NCBI GenBank assembly: GCA_022592445.1
Contig: JABYQR010000217.1
Span: forward strand, 1 to 64,000
Direction: 5' to 3'
Length of the DNA stretch: 64,000 nt
From: Cytidiella melzeri
Taxonomy: Eukaryota > Basidiomycota > Agaricomycetes > Polyporales > Irpicaceae
Position 1 is the first letter of the stretch. The number at the start of each line of letters is the position of its first letter. The notes beneath the pieces are model-generated. The model made no database searches, was not told the origin of the DNA, and was given only the letters and a program-made list of their open reading frames with translations. Made by a program: the position numbers and the translations under genes. Of this stretch, positions 1 to 64,000 are shown piece after piece.

Positions 1-387
1 AACAACGCCAAAAAAAAAGTTATGAAGGAGCCAAGAAAGAAGATTAGGAGATAACAAGAGCAGTAAGCGTGAGAGCCGCGTGCTAGGTCGTGCATACGTT
101 GCGGATGGGATGGATATGTATGGTTGTGCATGATTGAGAGTGTCTAGGAGGGATGTCAATGAGATGCAGAGATTGAGAAACGAGGAGAATATTATATGTA
201 CGTGAAAGAGTACCGCAGCCCCTTTGCATTGAACGAAACCTCGCAAGAGAAGGGGGCGGGGCCTGGGTAAAAGTCATGACAAACATATGTTAATGGCTCG
301 TCTGCTCGCCTGCTCTAGGGTCGTCTCCGTCTTATCCGGTGTACCACATTTTTGAGTCGCGTTTTTGGCTTTCGGTTGTTTCGTCGC
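1..387. other. Left flank, no gene recognised
   Basis: No convincing coding region. Short open frames lack recognisable motifs or codon structure. The stretch ends at the target duplication of element E1. Confidence 0.5.
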
Positions 388-396
388 TATCCCTGG
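388..396. repeat. Target site duplication of E1, left copy
   Basis: TATCCCTGG, repeated perfectly at 7048-7056 directly outside the other end of the element. Together the two copies fix the E1 boundaries to the base. Confidence 0.93.
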
Positions 397-519
397 TAGT
401 CTCGGAACCAGCCGTTATGGACTGCCTGTTTTGGGGACGGAGTGCGAAAAAGACGAGACAGAGAGGCATCCAAACGTCTGGTGAGTCTCGTCGAGAGGGA
501 TGTGGGTCATCCGCACGTG
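397..519. repeat. E1 left terminus: inverted repeat with hairpin
   Basis: Order from the end inward: TAGTCTCGG (397-405); stem arm starting ACCAGCCGTT (407-427); loop box GGAGTGCGAAAAAGAC (439-454); second stem arm ending AACGTCTGGT (464-482); GGGATGTGGGTCA; and the palindrome CACGTG (514-519). The right terminus repeats this order in inverse orientation. Confidence 0.85.
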
Positions 520-673
520 TCGTCATTGATCGCATTCGCAACTGAGAATGGAGCCCACGTGACACAGCGCGTCGCGTCCACAACGCGTCCACTAATGGGC
601 GTCTGCCATCATCGTGCTTGCGCGAACTGTGTTCGCGTACTCTTTTTTTTGTCTCCCTCGTCTCCCTCTCCTC

Positions 674-679
674 TATAAA
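674..679 (+). promoter_or_regulatory. TATA box of the E1 helicase gene
   Basis: TATAAA after a pyrimidine-rich run, 69 bp upstream of the ATG chosen at 748. It argues against the upstream in-frame ATG at 691, which would lie only 12 bp from the box. Confidence 0.5.
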
Positions 680-747
680 TTATCTAGACTGTGTTTATTC
701 ATATCCTCAATTATCAAAAAACCATTCCATATGACACCAGCACTCTA

Positions 748-3625
748 ATGGCTGACCCGAGCCAGTCTTCACTCATTAGTGAGTTACCCTCGACCTCGAC
801 CACTAATTCTCCCGCTCCCACTCCTGGACTTCCCCTGGCAAGCTCCGTTGAAAATAATTTGCGGTCCACTCTTGAAGATGCAGAACTACTCCCCCCTGCA
901 TGCCCGAAGACAAGACAGCACATACAATCCTATGAAGTCCTCCAGTCAGCTCGAGAGGTAGCCAGTCAGGACAAGGACCGCAGGTACTCATCGTTTGTAA
1001 CCCAGACGCGAATGGAGTGTGAGCTAAGACAACGAGCCAATGGGATGACACCACGGTGGTATCAGAGGGACTGCGCGGAGGCGGCGTTCCTTGGAGTCGA
1101 CACAGGCTTGATCTGCAGCACGGGTTCTGGCAAGACGGAGGCGTTCATGTTGATACTCCTCGCAGATCCGGAGTGCAAGAGCAAGCTGCTCATAATATCT
1201 ACTCTGAATGCGCTCGAGGTTGACCAGGTGAGTAAAGTGTGATGGATATATCATTGCCTGTCCGACTGACCTGACTATATGCGCTTCGAAATGACAGGCA
1301 GAGAGATTCGCGCGCAGAGGCATTACAGCGGCAGCTGTAAATGGAGAGACATACTCTGACGAGCTACACCAGGTGAGTCATTTCACTTTCAATTAGCAGG
1401 GTGTCACCGGTGTTTATCTGTAATCTAGCGTCTCATGAACAATGAAGTTCGCGCTATCATCACCTCTCCAGAAATGATGTTTCAACATCCTCGTTTCTCG
1501 GAGCTTGTTCGCAGCTCATCGTGGATGAAAAACGTTGCCGCTACTGTTATTGACGAGGCGCACTGTGTTATTGAGTGGGGGAAGGAGTTTTGCAGGGACT
1601 TTGGTCAAGTTGAGAAGACTCGTTCGCTGATGACCCGAAAGCCAATATTCTTCTGCACCGCCACACTCACTCCTGCAATGCTAGACGAATTGCTCACCAA
1701 GCTCTCATTCTCACGGGAACGCATGTTCATTCTAAACCTTGGCAACGAGCGTCATAACATTACCTCTGTGGTCTGTCGCCTCAAGAATCCAACGGACTTT
1801 GGTGCACTCGACTTCGTATTGGATGAAGCACTTGCTGGACACGAGCTAGTTCCTGCACTTATTTATGTCAACACGCGCGAGTTGGCAATGAGAATATGGC
1901 TTTACCTCCTCAGTCTCCTTCCCCGCAACTCGACATACCGTGAACAAATTGAATTTGTTATTTCGACGCGCGATACTGTCGTGAAGGAGCTGGTCATCAA
2001 GCTCTTCATGCTTGGCCTGATGAAGATCATTGTTTCGACGGAGTCCGCGGGCATGGTAAGTCTTACGTTGTTTATAAGAACCAAAGTTTCTCATTGAAGG
2101 ACAGGGTCTTGACGTTCCACACCTCCCCCGAGTCATTCAATTCCAATCCACCAGAACACTTGTCGAGTGGGCGCAACACGGCGGCCGCGGTGGACGCAAC
2201 GGCAAGCCAGCCTACGCATTGATGCTTGTCGAGCCTTCAGTATTCCAAATCACCAAGAAGCGAAAGCCACGCACCTCAACAAAGGAAAAAGCAACAGGCG
2301 ACACCGCAGTAAAGCAGGAAGAGGTTCCTGTTGTACTATTGCCGCGGGGAAAGCGAAAGCGCGAGGAACATGATCAAGACAACGAAGGAGAACCTGAGGA
2401 CCAGGAACAAGCATCCGCACGTACCAAGGATGCTGAGAGATCTGGGGGTGTAAACGAGGAGGAGAACAGCGATGACGATAACGATAGCGAAGACGTCCAG
2501 TATCGCAAGAAGATGGAACCAGCGATGCACGAGTACCTTACTACTCCGTTATGCCGCAGCCTTGTCACGAAGTCTCATTTCAATAATCCAGTTCCCCCAT
2601 TGCGAGGTACGCTTCATTGAATCATTTTCGGCCCCACTAACATGTTGCAATCAGAACGCGTAGTCTGTGACTGCGATAATTGCATCCTCGACAAAGGCAA
2701 TGATCCAAGCACGCCCCTTACTGAACACGACGTCGCCATCCTTAATTTGATCCGCCGCCTTACCGCTAGACTCACAGACGTCGAAATACTCAGCCCCATC
2801 AGTCCGGAGGAATTTGCTAGGCAGTCGCTCTCTGATCCAGCTCCAAAGCGCAACCGCAAGCGTACGGCTATTGTCAAGGATGCTCTTCTACAATTCAGGG
2901 ACTCATACTGGCGCAAGCACTATGTACATTCTGGGTTTCCGTCTCAAACATTACTCCTTGATGCTTTCTTGACGACGCTATCAGCTGAAACAAAGATCAA
3001 GACTCTGGACGATCTGAAACTAGCTCTACCTGAGGAGCTCGGCCCTGATGCCCTTGCCTGTATTCAGGAGGCAGACTTGCCTTGGATTGAGAAGCACGAA
3101 GCAGAAAAACGGAATCGCGCCACGGTTAAGAAAGCAAAAACGGCCAGCGAAAAGCCCGCAAAGAAGATGAAAGAACGCGACGACCGCTATCATCAACGTG
3201 AGAACAAGCGAATTGCAAACAGAGGAAAGCCTCGGAAGAAAGCAGGAGACTGGGAAGTATATTCTCCGCCGGGTGATGCTAGCAAAATTCCTCCGTCGTA
3301 CTCTATGCCGTCTACTCCTCACAGATCGACTCCTTGCGGCTTGCCCGTACCTGTAGGCTATTATACTTGTCCTACAACACCTGCATACCTTTCCCCCCTT
3401 GCAACTCCACCGACGCTTGGAATACAGCAGGCATTGCCAATACCCTACACCCCTCTTCCCTCGTTTTTGCCGGTCACTCCCATTGCATCATCGTCTCGTA
3501 CTACTCTACATGATTCATATCCCACACCGCAGAGCATCCGAGCTGAACCACAGCAGTCTAATCATACTTTGCAGTATCCGTCTTTTTATTGGAAGCCTGA
3601 TTCTCGTTCTGCAGACCCCATGTAA
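748..3625 (+). CDS. RecQ-type ATP-dependent DNA helicase of E1
   Basis: Five exons are inferred: 748-1227, 1298-1372, 1429-2055, 2105-2606 and 2655-3625. They total 2655 nt (884 aa), all with GT-AG borders and consistent phases. Visible superfamily 2 motifs are Walker A STGSGKTE (about aa 122), DEAHC (about 226), motif III FCTATLT (about 259), and motif V GLDVP followed by motif VI QHGGRGGRNG (about 418). After an acidic/basic linker comes a RecQ-like zinc cluster (C-R-S...C-D-C-D-N-C), then a lysine-rich segment and a proline/threonine-rich tail. No RQC or HRDC domain is recognised. RecQ proteins unwind DNA 3'-5'. Here the gene sits inside a transposon with hairpin termini, so a role in processing ends or replicating the element is likely but inferred. 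The start was chosen from the TATA position. Confidence 0.88.
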
Positions 3626-3663
3626 TTTTGCACGTAGCTGATCAAATCACATTCTTTACCACA
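3626..3663. other. 38-bp convergent intergenic gap of E1
   Basis: It separates the stop codons of the two convergent genes. The gap in E2 (37286-37323) has exactly the same length, so the two genes travel as one unit. Confidence 0.8.
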
Positions 3664-6523
3664 CTAAATCACAGTCGCGTCTGAGGAAGAGTCCGTACAC
3701 ATCTTGTCCTTAAAACGCTGGATTAATATATCTACGTCGTCAAAGACCTCTGCGTCTGATTTGCTCTTCACCCGTTTACTCGCCCACCTGTCAATCATGG
3801 CCTGCAGAGTCTTCGGGTTAGATCCAATGGCTATAAAGTCCTTCACCTTGTGCTGAGATGTGAGGTGACGTCCTGGCTTGTGTACATGCGCTTCGGCTTC
3901 ATGATACTTGCTCTGAAGCTCTGAGACATCACGCTCGTGGTCTGGTGACGTGTGCGATAGTCCTCGCCGAAAGTGATTGAACTCGCGTTCAACATGGTGC
4001 TTGATTTTGCGTTGAGTAGGGATAGACGCAGAAATTTTTTTGATGTAATCCCACGTTGCGAATGGGCCCAGTACTGCGAAAATAACCTTGTGGCTCTCCA
4101 ATCAACAATATGTGCAAATTGGTAAAGGGATACTCACCTTGATATCCCGAATGTTGTGCTCTTGAACCATATCGAATGCAAGAAATCCATTCTCAAGCCC
4201 GGTGGTGTTTGCAAGCCAGCAGAATCTCATAATAAAAGATCTAAGACGTGTCAGACAGGAACATGATAGGTTAAAGGAAAACGCACCTGAGATCTGCCGG
4301 CCATTCGCGCCACAGCCCCTGCATGAGTTCCAATATCTCTTGAGCATACTTGTGACTGCCGCCTCGGTGGAATCGAAAGAGGAGACGGGGAAGGAGATAC
4401 TCCATACGGCCTACGTCGCCAGTCTTCATGCAGTCGTCCAAGTCAAGGTAATCGAGCGTGTCCCGGTTAAACTGTACACTGACGTCGAAGAGGTCATCTT
4501 GCTGGGCGCGAGACTTCCCAGCCTCTCTGAGCTCAACAAGGGCCTCTGTAGAGGCATAGCGGTCCACAATCTGCTTCGCCAGCTGACGGAGTTGTGCTGG
4601 CATACGTTCTCGGAGCTCTGCTAGATCTTCAACACCTGCGGCAACTGACCAGACATCGCGGAACCGCGCCTCAGCCGTATGCTTCAGCGCGTCGCGAAAC
4701 GAATAATGGAAGTTACCTAGAGTTGAGTAATGGGTCAGTACAAGCAGTTGGAAGCAGATAACGACTTGCCCTGCACAGACGTTGTGTTCAGGCCCTTGCG
4801 CTTCATGTTCTCGAAGGCGTGCTTCAGCCCAAGATTCTCACTTGACCCGAGATACTGTTTGTGCATAGAGAACTCCTGCGCGATCTGAGCGTGGAACCAA
4901 CCAAAGATTTCGAAGAAGCGTTCGAAACGTTGAACAAAGTTCATGTCGAATGCGCGGTCCTTCTTGATGCTGCGAATACGAACAGTTGTGAGTTGATCTC
5001 CGATCCAGACAAGAAGCCGACTCAGGGCTGGTTCCTGAGTTCCCTTGTCGCCGCTGAGGGAGAGCTGCCGTAGCCACTCCTCCAAAACCTGCCGGTTGCC
5101 TTCCTGAGACGCCTCCTCCATGTGTACCGTGTCCAGCATATACTGAACAGTTGCGTGCTCCTGACCGACAGGGAGCTGGTAAACGGGAGCAGGGCGATCA
5201 AAGGCGGAATGGTTCTTGTACTCCCAGTCTGCAAACGCGGGTGCTTGGAGAAGCAGCTGCATTACCATGTATATTCGCTGCTCATAGAGACGAGGGCCAT
5301 ACTCGTTCGCTTTGTGGAAGATGTCGAGGGCAGTCAATGGATTGGTACACTCACGAGTGCGTTGTTCCATGTACGCGACGCGATCTGGTGGCTTTACCGA
5401 CGCGTCCTTGACAATGTATATTGTCCCAGCAGTGCCGCTATCGAAGTGGGATTGTTTGTTCATGCGTTGCTCGTAGATCCTGAACGCGAGGTTGAGGTTA
5501 TCGTGGCCGCCAAAGAATATGTGTTTCAGGACGTCGTCCAGCATACGACGACGGTTGGACTCGGAGATGCGTTCGACGCCGGTGTACACCCACTTCTGAC
5601 TCATGGTAAGTCCGAAGAGGTGTGTCGTGTCATTCGCTTTGGCCGCGAGTCCAGAAGCCTTCAGATAGATGCTAAGCAGCTTTTGGTAGCGGCAGCGGTT
5701 GTGTGAGCGTCCGTAGTGTAGCATCGATCCAATCATAAATATGCGCTATGAACAGATATTAGCACAATATGACAGTGCGAGCCGGGGGACTTACTGCACT
5801 GTGGTCCTTGTATTTGTTCCTCTTCTCCTGGAGTGGCGTGCACGAGAGGGAATGCATCAGCTTCCAGAACGTGGGCTGTGCGGCTTGCATCTTTGGGATG
5901 TCGTCCTTGAGCCTGATGGAAAGGAGATGCTCTTCAGATAGCTCCTTCTGTGGCGAGAGCAGCTGGGGGGCGAATAGGCGCATCTCGCGGTTGATACGCG
6001 CCGTGACGTTGTTCAGTGCCCAGGCGTCCATGGCAGCTCTTGCGGCACGAGTGCGGACGCCCCTTTGGTGAGGGCGCGGCGGCTTATACCACCGGTTCAA
6101 GATACCGGGCAATTGCTCGCTATGCATCAGCGCGGTTTGTGCGTACCTATTAATTATCAGGTTAGAGAGGCCCGAGAATGTGTCAGAAACTTACCTGATG
6201 GTGCCCTCAATACTCGTCTCCGCTGCGGGGATCTCTAAGTTCCAGCTGAGATAGTGTAGGAATGTGGTGGTGTCCATCTGAACGTCAGCCATGAACTTGA
6301 TGATGTTAACGAGCTTTTGTGCGATGACCAGGTCGGGCATGGTCTTCAAGTGGTTCATGAACAAGGTTGTTCGACCTAGCGGTCCTGTCTTGCTCGTGGA
6401 CCAAATGTCAACGCGCAGCTGCTCTTCGGCCGACAAGGGGTCATCTTCATCCTCGTGGCGTTCATCGTCGTCGTCGTCGAGTTCCTCGTGGTCTTCGTCA
6501 TCTTGAACATGAACGGGTGGCAT
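3664..6523 (-). CDS. DUF6589-family protein of E1, candidate transposase
   Basis: Six exons on the minus strand: 6195-6523, 5795-6146, 4770-5745, 4287-4716, 4138-4240 and 3664-4086. They total 2613 nt (870 aa). The start at 6523 gives an N-terminus MPP..., matching the second copy. The first 50 residues are strongly acidic. The middle carries FGGHDNLNL (D about residue 308), then GTIYIVKD, GDQLT (D about 476) and GWFHAQ...HKQYLG...HAF, the conserved run I associate with DUF6589 proteins of mushroom-forming fungi. Two spaced conserved aspartates in DN and GDQLT contexts would suit an RNase H-fold nuclease, but this is inference. The intron at 4717-4769 has a GC-AG border and is missing from the E2 copy. 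No membrane segment or signal peptide is seen. Confidence 0.85.
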
Positions 6524-6720
6524 GCTGGAAGCACAGCAAGAGCGTGGAGAGTAGGCAATGGACTGAAAACATAACAAGAAGTGTCAGACGCGCCGAGTGA
6601 TGAGACAACGCTGCCGACTTGCTACTCACAATGTAGCCCTTTTGCGTGTACCGTAGGTGTCAAGCGCGCCGCGAAGAGGGCAAAATGTTGGGAATGAAAA
6701 CAAGTACGGTGGGGGGGGAC

Positions 6721-6774
6721 GTTGGAGGCGATACGGGGGACGAGCACGTTGGAGGTGATACGGGGGACGAGCAC
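6721..6774. repeat. 27-bp tandem repeat, two units
   Basis: Two units of 27 bp (6721-6747, 6748-6774) with one mismatch, each containing GATACGGGGGACGAGCAC. They lie inside E1 between the DUF6589 start and the right terminus, in a 6524-6906 stretch with no gene. Confidence 0.8.
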
Positions 6775-6906
6775 GTCGTAGTGGCCGTCGACTGCAGCTT
6801 CACATGTGCGGGAAATCGGACGGGAGAGCGTTTACTCAAAGTTTTTAGATTAGATTACAAGGCCTTCAATTGATCTAAACGCTCGCTGACTTCAGGCCAT
6901 CCACGG

Positions 6907-7047
6907 CACGTGCTAATGACCCACATCCCCCTCTACGAAGCACACCAGACCCTCAAGCCTGCGGCCTGTACTGTCTTTTTCGCACTCCGCGGCTTGATTA
7001 GGAAGGAGCCCTGGCGACGTCTGCTTGAGGGTCTGGGTACGAGACTA
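6907..7047. repeat. E1 right terminus: inverted repeat with hairpin
   Basis: Mirror of the left end: CACGTG (6907-6912), TGACCCACATCCC, stem arm ACCAGACCCTCAAGC (6944-6958), loop box GTCTTTTTCGCACTCC (6973-6988), second arm GCTTGAGGGTCTGG (7023-7036), then CGAGACTA at the terminus. The stem bases differ from those of the left end but pair with each other. Confidence 0.85.
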
Positions 7048-7056
7048 TATCCCTGG
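7048..7056. repeat. Target site duplication of E1, right copy
   Basis: TATCCCTGG, identical to 388-396. Confidence 0.93.
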
Positions 7057-7091
7057 TACTCGGAAGGAGGGTCCGGAAGAAGAAGCACAGA

Positions 7092-7595
7092 GACTTGAGG
7101 TTAATCTCCCACCCAATTGTCCTAATCAAACTCCGCTAGGCGCAGGCTGATGGCAGCAAACCGAGAGCTCGGCGGGGGACTTGGGTGATTTGTGAGCTCC
7201 TCAACAGCTAGTCACATAGCAATCTTAGGCAATTACATGGGACAATAGATATGATTGAAGGGTACATATTTCAGTATATAAGAGGGTACATACTTTAGTA
7301 TATAACACTGTTACATAGTGTACAAAACCTTACTGATGTGAGTCTTCCAATTCCCCCTTTATAGTAAAGCTCTATTCATGCCTCTGTCAGGCTCTTTGTT
7401 TATTCTATTTGCACTGCTCACATACTCACACATGTTTCACAGTGTATCATGGCTGCTTAGATTGCGTTTGGAACAGCTGCCCTTTCCCTTTTCTGGTAAA
7501 GCTCTATGTATATCTTTGCCATGCTATGCTTCTGTTTCCTTGGTTCTCTCAACTTACGCAGGTTTTGTCTTCTGTTTGTGCTGCTTGCATGCTCA
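7092..7595 (+). repeat. Left arm of the element C inverted repeat
   Basis: Inverted match to 11660-12163, roughly 80-90% identical by eye, including TTAATCTCCCACCCAATTG near the outer end and GGCTCTTTGTTTATTCT further in. A related unit (cytosine/thymine-rich, with GTGTATCAT and GGAACAGCTGCCCTTTCCC) occurs twice in direct orientation at about 7420-7500 and 7585-7665, so the arm contains its own tandem duplication. The short open frames here are by-products of the repeat. Confidence 0.8.
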
Positions 7596-8049
7596 TACAT
7601 GTTTTGCAGTGTATCATAGTTACTTGGATTGTGTTTGGAACAGCTGCCCTTTCCCTTTTTGGTAAAACTCTATTTATACGGTGAGACACTGAGTCACGCT
7701 TCAAAACTAAGTACAACCTTAAAGACAACACAACCAACCACGAAGTGGCAATAGAAGTGTAAAGGTGTGGAAGCGCGGAAGTGTTAAAGTGAGCGAGGTG
7801 GTCTTAGAGTCCTAGTTTTACCTGTGCTGTAAAGAGCGACAAGGTTTGTGATATAGGTTTTATGTGAAGGGAGCTAGACGGGCAAACTACCACGCGTATC
7901 GCGGGTAAAAGGGCTAGCCAGCGCGGTGAAAGCAAAAGAGTTTTAGCGCGACTCAAAGAGAACGCGCGGAAGGCGTCGCAACTTGTAGTAAAACGGCGCG
8001 CGGAGAGACACGGATGGTAAAAGCAGGCGCAGTATGAATCTCGAACACA

Positions 8050-8170
8050 AAACGCGGTCGCTGGTGAAGATGAAAGTAGTCGCTGTAAAACGCGGGCGCA
8101 GTGAAAGTGAACGCAGTAAACTCGATGCAGTGAAGGTGAAACACAGACGCAGTAACGCAGTAAAATAATG
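8050..8170. repeat. Degenerate GCAGTAAA/GCAGTGAA short repeats
   Basis: At least six spaced copies of (C)GCAGT(A/G)AA lie between about 8095 and 8165, with looser relatives upstream. They may be subterminal binding motifs of element C or decayed microsatellite. No gene is visible at 7700-8270. Confidence 0.5.
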
Positions 8171-8272
8171 CAGTTAAGAAGCAAACACAGTTTAACAAAA
8201 CCAAAAGGAACCGTAAGGGAAAGACAAACTAATGGAGCGCAAGTCGCAGCGTAGGGCTATATGAGGCCACAG

Positions 8273-8941
8273 TCAATTTAACTCGATAGACTGCGCGCGG
8301 GGGCGGTAGTGTAGAACAACACCTCCCGAGCGGCGATGCGTATTGCAAGCGAATGCGTGGCCAATGACAACATTGGTAGAGCTGGTAAGATTGAACTGCA
8401 CTAGTTTGCACTCGTGGTCCTCGCCTTCAAAGTCTGGTGACAGCCAACAATCTGGATGCAGCACGCGCTGGCGATCGCAGTCGAGCGGGACGAAAGGTCC
8501 TGAGCGCAGGGGAATTGGTTGGTCGCTCTGAGTGTCGCAATAGGAGCAGTTATCAAGCGAGTCCACGACGGAGGCGACGGACGACGCTGGCGAGGGTGAT
8601 TTAGGAGTAGAGTGCTCAGGGAAGACCGTAGGCGCTACTGAGGGTTCTGGCGGCAGCGTGGGCGTGGGGATGATGGGGTAGCGGCGAAGAACCTCGCGGG
8701 CGGTAAGGGCAGCAACCGTCTGGTAAGTGGGGAACTGTGGGAAAATAACGGCAAACGCGAGGCGGGTTGTCGTTGGTAGGCGCAGCGGACATAAATGTGG
8801 AGAAAGACGCAGTGAGGCAACGCAGAAGAGACTACAGCTATTGGTGCAAAGAGACTCCCTCGACGCAAACGCAAAGCGCAAAATGAACTCTGAGAACTGG
8901 GGTGGGGATTTGATTGATTTTCTACGCAGTACAGGCAACAC
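8273..8941 (-). CDS. Unrecognised 222-aa open frame inside element C
   Basis: This is the longest open frame in the interior of C. It has a serine/proline-rich middle and a cysteine/histidine-bearing C-terminal half (CSYCDTQS ... HPDCWLSPDFEGEDHECKL) that could bind metal. I do not recognise the family. It has no transposase, helicase or polymerase motif and no membrane segment. It could be the remnant of the element's own gene, a captured fragment or a chance frame. The N-terminal 60 residues are low in complexity and may not be coding. Confidence 0.3.
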   Translation of the reverse strand: MLPVLRRKSIKSPPQFSEFILRFAFASRESLCTNSCSLFCVASLRLSPHLCPLRLPTTTRLAFAVIFPQFPTYQTVAALTAREVLRRYPIIPTPTLPPEPSVAPTVFPEHSTPKSPSPASSVASVVDSLDNCSYCDTQSDQPIPLRSGPFVPLDCDRQRVLHPDCWLSPDFEGEDHECKLVQFNLTSSTNVVIGHAFACNTHRRSGGVVLHYRPRAQSIELN

Positions 8942-8989
8942 CTTTTTATATACCCTAAGGACCCTCTCCTAAACCTTTCCTTCTATGTC

Positions 8990-10000
8990 CTAAACCCAAA
9001 CGCAAGAGCGAGGAAACATGTTGGTAGAATACTTCCGTTTGTGGAGGCAAAATGTCCAGCGAGTCAATGCCCGGCAGGACACAGCGTTGGTCGACGCAAA
9101 GAAGTGGCGCGCGCCCTTGCGCTGAAGAGGCGCCAACCGTCGCGAGCAGGTGATGAGGCGCCGTCCAAGAGTTGCACAGCGTGGCGTGATAGGAGTCTTC
9201 CTGAAACTGCGAGTTAGAGTTCGGTGCGAGTTCTCGGCCTCGGATGTTTCCGGCGCGTTGCTGCTCCTTGTCAAGTCCTCGGATCCTCGGCAAACTCCTC
9301 GTGACCTCGGCAATCTCCTCGTGACCTCGGTGAACTCCTTGTGCCCGTGACACTGGGAAAGTGGAGGGATTTGCCGCTCAGGATGACACGGGCCGTGCAA
9401 ATGGCGGGCTGCTGCTGTGTTTTCCGCGCCTAGTTATGCGTACCAGAGCAGGTGGGGGTGCTGGCTTTTAGGTGAGCAGCACTATTTCTATGCTGACTAT
9501 CAAACAACATCCTGAATACACTTTGCATGTTAATCTTGATGATGAAGAGGAAAATTATCAATCAACAGCCCTGGTATAGGGCTGAGTATGAATACTATAA
9601 GTACAGGGATGTGCGTACCTGGCACAGGGTTGAGTCAACCAATCAGAGTTAGGTCCAAGGTTTGAATGGACACAAGAGGATAACATAATGGTCTGTGTTG
9701 AATGGAGGTGATGTGGATCAGGGAGTGAGGGAGGAAGGACGAGTTGGATTGCCAAGGCAAATGTAAGGATGACAACTAGTTATCAGGATAATTGAAGAAG
9801 TGAAGAAAAATAATAGGGTGTGAAGACTGTTCGCAAAATTTTGCCATGTTCTGTTGGCTCAACATCTTCCTCTGCATCAAGATCCTTGGTACCATGTGCA
9901 AACCTGTAGACTTTGTGGTGCACATCTTCTTCATCACCAAAGACACCTTCGTCACTATTCTTGCTGATCCATCCTAACAACGGATACATTGAAAGGCAGG
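8990..10000. other. Interior of element C, no gene recognised
   Basis: It holds short direct repeats (for example three GACCTCGG-type units at about 9300-9335) and a 68-codon acidic frame on minus (9783-9989) without a recognisable motif. Nothing supports a gene. Confidence 0.4.
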
Positions 10001-10046
10001 GTTGTGTGCGCTGCTAAGACCCAAGGGCGCTGTCAGACCTCTGAAT

Positions 10047-10580
10047 ACCTAAGACACGAGTGTCAAGCAAGTGAGCCCAAGGTGCAAAGGAAGAGAGCAT
10101 GGTTGTAATATAACTGTATGTAAGACATGTTGTTATTCCAGGGTCCACCAAGTGATGTGCCAATGTGCACATCCGCGGTCGGCTGCATCTCCCGCCTAAC
10201 GCCACCTGCATCCGTTTCTATTTCTGTTTGTACTTGTACGTTCTGTCTCGGTCTCAACTCATTCTATCTCACATATGTTTTATTTTACTATTCCGCCCCC
10301 ACTTTGTTTCGCAAACCCACTCATAATGACTTCACACCTGCTTTCTACTTTGTTACTTTATTCATGTTTTCCGTGTCTGGTAAAAAGATATATAACCTCA
10401 TGTATTGTCTCAGTTTTAAAATTATCATATCATTGCTCAATCTCATGTGCACTCGACCTGCTCATTACAATAAGACACAAGTGTTGAGCGAGTGAGCTAA
10501 GTACAGGGTCAGCATATGTACATACTGCAAATGCAAGGAAGATGAAGCATACCCCAGGGTGCAAAGGAAGAGAGCACAAT
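10047..10580. repeat. Dispersed direct repeat inside element C
   Basis: A block beginning TAAGACAC(G/A)AGTGT and ending GGTGCAAAGGAAGAGAGCA occurs at about 10047-10100 and again, with an insertion, at about 10467-10578. It suggests an old duplication inside the element. Confidence 0.6.
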
Positions 10581-10595
10581 GGGGGGTGTTGTGAA

Positions 10596-11236
10596 TGGCC
10601 CAACTAGCCCTTATTTTTCGCAATTTACCTCTTGTTTTTATCTGTAAAACCTTGGGCTGCAACCCAGTTGCAACCCTCTCTGCACAAACTCCTTGCACAT
10701 CTACTAAGTGCCCGTATCACGTGGCCTAGATGCTCCACACGGTCACATTACTTGCTACTACATCACACTGGCATGTGACTTAGCTTAAGTAAGACCACAT
10801 GGCTACAAACACATGGCTCAGCCCATAGCTAGGGTTTGACCTCATAGATACCGTTCACATCATGATGGACTCCTTTTGTTCTTTCCCTATTGTTCTCTTT
10901 ATGGAAGAATGTTCTTACAGGTGTGGGAATGGAATACAATGGTTGGTCTCCTTTTAGATAGATTCTCTCACGGGTAGAGTTCTTGGCAAAGTCTAGACAA
11001 TAGCTATTGTTCTCTTTTAGGTAGATCTTTTGTTCTTGTTCACACAGCTTCTTGCAAAGCCTGCCCTCAACATGGTCTGTGCACAGGTCCCTGAAGTCTA
11101 TATATACAGCTGCATGTACGCTCCTAGCCCCATCTTGACCTCTTGGTCTTTACTGGGCTAGGTAAGCAAAACTCCTCTTGTACTACATAGCAGGTAGTAT
11201 CAATAACTAACTTGGTCTTTACTGGGCTAGATACTT
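10596..11236. other. Possible solo LTR or LTR-like block inside element C
   Basis: The block starts TGTTGTGAATGG and carries a TATA box (TCTATATATACAG, about 11096) about 140 bp before its apparent end. That end contains two copies of CTTGGTCTTTACTGGGCTAG (about 11142 and 11211). The composition resembles a chromovirus LTR, but no target duplication or second LTR was found. Confidence 0.3.
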
Positions 11237-11659
11237 GAAAAAAGTCTGACAGCTGGTGAGAGCATTGTGCTTCATGCCTGCCACAACCTCCTCGTTGATA
11301 TCCACTTTGTGTCCCTGTTTGTCCTGTCAAGCCCTGTCTCCGTGTCAAACAAGGGGACCTTGTCCATGAGCAGAGCTGGAAATATCAATACATCCATCTT
11401 CCTCTTCTCCTTCCTCAACCTCCTCATCATCTTTCCATTGAGAACTGCCCCAGAATGTGCCTGTGTCAAATCATTGTCACTTTCACCACCTGTGCTGTGA
11501 TCTTCTTGACCAATGGACTTAGAGTTGCAAGCTGGGAGTTTGATTTTTGGAATGGCAGTAGTGATCGGAAGAGGTCAACCCTGAACAGTAAGTCTGACAC
11601 GTGCAAATGGCTTTTCTGGGGTGGTGAAATGATTAATATCACAATGTGTACTCTTAGAA

Positions 11660-12163
11660 CACATGACTTGTGTGTAAGCAATGCAAACAGAAGAAAAACC
11701 TGTGCAAGTTGAGGACAACAGAAGCATAGGCTGGCAGAGGTATAAATAGAGCTTTACCAGAAAAGAGACAGGGTGGCTGTCCCAAAGGCCGTCTAAATAA
11801 CCATGATACACTATGAAACATGTGTGAGTATGTGAGCAGTGCAAACAGAATAAACAAAGAGCCTGACAGAGGCATAAATAGAGCTTTACTGGAAAAGGGG
11901 AATTGGAAGATCTACAATGCCATCAGTGAGTTTTGTACACTATGTAACAGTCTTATATACCAAACTATGTACTCTCTTATATACTAAAATATGTACCCTC
12001 TTAATTATATCTACTACGCTATGTAATTGCCTAAGATTACCATGTGTACTAGCTATTGATGAGTTCACAAATTGCCCAAGTCCCCCGCCAAGCTCTCGGT
12101 GTGCCGCCATCATCCCGCGCCTAGCAGAGTTTCATTAGTGCTGACAATTGGGTGGGAGATTAA
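11660..12163 (-). repeat. Right arm of the element C inverted repeat (outer part)
   Basis: Inverted counterpart of 7092-7595. Its last nine bases lie at 18972-18980, beyond the nested element. Confidence 0.8.
12159..12163. repeat. ATTAA target duplication, left copy
   Basis: ATTAA directly precedes CCCCAGTG. The second copy is 18967-18971. Only one copy is present at the equivalent place in the other arm of element C, which confirms that it is a duplication. Confidence 0.85.
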
Positions 12164-12564
12164 CCCCAGTGAAAACCCAATCTGCTGGAATTGAGCCTAC
12201 TCAGGGATACTCGTGTAACGATAGGGCGCATTAGGGAGCAATCGAATGTAGTCGATACTCGGGCGCCTCTGGTTTGATGATTACATTAGCCACTCGAAAA
12301 CCGTCGTTTTCAACCTTCCACTATGTACGCTACTCGAACGACGTCCAGCAATATACACGTTTCCCTACCGTTTCAAATGAGCTACCCGCGCATTACAATA
12401 AAGTAATGATACATACAAGCGCTGTCGCGCCGCTGCATAGAGGTAAGGTATTCTGCGCGTTGTGCTGGCATTTGTAGCTGCCTACACCTACCAATCGGTC
12501 TGGTCTTGCTGGTGAGTATACTATCACCGATTTGCTCTTCATCTCGCTAAACCCATGACTGTAG

Positions 12565-15500
12565 ATGCGCACACTAGACGGAAAGTGGGTCTGTCATTGC
12601 GGTATATGGTGCAATGAGCCTACAGAAGTCTCGAGGACGACTTACTATAAACACCTTCAGCTCGCACCGAGGTCCTCCACCGCCCGTGCACTAGTAGCAT
12701 TCCAGCCTTCGACGCCAGCTCTTGCGGAAGCACGCGAGAACACAATCGCTGCTCAGCAAGCAGAGAATAATGCACTTGCCCGTGCGGGTGCCCCTGCTGA
12801 CAGGATAGCAGCTCTAGCTGCGGGACGTCTTCGTGACTCAAACAATATCCACGGTCGGGATGCGCGTCCACAGAACAGCGCGCATGGAGATGGTCAAGTT
12901 GACAGAAGCATACCTACGGCAGTAAGTGGACACAACGCACAAGTGCATGTGTGCTCACTCCCGGATTTATTAGGGCCCAAGTAGCAACCACCCGCACTCC
13001 GAAAACTTTCAAGAGTCCGATATAGACATGGCAGCATCCTCAGAGCGCAATGAGAGCACATCGGAGACGGAGTACAGAAGCATGCCATTGTCTTCATGAG
13101 GCCAGACGCAAAATGCCCCAGTGGAATCCTATGATGACCAGTCCGCATCTAGCAGTGCACAACGAGAAGAAGCGGCAGCTGCCTCCAACTGTCCACAGGA
13201 AACTGCTGCTGGAGACCCGGGGAGCCTCAACGATATCAACGCCCAGGCCGCTCGCGACAATGCCGAGGACAAAGACCTCCGAGACGAGTCGACCTCCGAA
13301 CACGACAACAGCTTGGCAGACGAAGACGATAGACCGCCAGTTACGCATATACATGACTTGAGAGTAGCTCAGTCATTTATTGATGCGCTCAAGTCTGCAA
13401 GTCTGGCAGACGGGCTCCGCGCCGACGTGCTGGGACGGCTACGCAATCCGCCACAGGAAATCTTGAACATTACAGACGATTCGCTGCGCTACTCTCTCAT
13501 GGTCTTCCTCTCTCTCGATATTGCTTCTGAACATGTCTATAACAACCTGCGCTCAGCCAACGCAGCATTTCCGGGTAACGTTCCACTCCTCTCGCTCGAT
13601 CAAATCAAACGCAAGGCTCAGGAGATCAGTGGCATATACCCTGTCCTGCACGACATGTGCATTAACACCTGCGCCGCTTTTACGGGACCTTTCGCCAAGC
13701 TTACTCGCTGCTCACTATGCTCCGAACCACGTTACAACACTCCAATGCCTGGTTCTCGTGACAAACCAAAGCCTCGCAAACAGTTTCTTACAAATCCAAT
13801 TGGGCCCCAAATCCAGGCGGCGTGGCGATCCCCTGAGAGTGCCGTAGCCATGGGTTATCGCAGACGGTGCATGGAGCGCATCCTCGCGGACACGCGCTCG
13901 ACCTCTGGTGTAACTATTGCAGAGTACACCGATTGGGTCCAAGGTATCGAGGCCATAGAGGCAATGAAACGAGGGGACATCAACGAGCACTCGTCAGTGC
14001 TCATGCTTTCGCTCGATGGCGCTCAACTGTACCGGATGAAGCAGTCTGACTGCTGGATCTATATCTGGGTGCTCCTTGATCGTGGTCCGGATTCTCGCTA
14101 CAAGAAGAAGCATGTCCTTATCGGCGGTGTCATACCTGGACCCAAGAAACCAAAGAATATCGACTCCTTCCTATTTCCTGGTCTCGCACATGTTTCGGCA
14201 CTGATGAAGGAAGGCCTACCAATATGGGATGTAAGCACCAGCTTGCTCTTCCTTTCAACGCTCTTCCTTGCCTATGTCACCGCAGATGGACCTGGGCTAT
14301 CTTTTGTTAATGGTCTCGTAGGCCATTCAGGTCGCTATGGGTGCCGCCTGTACTGCCCGGTGCAAGGGCGCCACAAACCTGGAGCAGGGCATTATTATCC
14401 TGCGCTGCTCAAACCAACGGACTACACTGTGTCTGGTTCTTCCCACAACGACATCAGTCTACGCTCAACCGATATAGTGCGCCCTCAGGTAGCTGCAGCA
14501 GAGGCCGCCCAGCGGTACCAAGAGAATCTCATATTTGTACAGGCTTCGGCAACGGTTAGGGAATACGAGAAGCGACGTCTCGAAACTGGGATTGCGAGGC
14601 CCACACTATTCAGTGGCTTACCAAAGCACTGCCTCTTCGGCATTCCGCAGTGCTTTGTCGGCGACATCATGCACGCAGGCGGAAGTACTATCCCCGATCT
14701 GATGATTTCCTTGTGGCGCGGTACCATGAAGTGCGATCCAGCCGACAACAAGACGACATGGGACTGGGCTGTGCTGCAGAACTCTGCAGTATGGAAAGTG
14801 CACGGTGCTCTGGTTGCTGCTGTCACTCCATATCTGCCAGGGTTGTTTGATCGCCCTCCACGTAATCCCGCAGAAAAGATTAACAGTGGCTACAAAGCGG
14901 TCGAGTTTCTCCATTATGTTTTTGGTGTCGGGCCTGCGCTATTATATGGGGTTTTGCCATTTGAGCACTGGCAGAACTACTGCCGCCTGGTTCGTGGATT
15001 TCGTCTCATGAACTCGACTCAGCGAAGGCTCTTACCCAAGGAGCTTCGTGAAGCTCACAAGCAGTTGGTGCTATTTCTTGAAGGCTTTGAGGAACTATAT
15101 TACCAGCGGCTGCCCACTCGCATCCACTTTATTCGACAAAGTCTCCATGGACTTGCGCATCTCGCGCCAGAGGCTGTTCAAACTGGTCCGCCAGGCATAT
15201 ACTCGCAGTATACAATGGAGCGGGTTATTGGCGATCTTGGTGGCAAAATTTGCCAACCCTCCAATCCGTACGCCAATCTTGCCCAGCGTGCGCTCCGTCG
15301 CTGTCAAGTGAACACGATCAAGCACATGTTACCATCTTTATCTGGACCAGACAAACCAGCATTACCTCGAGGCGCAGTTGACATTGGACTCGGCTATGCA
15401 TTACTTTGAGCTGCAGACCGACAAGCGCGTGAGCTGCGTCCTTGCGAGGCTCTAGCGCTGCAGAGGTTCTTGTCGGAAAACAACGACATTGAAGCAGCAC

Positions 15501-16083
15501 CAGATTGGCTTGTAAATCCCAAGTTGCAGAAGTGGGCGCGTCTGCGCTTGCCAAATGGTCAGATTGCCAGGTCACTATGGAAAGAAGCTCAGACACCATT
15601 TACACGGCTTCGACAGTCTCGAATGGTTAAGGTATGCTCTATTGCTTATTTTGTGGTCACCAGCGCATTGAATCAGTATCTATTTAGCTGGCTAGACCTG
15701 ACAGGCCTGACAGCTTATTTCAGTATGCCGAGGTGTTTTACTTCTTCAAACTTGATCTTCCTTCTGGTCCACGAGGCTTCGCAATGGTTTCTCTGTATTC
15801 CCAACCTCACGAAGCACTGCGCTCACTCTCAATAGAGGTCGTACTATCGTTAACCTACCGTGGAGATGAGGGAGTAGCAGTAGTTGATGCCAGCTGCATT
15901 GTCTCCGCTATAGCATTGGCTCCGCATCCATTAGTTACTCGTGAACAGCTCCAGAGTCTTGGATATCCGGCCGCTGCTCCAACGGACTTCAAAGATTGTG
16001 TATATGTCTATGAGAAGGCTGGCCTCGAGACACATCTGTCTGGAGATGCAGTGCAAGATCCACACAATGATAATGAGCTTTGA
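12565..16083 (+). pseudogene. Tnp2-family transposase with two in-frame TGA codons
   Basis: Three exons: 12565-12921, 12974-15631 and 15724-16083 (3375 nt, 1124 codons). The N-terminus has a CHC...WC zinc-like motif. A CxxC segment (LTRCSLCSEPRY) lies near codon 310. The core holds SLDGAQLY, the block GGVIPGPKKPKN, then TADGPG and GHSGRYGC(R)LYC...GRHKPGAGHYYP, the signature of Tnp2-like transposases in mushroom-forming fungi. The C-terminal exon reads YAEVFYFFKLD...RGFAMVSLYS. The frame is interrupted by TGA at 13097-13099 and at 15407-15409, both consistent with CGA-to-TGA changes. Otherwise it is open, so it was disabled recently. A 55-nt GT...AG stretch at about 14231-14285 can be read through in frame and is left in the exon. 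Confidence 0.8.
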
Positions 16084-16290
16084 TTTTTGCACTCCTGGCA
16101 GGTTCTGCCTGCGGCATTATTGAACTGCATATGCACTGTAAGGTGAGCTGCGTCAATTGATATGCTTACGTTATCTTCACGGTCACGGACCTTTGGATTG
16201 TGCGTGCAAAGTACTTCTGTCGCGCTGTTGCTTTCTAACCATCTTCAACGCACAACACGTGTTTGTCCCCTTCAGCACTGCACAACAATC

Positions 16291-18563
16291 ATGCACTCCT
16301 ACCGCAACTATACTCCAAGACGCTCACCATCAGTGTTCTCGCAAGAGCACTCAGGCTCTTCTCCGCCACCATTGTCGACAGCAGAATCTTGCTCAAGTTT
16401 CTCACTTAACAATTCGCATGTATCCTCATATCCTTCTATGCCGGGCATGTACGGTCCAGGAGCTTTATGGCCCGAAACACCACAGCGAAAGGTATGCCTA
16501 TCAATTGATGAGAATGAGCATTGCGCTGAAAATGACAATGTGAGACTTTGCCATCCGATCACACACGCGACGTAATAGGCACAGGTCCACCTTTTGCTAC
16601 GCTTGCGATGTCTCACCAACAGCTGTACGATATGGTTGCGGGAGAGACTCGTCGGATTTCTATGCAAGTGACCAACCTCACGTAAGTTATTTGGCTATAT
16701 GCTATTCCATGCATCGGTTATATGCTATTCCATCAACATTTTGACTGAAGCAGACCTACAGTAATGTTTGCCAATCACTCGTAGCGGGACAGATGCAGCT
16801 GAAGTATGAACCCTACTCCTCACTTGGACACTCACGTCATGGACTTTGCTACCTAGATCGACACTCGAAGAGGTCATCGCACAATATGGCACATCAACAG
16901 CCTCGAATAATCATGCTCAGACATCTCATCATGCTGCTGGTGAAGGGCCCATGCAGCCGGAGCTCAATCGAGCTCAGTACCCGAACACACGATTTTGGAC
17001 AAAAGAGGAGTGGTTCGAATACCGTAGCAAGAACAAAGACAGGAATAGGACTCAAGACGATAAGCAGAACCTTGTCCTTGGTTTTCTCACTGACACAGAT
17101 GGATCTCAAGTAGACAGTTCAACACTCCCAGCAATACGTCAAGCCGCTTTTATGATGTTTCGGACCATGGCAACAAACTCTGCAGTCGGTCTACCAGTTA
17201 CTTGGGCACGAGGCAGGGACACCGTACAGCTTGAGCAGTTTTGCAAGAACATGGAGTCAAAATTCCCCATTCTCTGTCTTTGTGCTCACCATTGGAAAGC
17301 CGACTCGCTCGCCATAGAACTCTTCTCACATTTTGATCGGGATAAGGCGCTTCAAGCTGCAGGCCATCATCTGAAACGCAAACTGGAATGCGGCGACTCG
17401 AACAGTGTACTTCCTTTGTTAGCAGATGGTCTTTCAGACGCGGTTCATTGCCAGCTGCCAAGTACTCGGCCTTGTCAGCGCGGCAAGAAAGCAAAAATAG
17501 CTGAGTCTACGGGTTTTGTTCATAACCCCTTGTATGTGACACGCTAGCAGGTCTGCAATGCTACCTATTGATTGGTACTTATGCCTATCTTGACAGAGAC
17601 GGAGACTTGTTTGGAGATGCAGAAGCGGTGTCTAGCGATGCGATAGGATCTGCGATAGGTGCGCAAACCTAGCTCTTTGCTTGTAAAGTATCAATAGCCA
17701 GGTGCAAACCGTAGAAGTAATGTCCAATGCAGCAGTGGTATCGATGCAGTCAGCTCAGCAGGTATCCGAGTCATTGCTTCCTGCGACATCGCCGACTCTG
17801 CCCGCAACGTCGTTGACCCCGTCTACAACATTATCGACTCTCCCCGCAGCATTGCCAACTCCGTTCGCAGTTTCGCCGCTCGTTCAAGTCGCAGCGTCAT
17901 CCATCTCACCTGCAGCATCCCCTGCTCTATCTACACCACAGGCTACCTTTGAGACACCGGCTGGCTCAGATCCTCCGGCTCTACCATCTTTGTTGCTGCC
18001 GGTAACAGCAATGCCTGCCACCACTACCAGCTCGCCTCCTGAACACGCTGTACGGCCTCAAGAGGGACAAACAAGCCAGACCGTGCTTGGTCTTGGCGGA
18101 TCGTCTTCAACCAATGCGACGCAGGCGCCTTTGCCTGACCCGACAAATACCGCGCAGGCTGCAGACAATACACCGCGCGCAACGCTGGGTAAGGGCTTGA
18201 AAGGGAAACATGAAAAGGAGTTTGTCATTCCAGCGAACACTTCTCTCACCGCGCAGTAAGCTCTTTACTTCTCTCGAAGTTCAAGTCACACACTGGATTT
18301 CTTGCTGGGAAGAGATGGAAGGAAAATCACTCTTCCGGCTCGAGCGCAGAGTTCGCAACTTACTGGAAATCATTATCAGATGCCACCAAGACTGTGAGCG
18401 CGCAGTTCATTCAGTCCAGACGGCCACACTGACAACTTCTTACTGTACAGGCACTCTCGCACGAAATCAAGCAAATGGTAAGCATAATACTACGTGCAAT
18501 TTACTGAGCTAATACGACACGTAGAAAAAAGCAAGTCGCACGTTGTTCCAACAGAACGCTTGA
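16291..18563 (+). CDS. Second gene of the Tnp2-like element, function unknown
   Basis: Several short coding segments follow the transposase on the same strand. Segment one starts at ATG 16291 (serine/proline-rich, MHSYRNYTPRRSPS). The largest conserved block is at about 16846-17547, with RFWTKEEWFEYRSKNKDRNR followed by MFRTMATNSAVGLPVTWARG. An alanine/threonine/proline-rich block lies at 17702-18250. A block with AEFATYWKSLSDATKT ends at 18393. Two tiny exons close the gene, 18451-18477 and 18525-18563 (stop TGA). Not all joins could be resolved, and the conserved block ends in an in-frame stop at 17545-17547 that may be inside an intron. By position it resembles the accessory protein of CACTA elements, but I recognise no domain. 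Confidence 0.5.
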
Positions 18564-18566
18564 CAT

Positions 18567-18966
18567 TGAACGGAATCGGGCCCGCCACGAACTGTCGTGT
18601 GCTGGTCGCACTTGTACTGGAGAGATAAGTGGCATGGACCGCGGTCAAATAGGTGCTATTGCGCACTATTCGGGAGGCGGGGGTTGGGAGATCTGGGTCG
18701 AGTACGGTCGAGTATGGTCAAATACTGTCATCGAATGCTGTATAATGGATACTATTCTGGTCAATTCATAGCGCCGCGATTGATATAGTTGCTTCGAGTG
18801 CGCTATATTGGTATGGTCATGTTATACCATTGCATTCAATTTTATGCTAATGTTCACTATTGAAACCGCATGTATTAGAAATTTAGTCCAAGCTAATTGA
18901 CTATACTCGAATATTTCGATTATGTCTGTTTACGTCCGATTCCAGCAGATCGTGTTTTCACTGGGG
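18567..18966. repeat. Right subterminal region and terminal inverted repeat
   Basis: Several GAGTA(C/T)GGTC/TACTCGA-type motifs (18690-18920) lead to the inverted terminal repeat ending CAGCAGATCGTGTTTTCACTGGGG at 18966. No gene. Confidence 0.7.
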
Positions 18967-18971
18967 ATTAA
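18967..18971. repeat. ATTAA target duplication, right copy
   Basis: Follows the terminal GGGG directly and matches 12159-12163. Confidence 0.85.
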
Positions 18972-19179
18972 CGTCAAGTCAACTGGTGTCAGAAACGTTC
19001 GGCGTCTATTGCAGAAAGTGCGCGCAAGCCGATTGTGTTATCCCTCGTACGAATATCCATAATATTTCAAAAACAACTACAATTTTCTTGTACTTGAAAG
19101 CTGGTCCCGACGGGCATCTCAAAGGCGGAATAACCAGCGGACTCCCGCCAGCAGGGCGGGCGGGCGAGATCTGCGAGAG

Positions 19180-19270
19180 ATGACTCAGATCACGGCAAGC
19201 CGGCATGCTCTCGGAAACAATTTCATCATCGCGACGAACACGACGAACAGGTTAGAATTGACCGCACCTA
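19180..19270 (+). pseudogene. Upstream half of an open frame split by the LINE
   Basis: The frame reading GNNFIIATNTTNRLELTAP runs into the 18-bp target duplication. When the LINE and one duplication copy are removed, it continues in frame at 33497 with IHPIDQECEYLRQNS. I do not recognise the protein. The fragment is short, so whether it was a real exon is uncertain. Confidence 0.35.
19253..19270. repeat. 18-bp target duplication of the LINE, 5' copy
   Basis: TAGAATTGACCGCACCTA, perfectly repeated at 33479-33496 immediately after the poly(A) tail. Confidence 0.85.
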
Positions 19271-19524
19271 CTGATAAGCGGCGGAAAACAGGCACAAACG
19301 CCAAACGCACAACAAAAAAGCATAGGGGCATAGCAAACGGATCCCCCTCCCCCCCTCCCCCCATTCTGAGATCCTTAAGTACAACCATGGCACATATGAA
19401 TATCCATAAATGACTTATGCTGTAACCCTCTCTCCCCTTCCTCCATAATTCAACCATGCTGTAGAGCTGCATCTAGTCTAAAATCCAACCATGCCAAACC
19501 CACAAGCGAAGTTACGTACATGTC

Positions 19525-20560
19525 ATGGAAATATCAGAAAATCCCCCTGCCCCTCACCACCAAGCGCTACAGCAGGAGGTCTTAAGGCCCAAAAATGCAG
19601 AGAATAGAAAACGACCCACTTCCCCTCCCCACCCAACCATGCACAACATTGTTGAAGGAGACGTGGCCGCCACCTTCAAACCCAGGCTGACAGCGGTCTA
19701 TGTCACCATCCACCAACAGACGGAACAGGTTGTCCTCTGTAACTACACTCGTACGCACCTCTCTTATTTCTCTAGATAGCCCTGCAATAAGAGAATAGCT
19801 TCCAATACAGACACTCAATCTGACGACAATCGATCCTCCTCCCAAGAGTCATCTGAAGACGTTGAAGTACCTCAATTCGATGAGAGCGTCCTAGACTCCC
19901 AGGAGTCTATCCACCTTGCACCAACGTGGCCAACCGAGGCAAGGGAGGTAGACGTCCAGGATGAGAGAGAGGAAATAGCGGACAGAGAGGAGACAACCCA
20001 AGCTGCACAGGAAATGCACCGTAAAGTAAGGGCAAACCCAAAACTATCTGAAACCACTTACAAAAAAGTTAAATTAGCCAGCTCACACCAATAACGATAC
20101 GTGGACCAAGATTTTATTTAGGAAAATATGGAAATGGCTTCCTAGCCCCCAAACACCCATGACCCAATTCCTTCAAGGCCAGCTTGATATAAAGCGCACG
20201 CATAGTCTGGGATCCCCAACAGGGAATGTTGTCCACAAACCAGGAAGAAGCCTCTATCGAGGAGCGCGTGTGGCAATCTTGACGCCGGAAAACCTGTCCC
20301 CGAACCACGTTTTCCGGATCGCAGGCGTGGTCGGCTCCGTCAAAGGAAGATTAGTAATTGCCGCGAAACCGATGCGAGGGAAACAAAACATTCTCATCGT
20401 TGTGGACGACGAGGACTACTCCCCCCCCCTTAGAACAAAACTTATGCGCCGGTTTCGAGCACGGCACCATGGTTACTCTGATAACTTCCTCGGAGAAATG
20501 GAGTGGAACGAGGAGGAGGAACTGCCCTACAGACTGTCAACGCAGACCTGGGCTGAGTAA
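19525..20560 (+). CDS. Possible spliced upstream frame (ORF0) of the LINE
   Basis: Three segments can be joined with consistent phase: 19525-19728, 19780-20025 and 20078-20560 (310 aa). The second intron (20026-20077, GTAAGG...TTAG, with CTTAC before the acceptor) is convincing. The first (donor GTTGTC) is weak. The middle segment is acidic. The last has a basic stretch and RGARVAILTPENLSP...FRIAGVVGSVKGRLVIA, which looks like a small beta-barrel but matches no family I can name. It may be LINE-encoded or a remnant of something older in the 5' region. Confidence 0.35.
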
Positions 20561-21152
20561 GGTGGTAAGTCACACCAAACAGAAGTATGTGCGAATGATA
20601 ATGCTGAAAAAGAAACAAAACACAGCATGGGCCAAAAGAAAGACAGAGCTCAACTATTAAATAAAATACTACCCTACACTCTCACAATCGCAGTCGTTGA
20701 TAGACACCCACAAACAGTTAGTACAGATATGCATTGAGCTTCCCTCCCCTACAAAAAGCCGACACAAAACGCAACACGACGTTCTAAGCAGACAGACAGA
20801 ATGGCCGGTAAGCCGCCATTAAGTAAACCACGCTGAAGACACAATCCAGGGAACAACACCTGCCGCCACCTAATCACCGAATATCCAAACACGAAGAGCG
20901 CGAAAATGACCAACCGCGGTGCGACACAACCTCACAGAACCCCTCATGGAACCTCGTAGAACGTTGAACACGTACGCAAGGAACTAAGGGAGAAGTCGAA
21001 CCAATGATATTGACGGAAAGTGAGACAGGAAATCTGAGAAAGCCGAGGCGACGGGCGGCTGAAGGCAAAGAAAGTGGGGATATAAAGGTGACCTAACTGA
21101 ACGGTGAGCCAACTACCTACGCAGCAACTGTAGACTGAACTGACTCACAACT
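20561..21152. other. LINE leader between the upstream frame and ORF1
   Basis: No gene recognised. It contains adenine-rich stretches and ends just before the ORF1 ATG. Confidence 0.4.
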
Positions 21153-23664
21153 ATGTCGTCCTCCACTGCTCCCTCAACTCCGAAAACCTGGAACAAAACC
21201 CCCCCTCACTCACCAAGAGTTCTCTGCGAGAAGACCTTCCCCACACCTGGTGATGCGGCAAAAATCGCAGCGGAAGAACGCTTAAGGCGCGCTGAGATCC
21301 TGAAGGCGAGGAAAGCGGAGTCTGCACTGCAGGCTACAGCCCCAAGCGCCGCGTCGCAGGAGGTGTCGGAGGTAGCCCCTCCCACCCCCATCTCCCTTGC
21401 GCAGACAGAGGCCTCGGAGGTAAGTGATATATTCCTCCGGACACATACCTCAACTCAACAAGAAAGGAAAAATGGGACAGATGGGAATAGATAGGAGCGA
21501 AACCTCGACGACCACCTCACCAGACCAAACGGCGTACAAGCAAGCAAAGACCAAGAAGTTGCGGAACACGATAGTTTTGAAGAAGAAAGCCCAGAAATCT
21601 AGCGACGGCATTGAGGCGAAAAACCGGTACGAGGCCCTGAGTCAAGGGAACAAGAGTAACGGATCAAGGCCGGATCCAGCAGAACAGGAGGTGAGCCTTC
21701 TCAAAAACAGACGACCATAGCCACTGACAACGAGATGAAACAATCAAGGGACTCCAAGGACCTCCAAACTCTGACCTCAGTGCGTCTCAACAGCGTCCAC
21801 CTAAAGAGAGGAAGAAGTCGAGGAGGTCCGAAACGCACGAAGGAGCAACTAATAGAAGCCAGATCTCGCAGCCATCCACCCCGACCCCAAACTCCAAGAA
21901 TATAGGATCGCCTTACGACAGCAGCAACTCTCACCACGCACTGCTCAGGGAGATGACGAGGTCCGAGAGGCGAGCCAGCCAACAAGGAGTGGCGAGAAAC
22001 AAGGAGATGGAGGACCTAGAGCGCTGGCTACAATCCGGGGGCATAGAGGCCCTTGACCAAATCGCGAGACAAGAGGAGGAGGGATTAGGTCTGATAGTCG
22101 AAGGAGATGGTCTGCACCCCCGCCCACCAGAGCCTGACCAGACCCCGAACCCGCTAGGTGAGAGTAAACGGCCAATCGAGAAACCAGTCTGACCTTGGCG
22201 TGACTAGTTTTGGTCGACCACAATGGAGATCAAATTATGCTCCAGGGGGAGTCTGAGAGCGTGCATCCTAATACGCCTGAGGAGAAGCAAATCTCTCCGA
22301 CCCAGCAAGATCCGTTCATAACGCGTTCTCCAGCCCAAGTCTTGCCCCACCAAAACGTGCGGAAGGATGATACACAGACTCTGTTCGCACAACCACCGTT
22401 CGCCCCCTCTACGACCACCCAAACTACGCTAATGCAGACTCGTCCAGTCCACGACTTGTTTCACGACACGCCAACGCCAAGCCCAATGAAAGAGCCCCCC
22501 CCTATGCAGAACTACCAGGGTTTGAACCATGTTCACTGAGAGCAGACGCTGGCACATCTCCGTCTGACGGATACGACGACCGACGTCTTGATGCATCTCC
22601 CACCTCCACCTCTTCCCCTCACGGCGCAGCCGAGCCACGACACCCACAGACCGACGACCCATAAACTATTTGACCTCGAATTCTCCGCCCCGACAACCAA
22701 CTTTCAGCTCCCGCGAGGCAACGATCCTTTCTACCCTTTCGACAACCTCTCCAAAGAACAGACGAAGGAGTGGCCGAACTCGCCAGGAGAATCAGTCCTG
22801 GTCAGATGGGCAGGCAAAGGGTACCCTGCGGCGAACAAGGAACAAGCACGCAAAGAGGAGATCCTCTCTCTTCTACGCAAAACGGTGGGCATCCCGAAAG
22901 GCATCCGCATCACAGCACCGTCTGCGGCGACTCCGGAGACGGGAAATAACAAACCGCCCTTCAATTTCCTGTTGTATAACCTCGACGAGGAATACAAGAG
23001 CCACCTCCAAAGTTTTGGTGGGTGCATCTCGACGCTAGAAGGAACGCTTTTCTTCGCGACCAACGGGCCTGTCATAGACATGTTTCTAGGCACTATCGAA
23101 GGGTTTGACGACGAGGCGGACGAGGACCAACTCCGGACAGTGGTAAACAGAGCGTTTAACGAATCTGACCTCAACAGCACAATCACCGCGCTCGCGAGAA
23201 CGAATGACCAGCTAGCCCTCCTCCCACTAGAGATAGTCATTGACATGATCCGCCGCTCCCTGAACATCAAGATTGTCGAGACGAAGAGGCAGGATAACAC
23301 AACTTTCCGTGTCGCGCATCTTTTCCTCGACTCACCGACCCTCAATCCCCTGGACTGGCGGGTTTTCCGCGACAGAGCGATGAAATCAAACTTTAAGGAC
23401 CCGTTCCTGGGGATGAATATTCGGTCGATCAAGTGTTGGATATGCGGTATATGTACGAGCGCGCTGCACACCAAGCAAACCTGCCCTATCCTCATGGAAC
23501 CGGGATGGCTATACGACCCGTCCATAAACCCACCGCCTACAACAACGACCCAGACGAGCGCTAGCCAAACTCCGGCCACGACCTTCACAACGATTACGTC
23601 GGGGAACAGGAATGGGAGCGAAAGGGGCGGACGCGGAGGGAAGGGGCAAAGGGGAGGAAACTGA
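21153..23664 (+). pseudogene. LINE ORF1 (gag-like, zinc knuckle) with three introns and one stop
   Basis: Exons 21153-21419, 21463-21690, 21749-22157 and 22208-23664 give 2361 nt (786 codons plus stop). Every frame break coincides with a GT-AG interval of 43, 58 or 50 nt bearing a CTNAC-like branch site, and all joins are in phase. One in-frame TGA remains at 22537-22539. The N-terminus is rich in proline, serine and threonine (MSSSTAPSTPKTW). The C-terminal part is a globular nucleic-acid-binding region followed by a CCHC knuckle (CGICTSALHTKQTC, about 23451) and a glycine/arginine-rich tail (GGRGGKGQRGGN). LINE ORF1 proteins coat the RNA and form the ribonucleoprotein particle. Confidence 0.75.
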
Positions 23665-24143
23665 GGAGGACGCGGAAGGGGCCGTGGTACCTAGAAGAGG
23701 TGATCCTTCTAGACAGTCGATAAGCCTTACAGTAGAGATATGCGTAGACTAAAAGAGTTCTTGCTTCCAGAATAAAGCGCGGACAAATCATTAATGAATA
23801 AATAAGACGTCACACTTAGCCACGAAGTGCCGCACCACGGAGACCACAACTGAAAGCTGAAAACTGAGACCATAAATCTGGGGCCCAAATATACTGGCTA
23901 GGCATCCCCTAGTGACAGGAAAGCCGCATGGTTTAATGAGACTGACCTGGGTTAGGCATCCCCGAACCGGTAATCCCGCATTGCTAGTGGCGAAATTTAT
24001 GGAGAACGGGGAATATACTAGTCCAAACGTCCTTACGGCTGCTTATCGGTCGTATAGCAGTTGGACACAACCTATTAAGGTCGACCGCCAATCCTACACA
24101 ACAGACAAATTTTATTACAACTACGGATAGATATAACGGCACG
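23665..24143. other. Spacer between LINE ORF1 and ORF2
   Basis: 479 bp with stops in all plus frames and no conserved coding block. It may hold a reinitiation signal, but none is recognised. Confidence 0.5.
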
Positions 24144-27100
24144 GTGATCAGCCTCTCTGAGACCCGAGGCAGAGGTTCTCTGCCCGTCGTTAACGCTGCC
24201 GATGAAGGTCACAGAGAGTTCGGTGACGGGCACAGTCTTACGTTACTCCCCCCTTCCCCTCCCCCCCCTCCACCCCCCTCCCCCCACTCTCCTCCTCAAT
24301 CAACGTCCCAGCCCGGGACCCCGCGGATTGATGCGGACACGAGCTCCGCCCTCCACAACAGACCCACGAATGAATCGCGTTACAACAATGGCCAACCTAA
24401 GAAAGCCAATAAGCGGCGTACAGCAGCAACTATACAAATTGCCACCTTGAACATGAAAGGGAGAGGTGCGAGCTGCGCTGGTATGAGTGTGAGTGAAAAA
24501 TGGAATAGAATGAATCAAATCGTGAGAGAGAAAAAGCTAGCTGTAGTGGCGGTCCAGGAGACGCACCTGACTAAGGCCCATATTGACAACATACATGATC
24601 TCTTTGGGAAGTGGCTACTAGTCTTGCACTCAGAGCCCCAGGAGAGAGCTAGCGCAGCAAAGGGCGTTGCATTCGTAATCAACAAAGAAAGGCTAGAAAC
24701 AGAACGAATAGTAGCGGAATCCATTATTCCGGGAAGAGCGATGATGATCACACTAACCTGGCATAAGACGGTGACAATGAGGATATTGAATGTATACGCT
24801 CCCAATGATCATGGAGAGAACGAGGCAATGTGGAAGAGACTAGGGGAGTACTGGGCCCAAGAGGACAAACCTCGACCGGACGTGATGATAGGTGACTTTA
24901 ATATAGTTGAAGAGAAGATCGATAGGTTCCCAGCGAGGAACGACCCCAGCGGGCCGAGGTATGCACTGCAGGACTTGTGTATGAACCTGAACCTCGCGGA
25001 CACATGGAGAGAAACGTACCCAGACACAAGAATGTATACGTATAACCAGGAGAACGGCATGGCAATGTCACGACTCGACAGAATATATTTGGCACCTATG
25101 CTGGCGAAGACGGCGATTTACTGGAAGGCGGAGCCAACGGAAGGGATGCCATCAGACCATATGATGGTTTCAGTGTCGCTGACAGACAAGAGGCTCCCCT
25201 TTGTTGGGGAAGGAAGATGGGTAATACCTAAAACGATATTAATGGACCGTAAGTTCAGGGGATATGTTGTGGAAAGAGGGAGACAACTTTTGAATGAGGT
25301 GCCAGACCGCGAAGAGAGATCGGAAGGAAGGAATATACAATCCCTGTATGCGACCTTTAAAAAAGATATTACCGCGATGGCTCGGAAGATGGCCAAGGAG
25401 AACATACCAAAGATGCAAAGGCGGATAGAGAAGCTGAAAAAGGAGAGGGAAGGATTACTCAACACGAGAGATTATGGGACGGAAGAGGAAAGAGGTCGGG
25501 ACGCAGCGATGCTCCTTGAAAGAGTGAAGATCCTTGAGGCACGCCGCTTTAATGCATCTAGGAAAGCGGTAGCGTCAAGTGACTGGCTGTACGGAGAACA
25601 GATTAGCAAAAACTGGATCAATACAAATAAACCAAAAGTACCGAGAGACATAATGATGAGTATGCGTGACCCAACATCAGGGTGGCCAGAAGGCCATGCG
25701 GATTACAATGCATCCAACCCTCCCAGATATATAGAATGCTCCAACCGAATGGCGGAGGCCGCCGCGCAATACCATGACAAGGTACAGCAAGATGGCCCAT
25801 GGGATGACCCTCCCCGATCAAGGAGGAGAGACATCGCAGAGGTGCTCAAGTACATCGAACGGAAGTTTAAAAACAAAGCAAAAGAGGACCTGGAGACGAG
25901 ACTCACCTGGGAAGACCTGGAACAAGCGATAAAGTTCTGCAAGGTAGGGAGAGCTCTGGGTCTGGACGGGATACCATATGAGCTGTGGAAAGAAATACAT
26001 CGTCAATACATAACGGTAGCGCGTGATGAAGGAGCGACGGACAGGCAAAAGAATGAGACCCTGAATATCTTAGACCTATTCCGTATGCTATATAATGACA
26101 TGCAAGAGTATGGAGTGATTCGAGACTCAAAATTTGCGGAAGGCTGGATTGCGCCAATTTATAAGAAGAAGGACCAGAGGGAGATTGCAAATTACAGACC
26201 CATAACCCTCCTGAGCTCAGACTATAAATTATTTACAAAAGCGATGTCAATGAAACTCGCAAGATGGGTACACCAAGTCATCCACCCAGCCCAAGCGGGG
26301 TTTATACCAAACAGGTCGATTTTCAACCAGACTAACCTGGCAAGAGTGATGACAGACTATGCGGAGGCGATGGAGGAGAACGGGGTAATCATAGCGCTAG
26401 ACCAGGAGAAAGCATATGACAGAATTGACCATGAATATCTCTGGTGTGTACTGGGAGCTATTGGGACTCCGGGAGAATTTGTCAACACTATAAGGTCTTT
26501 GTACGAGTCAGCCCAATCATGCGTTATAATAAATGGTGTAATGAGCAAGACCTTCAGAGTGACGAGAGGAGTTCGGCAAGGGGATCCCCTGTCATGCCTC
26601 CTCTTTGATATTGCGATAGAACCACTGGCGTGTATGTTACGACAGTCGGGCTTGAGAGGGTATAACATTCCGGGGAAAGCAGAACGCTTGATTACGACGC
26701 TATTTGCAGATGACACCACAGTCTATCTCTCAGAGGAGGACAACTACTCTGACCTACAAAATCTTCTAGGGAAGTGGTGCATGGCGTCAGGGGCAAAGTT
26801 CAACCTTGAAAAGACAGAAATAATACCCATAGGGACCACGGAATACAGGGCACAGGTGGTGAGAGACCGGACCTCCAGCCTATCAGGAGAACGGATTCCC
26901 GACGGGATCAGAGTGGCGGAGGATGGTACAATGACAAGAATTCTGGGGGTATGGATAGGCAACGGAATTGATGAGGCGGCCCCGTGGCAGCCTGTAGTGA
27001 AAACAATTAAGAAACGCCTTAAAGAATGGGATAGACCTGGCTTAACGATTTTTGGGAAGAGACTTATAATCAATATGGAAGTAGGGGGGAGAATACAGTA

Positions 27101-29195
27101 CCTTACCAAGGTACAAGGTATGCCGAACCACGTTAAGAGAGAACTCATTATAACAATCCGGAATTTTATATGGCCGGACTCACAATCCCCTCCGGTAGGG
27201 CTAGAGACCTTATACCGTCCGGTTAAGGAAGGGGGTATTGCCCTCCTGGACATAGAAGCGAGGGTTAATGCAATAACACTTACGTGGTTAACTCCCTTCC
27301 TGGACCTAACCAAATCTCGACCTGTGTGGGCCTATGCGGTAGATGCTATCCTGGCCTCGAATGCAGTAATGTCAGGCCTAAGATATGACAAAGAATCGAA
27401 GCTTCAGTATTTCCTACAGACATGGAGAGTGAACGCAAGTGCTAACTCGACACTCCCACACTACCTGAAAGCCCTTATCAATCTAGCGAAGAAAACCGAG
27501 GTGAACTTCAGCGCGATCAAACTAGGACCTAAAATTAAGAAAAAACTGCCCATTTGGCTCCACATTGGAATTGGGAACGACCTTAGGGATCTACACAATA
27601 AGAGAGCGAGTAAATGTATGAGGAAGCATCACCACATCAAGACGGTATCACACCTCCGAACCTTCATAAAATATGGGGATCTGACGACGAAAGGCGCAAA
27701 CAGACACTACCAGAGAAGGAGATGCTGCCTCTTCTGCGAGACAATGAGACAAATAAGCGGCTGTAGAGACCCATATGAGTGCTATATCACGGCGAAAGAA
27801 TTGTACCAAAGACTCACCCCCAAATGGAACCCCAGCTATAGACCTGCGAATGACGGATTGTCACTGACCACCAAGCGTAAGAAGATCAATCAGGAACGAA
27901 AAGGGACGGACCTCCCAATAGTTTTTGACCCCTCAATAACGATCCACAGCGACCTGGCACAAGGGTTCAGGATTTTCTCCAATGAAGGTATGAGAGCCCG
28001 GAACCCGACGGAACGTCCACCCACTTCCAATATGCACCACGCACCTGTAACGGTGTATACGGACGGATCGTGCACGAACAATGGAGCAGGAAATGCAAGA
28101 GCGGGCGCTGGGGTATGGGTAGCGGAAAATCACCCAATGAATGCCACAATAAGGGTCAGGGGAGGGACCCAAACAAACCAAGCTGGAGAACTCACAGCAA
28201 TCCTCCATGTCTTGTCAACAGTACCCAATGTAGTACCCCTTCGAATTGTCACGGACTCCAGGTACTGCCTGGAGGGTCTAACAATCCATGCGAAAACCTG
28301 GGAAGAAAAAGGTTGGATAGGTGTCCAGAACAAAGAGCTTTTCCAAGACATAATAGCGTGGGCACGATCGAGAGCGGCAACAACAGAATTGTGCTGGGTG
28401 AAAGGCCACTCAAGAGTTCAAGGGAACGAGGAAGCTGATAGGCTTGCTGCGAAGGGGGCGACGCTTCCCCTCCCTCAGGACGAGGTGCATCCAGCACCAC
28501 ACAAGTTCCTCCTGAAAGGGGCGCAAATCAAAACAATATCCCAGAGAACTATTTACGCAGGAATCAAGGAGAGGGAGAGCTACGTACCGCGAAGAGGAAC
28601 AAAAGCCCAGGTTGGCCGTGTATTGCAGGACATAGAGGAGGAAACAGGAATCAGACCGACGGAAGAATCCCTTTGGAAAGCGATTAGGTGCAAACACAAT
28701 AACAGGAAAATCAGAAGCTTCCTATGGAAAGCTCTACATAACGCATTTCGGTGCGGAGAATGGTGGAATAACATACCAGGATATGAGGAAAGGGCATACT
28801 GCAGCCGGTGCGGGAAAGTCGACTCAATGGAACACACTCTTTTAGAGTGCCAAGCACCTGGCCAACTCACTGTCTGGAGCCTGGCACGAAAGCTGCTAGA
28901 AAGGAAGTCTGGTGAAATGCCTGAAATCATGTTAGGGACGGTAATAGGAGCGAACCTCGTAACGATTAGGACAAGCGAGGGAAAGGAAGCATGGGGTACT
29001 ACCCGCCTCTACCGTCTGGTTATTACGGAGTCTGCGCACCTAATCTGGAGACTTAGGTGTGAACGGGTAATTGAACACGGGGATGTGCCAAACTGGGAAC
29101 TCACGAGGGAGGAGATAGTACGCCGTTGGCACTGCGCTTTAAACCGTAGACTTCAGATAGATATCGCGCTAACCAGCCCGACATCGGGTAAATAA
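24144..29195 (+). CDS. LINE ORF2: endonuclease, reverse transcriptase, RNase H (3' end displaced)
   Basis: The open frame is 1683 codons. An APE-like endonuclease starts with IATLNMKGRG (about aa 98) and shows QETHL (about 138) and PSDHMMV (about 336). The reverse transcriptase has RPITLLSSDYKLF (about 686), ALDQEKAYDRIDH (about 752), RQGDPLS (about 810) and the catalytic FADDT (about 854). RNase H has YTDGSC (about 1303), DSRYC (about 1371) and KGHS. A terminal zinc motif YCSRCGK...MEHTLLEC lies at about 1551. The stop at 29193-29195 belongs to the inserted element, not to the LINE. The genuine end continues at 33109-33283. The first ~95 residues are proline-rich, and the true start could be downstream of 24144. 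The enzyme nicks target DNA and primes cDNA synthesis from the nick. Confidence 0.88.
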   Translation: MISLSETRGRGSLPVVNAADEGHREFGDGHSLTLLPPSPPPPPPPSPHSPPQSTSQPGTPRIDADTSSALHNRPTNESRYNNGQPKKANKRRTAATIQIATLNMKGRGASCAGMSVSEKWNRMNQIVREKKLAVVAVQETHLTKAHIDNIHDLFGKWLLVLHSEPQERASAAKGVAFVINKERLETERIVAESIIPGRAMMITLTWHKTVTMRILNVYAPNDHGENEAMWKRLGEYWAQEDKPRPDVMIGDFNIVEEKIDRFPARNDPSGPRYALQDLCMNLNLADTWRETYPDTRMYTYNQENGMAMSRLDRIYLAPMLAKTAIYWKAEPTEGMPSDHMMVSVSLTDKRLPFVGEGRWVIPKTILMDRKFRGYVVERGRQLLNEVPDREERSEGRNIQSLYATFKKDITAMARKMAKENIPKMQRRIEKLKKEREGLLNTRDYGTEEERGRDAAMLLERVKILEARRFNASRKAVASSDWLYGEQISKNWINTNKPKVPRDIMMSMRDPTSGWPEGHADYNASNPPRYIECSNRMAEAAAQYHDKVQQDGPWDDPPRSRRRDIAEVLKYIERKFKNKAKEDLETRLTWEDLEQAIKFCKVGRALGLDGIPYELWKEIHRQYITVARDEGATDRQKNETLNILDLFRMLYNDMQEYGVIRDSKFAEGWIAPIYKKKDQREIANYRPITLLSSDYKLFTKAMSMKLARWVHQVIHPAQAGFIPNRSIFNQTNLARVMTDYAEAMEENGVIIALDQEKAYDRIDHEYLWCVLGAIGTPGEFVNTIRSLYESAQSCVIINGVMSKTFRVTRGVRQGDPLSCLLFDIAIEPLACMLRQSGLRGYNIPGKAERLITTLFADDTTVYLSEEDNYSDLQNLLGKWCMASGAKFNLEKTEIIPIGTTEYRAQVVRDRTSSLSGERIPDGIRVAEDGTMTRILGVWIGNGIDEAAPWQPVVKTIKKRLKEWDRPGLTIFGKRLIINMEVGGRIQYLTKVQGMPNHVKRELIITIRNFIWPDSQSPPVGLETLYRPVKEGGIALLDIEARVNAITLTWLTPFLDLTKSRPVWAYAVDAILASNAVMSGLRYDKESKLQYFLQTWRVNASANSTLPHYLKALINLAKKTEVNFSAIKLGPKIKKKLPIWLHIGIGNDLRDLHNKRASKCMRKHHHIKTVSHLRTFIKYGDLTTKGANRHYQRRRCCLFCETMRQISGCRDPYECYITAKELYQRLTPKWNPSYRPANDGLSLTTKRKKINQERKGTDLPIVFDPSITIHSDLAQGFRIFSNEGMRARNPTERPPTSNMHHAPVTVYTDGSCTNNGAGNARAGAGVWVAENHPMNATIRVRGGTQTNQAGELTAILHVLSTVPNVVPLRIVTDSRYCLEGLTIHAKTWEEKGWIGVQNKELFQDIIAWARSRAATTELCWVKGHSRVQGNEEADRLAAKGATLPLPQDEVHPAPHKFLLKGAQIKTISQRTIYAGIKERESYVPRRGTKAQVGRVLQDIEEETGIRPTEESLWKAIRCKHNNRKIRSFLWKALHNAFRCGEWWNNIPGYEERAYCSRCGKVDSMEHTLLECQAPGQLTVWSLARKLLERKSGEMPEIMLGTVIGANLVTIRTSEGKEAWGTTRLYRLVITESAHLIWRLRCERVIEHGDVPNWELTREEIVRRWHCALNRRLQIDIALTSPTSGK

Positions 29196-29570
29196 ACAAA
29201 ACATTATCGCGCTTTATATTGCGTGCCGGGGGTTTATCGCGCGCGCTTGACATTATAATGATGTCCGCGTAAGGCAGGTCGTTTATATTGCATTGTAAAG
29301 GCCAAGTGGCATGCGGTAAGCAATTTTAAACTAATGTAAAGGCCCAGCACTCGATGTAAAGCAGTAGTGTCAGTAATATATTACATTGTTAACCATTATT
29401 ACAGCTGTCACATCATGTCACACCGCGTCTGGGACCGGATGCAAGGCGCTGGCAACCACGACGTCGAAGTATGTATGTAGTGCGCTGTGATAAACAGCCA
29501 CCACCACGTCCTTTACACACGACCACTATTGTCAACGCCCTCTTTCGTGACATGACGGGAACAATGCAAA
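29196..29570. other. Left subterminal region of the gene-carrying element
   Basis: AT-rich, with TATCGCG repeats and three (A)TGTAAAG motifs (about 29295-29360). From about 29400 on, the composition changes and may be the promoter of the captured phosphatase-subunit gene. Confidence 0.5.
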
Positions 29571-30415
29571 GCTCAATGCTTGAAAGGTATGCGACGTGTG
29601 CGCTTTGCAATTGGGACATATTAATCATCCTTCGAGCTAGCAGAACACGATGAAGTGTTGGAGCAAATCGCGTCCACAGATGAAGTAACGTGAATACTTG
29701 TGCTGGCACACGGGTTTCCAAAGTGCTTATAGCCCTTGCCGAACGGCGTGGACGCGACTTCAAGACATTATCAAGCATAAGCTTGATAAGGTGCGCGATT
29801 CATTTCGCATGTACTCGACATCAGCTAGCTGAACGCATAGTAAAGAATATCTCCCTATATCTATCGCAGTCAAACGATGTGCTGCCAAATCCTCAGTTAG
29901 TGTCACTTTCTTGCCAAACGCAATCCGGAGGACTGAAATTGCCGCCATTTCCACCGCGCCCTCGCAACCCGAACAACCCAATGAAGCACCCAAGGCAATC
30001 TTGATGCAGGATGAGACCGTATTCATGAAGGAAGCAATATATGCTCAATTGGACGAGCTCGACGGGTGCGCGTTCATCTAAACTTCACCAGTTAGTACTA
30101 ATCAGAGGCGCTGGCAGTGCTCCCTTTACAATTCAACGTCTATGCGAGCTATGTCTACATCCTCAAAAAGCATATAAGTTCCTTGGAAAATATTTGAGAG
30201 CTATCAAAAGGACAACCTTGGTCACGTCTACGTGGGACACATTCCCCGTCTCGAACGATAAAGACGGCGCAAGACCTACAGCCATGGCACTTTCAATTGT
30301 CCCGCTGGTATCACCGTCGGCTCCAGCGACTCCCATGTTCTCACCTATCCCCTTCTTACATGATGATGCTCAACGGTCTCAATCCCGCAGTCCCCCACCA
30401 TCACCGCTATCCCTT
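29571..30415 (+). pseudogene. 5' part of a PPP4R2-like gene (protein phosphatase 4 regulatory subunit 2)
   Basis: Recognisable blocks in order: HDEVLEQIASTDEV; WTRLQDIIKHKLDKVRDSF; AILMQDETVFMKEAIYAQLD; and, after an intron at 30066-30117 (GTGCGC...GGCAG with TACTAAT branch site), APFTIQRLCELCLHP...LGKYLRA and FSPIPFLHDDAQRSQSRSP. This matches the N-terminal conserved region of PP4 regulatory subunit 2, which targets the PP4 catalytic subunit. Introns are retained, so capture was at the DNA level. Some exon borders are unclear and in-frame stops may exist near 29690 and 29830. The gene stops abruptly at about 30415, where sequence of another gene begins. Confidence 0.72.
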
Positions 30416-31211
30416 CCAGCAGCTCATCTGTTGTCATATCTGTCACGCGAGGCATAGCGCTCTACCACTACTACCGCGCACTCATGGCACTCATGAACCA
30501 TTTCGAGGCGTACGAAATCCCTCGTGTTTTGAACGCAACGGGATACGTTCGCCTCCCTCCGCCCCAAGATCCTCGGCACAGACGTCGTATTCCAGAGTCT
30601 GATGAAGACGAGCCCCAAATTGAATATGACCTGATTACTCCGTTCAACCTGACGCTCTGCTTCGGGAAAGAGTGGCACCGTTTCCCTGGCAGCTACCTCG
30701 TTCCAGACGGGGTCACGGTCGAATGGATCAAGAACGAGTTCGACGGGATGTTGCCTGGACATTTCAAGCGGACGCCGAAAAAGGGTGGGCTGGTGAGCCG
30801 TATCCATGAAACGAGGGTCGTGCCTGGTGGTTTGAACAATATGAACAAGGAGGAGCCGGGTTTCTATGTATGTGCACTATGTTCGCCTCGTGGGCGGTTT
30901 TTTTTTTGTTTTTCTGAAGGTTTCTGTTGCAGGTGGATGTGAATACGTGCGACTACCTCGTTGACTCGAATTATCCTCTGCACCCCACGAGTACGCCGCA
31001 TGAGCCGCGGTATGCAGTGCATGAGGCATGGGACAGGGTGAAGTGCGAGCCGTTCCTCGATGCAAGGCATTCGTCGTTGCTAACGAGGACATTGTGGGTG
31101 CCGGGGGAGAAGTGGCAACAGACAAATGAGTTTGGTGACTATTGTCTGCTTCGTAACAAGAGGAACATGGAGCGGAAGGAGAAGGTGCTGGCGGTGCACC
31201 GAACAAAATAG
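30416..31211 (+). pseudogene. ALG9: 3' part of ALG9 (dolichyl-mannose alpha-1,2-mannosyltransferase)
   Basis: It reads SVVISVTRGIALYHYYRALM, then FNLTLCFGKEWHRFPGSYLV, PDGVTVEWIKNEFDGMLPGH, TRVVPGGLNNMNKEEPGFY, an intron at 30868-30932, and VDVNTCDYLVDSNYP...PRYAVHEAWDRVKCEPFLDA. This is the C-terminal luminal region of ALG9, an ER enzyme that adds mannose to the lipid-linked oligosaccharide for N-glycosylation. The multi-membrane catalytic N-terminal part is missing, so the piece cannot encode an active enzyme. The natural stop is kept (31209-31211). It is fused directly downstream of the PPP4R2-like fragment. Confidence 0.8.
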
Positions 31212-31618
31212 TTTATTAATTCCTTACCCGCCGTGGTTAACGACTGTTATACATCAGTGCACACATGACGAGCAAGCTACGCCATGCATATGACCCGCCT
31301 CTCAGCAGCACACCCTGTGGCGTGCATTGGACGGGGGTGACATGAGTGTGAGAAAGTTGGGGCTTCGTAGGTCAGGAAGCCTCCAAAACTTCACATGTGG
31401 TGGATCGACGGGCCCCTTCACACTTCCCTACCCCATCTTCGGCGCTCTCGCTCTTGCCGTCATCGTCTCCCCCCAACCACCATCTCCTCTCTCTCTCCCT
31501 GCTGCTCATCAACGACGACGCCCTACACGATCAGCTCTACCGTCCCCTCGACTCTCTGAGTGCGGTCGTAGACCTCAAGCGACGCCGCATTCACCCGCGC
31601 AAGTCTATTCCTATTCAA
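31212..31618. other. Stretch between captured fragments
   Basis: Open frames exist on plus (31327-31770), but with low-complexity composition and no recognisable domain. It is probably 3'/5' flanking DNA of the captured genes. Confidence 0.4.
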
Positions 31619-32790
31619 CATGCCAGATTCACCCGAGACAACCTCATCTTCGTGTACGTCTTTGCCCCACACCCTGCCGCCGTATGCTGACTCTTTGCGT
31701 TGGCGATGGTACTCAGGTCCATTTTTGTGGTAAGCACACGTTCAACCTCGCCGGTAGAAGCGACGCCTGACCTTGACCACTGATTTGTTTAGCAATGTGT
31801 GAGTGCAAGCGAGGAAGCTTTCTTCACTCTTCGCTTCAATCACTAATCGTTGTCATGCAGACACCATCGTCGTTTGGGACTGGGCCATAGCGCTGCCTAG
31901 AAAATATCGTTTTGTGAGTGGCGCGGTAGCTTATCGCCCGACGCGCGTACACGACGCTGACGATGTTTGCAGATATGGAAGACACATTGGACGCCGGTCA
32001 AAGTCGCGTACTTGCTCTGTCGGTGAGCCCTCGCAGTCATGTGTGAAAATTACTTCAAGCTAACGGACTCCCGTCCACCAGCTATTGGGTCATCGCTGCG
32101 GTACCATATTTTCTCTGGGCCTTCTGCACGAACCACACCGTCGAGGAGTGCGAGAAGATCTATCGCGTGAGTAGCTGAAGTCTTGTGGACCCGATAGCGC
32201 TAATTTATGCAACGCATATCGATCAGATTCCCGTCGCACTTGCAATGTGGAATCAAGTCACCTCAGAGGTCATCCTGGTCATCCGAACCTATGCATTTTT
32301 CAATCGCAACAACTATATTCTTACCCTTCTAGTCGTTGCCCTGGCCGGCGTGGTCGCCTACCAACTATACGTGGATACCTCTGAAATGCTTCGTACGCAC
32401 ACAATTTTTTTCCGCGCATACAGTCTCGTTTAATGGATTCTTTCAGTACTGCCCTTTCTACAAGAGACGGGGCCATGCCTTCCAATGTCCAAGCCTCATT
32501 TGGCGCAACTGTTAGGTGAGTGATTGTGCTACCCAGATTTATTTTATTTCCGAATTCTGACGTTCGCCTGATAGGTTTCTTTGTGAGTGCGGTATTGCTT
32601 GAAACTGGACGTCACTCATATGACTGGTGGCCATGCTCACCTCCACATTTTCTGCTCCTGTCTCTGCATGTATCTGCTCTCGCGACGTTCTCAATTTCTT
32701 CTCAACCTGGACACTGTTACTCGCTGTATCTGTTCTGCTATGATGACTATTTCTTTCACCATGCTCGCGCTGTATTATTAATTAGCTGAT
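31619..32790 (+). pseudogene. DUF6533-type multi-pass membrane protein gene, 3' end degraded
   Basis: Exons with good borders can be followed: TIVVWDWAIALPRKYRF (31861-31913); IWKTHWTPVKVAYLL (about 31971-32020); YWVIAAVPYFLWAFC...CEKIYR (about 32082-32166); IPVALAMWNQVTSEVILVIR plus TYAFFNRNNYILTLLVVALA (32227-32390); and LPFLQETGPCLPM (after 32446). The W-D-W-x-x-x-L-P-x-E/K start, several hydrophobic segments and the IRTYA(F/L) motif are typical of DUF6533 proteins, a basidiomycete family of predicted seven-helix membrane proteins of unknown function. Beyond about 32790 the frame is lost. A start at 31622 (MPDSPETTSS) is possible but the first exons are uncertain. Confidence 0.6.
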
Positions 32791-33083
32791 GTTCTCGCCA
32801 TTGCGCTGTTCAATCCATTGTTGCTATGCACCCTAATGCGAGAACTACTGCCTTGAAAGCATTGCATTGATGTGTATGACGATATAAACTACTGGCGGCG
32901 AGATTATCTTGCAATGTAAACTGTGGGCGGAGACATTCAAACGTATTACCATGCAAGATAAAGTGGCCTGTGGACCATTATCGCGGGTGCCGGGTGTTTA
33001 TAACTTTCCAGGTACAGAGATTGTGTGAGATAAAGTTTGCTCAATGTTATATTGTAATGCTCGGGTTTACAGTGGTAGGTATT
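32791..33083. other. Right subterminal region of the gene-carrying element
   Basis: AT-rich, with TGTAAA/ATAAAG motifs and TTATCGCGGGTGCCGGGTGTTTAT, matching the left subterminal motif in the same orientation. No gene. Confidence 0.55.
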
Positions 33084-33108
33084 GTGCGATAACGTTTTGT
33101 TTTTTTAC

Positions 33109-33283
33109 GAGATGGAGATACCCAAAGCGGTTGAGAAAGGAAGAGGTCCTAATGACATGGTCAGGGACACTGCAAAATGAGAACAACCTCCCTACAGACT
33201 GGCTGCATCATACAGGGGTTTTAGTGGGTAGGATTGAACTGGAGCGAGACCGAGACGAGGGCGTGCCCTACGACCCTGGTTAA
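33109..33283 (+). pseudogene. Detached C-terminus of LINE ORF2
   Basis: It reads YPKRLRKEEVLMTWSGTLQN then ENNLPTDWLHHTGVLVGR and ends at a stop at 33281-33283. This is the usual C-terminus of Tad-like ORF2 and is separated from 24144-29187 by the inserted element. Confidence 0.85.
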
Positions 33284-33478
33284 CGGTCGAGCAGTGAAAG
33301 ACAATCCAGTCCCACACGGCCGTCCTAGAATCTGGACAGTGTGCGAAAAAGCATTTCCCCTGCGGTACTGGCAATAACTTACCTTAGAGGGTGAAACCCC
33401 CTCGCACCAGCAAGGAGGATGGGGGTTTGTCAGGCGAACTGCCCTCCTCCTGTTACGCTCTACCAAAAAAAAAAAAAA
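33284..33478 (+). other. 3' untranslated region and poly(A) tail of the LINE
   Basis: It contains a GGTGAAACCCCCTCGCACC...GGATGGGGG potential hairpin (about 33398-33424), a candidate recognition structure for the reverse transcriptase. It closes with 14 adenines at 33465-33478. Confidence 0.7.
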
Positions 33479-33496
33479 TAGAATTGACCGCACCTA
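33479..33496. repeat. 18-bp target duplication of the LINE, 3' copy
   Basis: Identical to 19253-19270 and directly adjoining the poly(A) tail. Confidence 0.85.
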
Positions 33497-33750
33497 TTCA
33501 TCCCATAGACCAAGAGTGCGAATACCTCCGGCAAAACTCTTTTCTGGGCCACGCAGGACGGCATCACAGATCCGGCATCCAACCTCGACAACCACCTCCA
33601 GCTCAACGATCCGCAGCTCGGCAAGCACCTATTCGCGTACACCTTTGTAAAGGGCAAGAACAGGGAGCGACGACCGATCCAGACGCTCACGCGCAGTTTG
33701 TCCGTTACACAATGCCTCTGGTTTGTTAGGCAGGGTACATCTCTCAGGTG
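33497..33750 (+). pseudogene. Downstream half of the open frame split by the LINE
   Basis: It continues the upstream half in frame for about 30 codons (IHPIDQECEYLRQNSFLGHA). A second frame over the same DNA, GKTLFWATQDGITDPASNLD then QLGKHLFAYTFVKGKN, runs to a good splice donor (CTCAG-GTGAGT, 33750). Either the exon is frame-shifted or only one frame is real. The family is unknown. Confidence 0.35.
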
Positions 33751-34149
33751 AGTTATCATCCTAGTAGTATGGGGATAGACTCGCGCTAATGCGTCGAGAA
33801 CTCCTACCTTGTTGGGAATTGTTGCTCACCTATATATCTCCTTCAGAATCTCGGTCGGGCAGGTCTCCTCGCACGTCTGACGGCCCTTTGGGCCGTCTCC
33901 CTCATACTCAGTTCGCACCAGCTTTCGTATAGCCATTCCCCCTGCACCCCCCGTCCTCTCGTTTGTATCCGCCTCCTATCTTTCCCTTACAATAGCTCTT
34001 AGCCCGTTTCAAGCCTGTTCGAGTTCTCATGTGTACTCAGTCCTTTTAATTGCACCATGCATTTGCTTTACAGACATTCCGGTCCACACTGAGAAACCCA
34101 ACGACAGACGGCCTAGCAACCACATAGACTTGTGTGATAGTCACGGCTG
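33751..34149. other. Left flank of E2, no gene recognised
   Basis: Pyrimidine-rich stretches, including an inverted pair GACGGCCC...GGGCCGTC (about 33879-33897). No coding support. Confidence 0.45.
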
Positions 34150-34158
34150 CCTGTTTCA
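34150..34158. repeat. Target site duplication of E2, left copy
   Basis: CCTGTTTCA, repeated perfectly at 45927-45935. Confidence 0.93.
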
Positions 34159-34307
34159 TAGTCTCGAACCAGACGTTAAGGGAGAGCGCGGACGTCGCCG
34201 ATGCTCCTTCCTTGTTTGGAGCGCGGAGTTCGAAAAAGACACAATGAACCGCGCTCCTTAACGTCTGGTGTAATCGGTCAGTGGCGGGTACCGCTCAGTC
34301 GCACGTG
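34159..34307. repeat. E2 left terminus: inverted repeat with hairpin
   Basis: TAGTCTCG at the end, stem arm ACCAGACGTTAAGG (34168-34181), loop box GGAGTTCGAAAAAGAC (34225-34240), second arm CCTTAACGTCTGGT (34256-34269), then GGTACCGCTCAGTCGCACGTG ending at 34307. The long arms also pair GAGCGCGG with CCGCGCTC next to the stem. Confidence 0.88.
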
Positions 34308-34469
34308 CTCGAAATCGAAGACTTTTCGAGATCATCAGCGGGCGCCTGATTATTTTTATTCGCGTTTCATGTGTAGATTAGATAACGTGACCCTTGATGA
34401 AATCCATCACAACCTCGTGTTTCGTCTCTCGTCGTGGCCCTCTTCGATTGTTTCTCTCCCTCGCTCTTC

Positions 34470-37285
34470 ATGCCGCCTGGATTTCCTTTCCCCCCTATCT
34501 ATGACCTTGATCCTGACGACAACGAACAACACGACAACGAGATTCCTACAATCACGGATGCGGAAGCGGACGAAATCCAAGCTCGACTTCATCGACGCGG
34601 TGGCATGGCACGCACAAACCTCGCGTTCCAGTCGCTCGCAAATCTGGACCACGCAACAATTTCCCGTCGCCTCGTTTCCGTTATCGACTACATGGCGACG
34701 CAAGGACTGGACACCGTCTCGTTCCTACACTACCTGAGCTGGAATTTGGAGATCCCGGGGCATATGGTGTCGGAGCAGTCGACTATCCGGTGAGTAACAA
34801 GTTGTATATTTTTTTGCTTAACTAATCAAGATCAGATACGCTCGCACTGCACTCATGCACTGCGAGCAACTTCCTGGGATACTCAAGAACTGGCACAAAC
34901 CACCTCGCGGACACGAACGGGGTGTCACGACGCGAGGCGCCCTCAGTGCCATGAACGAGTGGGCCGTTGACAACGTCAAGGCACGACTCAACCGCGAGAT
35001 GCGCGAGTTCGCGCCGCAGCTCAAATCGCCCCCGAGGACATGTCGGAGGAATACCTCCTCGGCATCCGACTCAAGGACGACATCGAGAGAATGAAGACCA
35101 TGATGCCTACATACTGGGACATCATGGACTCTCTCTCGTGCACACCCCTGCAGAAGAAGCGCAGGAAGACAAAGGACCACGAGCCGGTAAGTAAACATAT
35201 TTTCCGCATGGATTTAGAGCTCACACGTTCCATAGCGCATCTTCATCAGCGGTACCATTCTCCACTACAACCGGTCGCAGCGACGTTGTCGCTACCAAAA
35301 ATTCCTCAGTATCTACCTCAAGTCGTGCGGTCTCGCAGCCAAGGCGAACGACACCACACACCTTTTTGGCTTCACCATGAGCCAAAAATGGGTTTACGCT
35401 GGTATTGTCGAGCTTTCGGAGTCGAATCGACGCCGAATGATCGACGATATCAGCCGTTACATCTTCTTTGGCGGTCACGACAACCTGAACATTCCGTTCA
35501 GGATTTACGAGATGCGCAACAACCACCAAAACCACTTCGACAACGGCACATGCGGCACCATCTACATTGTCAAGGACCCCACAGCCGTCGCTCCCAACCG
35601 CATCGCTTACATGGCGCAGCGCGCTGCTGGATGCCAGAACCCCATCACCGCGCGGGATGTTTTCCAGCACGAGATCGCAGCCGCCCCTCGAATACGCGAG
35701 GACCATATCTATCTCATCAAGAAACTCCTCCTGATGCATCCCGCCTTTGAAGACTGGGAGCACCGCACTCACCCCCTCTTTTCTCGTCCCGATCCTGTCC
35801 AACAGCTCCCTACTGGCAAGGCGCATGCAACTTGCCAGTACATGCTCGACACCGTCCACATGGAGGAGGCCTCGCAGGAAGGCAACCGGAAGGTTCTACA
35901 GGAATGGCTCCGGCAGGTTGATCTCAACGGTGAACGCGCACTCCGTGAACCATTCCTCGACCGCCTCATCGTCTGGATCGGCGATCAGCTCACCACCACT
36001 CGTATACGGTCTGTCAAACGCGACCGAGCTTTCGACATGAATCACCGCCAACGATTTGAACAATTCTTCGAAATCTTTGGCTGGTTCCATACACAACTCA
36101 ATGAGGAGATGACGATCCGGAAGCAACACTACGGCACCAGCGAGAACCTCGGACTCAAGCACGCATTCAACAACATGGGTCGCAAATCACTCCACGCCGC
36201 TGCCACAGTGCAAGGCACTTTCCACTACGACTTTCGCAGCACTCTGAAACACACCGCCGAGGCTCGTTTCCGCGACATCTGGGCCACTGTTGGCAAAGCC
36301 AAAGATGTCGCAGACTTGATGCTTGCCACACCCTACACCCTCCATGATCTCGCTGTCAAGATCTTTGAGGACTTTGCCTCTACCGGAGCTCTCGAGAAGC
36401 TGCGCAAGCGTCCGCGTGCAGAACAAGACGACCTGTTGATCCAGGGTGTCATGTTCTGTCGCGATGTTCTCAACTATCTCAACTTCGACGACGCGATGGC
36501 CACAGGCGATGTTGGTCGCATCGAGCTGATGCTACCACGGCTCCTCTTCCGCTTCCATGGAAGCGGCAGCCACAACTACACCCATGAGCTTCTCGAAATC
36601 ATGCAGGGCCTCTGGCGTGAGTGGCCGGATGATCTGAAGTAAGTTCCTCACGGTTCTTCGTGCTGTCATACTAAAATATTTGACAGATCTTTCCTGATGT
36701 GTTACTGCTGGCTCGCAAACACGACAGGACGCGAGAACGGATTCCTGGCATACGACATGGTCCAGGAGCACAATGTTCGGGATATCAAGGTGAGCTTATT
36801 GGCCGTTTTTCTTCATGTCTCTTGTGCTCACAATTACATTACAGGTGATATTCGGAGCTCACGGTCCCTACGCGACGTGGGACTACATCAAGAAAATCTC
36901 TGCCTCTATTCCCACCCAGCGCAAGCTCAAGGACCACGTCGAGCGGGAATTCAACCACTTTCGCCGCGGCAAGTCTCACACCTCTCCTGAGCACGAGTCC
37001 GACGTTGTTAAGCTACAAGGGAAGTACCACGAGGCAAATGCGCATGTGTACAAGCCTGGCCGCCACATCCCAGCTGACGAACGTATCAAGGATGTATTCC
37101 TGGTTGGCTGCAATCCGGTCGCGCTCAATGCCATGATGAAAAGATGGTCGGACAGACGTGTGAAAGAGAAGTTGACAGCTGAAAACTTCGACAGCCCAGA
37201 AAAAATCCTTCGACAGTTAGATAATCTCGCATCAGACTCGCGGTATGCATCTGCAGACAGTAATGAGGTTGAATCCGATGTATAG
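34470..37285 (+). pseudogene. DUF6589-family protein of E2, one frameshift
   Basis: Exons 34470-34789, 34836-35186, 35236-36638, 36687-36789 and 36845-37285 total 2618 nt, one base short of a whole number of codons. The break lies in a run of five C at 35029-35033: upstream reads FAPQLKSPP, and downstream the conserved MSEEYLLGIRLKDDI is in another frame. E1 has one more base in this exon. The rest matches E1 throughout: FGGHDNLN, GTIYIVKD, MLDTVHMEEASQEGNR, WIGDQLTT, GWFHTQ, WLANTTGRENGFLAYDM and DYIKKISASIPTQRK. The exon homologous to E1 exons 3 and 4 is continuous here, so the GC-AG intron of E1 is absent. A sequencing error in the C run could mimic the lesion. Confidence 0.85.
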
Positions 37286-39221
37286 CCTGTATCTGAAATT
37301 GCAAAATAATCATATTCATTTATCTAGAGGCGCCACACGAACGACTGAGATGTGTATGTAGGTGATGCTGAATGTTCAATGCTACGCGAAGACGATGCTG
37401 CGGGTGTAAGGGGAGGAGTCGAATAATGCAATGTGGGTACATGAGATGGTGCAAACAATGCTGACGGAGTGACAGGAGTAAACAAAGTGAATGGGGATGA
37501 TGCAGGTGTAACAGGATTGAATGGCATAGGCGGAGAGTCGAATGTTTGACGTGCTGATGGTAGCCCTGGAATTGGGAGAGTACCTGACGTCCATGGAGAG
37601 GGGTAGCTTGTAGCGGTAACAGGAGTAAACAGCGCGAACGGAGAGGCAAAAGTGTGGGAAGCTGAGGCTTGTGGCGTACGATAGTCCGGAGTCAAGGGCA
37701 CAGTGTAGTAGCCTGAAGTAATAGCATGGGCTGATGGAGACGGGTGCAGAGGAGTTGTTGGAGATGAAGACGTAGAAGTAGATGATGCAGCGGCAGTGGA
37801 AAATTTCCCATTCTCTGGCTGGAATTGCTTGAATCCATCTCCGTGCTTCTCAGTCAGCCTAGCCAGACGAAGTTCCTCACGTTGGCGCCATCGGGTTTCC
37901 CGCTCAATTTCGTCGTTCATCGGCTTGTTCTTTGCAGTTTCAGCCTTTCGTTCCACATTCTTTTGTCCTTTTGTAGCACTATTTTTAGCCAGCCAGCAAG
38001 AGTCAACGTTCGCGATAGTCTGAAGCACACGAGGCCCAAGATCCTCAGCAAAGATCCATCCCGGAAAGCCAAGCTCCAAGTCAGCCATAGTTGTAATCTT
38101 CGTCGAGGCAGCAAGAGTTTTGAGCATGTCGTCAGGTAGGAGGCTCTCCGAAGTGAAAATCGAGGTTGATTGATGATGTTCGCGCCAGTACTCTTCACGT
38201 AGGTTCAGCAGAGATTGTTTGACCGCAGTAAGACGGTTGGTGACTCGTTTCTTAGCCTGATCCGCAAACGTAGCCAGCTCGATTGGAGGTAAGATGCAAA
38301 CTTCATGGAACCGAGAATCGAGGCGATTAATCAGATTTATGATAGTGATGTCGTGCTCGGTGAGAATAATGGGATTTGAGGGATTGCTTCCCCTCGCGCG
38401 CAAGCAGTTGTCACAGCAAACAACGATGAGATCTAGGCATATGTGAGTGACATTTGACGTGAGTAAACAAATCAAATACCGTGCATAGGGGGATGTCCAT
38501 CAAAGTGTCGAATAGTAATCTTTCGTCGGCATTCGTTGGTAAGTGCAAAATCCCTCATATTTCCCTCTACATTCTTGCGGTACTGAACATCCTTACCATC
38601 CAGGAAAGCCTCCTGCGTGCCAATATCGTTGACCACGGCACTCTCGTCTATTGCCTGCTGATTGCGTGCGGGATTAGAATTATGATCTTCTAGAAAATTA
38701 CGTTCAATGGTGCCTCGTGCCTGTGCCTGATCTGTGCCTTTGCGCTTGCGCTTTCGCTGCTTTGGTAAACCTTCGTCGACCTCCTCCACTTTCACACTAT
38801 CGGGTGCCATGCTTGCAGAGGGTATTTCTGTCCCCTTGCCCTTCTGCGATGCTTGACGATTAATCACCTTGGACACTGAAGGCTCCAATAACAATAAGGC
38901 ATAGGCTTGTTCGCCACCACGACCAGCGCGTCCAGCATGTTGTTGCCACTCGAGAAGGGCACGAGGAGTGCCGAACTGTACCATCCGTGGCATTCCCGGA
39001 ACATCCAGACCCTGTAAGTGAGAGTTTCATCAAACAACGATAGAATACGTGCATCTTGAAGCTTACCATGCCAACACATTCCGTTGAGACAAGAATCTTG
39101 ACAGATTTCCTCAAGAATTTCCCCAACACTATTGTCTTCACACTCTCGTCCCGAGTCGAGATCAGGAAATCCATCTGCGAGTGGTAAGGTGAGTCGGCTG
39201 AAAGTTTACTTGTGAGATGCA

Positions 39222-39226
39222 TCCAG
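39222..39226. repeat. Target duplication of the copia element, left copy
   Basis: TCCAG, matched by 44486-44490. One more base (A) on each side also agrees with the LTR edge. Confidence 0.85.
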
Positions 39227-39400
39227 TGTTTAACTATTCTGTCTTCGTACTACTTAGCGCGCGCTTAGTGCCGTAGTTACCGTATATAAGACTTACTTTG
39301 ATCAATGCACTGCTATCGCTTTTGATCCCCAACTCTCTGTGTGACCACCACCTCAGTCTTCTCTCTCAACGCTCTCAACTCTCCTGATACCTTGTTAAAA
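39227..39400 (+). repeat. Copia 5' LTR
   Basis: Starts TGTTTAACT and ends TTGTTAAAA, with a TATA-like CGTATATAAGAC at about 39284. It differs from the 3' LTR only in TTAGTGCCG versus TTAGCGCCG. Confidence 0.93.
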
Positions 39401-39412
39401 GGTTATGAGCCC
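39401..39412 (+). promoter_or_regulatory. Copia primer-binding site
   Basis: GGTTATGAGCCC directly after the LTR is complementary to the anticodon stem-loop of initiator methionine tRNA. That is the half-tRNA primer type known from copia elements. Confidence 0.7.
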
Positions 39413-39468
39413 CGCCTAAAGCTCATATCTTCACTCTACTTCACTTTTACAACCACTCCTCTCTGTTT

Positions 39469-42400
39469 ATGAGCTCTGATCTCGCTGATCAAGCTCAACT
39501 TCGTCGCTCCACTAGAGAGCGTCACCAAACCAACTTCCTCAGGGGTACCAGAGCTCAACCCCGCCAAAGAACAACCACCACTCGCAGGACAACCCCCATA
39601 TTCACTCCTACTCCTTCTCCTGCTCCTACTACACCTCCTCCCTCGATGTCTGCCACAACTATCACAAAAACCGATGCTCCCTCAGCTGGACCATCCAACT
39701 CTAACGTCCCTGACGTCGAACCCCAACCCAGTCACAACGACAACCACTCTTCCAGCTCTGAGGATCGTGAGGCGGTCCCAGGTGCTCGCCATGTCTCTGC
39801 TCCCCCAGCTGATCGCCGTCGCACCCCCTTCGATACTCTTCGCGATGATGATCGCCGTCGTCACCCTCATGGAGGAGACGATGACAGTGACGACGACCGT
39901 ATGGATGAGGATGAGAGGCCTTGTCGACGACGTGAGAAGCGTCCTGCTCGCCGTCCGACAACTCCCCCTCCTCCGGGCAGCTCTCCTGGTGGCTCGCCGC
40001 CGCCTCCTCCGCCTAGCTCCATAGGCACTAGGTCGACACGCGAAGTGTCACAACTTCTGTCTGTGCCACCTGGCCACAACAACAACTTCACTATGTCGCT
40101 AAGCGACATTAACAAAGCCTTCTCTGATGTTGGCAAGCTTACTGGGGCAGACACTTGGCCGATGTGGAAGTTCCGCGTCGAGACCGCTATGTCTACTATA
40201 CTGGAGTTCCACACACTCCGAGGTGGTCTGACCGTACCTCAAGAGGTTACGCGGGCTGTCTTCAACGTCCTGACCGGTCATATCTCTGACTCGGTCATGG
40301 CCAACTACCTCAATGAGTACAAGCCCCACGTACTCATGGACAAGCTGCGTGAACGTTACGATCCGAAGACCACTGTGTCTGACGCGAACGAAATTTACCA
40401 GTTGTTCCACCTTCGTCGTCCTATCTACGAGATGGACAAGCTGCTCGATGACGCCACTAATATCCGCAGAAAGCTTATCGCTGCTGGTGTCGACATCCCC
40501 GACCATATCTTCTACGCTGCCATCATCGGGATTATCCCTCCTGCCTATGCCGCCACACGTCAGAACTACGAGGTCGGCGTGCGTTCTTCTACTCCAGCTG
40601 GAGAGAAGTTCCGCTATAGGCCTAATGCGCTCATCGCTGAGCTTCGTCGCGAGTTCACCAACTGGCGACTCACGCACCCCCCAAAGACTTCCGAGTCCAA
40701 GAGGCCTACCACTTTCGTCCCAAAGGACAAAGCTCACGCTCCTTCGGCTTCGCACGCCAAGGGCAAGGCCGCGGTTGAACGATCGACCAAAACCACCACT
40801 ACTGCTCGCGCGGCTGCAGCTCCCTACTCGTCGAGCAAGCCCTCCACTTCTAGTCAGGGCAACTGCTTCAACTGTGGTCAGCCTGGCCACATGACGCCGA
40901 CTTGCCCTCTGCCCTGGACTGAGAAGTCCAAAGCTGCGATGAAAAAGAAGGGCATCACTCGCAAGTCCACTGCCGCCGCCGCTCAAGGCAAGAAGAAAGA
41001 GTCCGCCGCTGCCGGCTCTTCCACTGCTACTGGCTTCATGGCCAACGTCACTGCCACTGCTGACTCGGACGAAGAGGTCCTCGAGAACCCTCACCCAAGC
41101 GCGTGGGTGAAGTCTCTTTCTAACTCGGACGTGACGATGCACGTAAGTACTCGTACCATTTCTTCTACTTTACTTCCACTGTTCGCAACTTTGTCGTCTG
41201 ACAAGTGCGTTCATGTCATCGATACTGGTGCTACTATACACTGTACACCATATCGTGACTTACTTTTCAACGTTCACTCTGTACCAACTATTTTACTTAC
41301 TGTTGCCAACTCAGAGCAAATAAGTCTCAAACTCGCTGGCGACATGGTACTGGAGGTTGAACAGGAAAATGGTACGCATAATCAACTTATGCTAAAGAAT
41401 GTCTACTATAACTCACAACTACCCTTCACGCTTATCAGTGTTTCAAAATTGGACGCTGATTATCGCTTTACTTTCTTCTCAAATACTTGTACTATATATG
41501 ACTCAAACGCGTCTTGTGTAGCTGTGATACGAAAAATACACGATTTGTATTCACTTAACTCTACTCGCGTGACTTCTTTAGCAAGCGTGCATAAGTCTGG
41601 TATAACGATGCTTGAACTTCATAAAAAACTCGGTCACATCAGTTATTTCCAGATAAACAAACTACTTGAAACGTCCAAACTTATCATTACTACTCATATC
41701 ACTGACCGCACAGAAACTCCGTGCGAGGACTGTATCTTGAATAATATTCATCGTACTCCAGTCCCCAAAGCTCGTACTTCGCCGTTGGCTACTTCCTTCG
41801 GTGATCACTTTCATATCGACATCTTTGGGCCACTACCCACTGCGTCGATTACTGGTCATTATCTGTACTGGTTGACTATCGTCGACGACTCAACTCGATG
41901 GTTAACACTTGCGCCATTAAAAACAAAAGATGATGCCTTTACTCAATGGGTTATCTTCTCTACTGAGCTTCTTACGCAATACAATATTCGCGTCAAGATT
42001 CTTCAATCTGACAACGATGGCGTATTCACTGGTGCAAATATGACAAACTACTTGAAGTCACAAGGTACTATACCCCGGCTTACTGTGCACGATACTCCTG
42101 CACAAAATGGTGTTGCTGAGCGCACACACCAGACTATTATGAACTTGGTTCGTGTAAACCTACACACAGCTGCTTTACCGAACCGGTTATGGTGGTACGC
42201 TGCGCTTCATGCGGTTTATCTCTATAATCGCACTCCTCGTGCTCCTCTTCAATACAAAACTCCTTACTTTAAACGCTATGGTACTGAAGCGAACCTTGAT
42301 GCGCTTCAAAAGTTTGGTCAACCGTGTATCGTATACGACGAATACCGAACCAATAAACTCGCGCCAAAAGGCAAGCGCGCCGTTTGGATAGGCTTTGCTG

Positions 42401-44304
42401 AATATTCCAAAGGCCACTACGTTTACTTTGGAACACGCGTAGGCGTCGAACGAAACTTGCAATTTGTTGACTCTACGGCACAAATTGAAGGGGAGAAAGA
42501 ACCAAATATCGAACAACCTACTCTTGAAAAACAACTTCAACTCGAGGAGAATCCTCATGTTGAACCCATGGACATCGACGAGCCTGACCCTTCTGGTCCT
42601 AGGCGTACTACTAGAGAGCCTAAGCCTTCGCGAAAAGCTCGAGGCTTAAACTATGATGAAGTCGATACAAACATTGCCTTCTACTTGACTGAATTCAATG
42701 CATACTACGCTGAAGACGTCGGTGATCCAGTTACTTACAAAGACGTACTTAACCACCCACTCAAAATCGACTGGCTCAAGTCGATGAAAACTGAGGTTGA
42801 TACCCTCGAACAACTTGGCACTTGGGAATACTGTATCCCGCCGCCAAATGCGAACATCACTGGTTCGCGCTTTGTCTACAAAACAAAATACGAACACGGC
42901 AAAGTCACTAAACTCAAGTCAAGACTTGTCGCGCAAGGATACTCCCAGCGTGACGGTATTGATTACTACTCAAACGACTTATTCGCACCTGTTGCGCGTA
43001 TGAGTTCACTACGGTTTGTACTTACTCTCGCGGCTTCACTACACTTCGAGATTACTCAGCTCGATATCAAGTCCGCATACTTATACGGTAACATCCACGA
43101 CGATGAAGACCTTTATCTTCGTCCACCTCCTGGTGACTTACTTCCAAACCTGCCACCTGGTTGGGTACTTAAACTTCGGAAGACTATCTACGGCCTTAAG
43201 CAAGCCGGACGTCGTTGGTACAAAGTACTATGCGACATACTCTTTGCACTTGGACTGAAGCGTTGTGAATTCGACAACGCAGTCTTCTACCTCTATCGAG
43301 GTGATAAACTTATACTTCTACTTGCTGTCCATGTCGATGACATTACTCTTGGCACTATCACTACTACTGTTGCCGAAAAATTTGAGATCGCACTCAGACA
43401 ACATGTCGAACTTACTAACGGTGGAACTATCCACTGGATGCTTGGCATGGAAGTTGCTTATGATAAAGCCGCAGGCATTATCAAGCTTCGTCAAAGGGAT
43501 TATATCCTGAACATACTTAAGCGATACAACTTTGACCACGAACATTCACGCCGTACACCAATGGTACACGAGCACAACTTAGCCCCCCGTGCTGTGACCG
43601 AACCACGTCAGGACGCTGACGCCATTACACACTACATGTCTCTTGTTGGTGGCTTACGCTACGTCGCCGACAGTACTCGACCAGACATTGCTTATTGCAC
43701 TGGTCAACTAGCACGATACTTATCTGACCCTGCTAAGGAACACTACGCTGCAGCTAAACAGTGTTACCTTTACCTCAAGGGAACGTGCGACTACTGGCTT
43801 GTCCTAGGAAACCAAGCCAACCCTACTTCTACTTCACTCGTAGGTTATGCCGACTCTGATGGTATGACTACGTACGGCAATAAACCAATAATGGGCTATA
43901 CTTTCACATACAACGACTCGCTTATCTCTTGGTCAAGTAAGCGCGGTTCACTTGTAACTTTATCGGTCACCGAAGCCGAACTGTACGCACTTGCTCATGC
44001 GTCTACAGAGGCCATCTATTTAAAGAGCCTCATAAATGAAATACTTAACTGCACTATGGACCCTGTCAAACTATACACCGACAGTGCGTCAACTCTTGCG
44101 ATTGTTCGTTCCCCCGAGGAACAACACTCTCAACGTACTAAACACTTTAACATTCGCAAGAACTTCATCAGCGATCGTGTAACTAAAGGGTACATCACTG
44201 TGCACCACGTACCTTCTGCCGATCAACGTGCTGATACTCTTACTAAAGCACTACCTCTCGAAAAACTCAAGCACTTCAATGAACTACTTCATGTTCAGGC
44301 TTGA
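39469..44304 (+). CDS. Copia gag-pol polyprotein, intact
   Basis: 1611 aa. The N-terminus is basic and proline/threonine-rich. A gag core is followed by a CCHC knuckle NCFNCGQPGHMTPTC (about aa 465). An aspartic protease has VIDTGATIHC (about 583). The integrase has the zinc region GHISYFQ...CEDC (from about 722), then catalytic D in HIDIFGP (about 783), SDNDGVF (about 846) and E in NGVAERTH (about 882). The reverse transcriptase starts near 1134 with RFVYKTKYEHGKVTKLKSRL and has the active site AVHVDDIT (about 1290). RNase H has YADSDGMT (about 1460) and TEAELYAL. Domain order protease-integrase-reverse transcriptase-RNase H defines copia. No stop or frameshift was found. Confidence 0.95.
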   Translation: MSSDLADQAQLRRSTRERHQTNFLRGTRAQPRQRTTTTRRTTPIFTPTPSPAPTTPPPSMSATTITKTDAPSAGPSNSNVPDVEPQPSHNDNHSSSSEDREAVPGARHVSAPPADRRRTPFDTLRDDDRRRHPHGGDDDSDDDRMDEDERPCRRREKRPARRPTTPPPPGSSPGGSPPPPPPSSIGTRSTREVSQLLSVPPGHNNNFTMSLSDINKAFSDVGKLTGADTWPMWKFRVETAMSTILEFHTLRGGLTVPQEVTRAVFNVLTGHISDSVMANYLNEYKPHVLMDKLRERYDPKTTVSDANEIYQLFHLRRPIYEMDKLLDDATNIRRKLIAAGVDIPDHIFYAAIIGIIPPAYAATRQNYEVGVRSSTPAGEKFRYRPNALIAELRREFTNWRLTHPPKTSESKRPTTFVPKDKAHAPSASHAKGKAAVERSTKTTTTARAAAAPYSSSKPSTSSQGNCFNCGQPGHMTPTCPLPWTEKSKAAMKKKGITRKSTAAAAQGKKKESAAAGSSTATGFMANVTATADSDEEVLENPHPSAWVKSLSNSDVTMHVSTRTISSTLLPLFATLSSDKCVHVIDTGATIHCTPYRDLLFNVHSVPTILLTVANSEQISLKLAGDMVLEVEQENGTHNQLMLKNVYYNSQLPFTLISVSKLDADYRFTFFSNTCTIYDSNASCVAVIRKIHDLYSLNSTRVTSLASVHKSGITMLELHKKLGHISYFQINKLLETSKLIITTHITDRTETPCEDCILNNIHRTPVPKARTSPLATSFGDHFHIDIFGPLPTASITGHYLYWLTIVDDSTRWLTLAPLKTKDDAFTQWVIFSTELLTQYNIRVKILQSDNDGVFTGANMTNYLKSQGTIPRLTVHDTPAQNGVAERTHQTIMNLVRVNLHTAALPNRLWWYAALHAVYLYNRTPRAPLQYKTPYFKRYGTEANLDALQKFGQPCIVYDEYRTNKLAPKGKRAVWIGFAEYSKGHYVYFGTRVGVERNLQFVDSTAQIEGEKEPNIEQPTLEKQLQLEENPHVEPMDIDEPDPSGPRRTTREPKPSRKARGLNYDEVDTNIAFYLTEFNAYYAEDVGDPVTYKDVLNHPLKIDWLKSMKTEVDTLEQLGTWEYCIPPPNANITGSRFVYKTKYEHGKVTKLKSRLVAQGYSQRDGIDYYSNDLFAPVARMSSLRFVLTLAASLHFEITQLDIKSAYLYGNIHDDEDLYLRPPPGDLLPNLPPGWVLKLRKTIYGLKQAGRRWYKVLCDILFALGLKRCEFDNAVFYLYRGDKLILLLAVHVDDITLGTITTTVAEKFEIALRQHVELTNGGTIHWMLGMEVAYDKAAGIIKLRQRDYILNILKRYNFDHEHSRRTPMVHEHNLAPRAVTEPRQDADAITHYMSLVGGLRYVADSTRPDIAYCTGQLARYLSDPAKEHYAAAKQCYLYLKGTCDYWLVLGNQANPTSTSLVGYADSDGMTTYGNKPIMGYTFTYNDSLISWSSKRGSLVTLSVTEAELYALAHASTEAIYLKSLINEILNCTMDPVKLYTDSASTLAIVRSPEEQHSQRTKHFNIRKNFISDRVTKGYITVHHVPSADQRADTLTKALPLEKLKHFNELLHVQA

Positions 44305-44311
44305 AGGGGAG
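44300..44311 (+). promoter_or_regulatory. Copia polypurine tract
   Basis: The purine-rich GAAGGGGAG immediately before the 3' LTR is the expected start of plus-strand synthesis. It overlaps the polyprotein stop. Confidence 0.7.
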
Positions 44312-44485
44312 TGTTTAACTATTCTGTCTTCGTACTACTTAGCGCGCGCTTAGCGCCGTAGTTACCGTATATAAGACTTACTTTGATCAATGCACTGCTA
44401 TCGCTTTTGATCCCCAACTCTCTGTGTGACCACCACCTCAGTCTTCTCTCTCAACGCTCTCAACTCTCCTGATACCTTGTTAAAA
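44312..44485 (+). repeat. Copia 3' LTR
   Basis: 174 bp, one mismatch to the 5' LTR; followed by TCCAG (44486-44490). Confidence 0.93.
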
Positions 44486-45811
44486 TCCAGATCAGAATAA
44501 CAATCGCTCGCGTCTCAGTGTAGATCAACGTGGTGACCAGCTCTCGAGGCGGGTCTGCAAGAGCTTCATCAAGGACAAAGTCGAGGGCGCCGAAATCCAT
44601 TGGGCCTTTCATCGGACACACAATGGGCGTAACATTGTGACGTTCATTGCCGAGGTTTAGGAGGAAGCTGTTATGCCGAGGGAACGAGAGTTTGGTAAGC
44701 AGCTGGTCGAGCATTTTTGCGGTGAGCGTAGCAGTGCAGAACATGATTGGCTTGCGCGACATGTAGGATCGCGTCTTCTCTATATCATCAAAGTCGCGCC
44801 GAAATTCCTTTCCCCATTCCAACACACAATGCGCCTCGTCTACCACCATCCCGAGAAGGTTCTTCGTCCACTTAGAGTCTCGGACAAGCTGGGAGAAGCG
44901 GGGATGTTTGAAGACCATCTCCGGAGAGGTAATGATCGCGCGGATTTCATCTCGCGCAAGTCTCTGCACTACAGGTGAGCACCATCACATTCTCATGAAA
45001 TATATTTGGCGTACCTGATGCATCTTATCGTCATATGTCTCACCATTGACGGCTGCCGCGGGTATACCGTATCGCTCGAATCTTTCGGCCTAAAGGTACT
45101 CAGTAAGTTGTGAATCTTCTGCAGCAACTATTTGTACTCACCTGGTCCACCTCTAATGCATTAAGCGTCGATATCACCAGTATTTTGCTCCTTCTGAAGG
45201 GATCCGCAAGCAGTGGAAGCAGAAATGCTTCCGTCTTTCCCGAGCCAGTTGCGCAGATCAGCCCGGTGTTGATCCCAAGGAGAAAGGCCTCCGCGCAGTC
45301 CACCTGGAAGAACCGGGGTGCAATCCCATTGGCTATGCGTGCAAGCTCGCTCTCCATTCGCGCGCGCGCAACAAACGATGAATATCTGCGCTCGGAGTCT
45401 TGGTTGGCTGCATAACGAGCCTGCTCGAGATTTCGGTAAGACTCGAGGTGCAGCGCGGATTTCGGGCAGCCTTCAGGTAGCTCGACATCATCTTCACTGT
45501 TACTGAGAGCAGGGCGGTGTATCAGGGTGGTGTCGGGGTTTTTGGGATGAGCAGCGTTGGTCGTTTCCGTGGACAAGGTACTAGTATTCTTATTATTCTT
45601 TGCTGGCTGGCGCGGTCGAGGGGGCATCTTGACGACTCAGGGCTGAGTAGGGTTCATAAAAATCATTTATTATTGTTCAATAGCAGTATTAGAAGTATTG
45701 AGAGTGAGGGATACGAAGGGAACGAGATACAGAGAATACGAGGCCCATCGCGCATACAGCCATATAATGGGCGCTACACCCTGACGCACTGTCGACGCGA
45801 CTGATGGGAGT

Positions 45812-45926
45812 CACGTGCGACTGAGCGGTACGACCGAATTCACCAGACGTTTGCATACCTCGTTTTTTGTCTTTTTCGAACTCCGATTTCCAAAACAGGT
45901 ATCGCAAACGGCTGGTTCCGAGACTA
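45812..45926. repeat. E2 right terminus: inverted repeat with hairpin
   Basis: Reading forward: CACGTG (45812-45817), CGACTGAGCGGTAC, arm ACCAGACGTTTGCATACCT (45842-45860), loop box GTCTTTTTCGAACTCC (45869-45884), arm AGGTATCGCAAACGGCTGGT (45898-45917), CCGAGACTA at the terminus. Confidence 0.88.
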
Positions 45927-45935
45927 CCTGTTTCA
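45927..45935. repeat. Target site duplication of E2, right copy
   Basis: CCTGTTTCA, identical to 34150-34158. Confidence 0.93.
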
Positions 45936-46111
45936 AAGCCAAGATGGAAGACAATTTTATTTGAATTAACGTAAAATACTGAACAGCAGGATCATTGTGC
46001 CAGATGAAGTACAACAAGCAGGCGAGCAATAAAGTCAACGTCTATCAAACCTACCAACACAGACTCTCCATGAACAACCAGGAAAGATGCACAACCAACT
46101 ACCAAATACAG

Positions 46112-49100
46112 CTATGAGCGTGGTGCATTCCTCCTGACCGACCGCTCCAACGCAGTCAGCATGTCATTTACCCGATCCCTCGCGTCCTCCAGCGCACTTC
46201 CCAACCGTCCGTCCTTTACCCTCTCCATATCAAACTCAAAGGCGCTCGTAGCCAGCGCAGCCCGCAGCGACACATGCAGTGCGACAGTTTTGCGCGAAGG
46301 TGTTGGTGGCGGAGACAGTATCACGGACACAGCCGTGGCACACGATGGGAACGACGATGGAAAGATTTGCCTATAAACCTGCGTCGCGTTGAGTAGGGTG
46401 CGTATCTCTGCTTCGTCGCTTCTTGCGAGGTCATGTTCCTCGTCGCATCCGCCAATGTCCTCAGGAGCGCAGCCGGCTCTGTCGAGACGGCACACGACGT
46501 CTTCCGGGGGACAGAAACCCGTATCCCAGATACGTTCGAGAAGGATGGCCAATTCAGCAGTTCGTCCGCCGATCGATCGACCAGCTTCGACGGTCTGCTT
46601 GCGCTCCTCGGCATCATGCTCTTCTTGCTCTGGGTCGTAAGCAAGGTCCTCTACGTCACAGCCATAGCCATCATCCATCTCCTGTCGGTTGGGCACAACC
46701 GTACGAATGAACATAACGGCAGCATGCTTGCGCAGCCTCTCACGAGTCAGGATGGCAGCGAGGATGCCCAGAGGAGTACGCTTCTCGCATGCGGCACAGC
46801 GATCGCCCTTGCGCTCATGATCATGGAAACGCTGCCACCTCGCAAGCCAATTTGCTGCGTCTTCGACCGACATGTTCGACAGTACAAGTTTCTCGTAAGG
46901 TCGGAGCACGTCCTGGTTCTTTGCACGTGCCCAGAGCTCTGTCGCTTTGGAACGAGAAACAGGGAGGATGATCAGGGCAAGGGTGGTCAAGTCCGTAGTA
47001 GACGTGGCGAAAGTTGAGACGTGCCATGACATGCACCAGTAAGTTTGGAGACGAGTTGCTCTCGGCACGGATACTACCAAGTCGTGTTAGAAAAAAGTAG
47101 CGGAAAACGCAAGAAAACATACCATCAAATGCTATCAGCTCTCCGAGCCTAACCCACGCCCGCTGCTCTAGCTGGTTCATTTCTAGTCCACGGTCGATCC
47201 TCACAGCCTTAGTGACAGCCTGCATGAGGCCGAAGAATCCTGTCGTCACCCCTAGAGCTCGTCTCAGCCGAAGGGCTTCGCCGGGAGACCCTCTGACAGC
47301 CGGCGAGAGGGCGTCTCTCAGAAGAGCACGCTGGGACCCCTGCGTCTTTAGCGGCGTCACTGACGCGGAAGTGGTGGTACTGCCATGCTCCCAGGCAAAG
47401 GATGAACGCAGCCTCCGCAACGTCCCTGAAGTGATTCGGTTGCGCGTGAGAATTCCTGACAGCCATGGGAAGACAATGTAAAAGAAGACGAGAGTCGAGA
47501 CAAGCAGATGGAAAGCCTGAACAGCTTCGCTCATGCTATATCCCTGTGAAGCCTTGGTGACAGACGGAACGGGGATCATTGATGGACGAGTAGTGAGCAC
47601 TGAGCCATGATGGGAGTGCTCGTGCTCGTGAGCACTGTGTGAGCGACTGAACGAAGAGGCAAGCGGGGAGTTGAAGACGGAGAAAAAGGCAAAGGCAGCC
47701 AGGAGGTACTGCTGCGTGGGCTGAGTGTTGATCGGCGCAGCGGGATACTCCTGCGGCTGGACTTGCATAGGCTGTTGCGAAGACATGGCTGCCACAGGTA
47801 TAGCGCCCTCCATGGGTTGCAAGGTGATTGGTGCAGAAGATACCGGAGGTAGGGGTACCTTCCTCGGCCGACCACGCTTCCTCTTCTCAGGAACAGCACC
47901 CAGGGAAAGAGGTGGAGGTGGAGGTGGAGGCGCCTTTACCGACTTCTCCTTCTTCGAAGGTTTAGCGACCTTTGCCTTCTTGCGCGAGCGCCCCTCTTGA
48001 CCTTCCTCGCCATCGCTGTCGTCACCATCCCCTTCCTCATCTTCGCTGCCAGCATCGTCACCCTCAATCTCGTCTGTCTCGTCACCACCAAACTTGTCTC
48101 TCCATTCTCTTTCCCATTCTCTCAGCAGCGCAGGGCCGCCGACGAGCCCACTAACGAGAGACTTGAGACCGTCCTGTTCCCGCTTTAGGCGTCCTTCTCG
48201 TTTCTTCAATACTCTGCGATGGACAAGTCGTGTCAAGCAACGCATGTGTAGACAATGCTGGTTACGTACCTTATATACTCAGTGGCCTTGCCTAGGACAT
48301 TAGCCTTACTCATCTTCCGCGCAACCTTGACACCGTCTACAAAGCCACGAGCGTCCACAACATCGTTATACGGTGATGGCACGCCGGGCTTGAGTTCCAA
48401 CACACGAAGAGCAGGAACAGCTTGTTTGAGCCCCGTAATCCTCGCATTGAGATTGGTACGGTAACGACGTTCTATAGTCGTGTGGCTCGTCTTGGGACGG
48501 CCGCTCACGCCGAATACGAGCGGAGGGTCTGGATTTGAACTCGTGTTGGCACTGGACGACGGTGAATCATATGATTCCGACGGAGGCGATGCTGCAGGGG
48601 AGGTGCCAGGGCTAGACTCGGATGGTGGAGAAATGGGGACAGCAATTGTGCGCTTGACAGACGGCGGAGGGCTGGGACGTGCAAGACGTGGTATGGCTAG
48701 TTTTGCCTGAGTGCTCGCAGCTGCAAGCTGTTGCACTTGGGCACTGACGGGCACAGCTAGAGTAACACCAGCAATATGGCGAACACGTTGAGCCAGTTCG
48801 TGAGCGGGGTCGGACTCGGTTGGAGGAAAGTCGCCGTAGTCACTGCTAGCGCTGCTGGAGGAGCCACTCACTGCAGAGTGTGGCTCCAGAATAGGGGAGA
48901 GGGAAGCACCGGATGAGGAGGACGAGGAGGTGATACTGAGGCGGCGGCCTGTCCCCGACTCTGCACGACTTTCTTGCGACCATGCCTGGCTCAAGGCATA
49001 TATGGAGGCGGCCATTGAATCGTCAGCCTGCGAGATTATGTAAGAATTGTCAGAAGCCGTCGGCTGAGTGAACATAGAGGTGTTGAAATGGAGCGCAGTT

Positions 49101-49408
49101 GGATCCACAGCCATGTTAGGGTCGAAGTCGAGGTCCATGGGGAACGCAAAATTGAAATTGGAGGCAAGGTCAGTTGCTGGCTTCGAGTCTGAGGCAGTCC
49201 AGGCGGACATCTGTGACCAGTCTTCAGAGCTGCCGTTGGAAGAGTCCAAATTCTGCGTGATGGTTTGCAAGAGCAAATCCAGGGTGTCCGAGCTGTCGAA
49301 ATTGACATTGTCAGAAGGTTCCTGCTTCGACGGCTGTTCGAGGCTCTGGAAAGACATTGTGGGAGAACCTGTGGGCATTGTGGTTGACGAGAGAGGAGGG
49401 GAGGCCAT
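46112..49408 (-). CDS. SREBP-type membrane-bound bHLH transcription factor (Sre1-like)
   Basis: Three exons: 48270-49408, 47123-48213 and 46112-47073 (3192 nt, 1063 aa). A serine-rich acidic N-terminal activation region precedes a bHLH domain at about aa 307-400, with TIERRYRTNLNARI. The tyrosine in ERRYR is the SREBP hallmark. An acidic/basic linker with an AT-hook-like KRKRGRPRK follows. Two hydrophobic segments near aa 546 (QYLLAAFAFFSVF) and 615 (FHLLVSTLVFFYIVFPWL) would place both ends in the cytosol. The C-terminal ~440 residues are the regulatory half. In fungi such proteins are cut at the ER/Golgi when sterol or oxygen falls, and the released N-terminus activates sterol synthesis genes. 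Start chosen at MASPPLSST. E2 lies only 185 bp beyond its stop. Confidence 0.88.
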
Positions 49409-49846
49409 CCGTCGCAGTTGAGGTCAGAGTCGAGCGAGAAACGCATTCGAGTGAAATCGGCCCACTTTCATTTCATGATCTGCTAAAAGATCACGTGCAC
49501 GTCGGCATGTAGCATCCGGAGTCTGATTCCGGACCCCGGAGCACCGCTTTCCGCGGCTTCCGTCGAACCACTCAGTACATCATGGTACGACTGTCCAGGT
49601 TAGCTCAGAGTGGGTCCATTCCACATACTCTTGTGCCCCAGGAATTCCATTTTATGCTCAAGCTTCATTTCTTTATTCTTCCTCACACAACTGAGCTGAC
49701 TCGGAGCCCAGCACATATCTTTCCAAAGATCCAATAACTTTAAAATGGAAACTTAAATACAACTCGAACGCGCTGTACGTGCGTCGCCAGCAAGTGAGCA
49801 CACTATGACTACTCTCATCCTTGTGCGGGCGCGATCCTAGCATCAG
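49409..49846. promoter_or_regulatory. Upstream region of the SREBP gene with an E-box
   Basis: Holds the palindrome TCACGTGCACG at about 49491-49501, 85 bp before the start codon. SREBPs bind E-boxes as well as sterol elements, so self-regulation is possible but only inferred. It also contains the 3' flank of the ATPase gene. No gene. Confidence 0.4.
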
Positions 49847-52800
49847 CTACGGTTCACCAGGCCATGCGAGCCACGATGGACTACGGACCGCTGAGTCAGC
49901 AATGTCCACAACCAAAACAGACGGGGAAATACAAAAGCGTACCTTGGGATAAGTCCTCACGATCAACTTCCGAATCTCATCCACTATCAGAATCGCCGCT
50001 GCAAATCCGAACGGAATGCCCCAGTACATCCCCGGAATAGGCGTAGTAGCAAAAACGTTCTGCAGGCCGGGGCCGTACAAGTTGACGATGGCGATGAGCA
50101 TCGTGAACACCATCCCGACAGGGACCATCAGGTTCTGACGAGGTCCCCAGAGGGGATTGGATTGCAAGATCGACACCCGGCGGTTTCGAGCAGCGAGCAG
50201 ACCGCCGTACTGCATGAATACAATGGTCACGTAGCTGTTAGAATAACATAGTGTTGTGAGCAACAGGAGCCAAATAAAGAGGACCTCAACACGCACTAGA
50301 TGCACTGCCCGACAGAAACAAAGTGGGTCAACTGGTCGAGCGAGTATCCTTGCCATCCATCAGCCCACTTGTCGTAGACCAGAATGACGTCGTGGAAGTA
50401 AAGACGCTGCTGCGACATGTAGAGGAACCACATGCTCATCGCACAGGGCCACATCATCAAGCCAATGAACTATGAATAGTATCGGTATCGCCACATTGCG
50501 CAGGTAGAAAACGGAGACATACGAGATAGATTTGGAAGAAGAAACGCCAATCAGTGAGACGATCTGTCCGCGCGTTACGAGGCTTACGCAGCATTAGGTC
50601 TGGTATGGTAACGCGTTTGAGAACAAGAATAGATCGTATACAAGCTAGTACTCACCGGCCTCTGGCTGCTCGTACATGAGCGAGATAGACATGACGACAT
50701 CGTTGGTAATCGAGAAGCACACTTGAAGGTACGAGCTGAGTGCGATCTGCATGCCGAGGAAGACATTCGCGAATACTGTCATAAACTCCGTGTACGTTCC
50801 AGCCTGCCGCAACGTGCGTTAGAACAACCACACGAATGAACAATGAGACAAACATACCGGCATCAAGTACAGCACGACTTTCTTGAGATTGTCGAACACA
50901 AGTCTGCCCATCTCGATGCCGACGACAATAGAGTTGAAGTCGTTATTGAGCAGAACCATGGAAGCTGTTCGCAATCAATCTCAGCACAAAATGTGTGTAA
51001 CGGACACAACCACAACCTACCAGCATCCTTGGCGACATCACTTCCACTCCCCATGACCACGCCAATGTCGCTAGCCTTCAAAGCCGGAGCATCGTTAACA
51101 CCATCGCCTGTGACAGCGACCGTGTTGTCGCCCCTCTTCTTCGTCTCTTCCACAATGCGCAGCTTCTGCTCGGGTGTAGTGCGTGCAAAGACAATCTCGG
51201 TGTACAAGCCGATAACGTTGTTCCAATCGTGCTCGCTAAGGGTCTCCACGTCGTCTCCCGTGAGTACAATGGCGCGCATGGGGTCATCCTCTGCGGGTTT
51301 CATCTCGTAGAACTTGGCATTGACATATCGCTGCGAGTCAGCGCCATTGCGAAGCTCGGTGACGGAGTCTACTTTCTCTTGAGTGACGATACCGACCTAG
51401 ACGCGGGCAAAGTTAGACACGAGCCAGCTCAACAATGTAGCAGAATAACTCACCTGTCTCGCAATAGCCAGTGCCGTCAGCTTGAAGTCACCGGTAACCA
51501 TGAAAACCCGGACACCAGCTCTCCTAATGATGCCTACCGCACCGTGCACATCCGACCTCGGGGGGTCTCTCAAACCAACTAATCCCACCAGCGTCAAACC
51601 CTCCTGCATCTCAGTGTACATTATCTGCTCGACATCGTTCGGGTTCATGCTAGCAACGTCGTGCTTGAGCAAATCATGAGGGAGAGTGCGACGACAGAGA
51701 GCGAGAACACGCTGGCCCTCGCTGGACCACTTTGATTGGAGAGCGTGGATCTCAGTGCGGACAGAGTCGACAAGGGGGGTGAGGGTCCCGTCAGAGTTGA
51801 GGACATCCGAGCAAGCAGGGAAGAGGACGTCAGGTGCACCTTTGACGAGAATCGTGGGGCTAGAGTCCCCTGCGGCCCTTTCTCTGACAAGTGTCAACAT
51901 CCATTTGTTACGCGAGTTGAAAGGAATCTCGAAAAGGGTATCGTGCGCATCGACGACAGACTGAGAGTCAATGCCAGGTATTGTTTCTGAAAAGCGAAGG
52001 ACGGCAGAGTCGGTCGCGTCGCCTTTGACGGTGCGTTCTTCGACAGGCAGTGAGGCCTCTGAGTGCTCGAATTTGGCGCCGTTGCATAGTCGTGCTACGG
52101 CATGTAGGTCGCGCAATGCTGCCGGTGACTTTTCGGATTCAGCCTTGTCAAACATCTCGTCGACGTGTAATTGCTGGTCGAGAAAAGCCAGGTATTGGAC
52201 GGTCTGTAGTTTGTGACGGCATTAGCGCGAGGATAGAGGTCATGGATTATCAATACTTGCCATTTTACCCATTGTGAGTGTTCCAGTCTTATCTGAACAC
52301 AGCACAGACATGCAGCCCAGAGTCTCAATCGTGGCCAGGTTCTTCACCAATACACTCCTCTTCGCCATTCGCTTTGCGACGATTGTCAAAGAAAGAGCGA
52401 CACAAATCGGGAGACCCTACATCGTAATGAGCAATGCGGCAGATCGGTTACATGATCATACACCACGTACCTGAGGCACAAAAGCAGTCAAGCATCCGAT
52501 AGAGTTGATGATCGCTCCGCTTGCGGTTTCGAAACCCGGGAAACTCTTCCTCAACCACGCAGCCCATATAATGATGGAAATGATGAACAGCGAGAGTGCA
52601 AGTGTCGAAATGATTTTCGTGAAGAACCACACCTCGCGTTGGACGGTGGTGAGCTTGAACTTGGTCTCACCCGACATCGCGACGATTCGGCCCATGACAG
52701 TTTTGTCGCCAATAGCGAAGACAACGCCGGTGCAGTTACCTTGGACGACAAAGGTGGAGGTCAGGGCGAGGTTACGGGTCTCCAGGACATTGTTGGAGGT

Positions 52801-53729
52801 GGCATCGACAGCACCGGGTATCATGTCGCTATACGTTTAAGCATGTTAGCACCTGTGTGGCCTCAAGATACGACAGATAGACTGGACCCACCTCTCTCCA
52901 GTAAGGAGAGACCTGTCGAAGCGCACGTCGCTCGATGCTTCGATGATCCTCATGTCAGCAGGCACGCGATTACCAATCGTGAGGTGTACCACGTCACCGA
53001 CGACGACGTCGGAGGAGGGAATGGTCTGATGCTGACCGTCGCGAATCACCGTGGCCTCTTGCGCGATGAGAGACTTGATCGAATGCATGATTCTTGAAGC
53101 GTGCCAGTCAACCCAAGCGTAGAAAGTAGCGGAGATAACGATAACGAGCAGCTATGGTCAAACGGAAATCAGCACCACGGCCAAAAATTACTATATGAAT
53201 ATCTGACCAACAAAACCGCTACTCCGAGATTGAAAGCCGCGGGATCCGCACCACCAAGTGGTTGGTAGGACAGCTGCGAGAAAACCCGTCGTTAGTGTTC
53301 TCCAATACAATGATATCGGAAATGCTACATCTCACAATTGTCACAATGAACGCAATCCACATCAGGAAATTGAATCCTCCGAACACGTAGTTGACCGCCT
53401 TCTTCCAGTAGTGCGTCGGTGGTGAGGAGATGCTGTTCTTCCCGAGCTTCGCCCTACGCGCAGCGGATGCAGAGTCCAAACCAACCTTGAGCGAGGTGGA
53501 GTAACGGTTGAGGATTTCGTCGGGGTTGAGGAGGTGGGCATCGATGTGCCGGATGGCGTTCGCAGGGTCCTTATCCCTTTTGGCAGTGGCGTCCCCTGCA
53601 TGCTCGGCCTGGATGGACAGAGTCCGATAGCTGGAATAGTGGATGATTAGCCTGCGTCACCAATAAGCTGCCAAGACTCACCGAATCTGCACGTCATAGT
53701 TCTTCTGCTGAGGCGAGTCTTGGGACATG
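49847..53729 (-). CDS. P-type cation-transporting ATPase (type II, Na/K-pump-like)
   Basis: A many-exon gene; the start at 53729 gives [16 protein letters not shown]. The N-terminus has a cation-ATPase cytosolic region and first membrane helix ([16 protein letters not shown]). The actuator domain has SLLTGE-S across an intron. M4 has [17 protein letters not shown] across an intron. [13 protein letters not shown] and the phosphorylation site [13 protein letters not shown] follow (about 52270-52300). The nucleotide domain has KGAPD, and the hinge has [14 protein letters not shown] and [17 protein letters not shown]. The C-terminal helices include [13 protein letters not shown] and [19 protein letters not shown]. 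Family membership suggests Na+/K+/H+ exchange at the plasma membrane (fungal ACU/IIC-like). The canonical PEGLP in M4 reads PQGLP here. Confidence 0.85.
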
Positions 53730-54744
53730 CTGGTCCACCTTCCGGGAGAGAGACAGCAGCGGAGGACGTGACCTTCGAGCGGACAGAAAATTGCAGCCAC
53801 CACGCTTTGGCCTCTTTATGCAAAAAGGGCAAGGCACCATCTGTTATCGGCGTGATACAACATGAAGGGTACATGCCGCACATCGATGTGAGCTGTTTTT
53901 GCCATTCCTCTTCGTTGTATCCTTCACACAAAGACTCATGGAGCTGCGCAAATTTCACCTATTGCTGGGGTTAGCTGGCAATTTGCCTGTCTTACGCTGT
54001 CAGATTGAACTGTATTCGATTGCTCCGGTTGCTAGTATGAATAGGGTACATGTCCTTCGAGTCCTCGGTGGGCATGAACACCTTGAACTCGGAGTGTTGC
54101 TAAAGACGCCCGCTGTGTGAGGTGTTTTCGCTATTCCTCATCAATGGTTTCTACCTCAGGCTGATATCAGACAAATGCCACGTCTTATCCGTACCGTGCA
54201 GGAGACTGACGAACCTGGATTGCGGGGTTTTCGCTGTCGGTGCAGCCGCCCTGGCGTACACGCTCTGGTAACGTACCCGCTGGAGGATATTACTATTTGG
54301 GCGTCGGAACCACCGGTCTGTAGATCGCTATGCGTTCGCTGCCAGTTGGTGATCAGCAGTCTGCTCTCAACTTGGCAGCAAAAATCTGTACTATGCTAAG
54401 ACCCTCATCAAATCCGCCAGCCATCCTCCAGAGAAGTTTGCTAGGCGACGTACAGTCTTATCGAGGACGGCCTTGATCGGCACCTTCGAACTTGCTCGAT
54501 GGCTCAGTCTACTCATCAGAGCAGTCACCAAGATGCAAAGCAATGACAACTGCTCGTCTGAATTGTACGAAGGTCAAAAGGTAAACAAAGTACCGCAGAA
54601 ATATACTGAGAATTTACATAAGGATTAAAAGCGGACAGAAACGTTGCAACTCACCTGCGGTGAAAGAAACACTTCAAACGACATCTGAAGCAAGCGCATC
54701 GAACTTGAGGCTTTCAATCAAGCAAGCCTGAGAGGGTCCCTCCG
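53730..54744. other. Upstream of the ATPase gene, no gene recognised
   Basis: Short open frames on both strands have no recognisable motif. The region probably contains the ATPase promoter and older repeat DNA. Confidence 0.4.
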
Positions 54745-54960
54745 ATGAGATTTCAACGTTCAAACTTCAAAGGGCACCCTGAGTATGACCCACACAACCC
54801 CCCGAAATACGTCGAGAGGTCAGACCTGATGGCGGAAGCAGCGGCCAGATACCATGAGGATCTACAGGAAGAAGGAATGGAAGTCATAAACCCAGTCAGG
54901 AGACAACACGAGATCGAAGACGTACTGTGCCACATTGAGAGGAACATCAGGAAAAACGGT
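54745..54960 (+). pseudogene. Relic of a second LINE ORF2
   Basis: It reads GHPEYDPHNPPKYVERSDLM then AEAAARYHEDLQ...RRQHEIEDVLCHIERNIR, which aligns with the LINE at 25680-25880 (GHADYNASNPPRYIECSNRM...IAEVLKYIERKFKNK). Only about 70 residues between the endonuclease and reverse transcriptase domains remain. The divergence is too high for a piece of the same copy. Confidence 0.75.
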
Positions 54961-55235
54961 TTTTCTACGTAGTAAACCCATATCTACGTAGCGCGCAGGT
55001 GTCCTCGTAGTTAACAGTAGAACCCCGTATTTATCAGTAGAGCCCGTAGATGCGGTCTCAAGGTACACATGTTAATTTATGCTGTACACGCCCAGACGAC
55101 GCTGGTAGTAGAACGATATCAAACGATTGAGTTGTCAGGGTAATGTGTATATAGTGATATCCCGATGTTTGCCGCGTTATGTTTATTCAAGGTTGGCCTG
55201 CCGAATGTCAGGCCAATATTTTCATCCAATGACTG
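54961..55235. other. No gene recognised
   Basis: Contains two spaced CTACGTAG-like motifs (about 54965-55045) and otherwise nothing recognisable. Confidence 0.4.
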
Positions 55236-55471
55236 CCTAGCCTCGTTGTCACAACGCAACGACAGATTTTCGATATTGAGCAGAGGTCAGATTGTTCAGT
55301 GTCAGGCTGATATCCAAAGTCTCAACATTGTGTAGACAACTCCCTGCCATCGGGCTAGCCTCGTTGTCACAACGCAACGACAGTTTTTCGACATTGGGCA
55401 GAGATCAGATTGTTCAGTGTCAGGCTGATATCCAAAGTTCCAACATTGTGTAGACAATTCCCTGCCATCGG
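55236..55471. repeat. 118-bp tandem duplication
   Basis: Two copies, about 93% identical by eye, begin at CTAGCCTCGTTGTCACAACG (about 55238 and 55356) and each contain CAGATTGTTCAGTGTCAGGC and CAACATTGTGTAGACAA. A partial third copy may precede them at about 55195-55235. Confidence 0.85.
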
Positions 55472-55909
55472 GCGGGCAGTAGCTCAGTAACAGATTGGTA
55501 CTCATCAGTTCGTGTCTGGATGCTTATGCAAGCGGCGTACTGGCAGGTCCTGGCGTTGAATAGTGCAACTGATGGCATTGTAATCCAAAAGAGAGTCCGA
55601 CAAGAGCAATGAGCGACAAGATTAGGATGTGGAGTAAGCAGAAACAAAAGCAGCGGTGAGCTCAAAGCAAGAGCGGCAGAATATTGACGGTAGCAAGCAT
55701 GGGAAAGCAAGAAGAGGTATGAGAAAGAGCGCAGTCAAAGCAGTGGTCCGAGGGCACAATACTAAAGGAGGTATACGGAAAGCAAGCAGAACAAACGATG
55801 AGCAAGTGAATGACGTGGGCTCAGGTATCAGCACGGGCACGAACAAAGCGACGAGCAAATGACAACTACACTATCGGGTATAAATGCAAGAGCAATGTCG
55901 AACATTAAC
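55472..55909. other. No gene recognised
   Basis: Purine-rich on plus, rich in AAGCAAG/GAGCAA words (55620-55870). It may be a decayed simple repeat. Confidence 0.4.
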
Positions 55910-56332
55910 CTACCAGCTGACGAGGAGCCGTTCAGCTGACTTCTGAAGTTCAGATGGCTGCGAGACCGTGGTCTTCTTGAACATCCTCTTTGATGTCACG
56001 GGATACGTCTTGAGATCAGCTAGGAGGCATTCCGTGAAGAACCTAGCCAAAAACGTCAGGGTAGAATGAAACAGATGAAGCGCATACATACTTGGACCAG
56101 AGCTTCTGCGCGTCCTGGTCATTGGCAGCTGCCTTGTTAATAACTTCTCGAGTTTTCTCGAGTTCGCCATCAACAAAGTTCCAAAAGTTTGTTTCGAGAA
56201 ATGTTGAATGGTCGTCCGACTCCTCGTCAATCTCCTCAGTGAGCTCGAGAGATGGATCCAGCCCCGTGTCAGTGGCCTCCTCAGTGTCCGGTCCAGCCGT
56301 TGCAGCGTTGGGATCAGAGTCACCCTGGCCTA
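55910..56332 (-). pseudogene. 3' end of an unrecognised gene, cut by the chromovirus
   Basis: Two minus-strand exons: 56092-56332 (acidic, then FLETNFWNFVDGELEKTREV and NDQDAQKLWSK) and 55910-56042 (FFTECLLADLKTYPV... ending at a stop). They are joined by a good intron (56043-56091). The coding frame runs straight into the LTR edge at 56333, so the upstream part lies beyond the retrotransposon, outside this window, or is lost. I do not recognise the family. Confidence 0.5.
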
Positions 56333-57048
56333 TGTCACAGATTTTCAATGTTTCTACAAGACTTGCCTTACCAGGCAACGGTATTATTGGGAATATTTAA
56401 GCGCTTGTCAAGCGCTTATCCAGCGCTTATCCGGCGTCTATTTAGGCGCTTATCCAGCGCTTATCTGGCGCTTATCAGGCGCCTATTCCGGCGCTTATTC
56501 TCAGTGCCTATCAATTGATGCGCTGATGCGCCTCCTGTCTCTGATGCGCTGATGCGCTCCTTTCCTTATCTGTGTATCACATGATAGAACTCTCTGGAAC
56601 ATTGTGGAACATGCTGGAACTATGATGTCATAGTATAGAACATTCCATTAGATGATGTCATAGTTCTTAGAACCTTCTGGAAAAGTCTAGCCTTGTCTTA
56701 GAACAAGCTAGAACAAGTCTAGCCTTGGAGCTGGGTCATGGGGTCAGGTCATGGGGACAATTGCTATTGGTTGATTATTGAAGTGGCACCACTAGGGCAT
56801 AGGGCATGCTTAGTAAGGTAGATTACTTTGCTTACTCATGTAGGTATTAGGGGTCTTAGGGTAGTACCTGGGGTCCTCCCCTTCATGTATATATAGAGGC
56901 ACTCCTGAGGGCATATCCCCTCAGTCTTATCCACTCTGTTGATAAAGGACTACCTTGTACTCTCCAGTACTTCGCTCACCACACCTCTTACACTCTATCC
57001 CTTCAAGTTTAACAACTTATCTGGTGAGTAGTAACCTTAACTGTTACA
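56333..57048 (+). repeat. Chromovirus 5' LTR (end uncertain)
   Basis: Starts TGTCACAG; a TGT...ACA element would end at CTGTTACA (57048). A TATA box (TGTATATATAGAGG, about 56886) lies about 160 bp before this end. If the primer-binding site is TGGTATCAGA at 57331-57340, the LTR would instead reach about 57330. The complete 3' LTR would decide this. Confidence 0.6.
56398..56540. repeat. GCGCTTAT(C/T) minisatellite in the LTR
   Basis: About ten degenerate 10-13-bp units of the type AGCGCTTATCC/GGCGCTTATT, followed by GATGCGCTGATGCGC units. They lie in the U3 part upstream of the TATA box, where they could act as enhancer repeats. Confidence 0.8.
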
Positions 57049-57475
57049 TTTGGATAAGACTGCCCCTACTCCCTCACGTCTTTGGACGTGCTGGAGGTTT
57101 CTTTCCCCTTTCTTCTAGGTCTTGTGCCTGTGCGTGGGCCCCTCTACAAATCCTCTAGAAATAGAGGTAGCCGGACCATAGGCTCTAAGTGGTAGTCGTG
57201 TCTAGGCCTTGCCTTGATGCGCACAACTTGAATCACCCTCTCGCCCGACGCTCCTAGAGCTGATCAGAGCAGGGGTTGGCATTATGCCAACATGATGAAA
57301 GTGTGCCTCCCCACAGGCGATAGTGGAGTCTGGTATCAGACAGCTCGTTATAAGAGCTAGACAACAGGACTAGAAACCCATGAGTGCCTAGGCACGTAGA
57401 CGGGTAACTTGTTCTGGCCGGACTTAGGGTCAGTGTAATACTGATCCGCCAACCATTTGCCGCACGGGTGGAACC

Positions 57476-58201
57476 GTGACGGAGATCCTATACACCACCG
57501 GACCTGGAGAGAGAGTCCAGGCCGACGCCGGCACTACCCCACGCACACACAGGACCTCTCCTTTATGGAGATTTGTTTCGCACACCGCTGAGCTGTCAAG
57601 CTCATCACACATTGTCACACACAGTCACCATGCCACTTTCCCGCTTCATGCTGCTAGGTCTGGCCGCAAGGCCCCCTACTCCATCCCAGTCCGTAATGAA
57701 GTCACCGGACTTCAGGAACGCCTCACCGTCTCCAAGGAGACACTTGACAAGTTCAAGGACGCTGGCAAGCCTCGCCGGCTCAAGTACCCCGATAATAAGC
57801 CCCTCATCAAGAGGATCGACCTCGAGGAGCAGGCTCGCACCACCATAGAGCATGAGGAGAACCAGGCTCGCATGAGTCAGGTATCTCATCTCATGTCTCA
57901 ACTCAGCCTTCTCGATCGTATCGAGAAGCAAGAGAAGGAGAAAGCTGAAAAGCTTAATCTCCTTCAGCGTATCGAGGAGCGCAATCAACGCGCTTACATT
58001 CCCACTCCCACTCCGCTCCCCGCTTCTCTCCACTTCCGTAAAACGAAGTTAATACTTCGTCAAGAGGAGTTTGAACCGATGATCACAGCAGCCTGTCAAA
58101 GGCTTGAGCCTGTGCTCAAGAAGCTGGACGCCTCTTCTCGAGTGGTGGGCAATCTTCTAGCCACCAGCTCAACACTCGTCGGGAGAAAGCCCAGTTACTG
58201 A
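57476..58201 (+). CDS. Extra coiled-coil frame upstream of gag
   Basis: About 240 open codons without an in-frame ATG near the start; an ATG at 57629 lies one frame away, so a frameshift is likely. The protein has VRNEVTGLQERLTVSKETLD, a lysine-rich part and a long heptad-like helix (MSQVSHLMSQLSLLDRIEKQ...EKLNLLQRIEERNQRA), then RQEEFEPMITAACQRLEPV. No gag or pol domain. Standard chromoviruses start with gag, so this is an additional frame, of captured or element-specific origin. Confidence 0.45.
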   Translation: MTEILYTTGPGERVQADAGTTPRTHRTSPLWRFVSHTAELSSSSHIVTHSHHATFPLHAARSGRKAPYSIPVRNEVTGLQERLTVSKETLDKFKDAGKPRRLKYPDNKPLIKRIDLEEQARTTIEHEENQARMSQVSHLMSQLSLLDRIEKQEKEKAEKLNLLQRIEERNQRAYIPTPTPLPASLHFRKTKLILRQEEFEPMITAACQRLEPVLKKLDASSRVVGNLLATSSTLVGRKPSY

Positions 58202-58550
58202 TCGGTGTGTCTTCATGGTCGAACAGTGGTTCAAGGAGAATCACACGGACAAGATGACGAATAGGGAATGGAGGATGTTGAAAAAGGACTTGAAGAGTTT
58301 AAAAGGATTAGTTTTGTGGATATACATCGGAGATGGGGTTACATCTTAGAATTGCTAGAAGGACTGTTCGATATGAACGCCTTTGTATATGCGGAAATGG
58401 AATAAAATGTATGGGCTGACAAGCCTCATTTTACTTGGTGACAACTTCCTGAAAAGGATTTAATGTGTGAAAACAACTCTGACAAGAGTTAATGTGTGAA
58501 AAGTGGTGTTTCTCTTCTTCTTATACTAGAAATAGTATTTCGCTTATCCT
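58202..58550. other. Leader between the extra frame and gag
   Basis: No coding signal. It contains a direct repeat TTAATGTGTGAAAA (about 58460 and 58490). Confidence 0.45.
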
Positions 58551-59738
58551 TTGCTAACTATGAAATTAGAAGCAATGGCCTCTCAATCTAACGCGGATCC
58601 AACGCTGCCGCCGCCGCCAATCCTCACCCACTCTGTTCCTTTCGGGAAAATCACTCCCATCGTCTATAACCCTTCAGTTGAAAACTTCGAGCAGCACATA
58701 TTCCACGGCCTCAATATAGCCCAAAGGGCTTTCACCCGCACTGTTGAGGGAGAAGCGACAACTGCTATTGTTCATAATATGATGAATCAAATGGTTCTCA
58801 TTTGCAACAATCAGTTGTCATTGCTGGAGGATAACCTCCAGCAATACGTCGATAAGGTCGCTCAAGACCTATACTCACAATGTGCTGCAGACACACAAGT
58901 CCAGCGAATGGACACTGACCTCGATATGGTCAAGACGACGATCACTAACGTGGTCAATCAGATCAACCAGCTTCCTTTGTCTCAAGGACAAGGAGGATCT
59001 TCGCGCCAGCCCAAAATTGGCGAGCCTCCGGAATTCAACGGCACTGACGGCAAGGTCAAGTTCAACGAGTGGTTGAACAAGATCTCTCTGTGGCTTGTCC
59101 ACGAGAACGTTGCTACAGATAGGCAACGTATTGCCGTCGCGATGAACCGGCTCTCAGGCGCGGCGGCTCAATACATGGAGCCGTGGATCAAGAAGCTGAC
59201 AAAGGGTCAGACAATCGAACGTGGGAAGAGTTCGAAAACGAGCTCAAGGTACAATATGGTCAACGGGATGACAAGGAAGGTGCTCGAAAGGAGCTCAATG
59301 CCTTGTTTAATAACACGGATCTGGCACATAAGAACTTCGTCAAGTACGCGGAACGTTTCCGTACGCTTGGAAGACTTTCTGGATACGAGGACGACTTGCT
59401 TATTCACAAGCTCAAGCACGTCATTGAGAAGGACATGAGGCTTGTCATGCGGAAAAGATGAAAATCAAATTCCGACAACTTGGCCTCAGTTCCTCGACCT
59501 CTTGCTCGACATCCACAAGAAGGTCTATCCGGAGAAAGCACAAGGCCAGATCTTCGCAAAGGAAAAGGATACGTCCACGCCTATGGAAGTGGACGCAGCG
59601 GACAAAAAGAAGAAGAAGAATGAGAAGCGGAACAAGGGCAAAGGCAAAGAGGTGAACTCGACTGAAAAGTCGGAGAAGTTCTGTCACATTCACAAGTCAA
59701 AGGACATAATACGGACGAATGTAACCTCAACGGCCTAA
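58551..59738 (+). pseudogene. Chromovirus gag, frame-shifted
   Basis: The first segment (58551 to about 59220) has a capsid-like region ending PPEFNGTDGKVKFNEWLNKI...AAQYMEPWIKKLTKG. The sequence then continues in a second frame as TWEEFENELKVQYGQRD...LFNNTDLAHKNFVKYAERF (to about 59445) and in a third as KDENQIPTTWPQFLDLLLDI. A lysine-rich stretch and CHIHKSK follow, where the zinc knuckle would be expected, and all frames close soon after. At least two single-base shifts are needed, so no functional capsid protein is made. Confidence 0.8.
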
Positions 59739-60068
59739 GAAGAAGCCCGATGAAAGAAGAAGGAGTGAAGAAGGATGGCAAGTCTTCGGCGCCGAAGAAG
59801 ATTCGGGCAGCAGATGCCGAGGACTCTGGATCGGACAGCGAGGCGAGCCCCTAAGGCTTCGTCGTCTAAAACAAAAAACGTTAATACCGCGCGCCTAGAG
59901 TTGGCGGCTCATATGAGGAGGTTCCAACAGAAGATGATGAACCTTCGACTCCTCACCCGTCCCCTGACAAGGGTAAAGGGAAAAAGCCGACCAAGGGCAA
60001 GGATTTTTTCCGAAGCGTCATGTGACTCCCTGCGAACATGAACGCTTAGGCCCTGATACCCTCGATCT
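59739..60068 (+). pseudogene. Degraded gag-protease linker
   Basis: Acidic and lysine-rich coding traces in changing frames (SGSDSEAS, YEEVPTEDDEPSTPHPSPDK, KGKGKKPTKGKDFF). Not translatable as one frame. Confidence 0.5.
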
Positions 60069-60617
60069 TTGTACCGTAGATACTGTCAAAAATGTAGCGC
60101 GTTCAAAGAATTCATTTTTTCTACCGTTACAATTTGGGTATATGGAAAGAAAGTGCAGGTCGAAGCTCTGGTAGATTCAGGAGCCACAACCACGTTCATC
60201 AGTAAGTCAGTGGTTGAAAGTAACAATCTGGTAACAAATCAACTGGCATCACCGTTTAACGTCATCAACGTCGACGGTACTCCCAATAAAGATGGTCAAA
60301 TCACTCACTCAGTACGTGCATACCTAGAAATAGGTTCGCACCGAGCAAGACAACACATGCTCGTCACTGATCTCGGTAGTAAACAAATGATTATCGGGAT
60401 GACCTTCTTACGCCGCCACAATCCGGAGATAGATTGGGCAAATGGCGAGTGGAGATTTACCAGATGTCCTGAACTCTGTGCCCCAAGAGCTCGTAAAAAC
60501 ATCACTGTAACTCAAGAAGAGATCGATGAACTTGAGTTACCTAAGGGACGTTCGGTGTCAGACAACCTGGACGGAATAGGAAAGTCGACCCGGACAACCC
60601 TCACATCCACTGGATGA
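60069..60617 (+). pseudogene. Chromovirus aspartic protease
   Basis: The active site is LVDSGATTTFISKS, and the downstream IIGMTFLRRHNPEIDW is the second conserved strand. The frame departs after ELELPKG: the expected continuation toward pol (LDDPEDQEIAEIML) is in another frame at about 60615-60660. The protease would normally be part of the pol polyprotein. Confidence 0.75.
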
Positions 60618-60791
60618 CTTAGACGATCCAGAAGACCAAGAAATAGCGGAAATAATGCTGAACTTTCTGGAAAGGAAGATGAGGGCTTTGAAGACGGCTT
60701 TGACGAACAAGAATCCGTCAATTGGAAGCCATTAGTACCGAAATATCTTTGGGAATTTGGTGACGTCTTTTCAAAGAAAAAATCAGAGCGC

Positions 60792-63119
60792 ATGCCGTTA
60801 CGCAAACCGTACGATCACGCGATCGAATTTGAGGAAGGTGCCTCCCTTCCCAAAGCGGCTAAACTATACCCGCTGTCTCCAATGGAAAAGAATTCTCTAG
60901 ATCAATGGATCGAAGAGGAACTCCGAAAAGGTTACATCCGCAAATCGAAAAGTCCGATTGCAGCACCTGTGTTCTTTGTCAAGAAGAAAGATGGCTCGTT
61001 GCGCCTTGTGCAAGACTACCGAAAACTGAACGACATCACGGTGAAAAACCGGTACCCCATACCTCGCATCAACGATTTAATCAATTCGTTAAGCAAGGCT
61101 AAGGTCTTCTCAAAGATTGATCTTAGATGGGGATACAATAACGTTCGCATCCGAAAGGGTGACGAATGGAAGACGGCGTTCATCACACACCGTGGCCTTT
61201 TCGAAGCCAAGGTGATGTATTTCGGTTTCAGCAACGCACCTGCGACGTTCCAAGCCATGATGAATGAAATTCTGAGTGATTTGATCTTAGAAGGACATGT
61301 CATGGTGTATCTCGACGACATCCTCATCTTCACTGAAGACAAGAAGGAAAACCGTCGCATCACACAGGAAGTGCTCAAGCGTCTACGCGAGAACGATCTA
61401 TTTGCCAAACCGGAAAAATGCTTTTTTGAAAAAGATCGCATTGAGTACCTAGGCATGATCATTTCTCACGGACACATCGAGATGGATCCAGCCAAACTCA
61501 CCGGAGTTACTGAGTGGCCGCGACCTGAAAAGGTTAAGCAAGTCCAAGCCTTCTTAGGCTTCGCCAATTTCTATCGGCGTTTCATCAAGGACTTTGCTAA
61601 ACATGCGAAACCGCTCACTATTCTTACAAAGAAGGACCAACCCTGGATCTGGAAAGATGCTCAGGAACAGGCCTTCCAAAGTCTGAAACAGGCTTTTACG
61701 TCAGCACCCATTCTGAGGATACCAGATGACGAAAACCCTTTCCGTCTGGAAACAGACGCTAGCGACTTTGCTACAGGAGCGGTATTATCACAACTGGACC
61801 CAGCTGACAAGCTGTGGCATCCAGTAGCCTTCTACTCTAAATCACTCAACGTCCATGAACGTAACTATGAGATATACGATAAAGAGTTGTTGGCTATTAT
61901 CCGCGCCCTGGAAGAGTATCGTCAACATCTGGAGGGACATCCGATTACCGTAGAAATATGGTCGGATCACCAAAACCTGACATATTTCAGGAATGCCCAG
62001 AAGCTGACTCGGAGACAAGCGCGATGGGCGTTATACCTCACGCGATTCAATTTCGTGCTCCGGCACAAACCCGGAAAGACCATGCTTACCGCAGATCCTC
62101 TGTCCAGGAGGCCAGATCATGAAGAGGGGGTAAATTCCGATAATGAGGACAAAATTCTCCTTAAACCCGAGTTTTTTGCCATCTCTGCTATCGAAAACTC
62201 TCATGACTCGCCTATCAACGATGATGAAATCCTAAGACGGGTCAAGGAAGCACTCATGAACGACGAAGTTACCAAGGACTATCAGCAGTTACTTAACTCT
62301 GGTCCTAGGGAGTTCAAGAAATCACTAGAGGAATGGAATTTTGAGAACGGATTACTCCTATACCGTGGAAAAGTCTACATCCCCAAAGATCAGAAATTAG
62401 ATCTGAGACGCCAAATCATCCAGATGCATCACGATCTACCTTCTGCCGGACATCCTGGCAGATGGAAAACGTACGAACTGATCTCGAGAAACTACTGGTG
62501 GCCAGGTTTAACCACCGATGTCAAGAAATACGTGACAGGCTGTGACACATGTCAGCGGATGAAGACTCGTCCGCAACAGCCTTATGGACCACTCATCCCT
62601 AATCCGGTTCCGGCCGAACCATGGGATATCATGACTGTCGACTTGATTACTCAGTTACCGGAGTCTGATGGCTTCAATGCTATCTGCGTAGTCGTAGACC
62701 GCCTGACTAAAAGGGCGCACTTCTTCCCTATTGTAAACGAGTTCTCGGCAAAAGATCTTGCAGCTCTACTCTATGAGAGAGTCTGGACCCTTCACGGGTT
62801 ACCTTTGCAGATCATTTCCGACCGAGGTCCACAATTCGCAGCAGATTTATTCCAGGAATGGTGTAAAATGCTAGGGATAGAATCTACGATGACTACTGCA
62901 TATCATCCGCAGACTGATGGTCAAACTGAACGAGTTAATCAAACGCTCGAACAGTACCTGCGTTGTTACGTTGATCAACTACATGACGACTGGGCTAGAC
63001 TGCTCAGCTCGGCTGAGTTGCATACAACAATGCAGCGCACGAGGGAACTAAGCACTCGCCTTTCTACCTCGAATACGGCAGACACCCTAGAGCTGGTCCA
63101 ACGCTCACTAAGGACCTGA
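60792..63119 (+). CDS. Chromovirus reverse transcriptase, RNase H and integrase, truncated by a frameshift
   Basis: 775 codons from the first ATG in this frame (MPLRKPYDHAIEFEEG); the coding sequence in reality begins further upstream (WKPLVPKYLWEFGDVF). The reverse transcriptase has KKDGSLRLVQDYRKLN, GFSNAPATFQ and the catalytic YLDDIL (about aa 172). RNase H has LETDASDFATG (about 320) and NYEIYDKELLAI. The integrase has the HHCC zinc region (HHDLPSAGH...CDTCQ, about 546-588) and D-D-E at about 616, 675 and 711 (TERVN). A base is missing near 63017 (after SSAE), so the last ~35 codons are out of frame. The true frame continues at 63131. Confidence 0.88.
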   Translation: MPLRKPYDHAIEFEEGASLPKAAKLYPLSPMEKNSLDQWIEEELRKGYIRKSKSPIAAPVFFVKKKDGSLRLVQDYRKLNDITVKNRYPIPRINDLINSLSKAKVFSKIDLRWGYNNVRIRKGDEWKTAFITHRGLFEAKVMYFGFSNAPATFQAMMNEILSDLILEGHVMVYLDDILIFTEDKKENRRITQEVLKRLRENDLFAKPEKCFFEKDRIEYLGMIISHGHIEMDPAKLTGVTEWPRPEKVKQVQAFLGFANFYRRFIKDFAKHAKPLTILTKKDQPWIWKDAQEQAFQSLKQAFTSAPILRIPDDENPFRLETDASDFATGAVLSQLDPADKLWHPVAFYSKSLNVHERNYEIYDKELLAIIRALEEYRQHLEGHPITVEIWSDHQNLTYFRNAQKLTRRQARWALYLTRFNFVLRHKPGKTMLTADPLSRRPDHEEGVNSDNEDKILLKPEFFAISAIENSHDSPINDDEILRRVKEALMNDEVTKDYQQLLNSGPREFKKSLEEWNFENGLLLYRGKVYIPKDQKLDLRRQIIQMHHDLPSAGHPGRWKTYELISRNYWWPGLTTDVKKYVTGCDTCQRMKTRPQQPYGPLIPNPVPAEPWDIMTVDLITQLPESDGFNAICVVVDRLTKRAHFFPIVNEFSAKDLAALLYERVWTLHGLPLQIISDRGPQFAADLFQEWCKMLGIESTMTTAYHPQTDGQTERVNQTLEQYLRCYVDQLHDDWARLLSSAELHTTMQRTRELSTRLSTSNTADTLELVQRSLRT

Positions 63120-63130
63120 AAAGGTCTGAC

Positions 63131-63703
63131 ATGAATGACATCATGTGGAACCGCTTGCAAGCTCAAGAGCATGCTAAGGCGGCGTTACAACTTGCGGCTG
63201 AACGCATGAAGTGGTACTATGACAAGCACGTCCAGAAGGTCCCCTTCAACGAAGGCGATCAGGTCATGCTAGATCTGAGAGACTACCAAAAATCTGGACA
63301 TAAGCTGTCAGCCAAGTACTACGGCCCATTCAAGATTGCTGAAAAGCTCTCGCCGGTCACATTCAGACTGGAATGGCCCGAACGTTCACCAAGGATACAC
63401 CCTGTATTCCATGCAAGCAAGTTGGTACCGTACAACGAACCTGAATTCGAAGGCCAAAAGCTGGAGATGCCTCCGCCAGATATCATCGACGGAGAAGAAG
63501 AATACGAAGTCGAGAAGATTCTCAAGTCAAGACGTACAGGTCGTGCCAAAAAGCTTCAGTATTACATACGCTGGAAAGGCTACGGACCAAACGACGACAC
63601 GTGGGAACCTGTAGAAAACATCACGCACGCTCAAGAAGCGATCAAGAAATTCTACGACGATCATCCCCGAGCTATACGCTCAGCTACGATTTACTGTGTA
63701 TAA
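63131..63703 (+). pseudogene. Integrase C-terminus with chromodomain
   Basis: The continuation of pol after the frameshift. It has a GPY/F-like module (GDQVMLDLRDYQ...KYYGPFKIAEKLSP...IHPVFHASKLVPY) and a chromodomain (YEVEKILKSRR...LQYYIRWKGYGPNDDTWEP) with the aromatic residues Y, W and W that form the methyl-lysine cage in family members. Such chromodomains direct insertion to heterochromatin (H3K9 methylation). Confidence 0.85.
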
Positions 63704-63919
63704 GTCACGAACAACACACCAAGGATCATCCACGATCCAATGACGCAACCGAGGAGGGTACGGACTAGACTACCATCAGCCAATGAGGTGTGAACCCCGT
63801 CAGGGGCGTCGGTAGAAGCCGCTAGAGTCACTCGGAATTGCTTAGGCACCCTCTTGACAATGGTGAAAAAGTGGACTCAATGACCAAGGTGTTCGTTCAA
63901 AACTCTTTGCACGGAGTTC

Positions 63920-63938
63920 AAAGCAAGAAGGGGGGTAA
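63920..63938 (+). promoter_or_regulatory. Chromovirus polypurine tract
   Basis: AAAGCAAGAAGGGGGG shortly before the 3' LTR. Confidence 0.7.
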
Positions 63939-64000
63939 TGTCACAGATTTTCAATGTTTCTACAAGACTTGCCTTACCAGGCAACGGTATTATTGGGAAT
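63939..64000 (+). repeat. Chromovirus 3' LTR, first 62 bp
   Basis: Identical to 56333-56394 over all 62 visible bases. Confidence 0.93.

What the first reader, a model, noticed from the sequence alone, without database searches (positions are those of the whole stretch)
397..45926. A mobile element family pairing a DUF6589 protein with a RecQ-type helicase
Seen in the sequence: two insertions (397-7047, 34159-45926) with the same inverted TAGTCTCG termini, two different perfect 9-bp target duplications, the same convergent gene pair, conserved intron positions and an identical 38-bp gap between the stops. Known: DUF6589 proteins are abundant and unexplained in mushroom-forming fungi, and RecQ proteins unwind structured DNA. 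Inferred: DUF6589 is the recombinase of a DNA transposon family and the helicase is its partner. This would explain the expansion of both gene families. I recall no described superfamily with this gene pair.
Basis: partly seen in the sequence, partly recalled or inferred. Interest (0 to 1): 0.96.

Follow-up and report, generated by a model that had tools for sequence, protein, structure and literature searches.

The report
Helicase-carrying fungal DNA transposons (AcademH type)
Two jumping genes in a wood-inhabiting fungus each carry a probable transposase from an unexplained protein family and a RecQ-like helicase; they look like AcademH, a transposon type already described in fungi, so this suggests a job for the unexplained protein rather than a new kind of element.

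Summary
Both insertions have exact TAGTCTCG inverted ends, perfect and different 9-bp target duplications, a convergent helicase/DUF6589 gene pair and a 38-bp gap between stop codons. The host matches Cytidiella melzeri. Five further copies in its genome have the same ends and their own perfect 9-bp duplications. Of 54 RecQ-like loci found, 39 lie within 8 kb of a DUF6589 locus, and 39 of 39 are convergent with it.

The claim of an undescribed superfamily is not supported. Passages of three papers say that Academ transposons encode RecQ helicase (2013), that fungal Academ carry DEAD/recQ_fam domains and are mis-annotated as host genes (2019), and that AcademH makes 9- or 10-bp duplications (2023). 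This fits AcademH (Kojima 2020; not held, not read).

Possibly new: DUF6589 (PF20231, "unknown function") would be the Academ-type transposase. Seven acidic positions are conserved in two divergent lineages, with D309-D477-E723 as candidate triad. Many ends carry a palindrome whose arms differ between elements but match within each, beside a RecQ partner. Against a universal rule: 47 of 86 DUF6589 loci showed no RecQ neighbour, and some pairs lack TAGTCTCG.

The parts
397..7047 (.). Element 1, complete, 6651 bp; both genes open after splicing
388..396 (.). Left 9-bp target duplication TATCCCTGG of element 1
7048..7056 (.). Right 9-bp target duplication TATCCCTGG of element 1
397..404 (+). Terminal inverted repeat TAGTCTCG, helicase end of element 1
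7040..7047 (-). Terminal inverted repeat TAGTCTCG, DUF6589 end of element 1
407..482 (.). Imperfect subterminal palindrome, helicase end of element 1 (ACCAGCCGTT...AACGTCTGGT); weak by itself
   Evidence: score 8, shuffled maximum 9; z -0.4
6945..7036 (.). Subterminal palindrome, DUF6589 end of element 1 (CCAGACCCTCAAGC arms)
   Evidence: score 14, shuffled maximum 9; z -2.7
748..3625 (+). RecQ-like helicase gene, 884 aa; exons 748-1227, 1298-1372, 1429-2055, 2105-2606, 2655-3625
3626..3663 (.). 38-bp gap between the two stop codons of element 1
3664..6523 (-). DUF6589 gene, 870 aa, probable DDE transposase; exons 6523-6195, 6146-5795, 5745-4770, 4716-4287, 4240-4138, 4086-3664 (third intron GC-AG)
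   Evidence: same length as and 99% identical to P0001
34159..45926 (.). Element 2, 11768 bp including a nested retroelement; inverted relative to element 1
34150..34158 (.). Left 9-bp target duplication CCTGTTTCA of element 2
45927..45935 (.). Right 9-bp target duplication CCTGTTTCA of element 2
34159..34166 (+). Terminal inverted repeat TAGTCTCG, DUF6589 end of element 2
45919..45926 (-). Terminal inverted repeat TAGTCTCG, helicase end of element 2
34168..34269 (.). Subterminal palindrome, DUF6589 end of element 2
   Evidence: score 14, shuffled maximum 11; z -4.4
45842..45916 (.). Subterminal palindrome, helicase end of element 2
   Evidence: score 11, shuffled maximum 10; z -3.0
34470..37285 (+). 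DUF6589 gene of element 2, broken by a frameshift near 35020
   Evidence: PF20231 1.7e-82 in one open piece
37286..37323 (.). 38-bp gap between the two stop codons of element 2
   Evidence: read
37324..45627 (-). RecQ-like helicase gene of element 2, interrupted by a Ty1/copia retroelement
39227..44485 (+). Ty1/copia retroelement inserted in the helicase gene of element 2; 5-bp duplication TCCAG, LTRs 99.4% identical over 174 nt

Best explanation
The two insertions are autonomous-type DNA transposons of the AcademH kind in Cytidiella melzeri: one intact, one broken. Shown: TAGTCTCG inverted ends, perfect 9-bp target duplications at seven sites, and a convergent pair of a DUF6589 gene and a RecQ-like helicase gene. 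Inferred: DUF6589 is a DDE-type transposase (candidate triad D309, D477, E723) that binds the ends, including inverted CCAGACG motifs, and joins them to target DNA with a 9-bp stagger. Inferred: the helicase unwinds the ends, or clears and repairs the donor or target DNA, during transposition. Whether the donor copy is cut out or copied is not known.
For: Seven elements with exact ends and perfect, different 9-bp duplications. A related unoccupied target of element 2 at C264:68-113, 40 of 46 identical across the junction with one copy of the 9-mer, one base different. 39 of 54 RecQ-like loci lie within 8 kb of a DUF6589 locus, 39 of 39 convergent, 0 divergent, 0 tandem; by my own arithmetic about 1-2 of 54 would be that close by chance, but the loci are related copies and not independent. 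Helicase: best solved relative Bloom helicase E=2.9e-24, TIGR00614 RecQ family E=6.6e-36. Acidic positions 309, 477, 626, 653, 658, 719 and 723 are conserved at 90% or more in both of two lineages (65 and 74 rows). Passages seen: RecQ helicase in Academ (PMC3627910); fungal Academ with PF00270 and recQ_fam, often annotated as host genes (PMC6416283); AcademH 9- or 10-bp duplications tied to the helicase (PMC10045372); AcademH as low-copy elements in Basidiomycota (PMC10799480).
Against: No Academ sequence was compared; Kojima 2020 was not held. No solved structure matches the DUF6589 profile, and fold prediction was off. TIGR00614 scores 124.1, below its cut-off of 219.8. 47 of 86 DUF6589 loci had no RecQ hit within 8 kb, though the searches score only the best candidates. 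No unoccupied allele was found for element 1 or the C667 copy. Two elements with exact ends (C173, C168) lack a duplication. AcademH is described from animals too, yet every organism name I saw beside DUF6589 hits is fungal (only 120 of 610 listed; many rows carry no name).
Confidence: 0.87

Rival explanations
1. A truly undescribed superfamily: DUF6589 is a transposase unrelated to Academ that independently acquired a RecQ-like helicase and a 9-bp stagger.
Against: The described AcademH has the same helicase type, the same duplication length and the same fungal phylum.
Confidence: 0.09
2. KolobokH: a Kolobok transposon with a RecQ helicase, described from fungi only.
For: [quoted passage not shown]
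Against: Here the helicase is a separate convergent gene, and none of the seven 9-bp duplications is the TTAA expected of Kolobok (the TTAA target is recalled, from no call). The only Pfam match of the partner is DUF6589.
Confidence: 0.01
3. Mutator-like (MULE) or KDZ elements, which also make 8- to 9-bp duplications, with a captured helicase.
For: Duplication length alone is compatible (recalled).
Against: No Pfam transposase family other than DUF6589 matches the protein at E up to 1.
Confidence: 0.02
4. Two host genes in conserved convergent synteny, with the ends a coincidence.
For: Such genes are annotated as hypothetical host proteins; convergent overlap can conserve synteny.
Against: Seven copies at unrelated sites with exact ends and perfect duplications, and nearly identical copies (98.6-99.0%) at different sites.
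Confidence: 0.01

Closest known systems
AcademH lineage of the Academ superfamily (Kojima 2020, Mob DNA 11:15; not held here, known through citing papers)
   Same: RecQ-like superfamily 2 helicase beside a transposase gene, 9-bp target duplications, presence in Basidiomycota.
   Different: Not known whether AcademH reference elements share TAGTCTCG ends, the convergent layout or the subterminal palindromes; DUF6589 as the Academ transposase is inferred here.
AcademX (Academ with an XPG-type nuclease; the XPG label is recalled)
   Same: Same superfamily if DUF6589 is Academ.
   Different: AcademX makes 3- or 4-bp duplications and encodes a nuclease (PMC10045372); here 9 bp and a helicase, no nuclease domain in the two proteins.
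KolobokH
   Same: Fungal DNA transposon with a RecQ helicase (PMC9587614).
   Different: Helicase downstream of a Kolobok transposase; here a separate convergent gene, 9-bp duplications, DUF6589.

Membership tests
AcademH | 9- or 10-bp target duplication | tested here: met
   Seven elements with perfect, different 9-bp duplications; length from PMC10045372 passage. Two further elements with exact ends have none.
AcademH | Encodes a RecQ-like superfamily 2 helicase | tested here: met
   DEAD and Helicase_C; Bloom and RecQ are the best solved relatives; TIGR00614 E=6.6e-36 but under its curated cut-off.
AcademH | Encodes an Academ DDD/E transposase | tested here: inconclusive
   DUF6589 has conserved acidic positions, with a candidate D309-D477-E723 triad, but no Academ sequence was at hand, no solved structure matches and fold prediction was off.
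AcademH | Terminal inverted repeats of the described AcademH type | not testable with these tools
   Inverted TAGTCTCG ends are present, but the AcademH reference ends could not be read.
AcademH | Found in fungi including Basidiomycota | tested here: met
   Window matches Cytidiella melzeri; AcademH in Basidiomycota from PMC10799480 passage.
AcademX | 3- or 4-bp target duplication and a nuclease | tested here: not met
   9-bp duplications; no nuclease domain in the two proteins of element 1.
KolobokH | Kolobok-type 4-bp TTAA target duplication (recalled) | tested here: not met
   Seven duplications of 9 bp, none TTAA.
Mutator-like / KDZ | Match to their Pfam transposase domains | tested here: not met
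   The only Pfam match at E up to 1 is PF20231.

The most novel reading that the evidence does not exclude
The ends of these elements are kept as DNA hairpins or cruciforms, not just as binding sites: the palindrome arms differ between elements yet match within each end, and the RecQ-like partner exists to open or resolve those structures so that the DUF6589 transposase can cut and join. DUF6589 as a whole would then be the transposase family of a helicase-dependent transposon group that makes up one of the large unexplained gene families of mushroom-forming fungi.
Probability: 0.2. Interest if true: 0.62.

Novelty: new member of a known kind. Interest (0 to 1): 0.36.

Why it matters
If DUF6589 is the Academ-type transposase, a family of unknown function and many 'RecQ-like' gene copies in mushroom genomes can be re-labelled as transposon genes, which changes counts of host helicases and gene-family expansions; PMC6416283 already warns that Academ genes are often annotated as host genes (passage). 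The varying but self-matching palindromes at the ends offer a concrete, testable reason why a transposon would carry a RecQ helicase.

Tried and rejected
New superfamily: set aside once passages in PMC3627910, PMC6416283 and PMC10045372 were found. KolobokH, MULE/KDZ and host synteny: see rivals. Unoccupied alleles for element 1 (41 matches, 2 of them its own flanks, the other 39 in a repeat of the right flank that starts at query position 179 or later, none across the junction) and for the C667 copy (6 matches, 2 own, none of the other 4 across the junction): none found. Relatives in viral contigs: 13 pattern matches, 0 confirmed. Rfam and tRNA scans of the window: 0 matches each. Ends of the distant C179 pair: about 760-bp inverted repeats (716 of 759 identical) at 22770-31854, but the longest flank word shared is 5 bp, so no target duplication was recognised. 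First assembly of loci used a wrong orientation for minus-strand loci (41933 conflicts) and was replaced (0 conflicts). A scan of C388 found an element end abutting another element's end but no complete short element.

Palindrome evidence against my reading: with ungapped scoring only 18 of 32 exact termini beat the highest of 60 mononucleotide shuffles. The 14 that did not include both helicase ends of the element-1 type (element 1 and C49), the C151/C121 DUF6589 ends, C201 and C212, and some octamers that are not element ends (the C579 row was taken from the wrong side). One of the 18 (C168 right) is a fold-back duplication of another kind. Folding 12 ends of 6 elements gave z of -1.8 or lower in 10 of 12 and -0.3/-0.4 in the element-1-type helicase ends. 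The arm-swap test used arms that I chose by eye: 6 helicase-end types (C17, C444 and near-duplicates left out) and 4 DUF6589-end types (C151/C121/C248 type, C201 and C212 left out; the C93 end was counted here although its side is undetermined).
Full report
What is there. The DUF6589 protein of element 1 is 99% identical over its full 870 aa to P0001, a Cytidiella melzeri protein on a contig of 104431 bases, the length of C49 here. Element 1 (397-7047) has exact TAGTCTCG ends, 9-bp duplications TATCCCTGG and two genes open after splicing; element 2 (34159-45926) has exact ends, duplications CCTGTTTCA and the same pair in inverted orientation. The octamer itself is not rare (4 found, mean 1.85, 11 of 100 shuffles reach 4); the pairing with perfect duplications is what counts. 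The gap between stop codons is 38 bp in both. By inspection, four of five DUF6589 introns are shared. Element 2 is dead as it stands: a frameshift near 35020 and a young Ty1/copia insertion (LTRs 99.4% over 174 nt, TCCAG duplication).

Genes. The DUF6589 protein matches PF20231 at 3.5e-109 and nothing else in Pfam at E up to 1; the helicase matches DEAD 3.5e-18 and Helicase_C 2e-08. By sequence the helicase is RecQ-like: Bloom helicase 2.9e-24 is the best solved relative, TIGR00614 6.6e-36 (124.1 bits, under its cut-off of 219.8).

More copies. A scan of the held stretches found seven elements with exact ends and perfect 9-bp duplications, all different: the two in the window plus C352:808-7590 (GGTACCAAC), C667:144520-151302 (CCTTCCCAC), C49:13949-22467 (GCTCCCTGA), C151:3096-9753 (TATTATCGC) and C22:75134-81889 (ACCTCTCGG). 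C173 and C168 have exact ends but no duplication. The C49 copy is 98.6-99.0% identical to element 1 in two pieces, with about 1.85 kb of extra DNA in its helicase gene, and in P0001 the otherwise conserved D309 is N. The pattern TAGTCTCGNNCCAGACG occurs 43 times in the genome with up to 1 mismatch (25 exact) against 4 for the reversed control. Of the 25 exact places, 12 are on contigs without any DUF6589 or RecQ hit (my count), so non-autonomous copies are likely.

Gene pairing. Merging the hits gives 86 DUF6589 loci, and gives 54 RecQ-like loci. 39 of the 54 have a DUF6589 locus within 8 kb; 39 of 39 are convergent, none divergent or tandem; 12 have none on the contig and 3 only further away. 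47 of 86 DUF6589 loci are unpaired at this sensitivity; all four searches score only part of their candidates (52 of 241, 102 of 216, 51 of 224, 30 of 184), so pairing is a lower bound. The pairing reaches a divergent lineage (C179 and others, first found with TIGR00614) whose members do not all share TAGTCTCG: C179 has about 760-bp inverted repeats, and C53, C24 and C725 show no exact TAGTCTCG in the held stretches.

Empty site. The element-2 target lies in a repeat; C264:68-113 is an unoccupied relative, 40 of 46 identical across the junction with a single 9-mer CCTGCTTCA. This is a related copy, not an allele. No unoccupied allele was found for element 1 or C667.

Likely transposase. Across 65 relatives of element 1 and 74 long relatives of the C179 lineage (of 120 listed, 610 matched), seven acidic positions are kept at 90% or more in both: D309, D477, D626, D653, E658, D719, E723. 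D309 (HDN), D477 (GDQLT) and E723 (QEHN) are my candidate DDE triad; this is inference.

Subterminal palindromes. Many ends start an imperfect palindrome about 10 nt inside TAGTCTCG, anchored by CCAGACG and CGTCTGGTG, with inner arms that differ between elements but match within one end. In an arm-swap test on arms chosen by eye, true pairings score 10.3 against 5.7 for swapped ones in 6 helicase-end types (1 of 720 permutations reaches the observed sum, the observed one itself) and 9.1 against 3.8 in 4 DUF6589-end types (1 of 24). Not all ends agree: 18 of 32 termini beat shuffles, and 10 of 12 folded ends have z of -1.8 or lower. Gene conversion between arms could produce the same pattern without function.

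What it is. Passages seen: PMC3627910 (2013) lists 'RecQ Helicase in Academ' after Kapitonov et al.. PMC6416283 (2019) says that fungal Academ encode PF00270 and recQ_fam domains and are frequently annotated as host genes. PMC10045372 (2023) says that AcademH generates 9 or 10 bp duplications and AcademX 3 or 4, linked to helicase and nuclease. PMC10799480 (2024) places AcademH in Basidiomycota, Ascomycota and Mucoromycota. PMC8290104 reports putative non-autonomous Academ elements in a mushroom. PMC9587614 describes KolobokH. Kojima 2020 itself was not held. On this evidence the elements are AcademH-type; the missing link is a direct comparison of DUF6589 with Academ transposases.

Mechanism. 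Shown: ends, duplications, gene pair, conserved acidic residues. Inferred: DUF6589 cuts and joins the ends with a 9-bp stagger; the helicase opens or resolves structured ends or the donor/target intermediates. Cut-out versus copy-out is undecided.

Novelty. The kind is known. The assignment of DUF6589 to it, and the varying palindromes, were not found in the library: 'DUF6589' 0 papers; 'PF20231' 1 unrelated paper; 'Academ' with 'subterminal' 3 papers in the listing, of which I saw only one passage of PMC3627910 on another point. Absence from this open-licence library is not absence from print.

Noticed in passing
13100-15409 (+): Open frame with Transposase_21 (tnp2), PF02992 E=1.5e-7: another DNA transposon.
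   Followed up: no
23988-29195 (+): 1735-aa frame with endonuclease, reverse transcriptase and RNase H domains: a LINE-type retroelement.
   Followed up: no
60618-63119 (+): Frame with reverse transcriptase, RNase H and integrase domains in the Ty3/gypsy order (order recalled).
   Followed up: no
48233-49423 (-): Frame with a helix-loop-helix domain, PF00010 E=1.1e-9.
   Followed up: no
L035/L050 region, C248:6693-6703: A helicase-type end and a DUF6589-type end of two elements stand back to back with 9 bp between them; in C22 (near 75110) and C388 (L075) an element end also lies in or against the end of another element. Possible preference for inserting at other elements' ends; three cases only.
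   Followed up: partly
L014, C168:66130: The right end of this copy is followed inward by an inverted duplication of its own terminus (29-nt perfect arms) and the copy lacks a target duplication.
   Followed up: no
P0001 (C49 copy), residue 309: The near-identical C49 copy has N where D309 is otherwise conserved, so that protein may be inactive while element 1 keeps D.
   Followed up: no
7092-7206: The right flank of element 1 lies in a repeat found at 39 other places in the genome.
   Followed up: no
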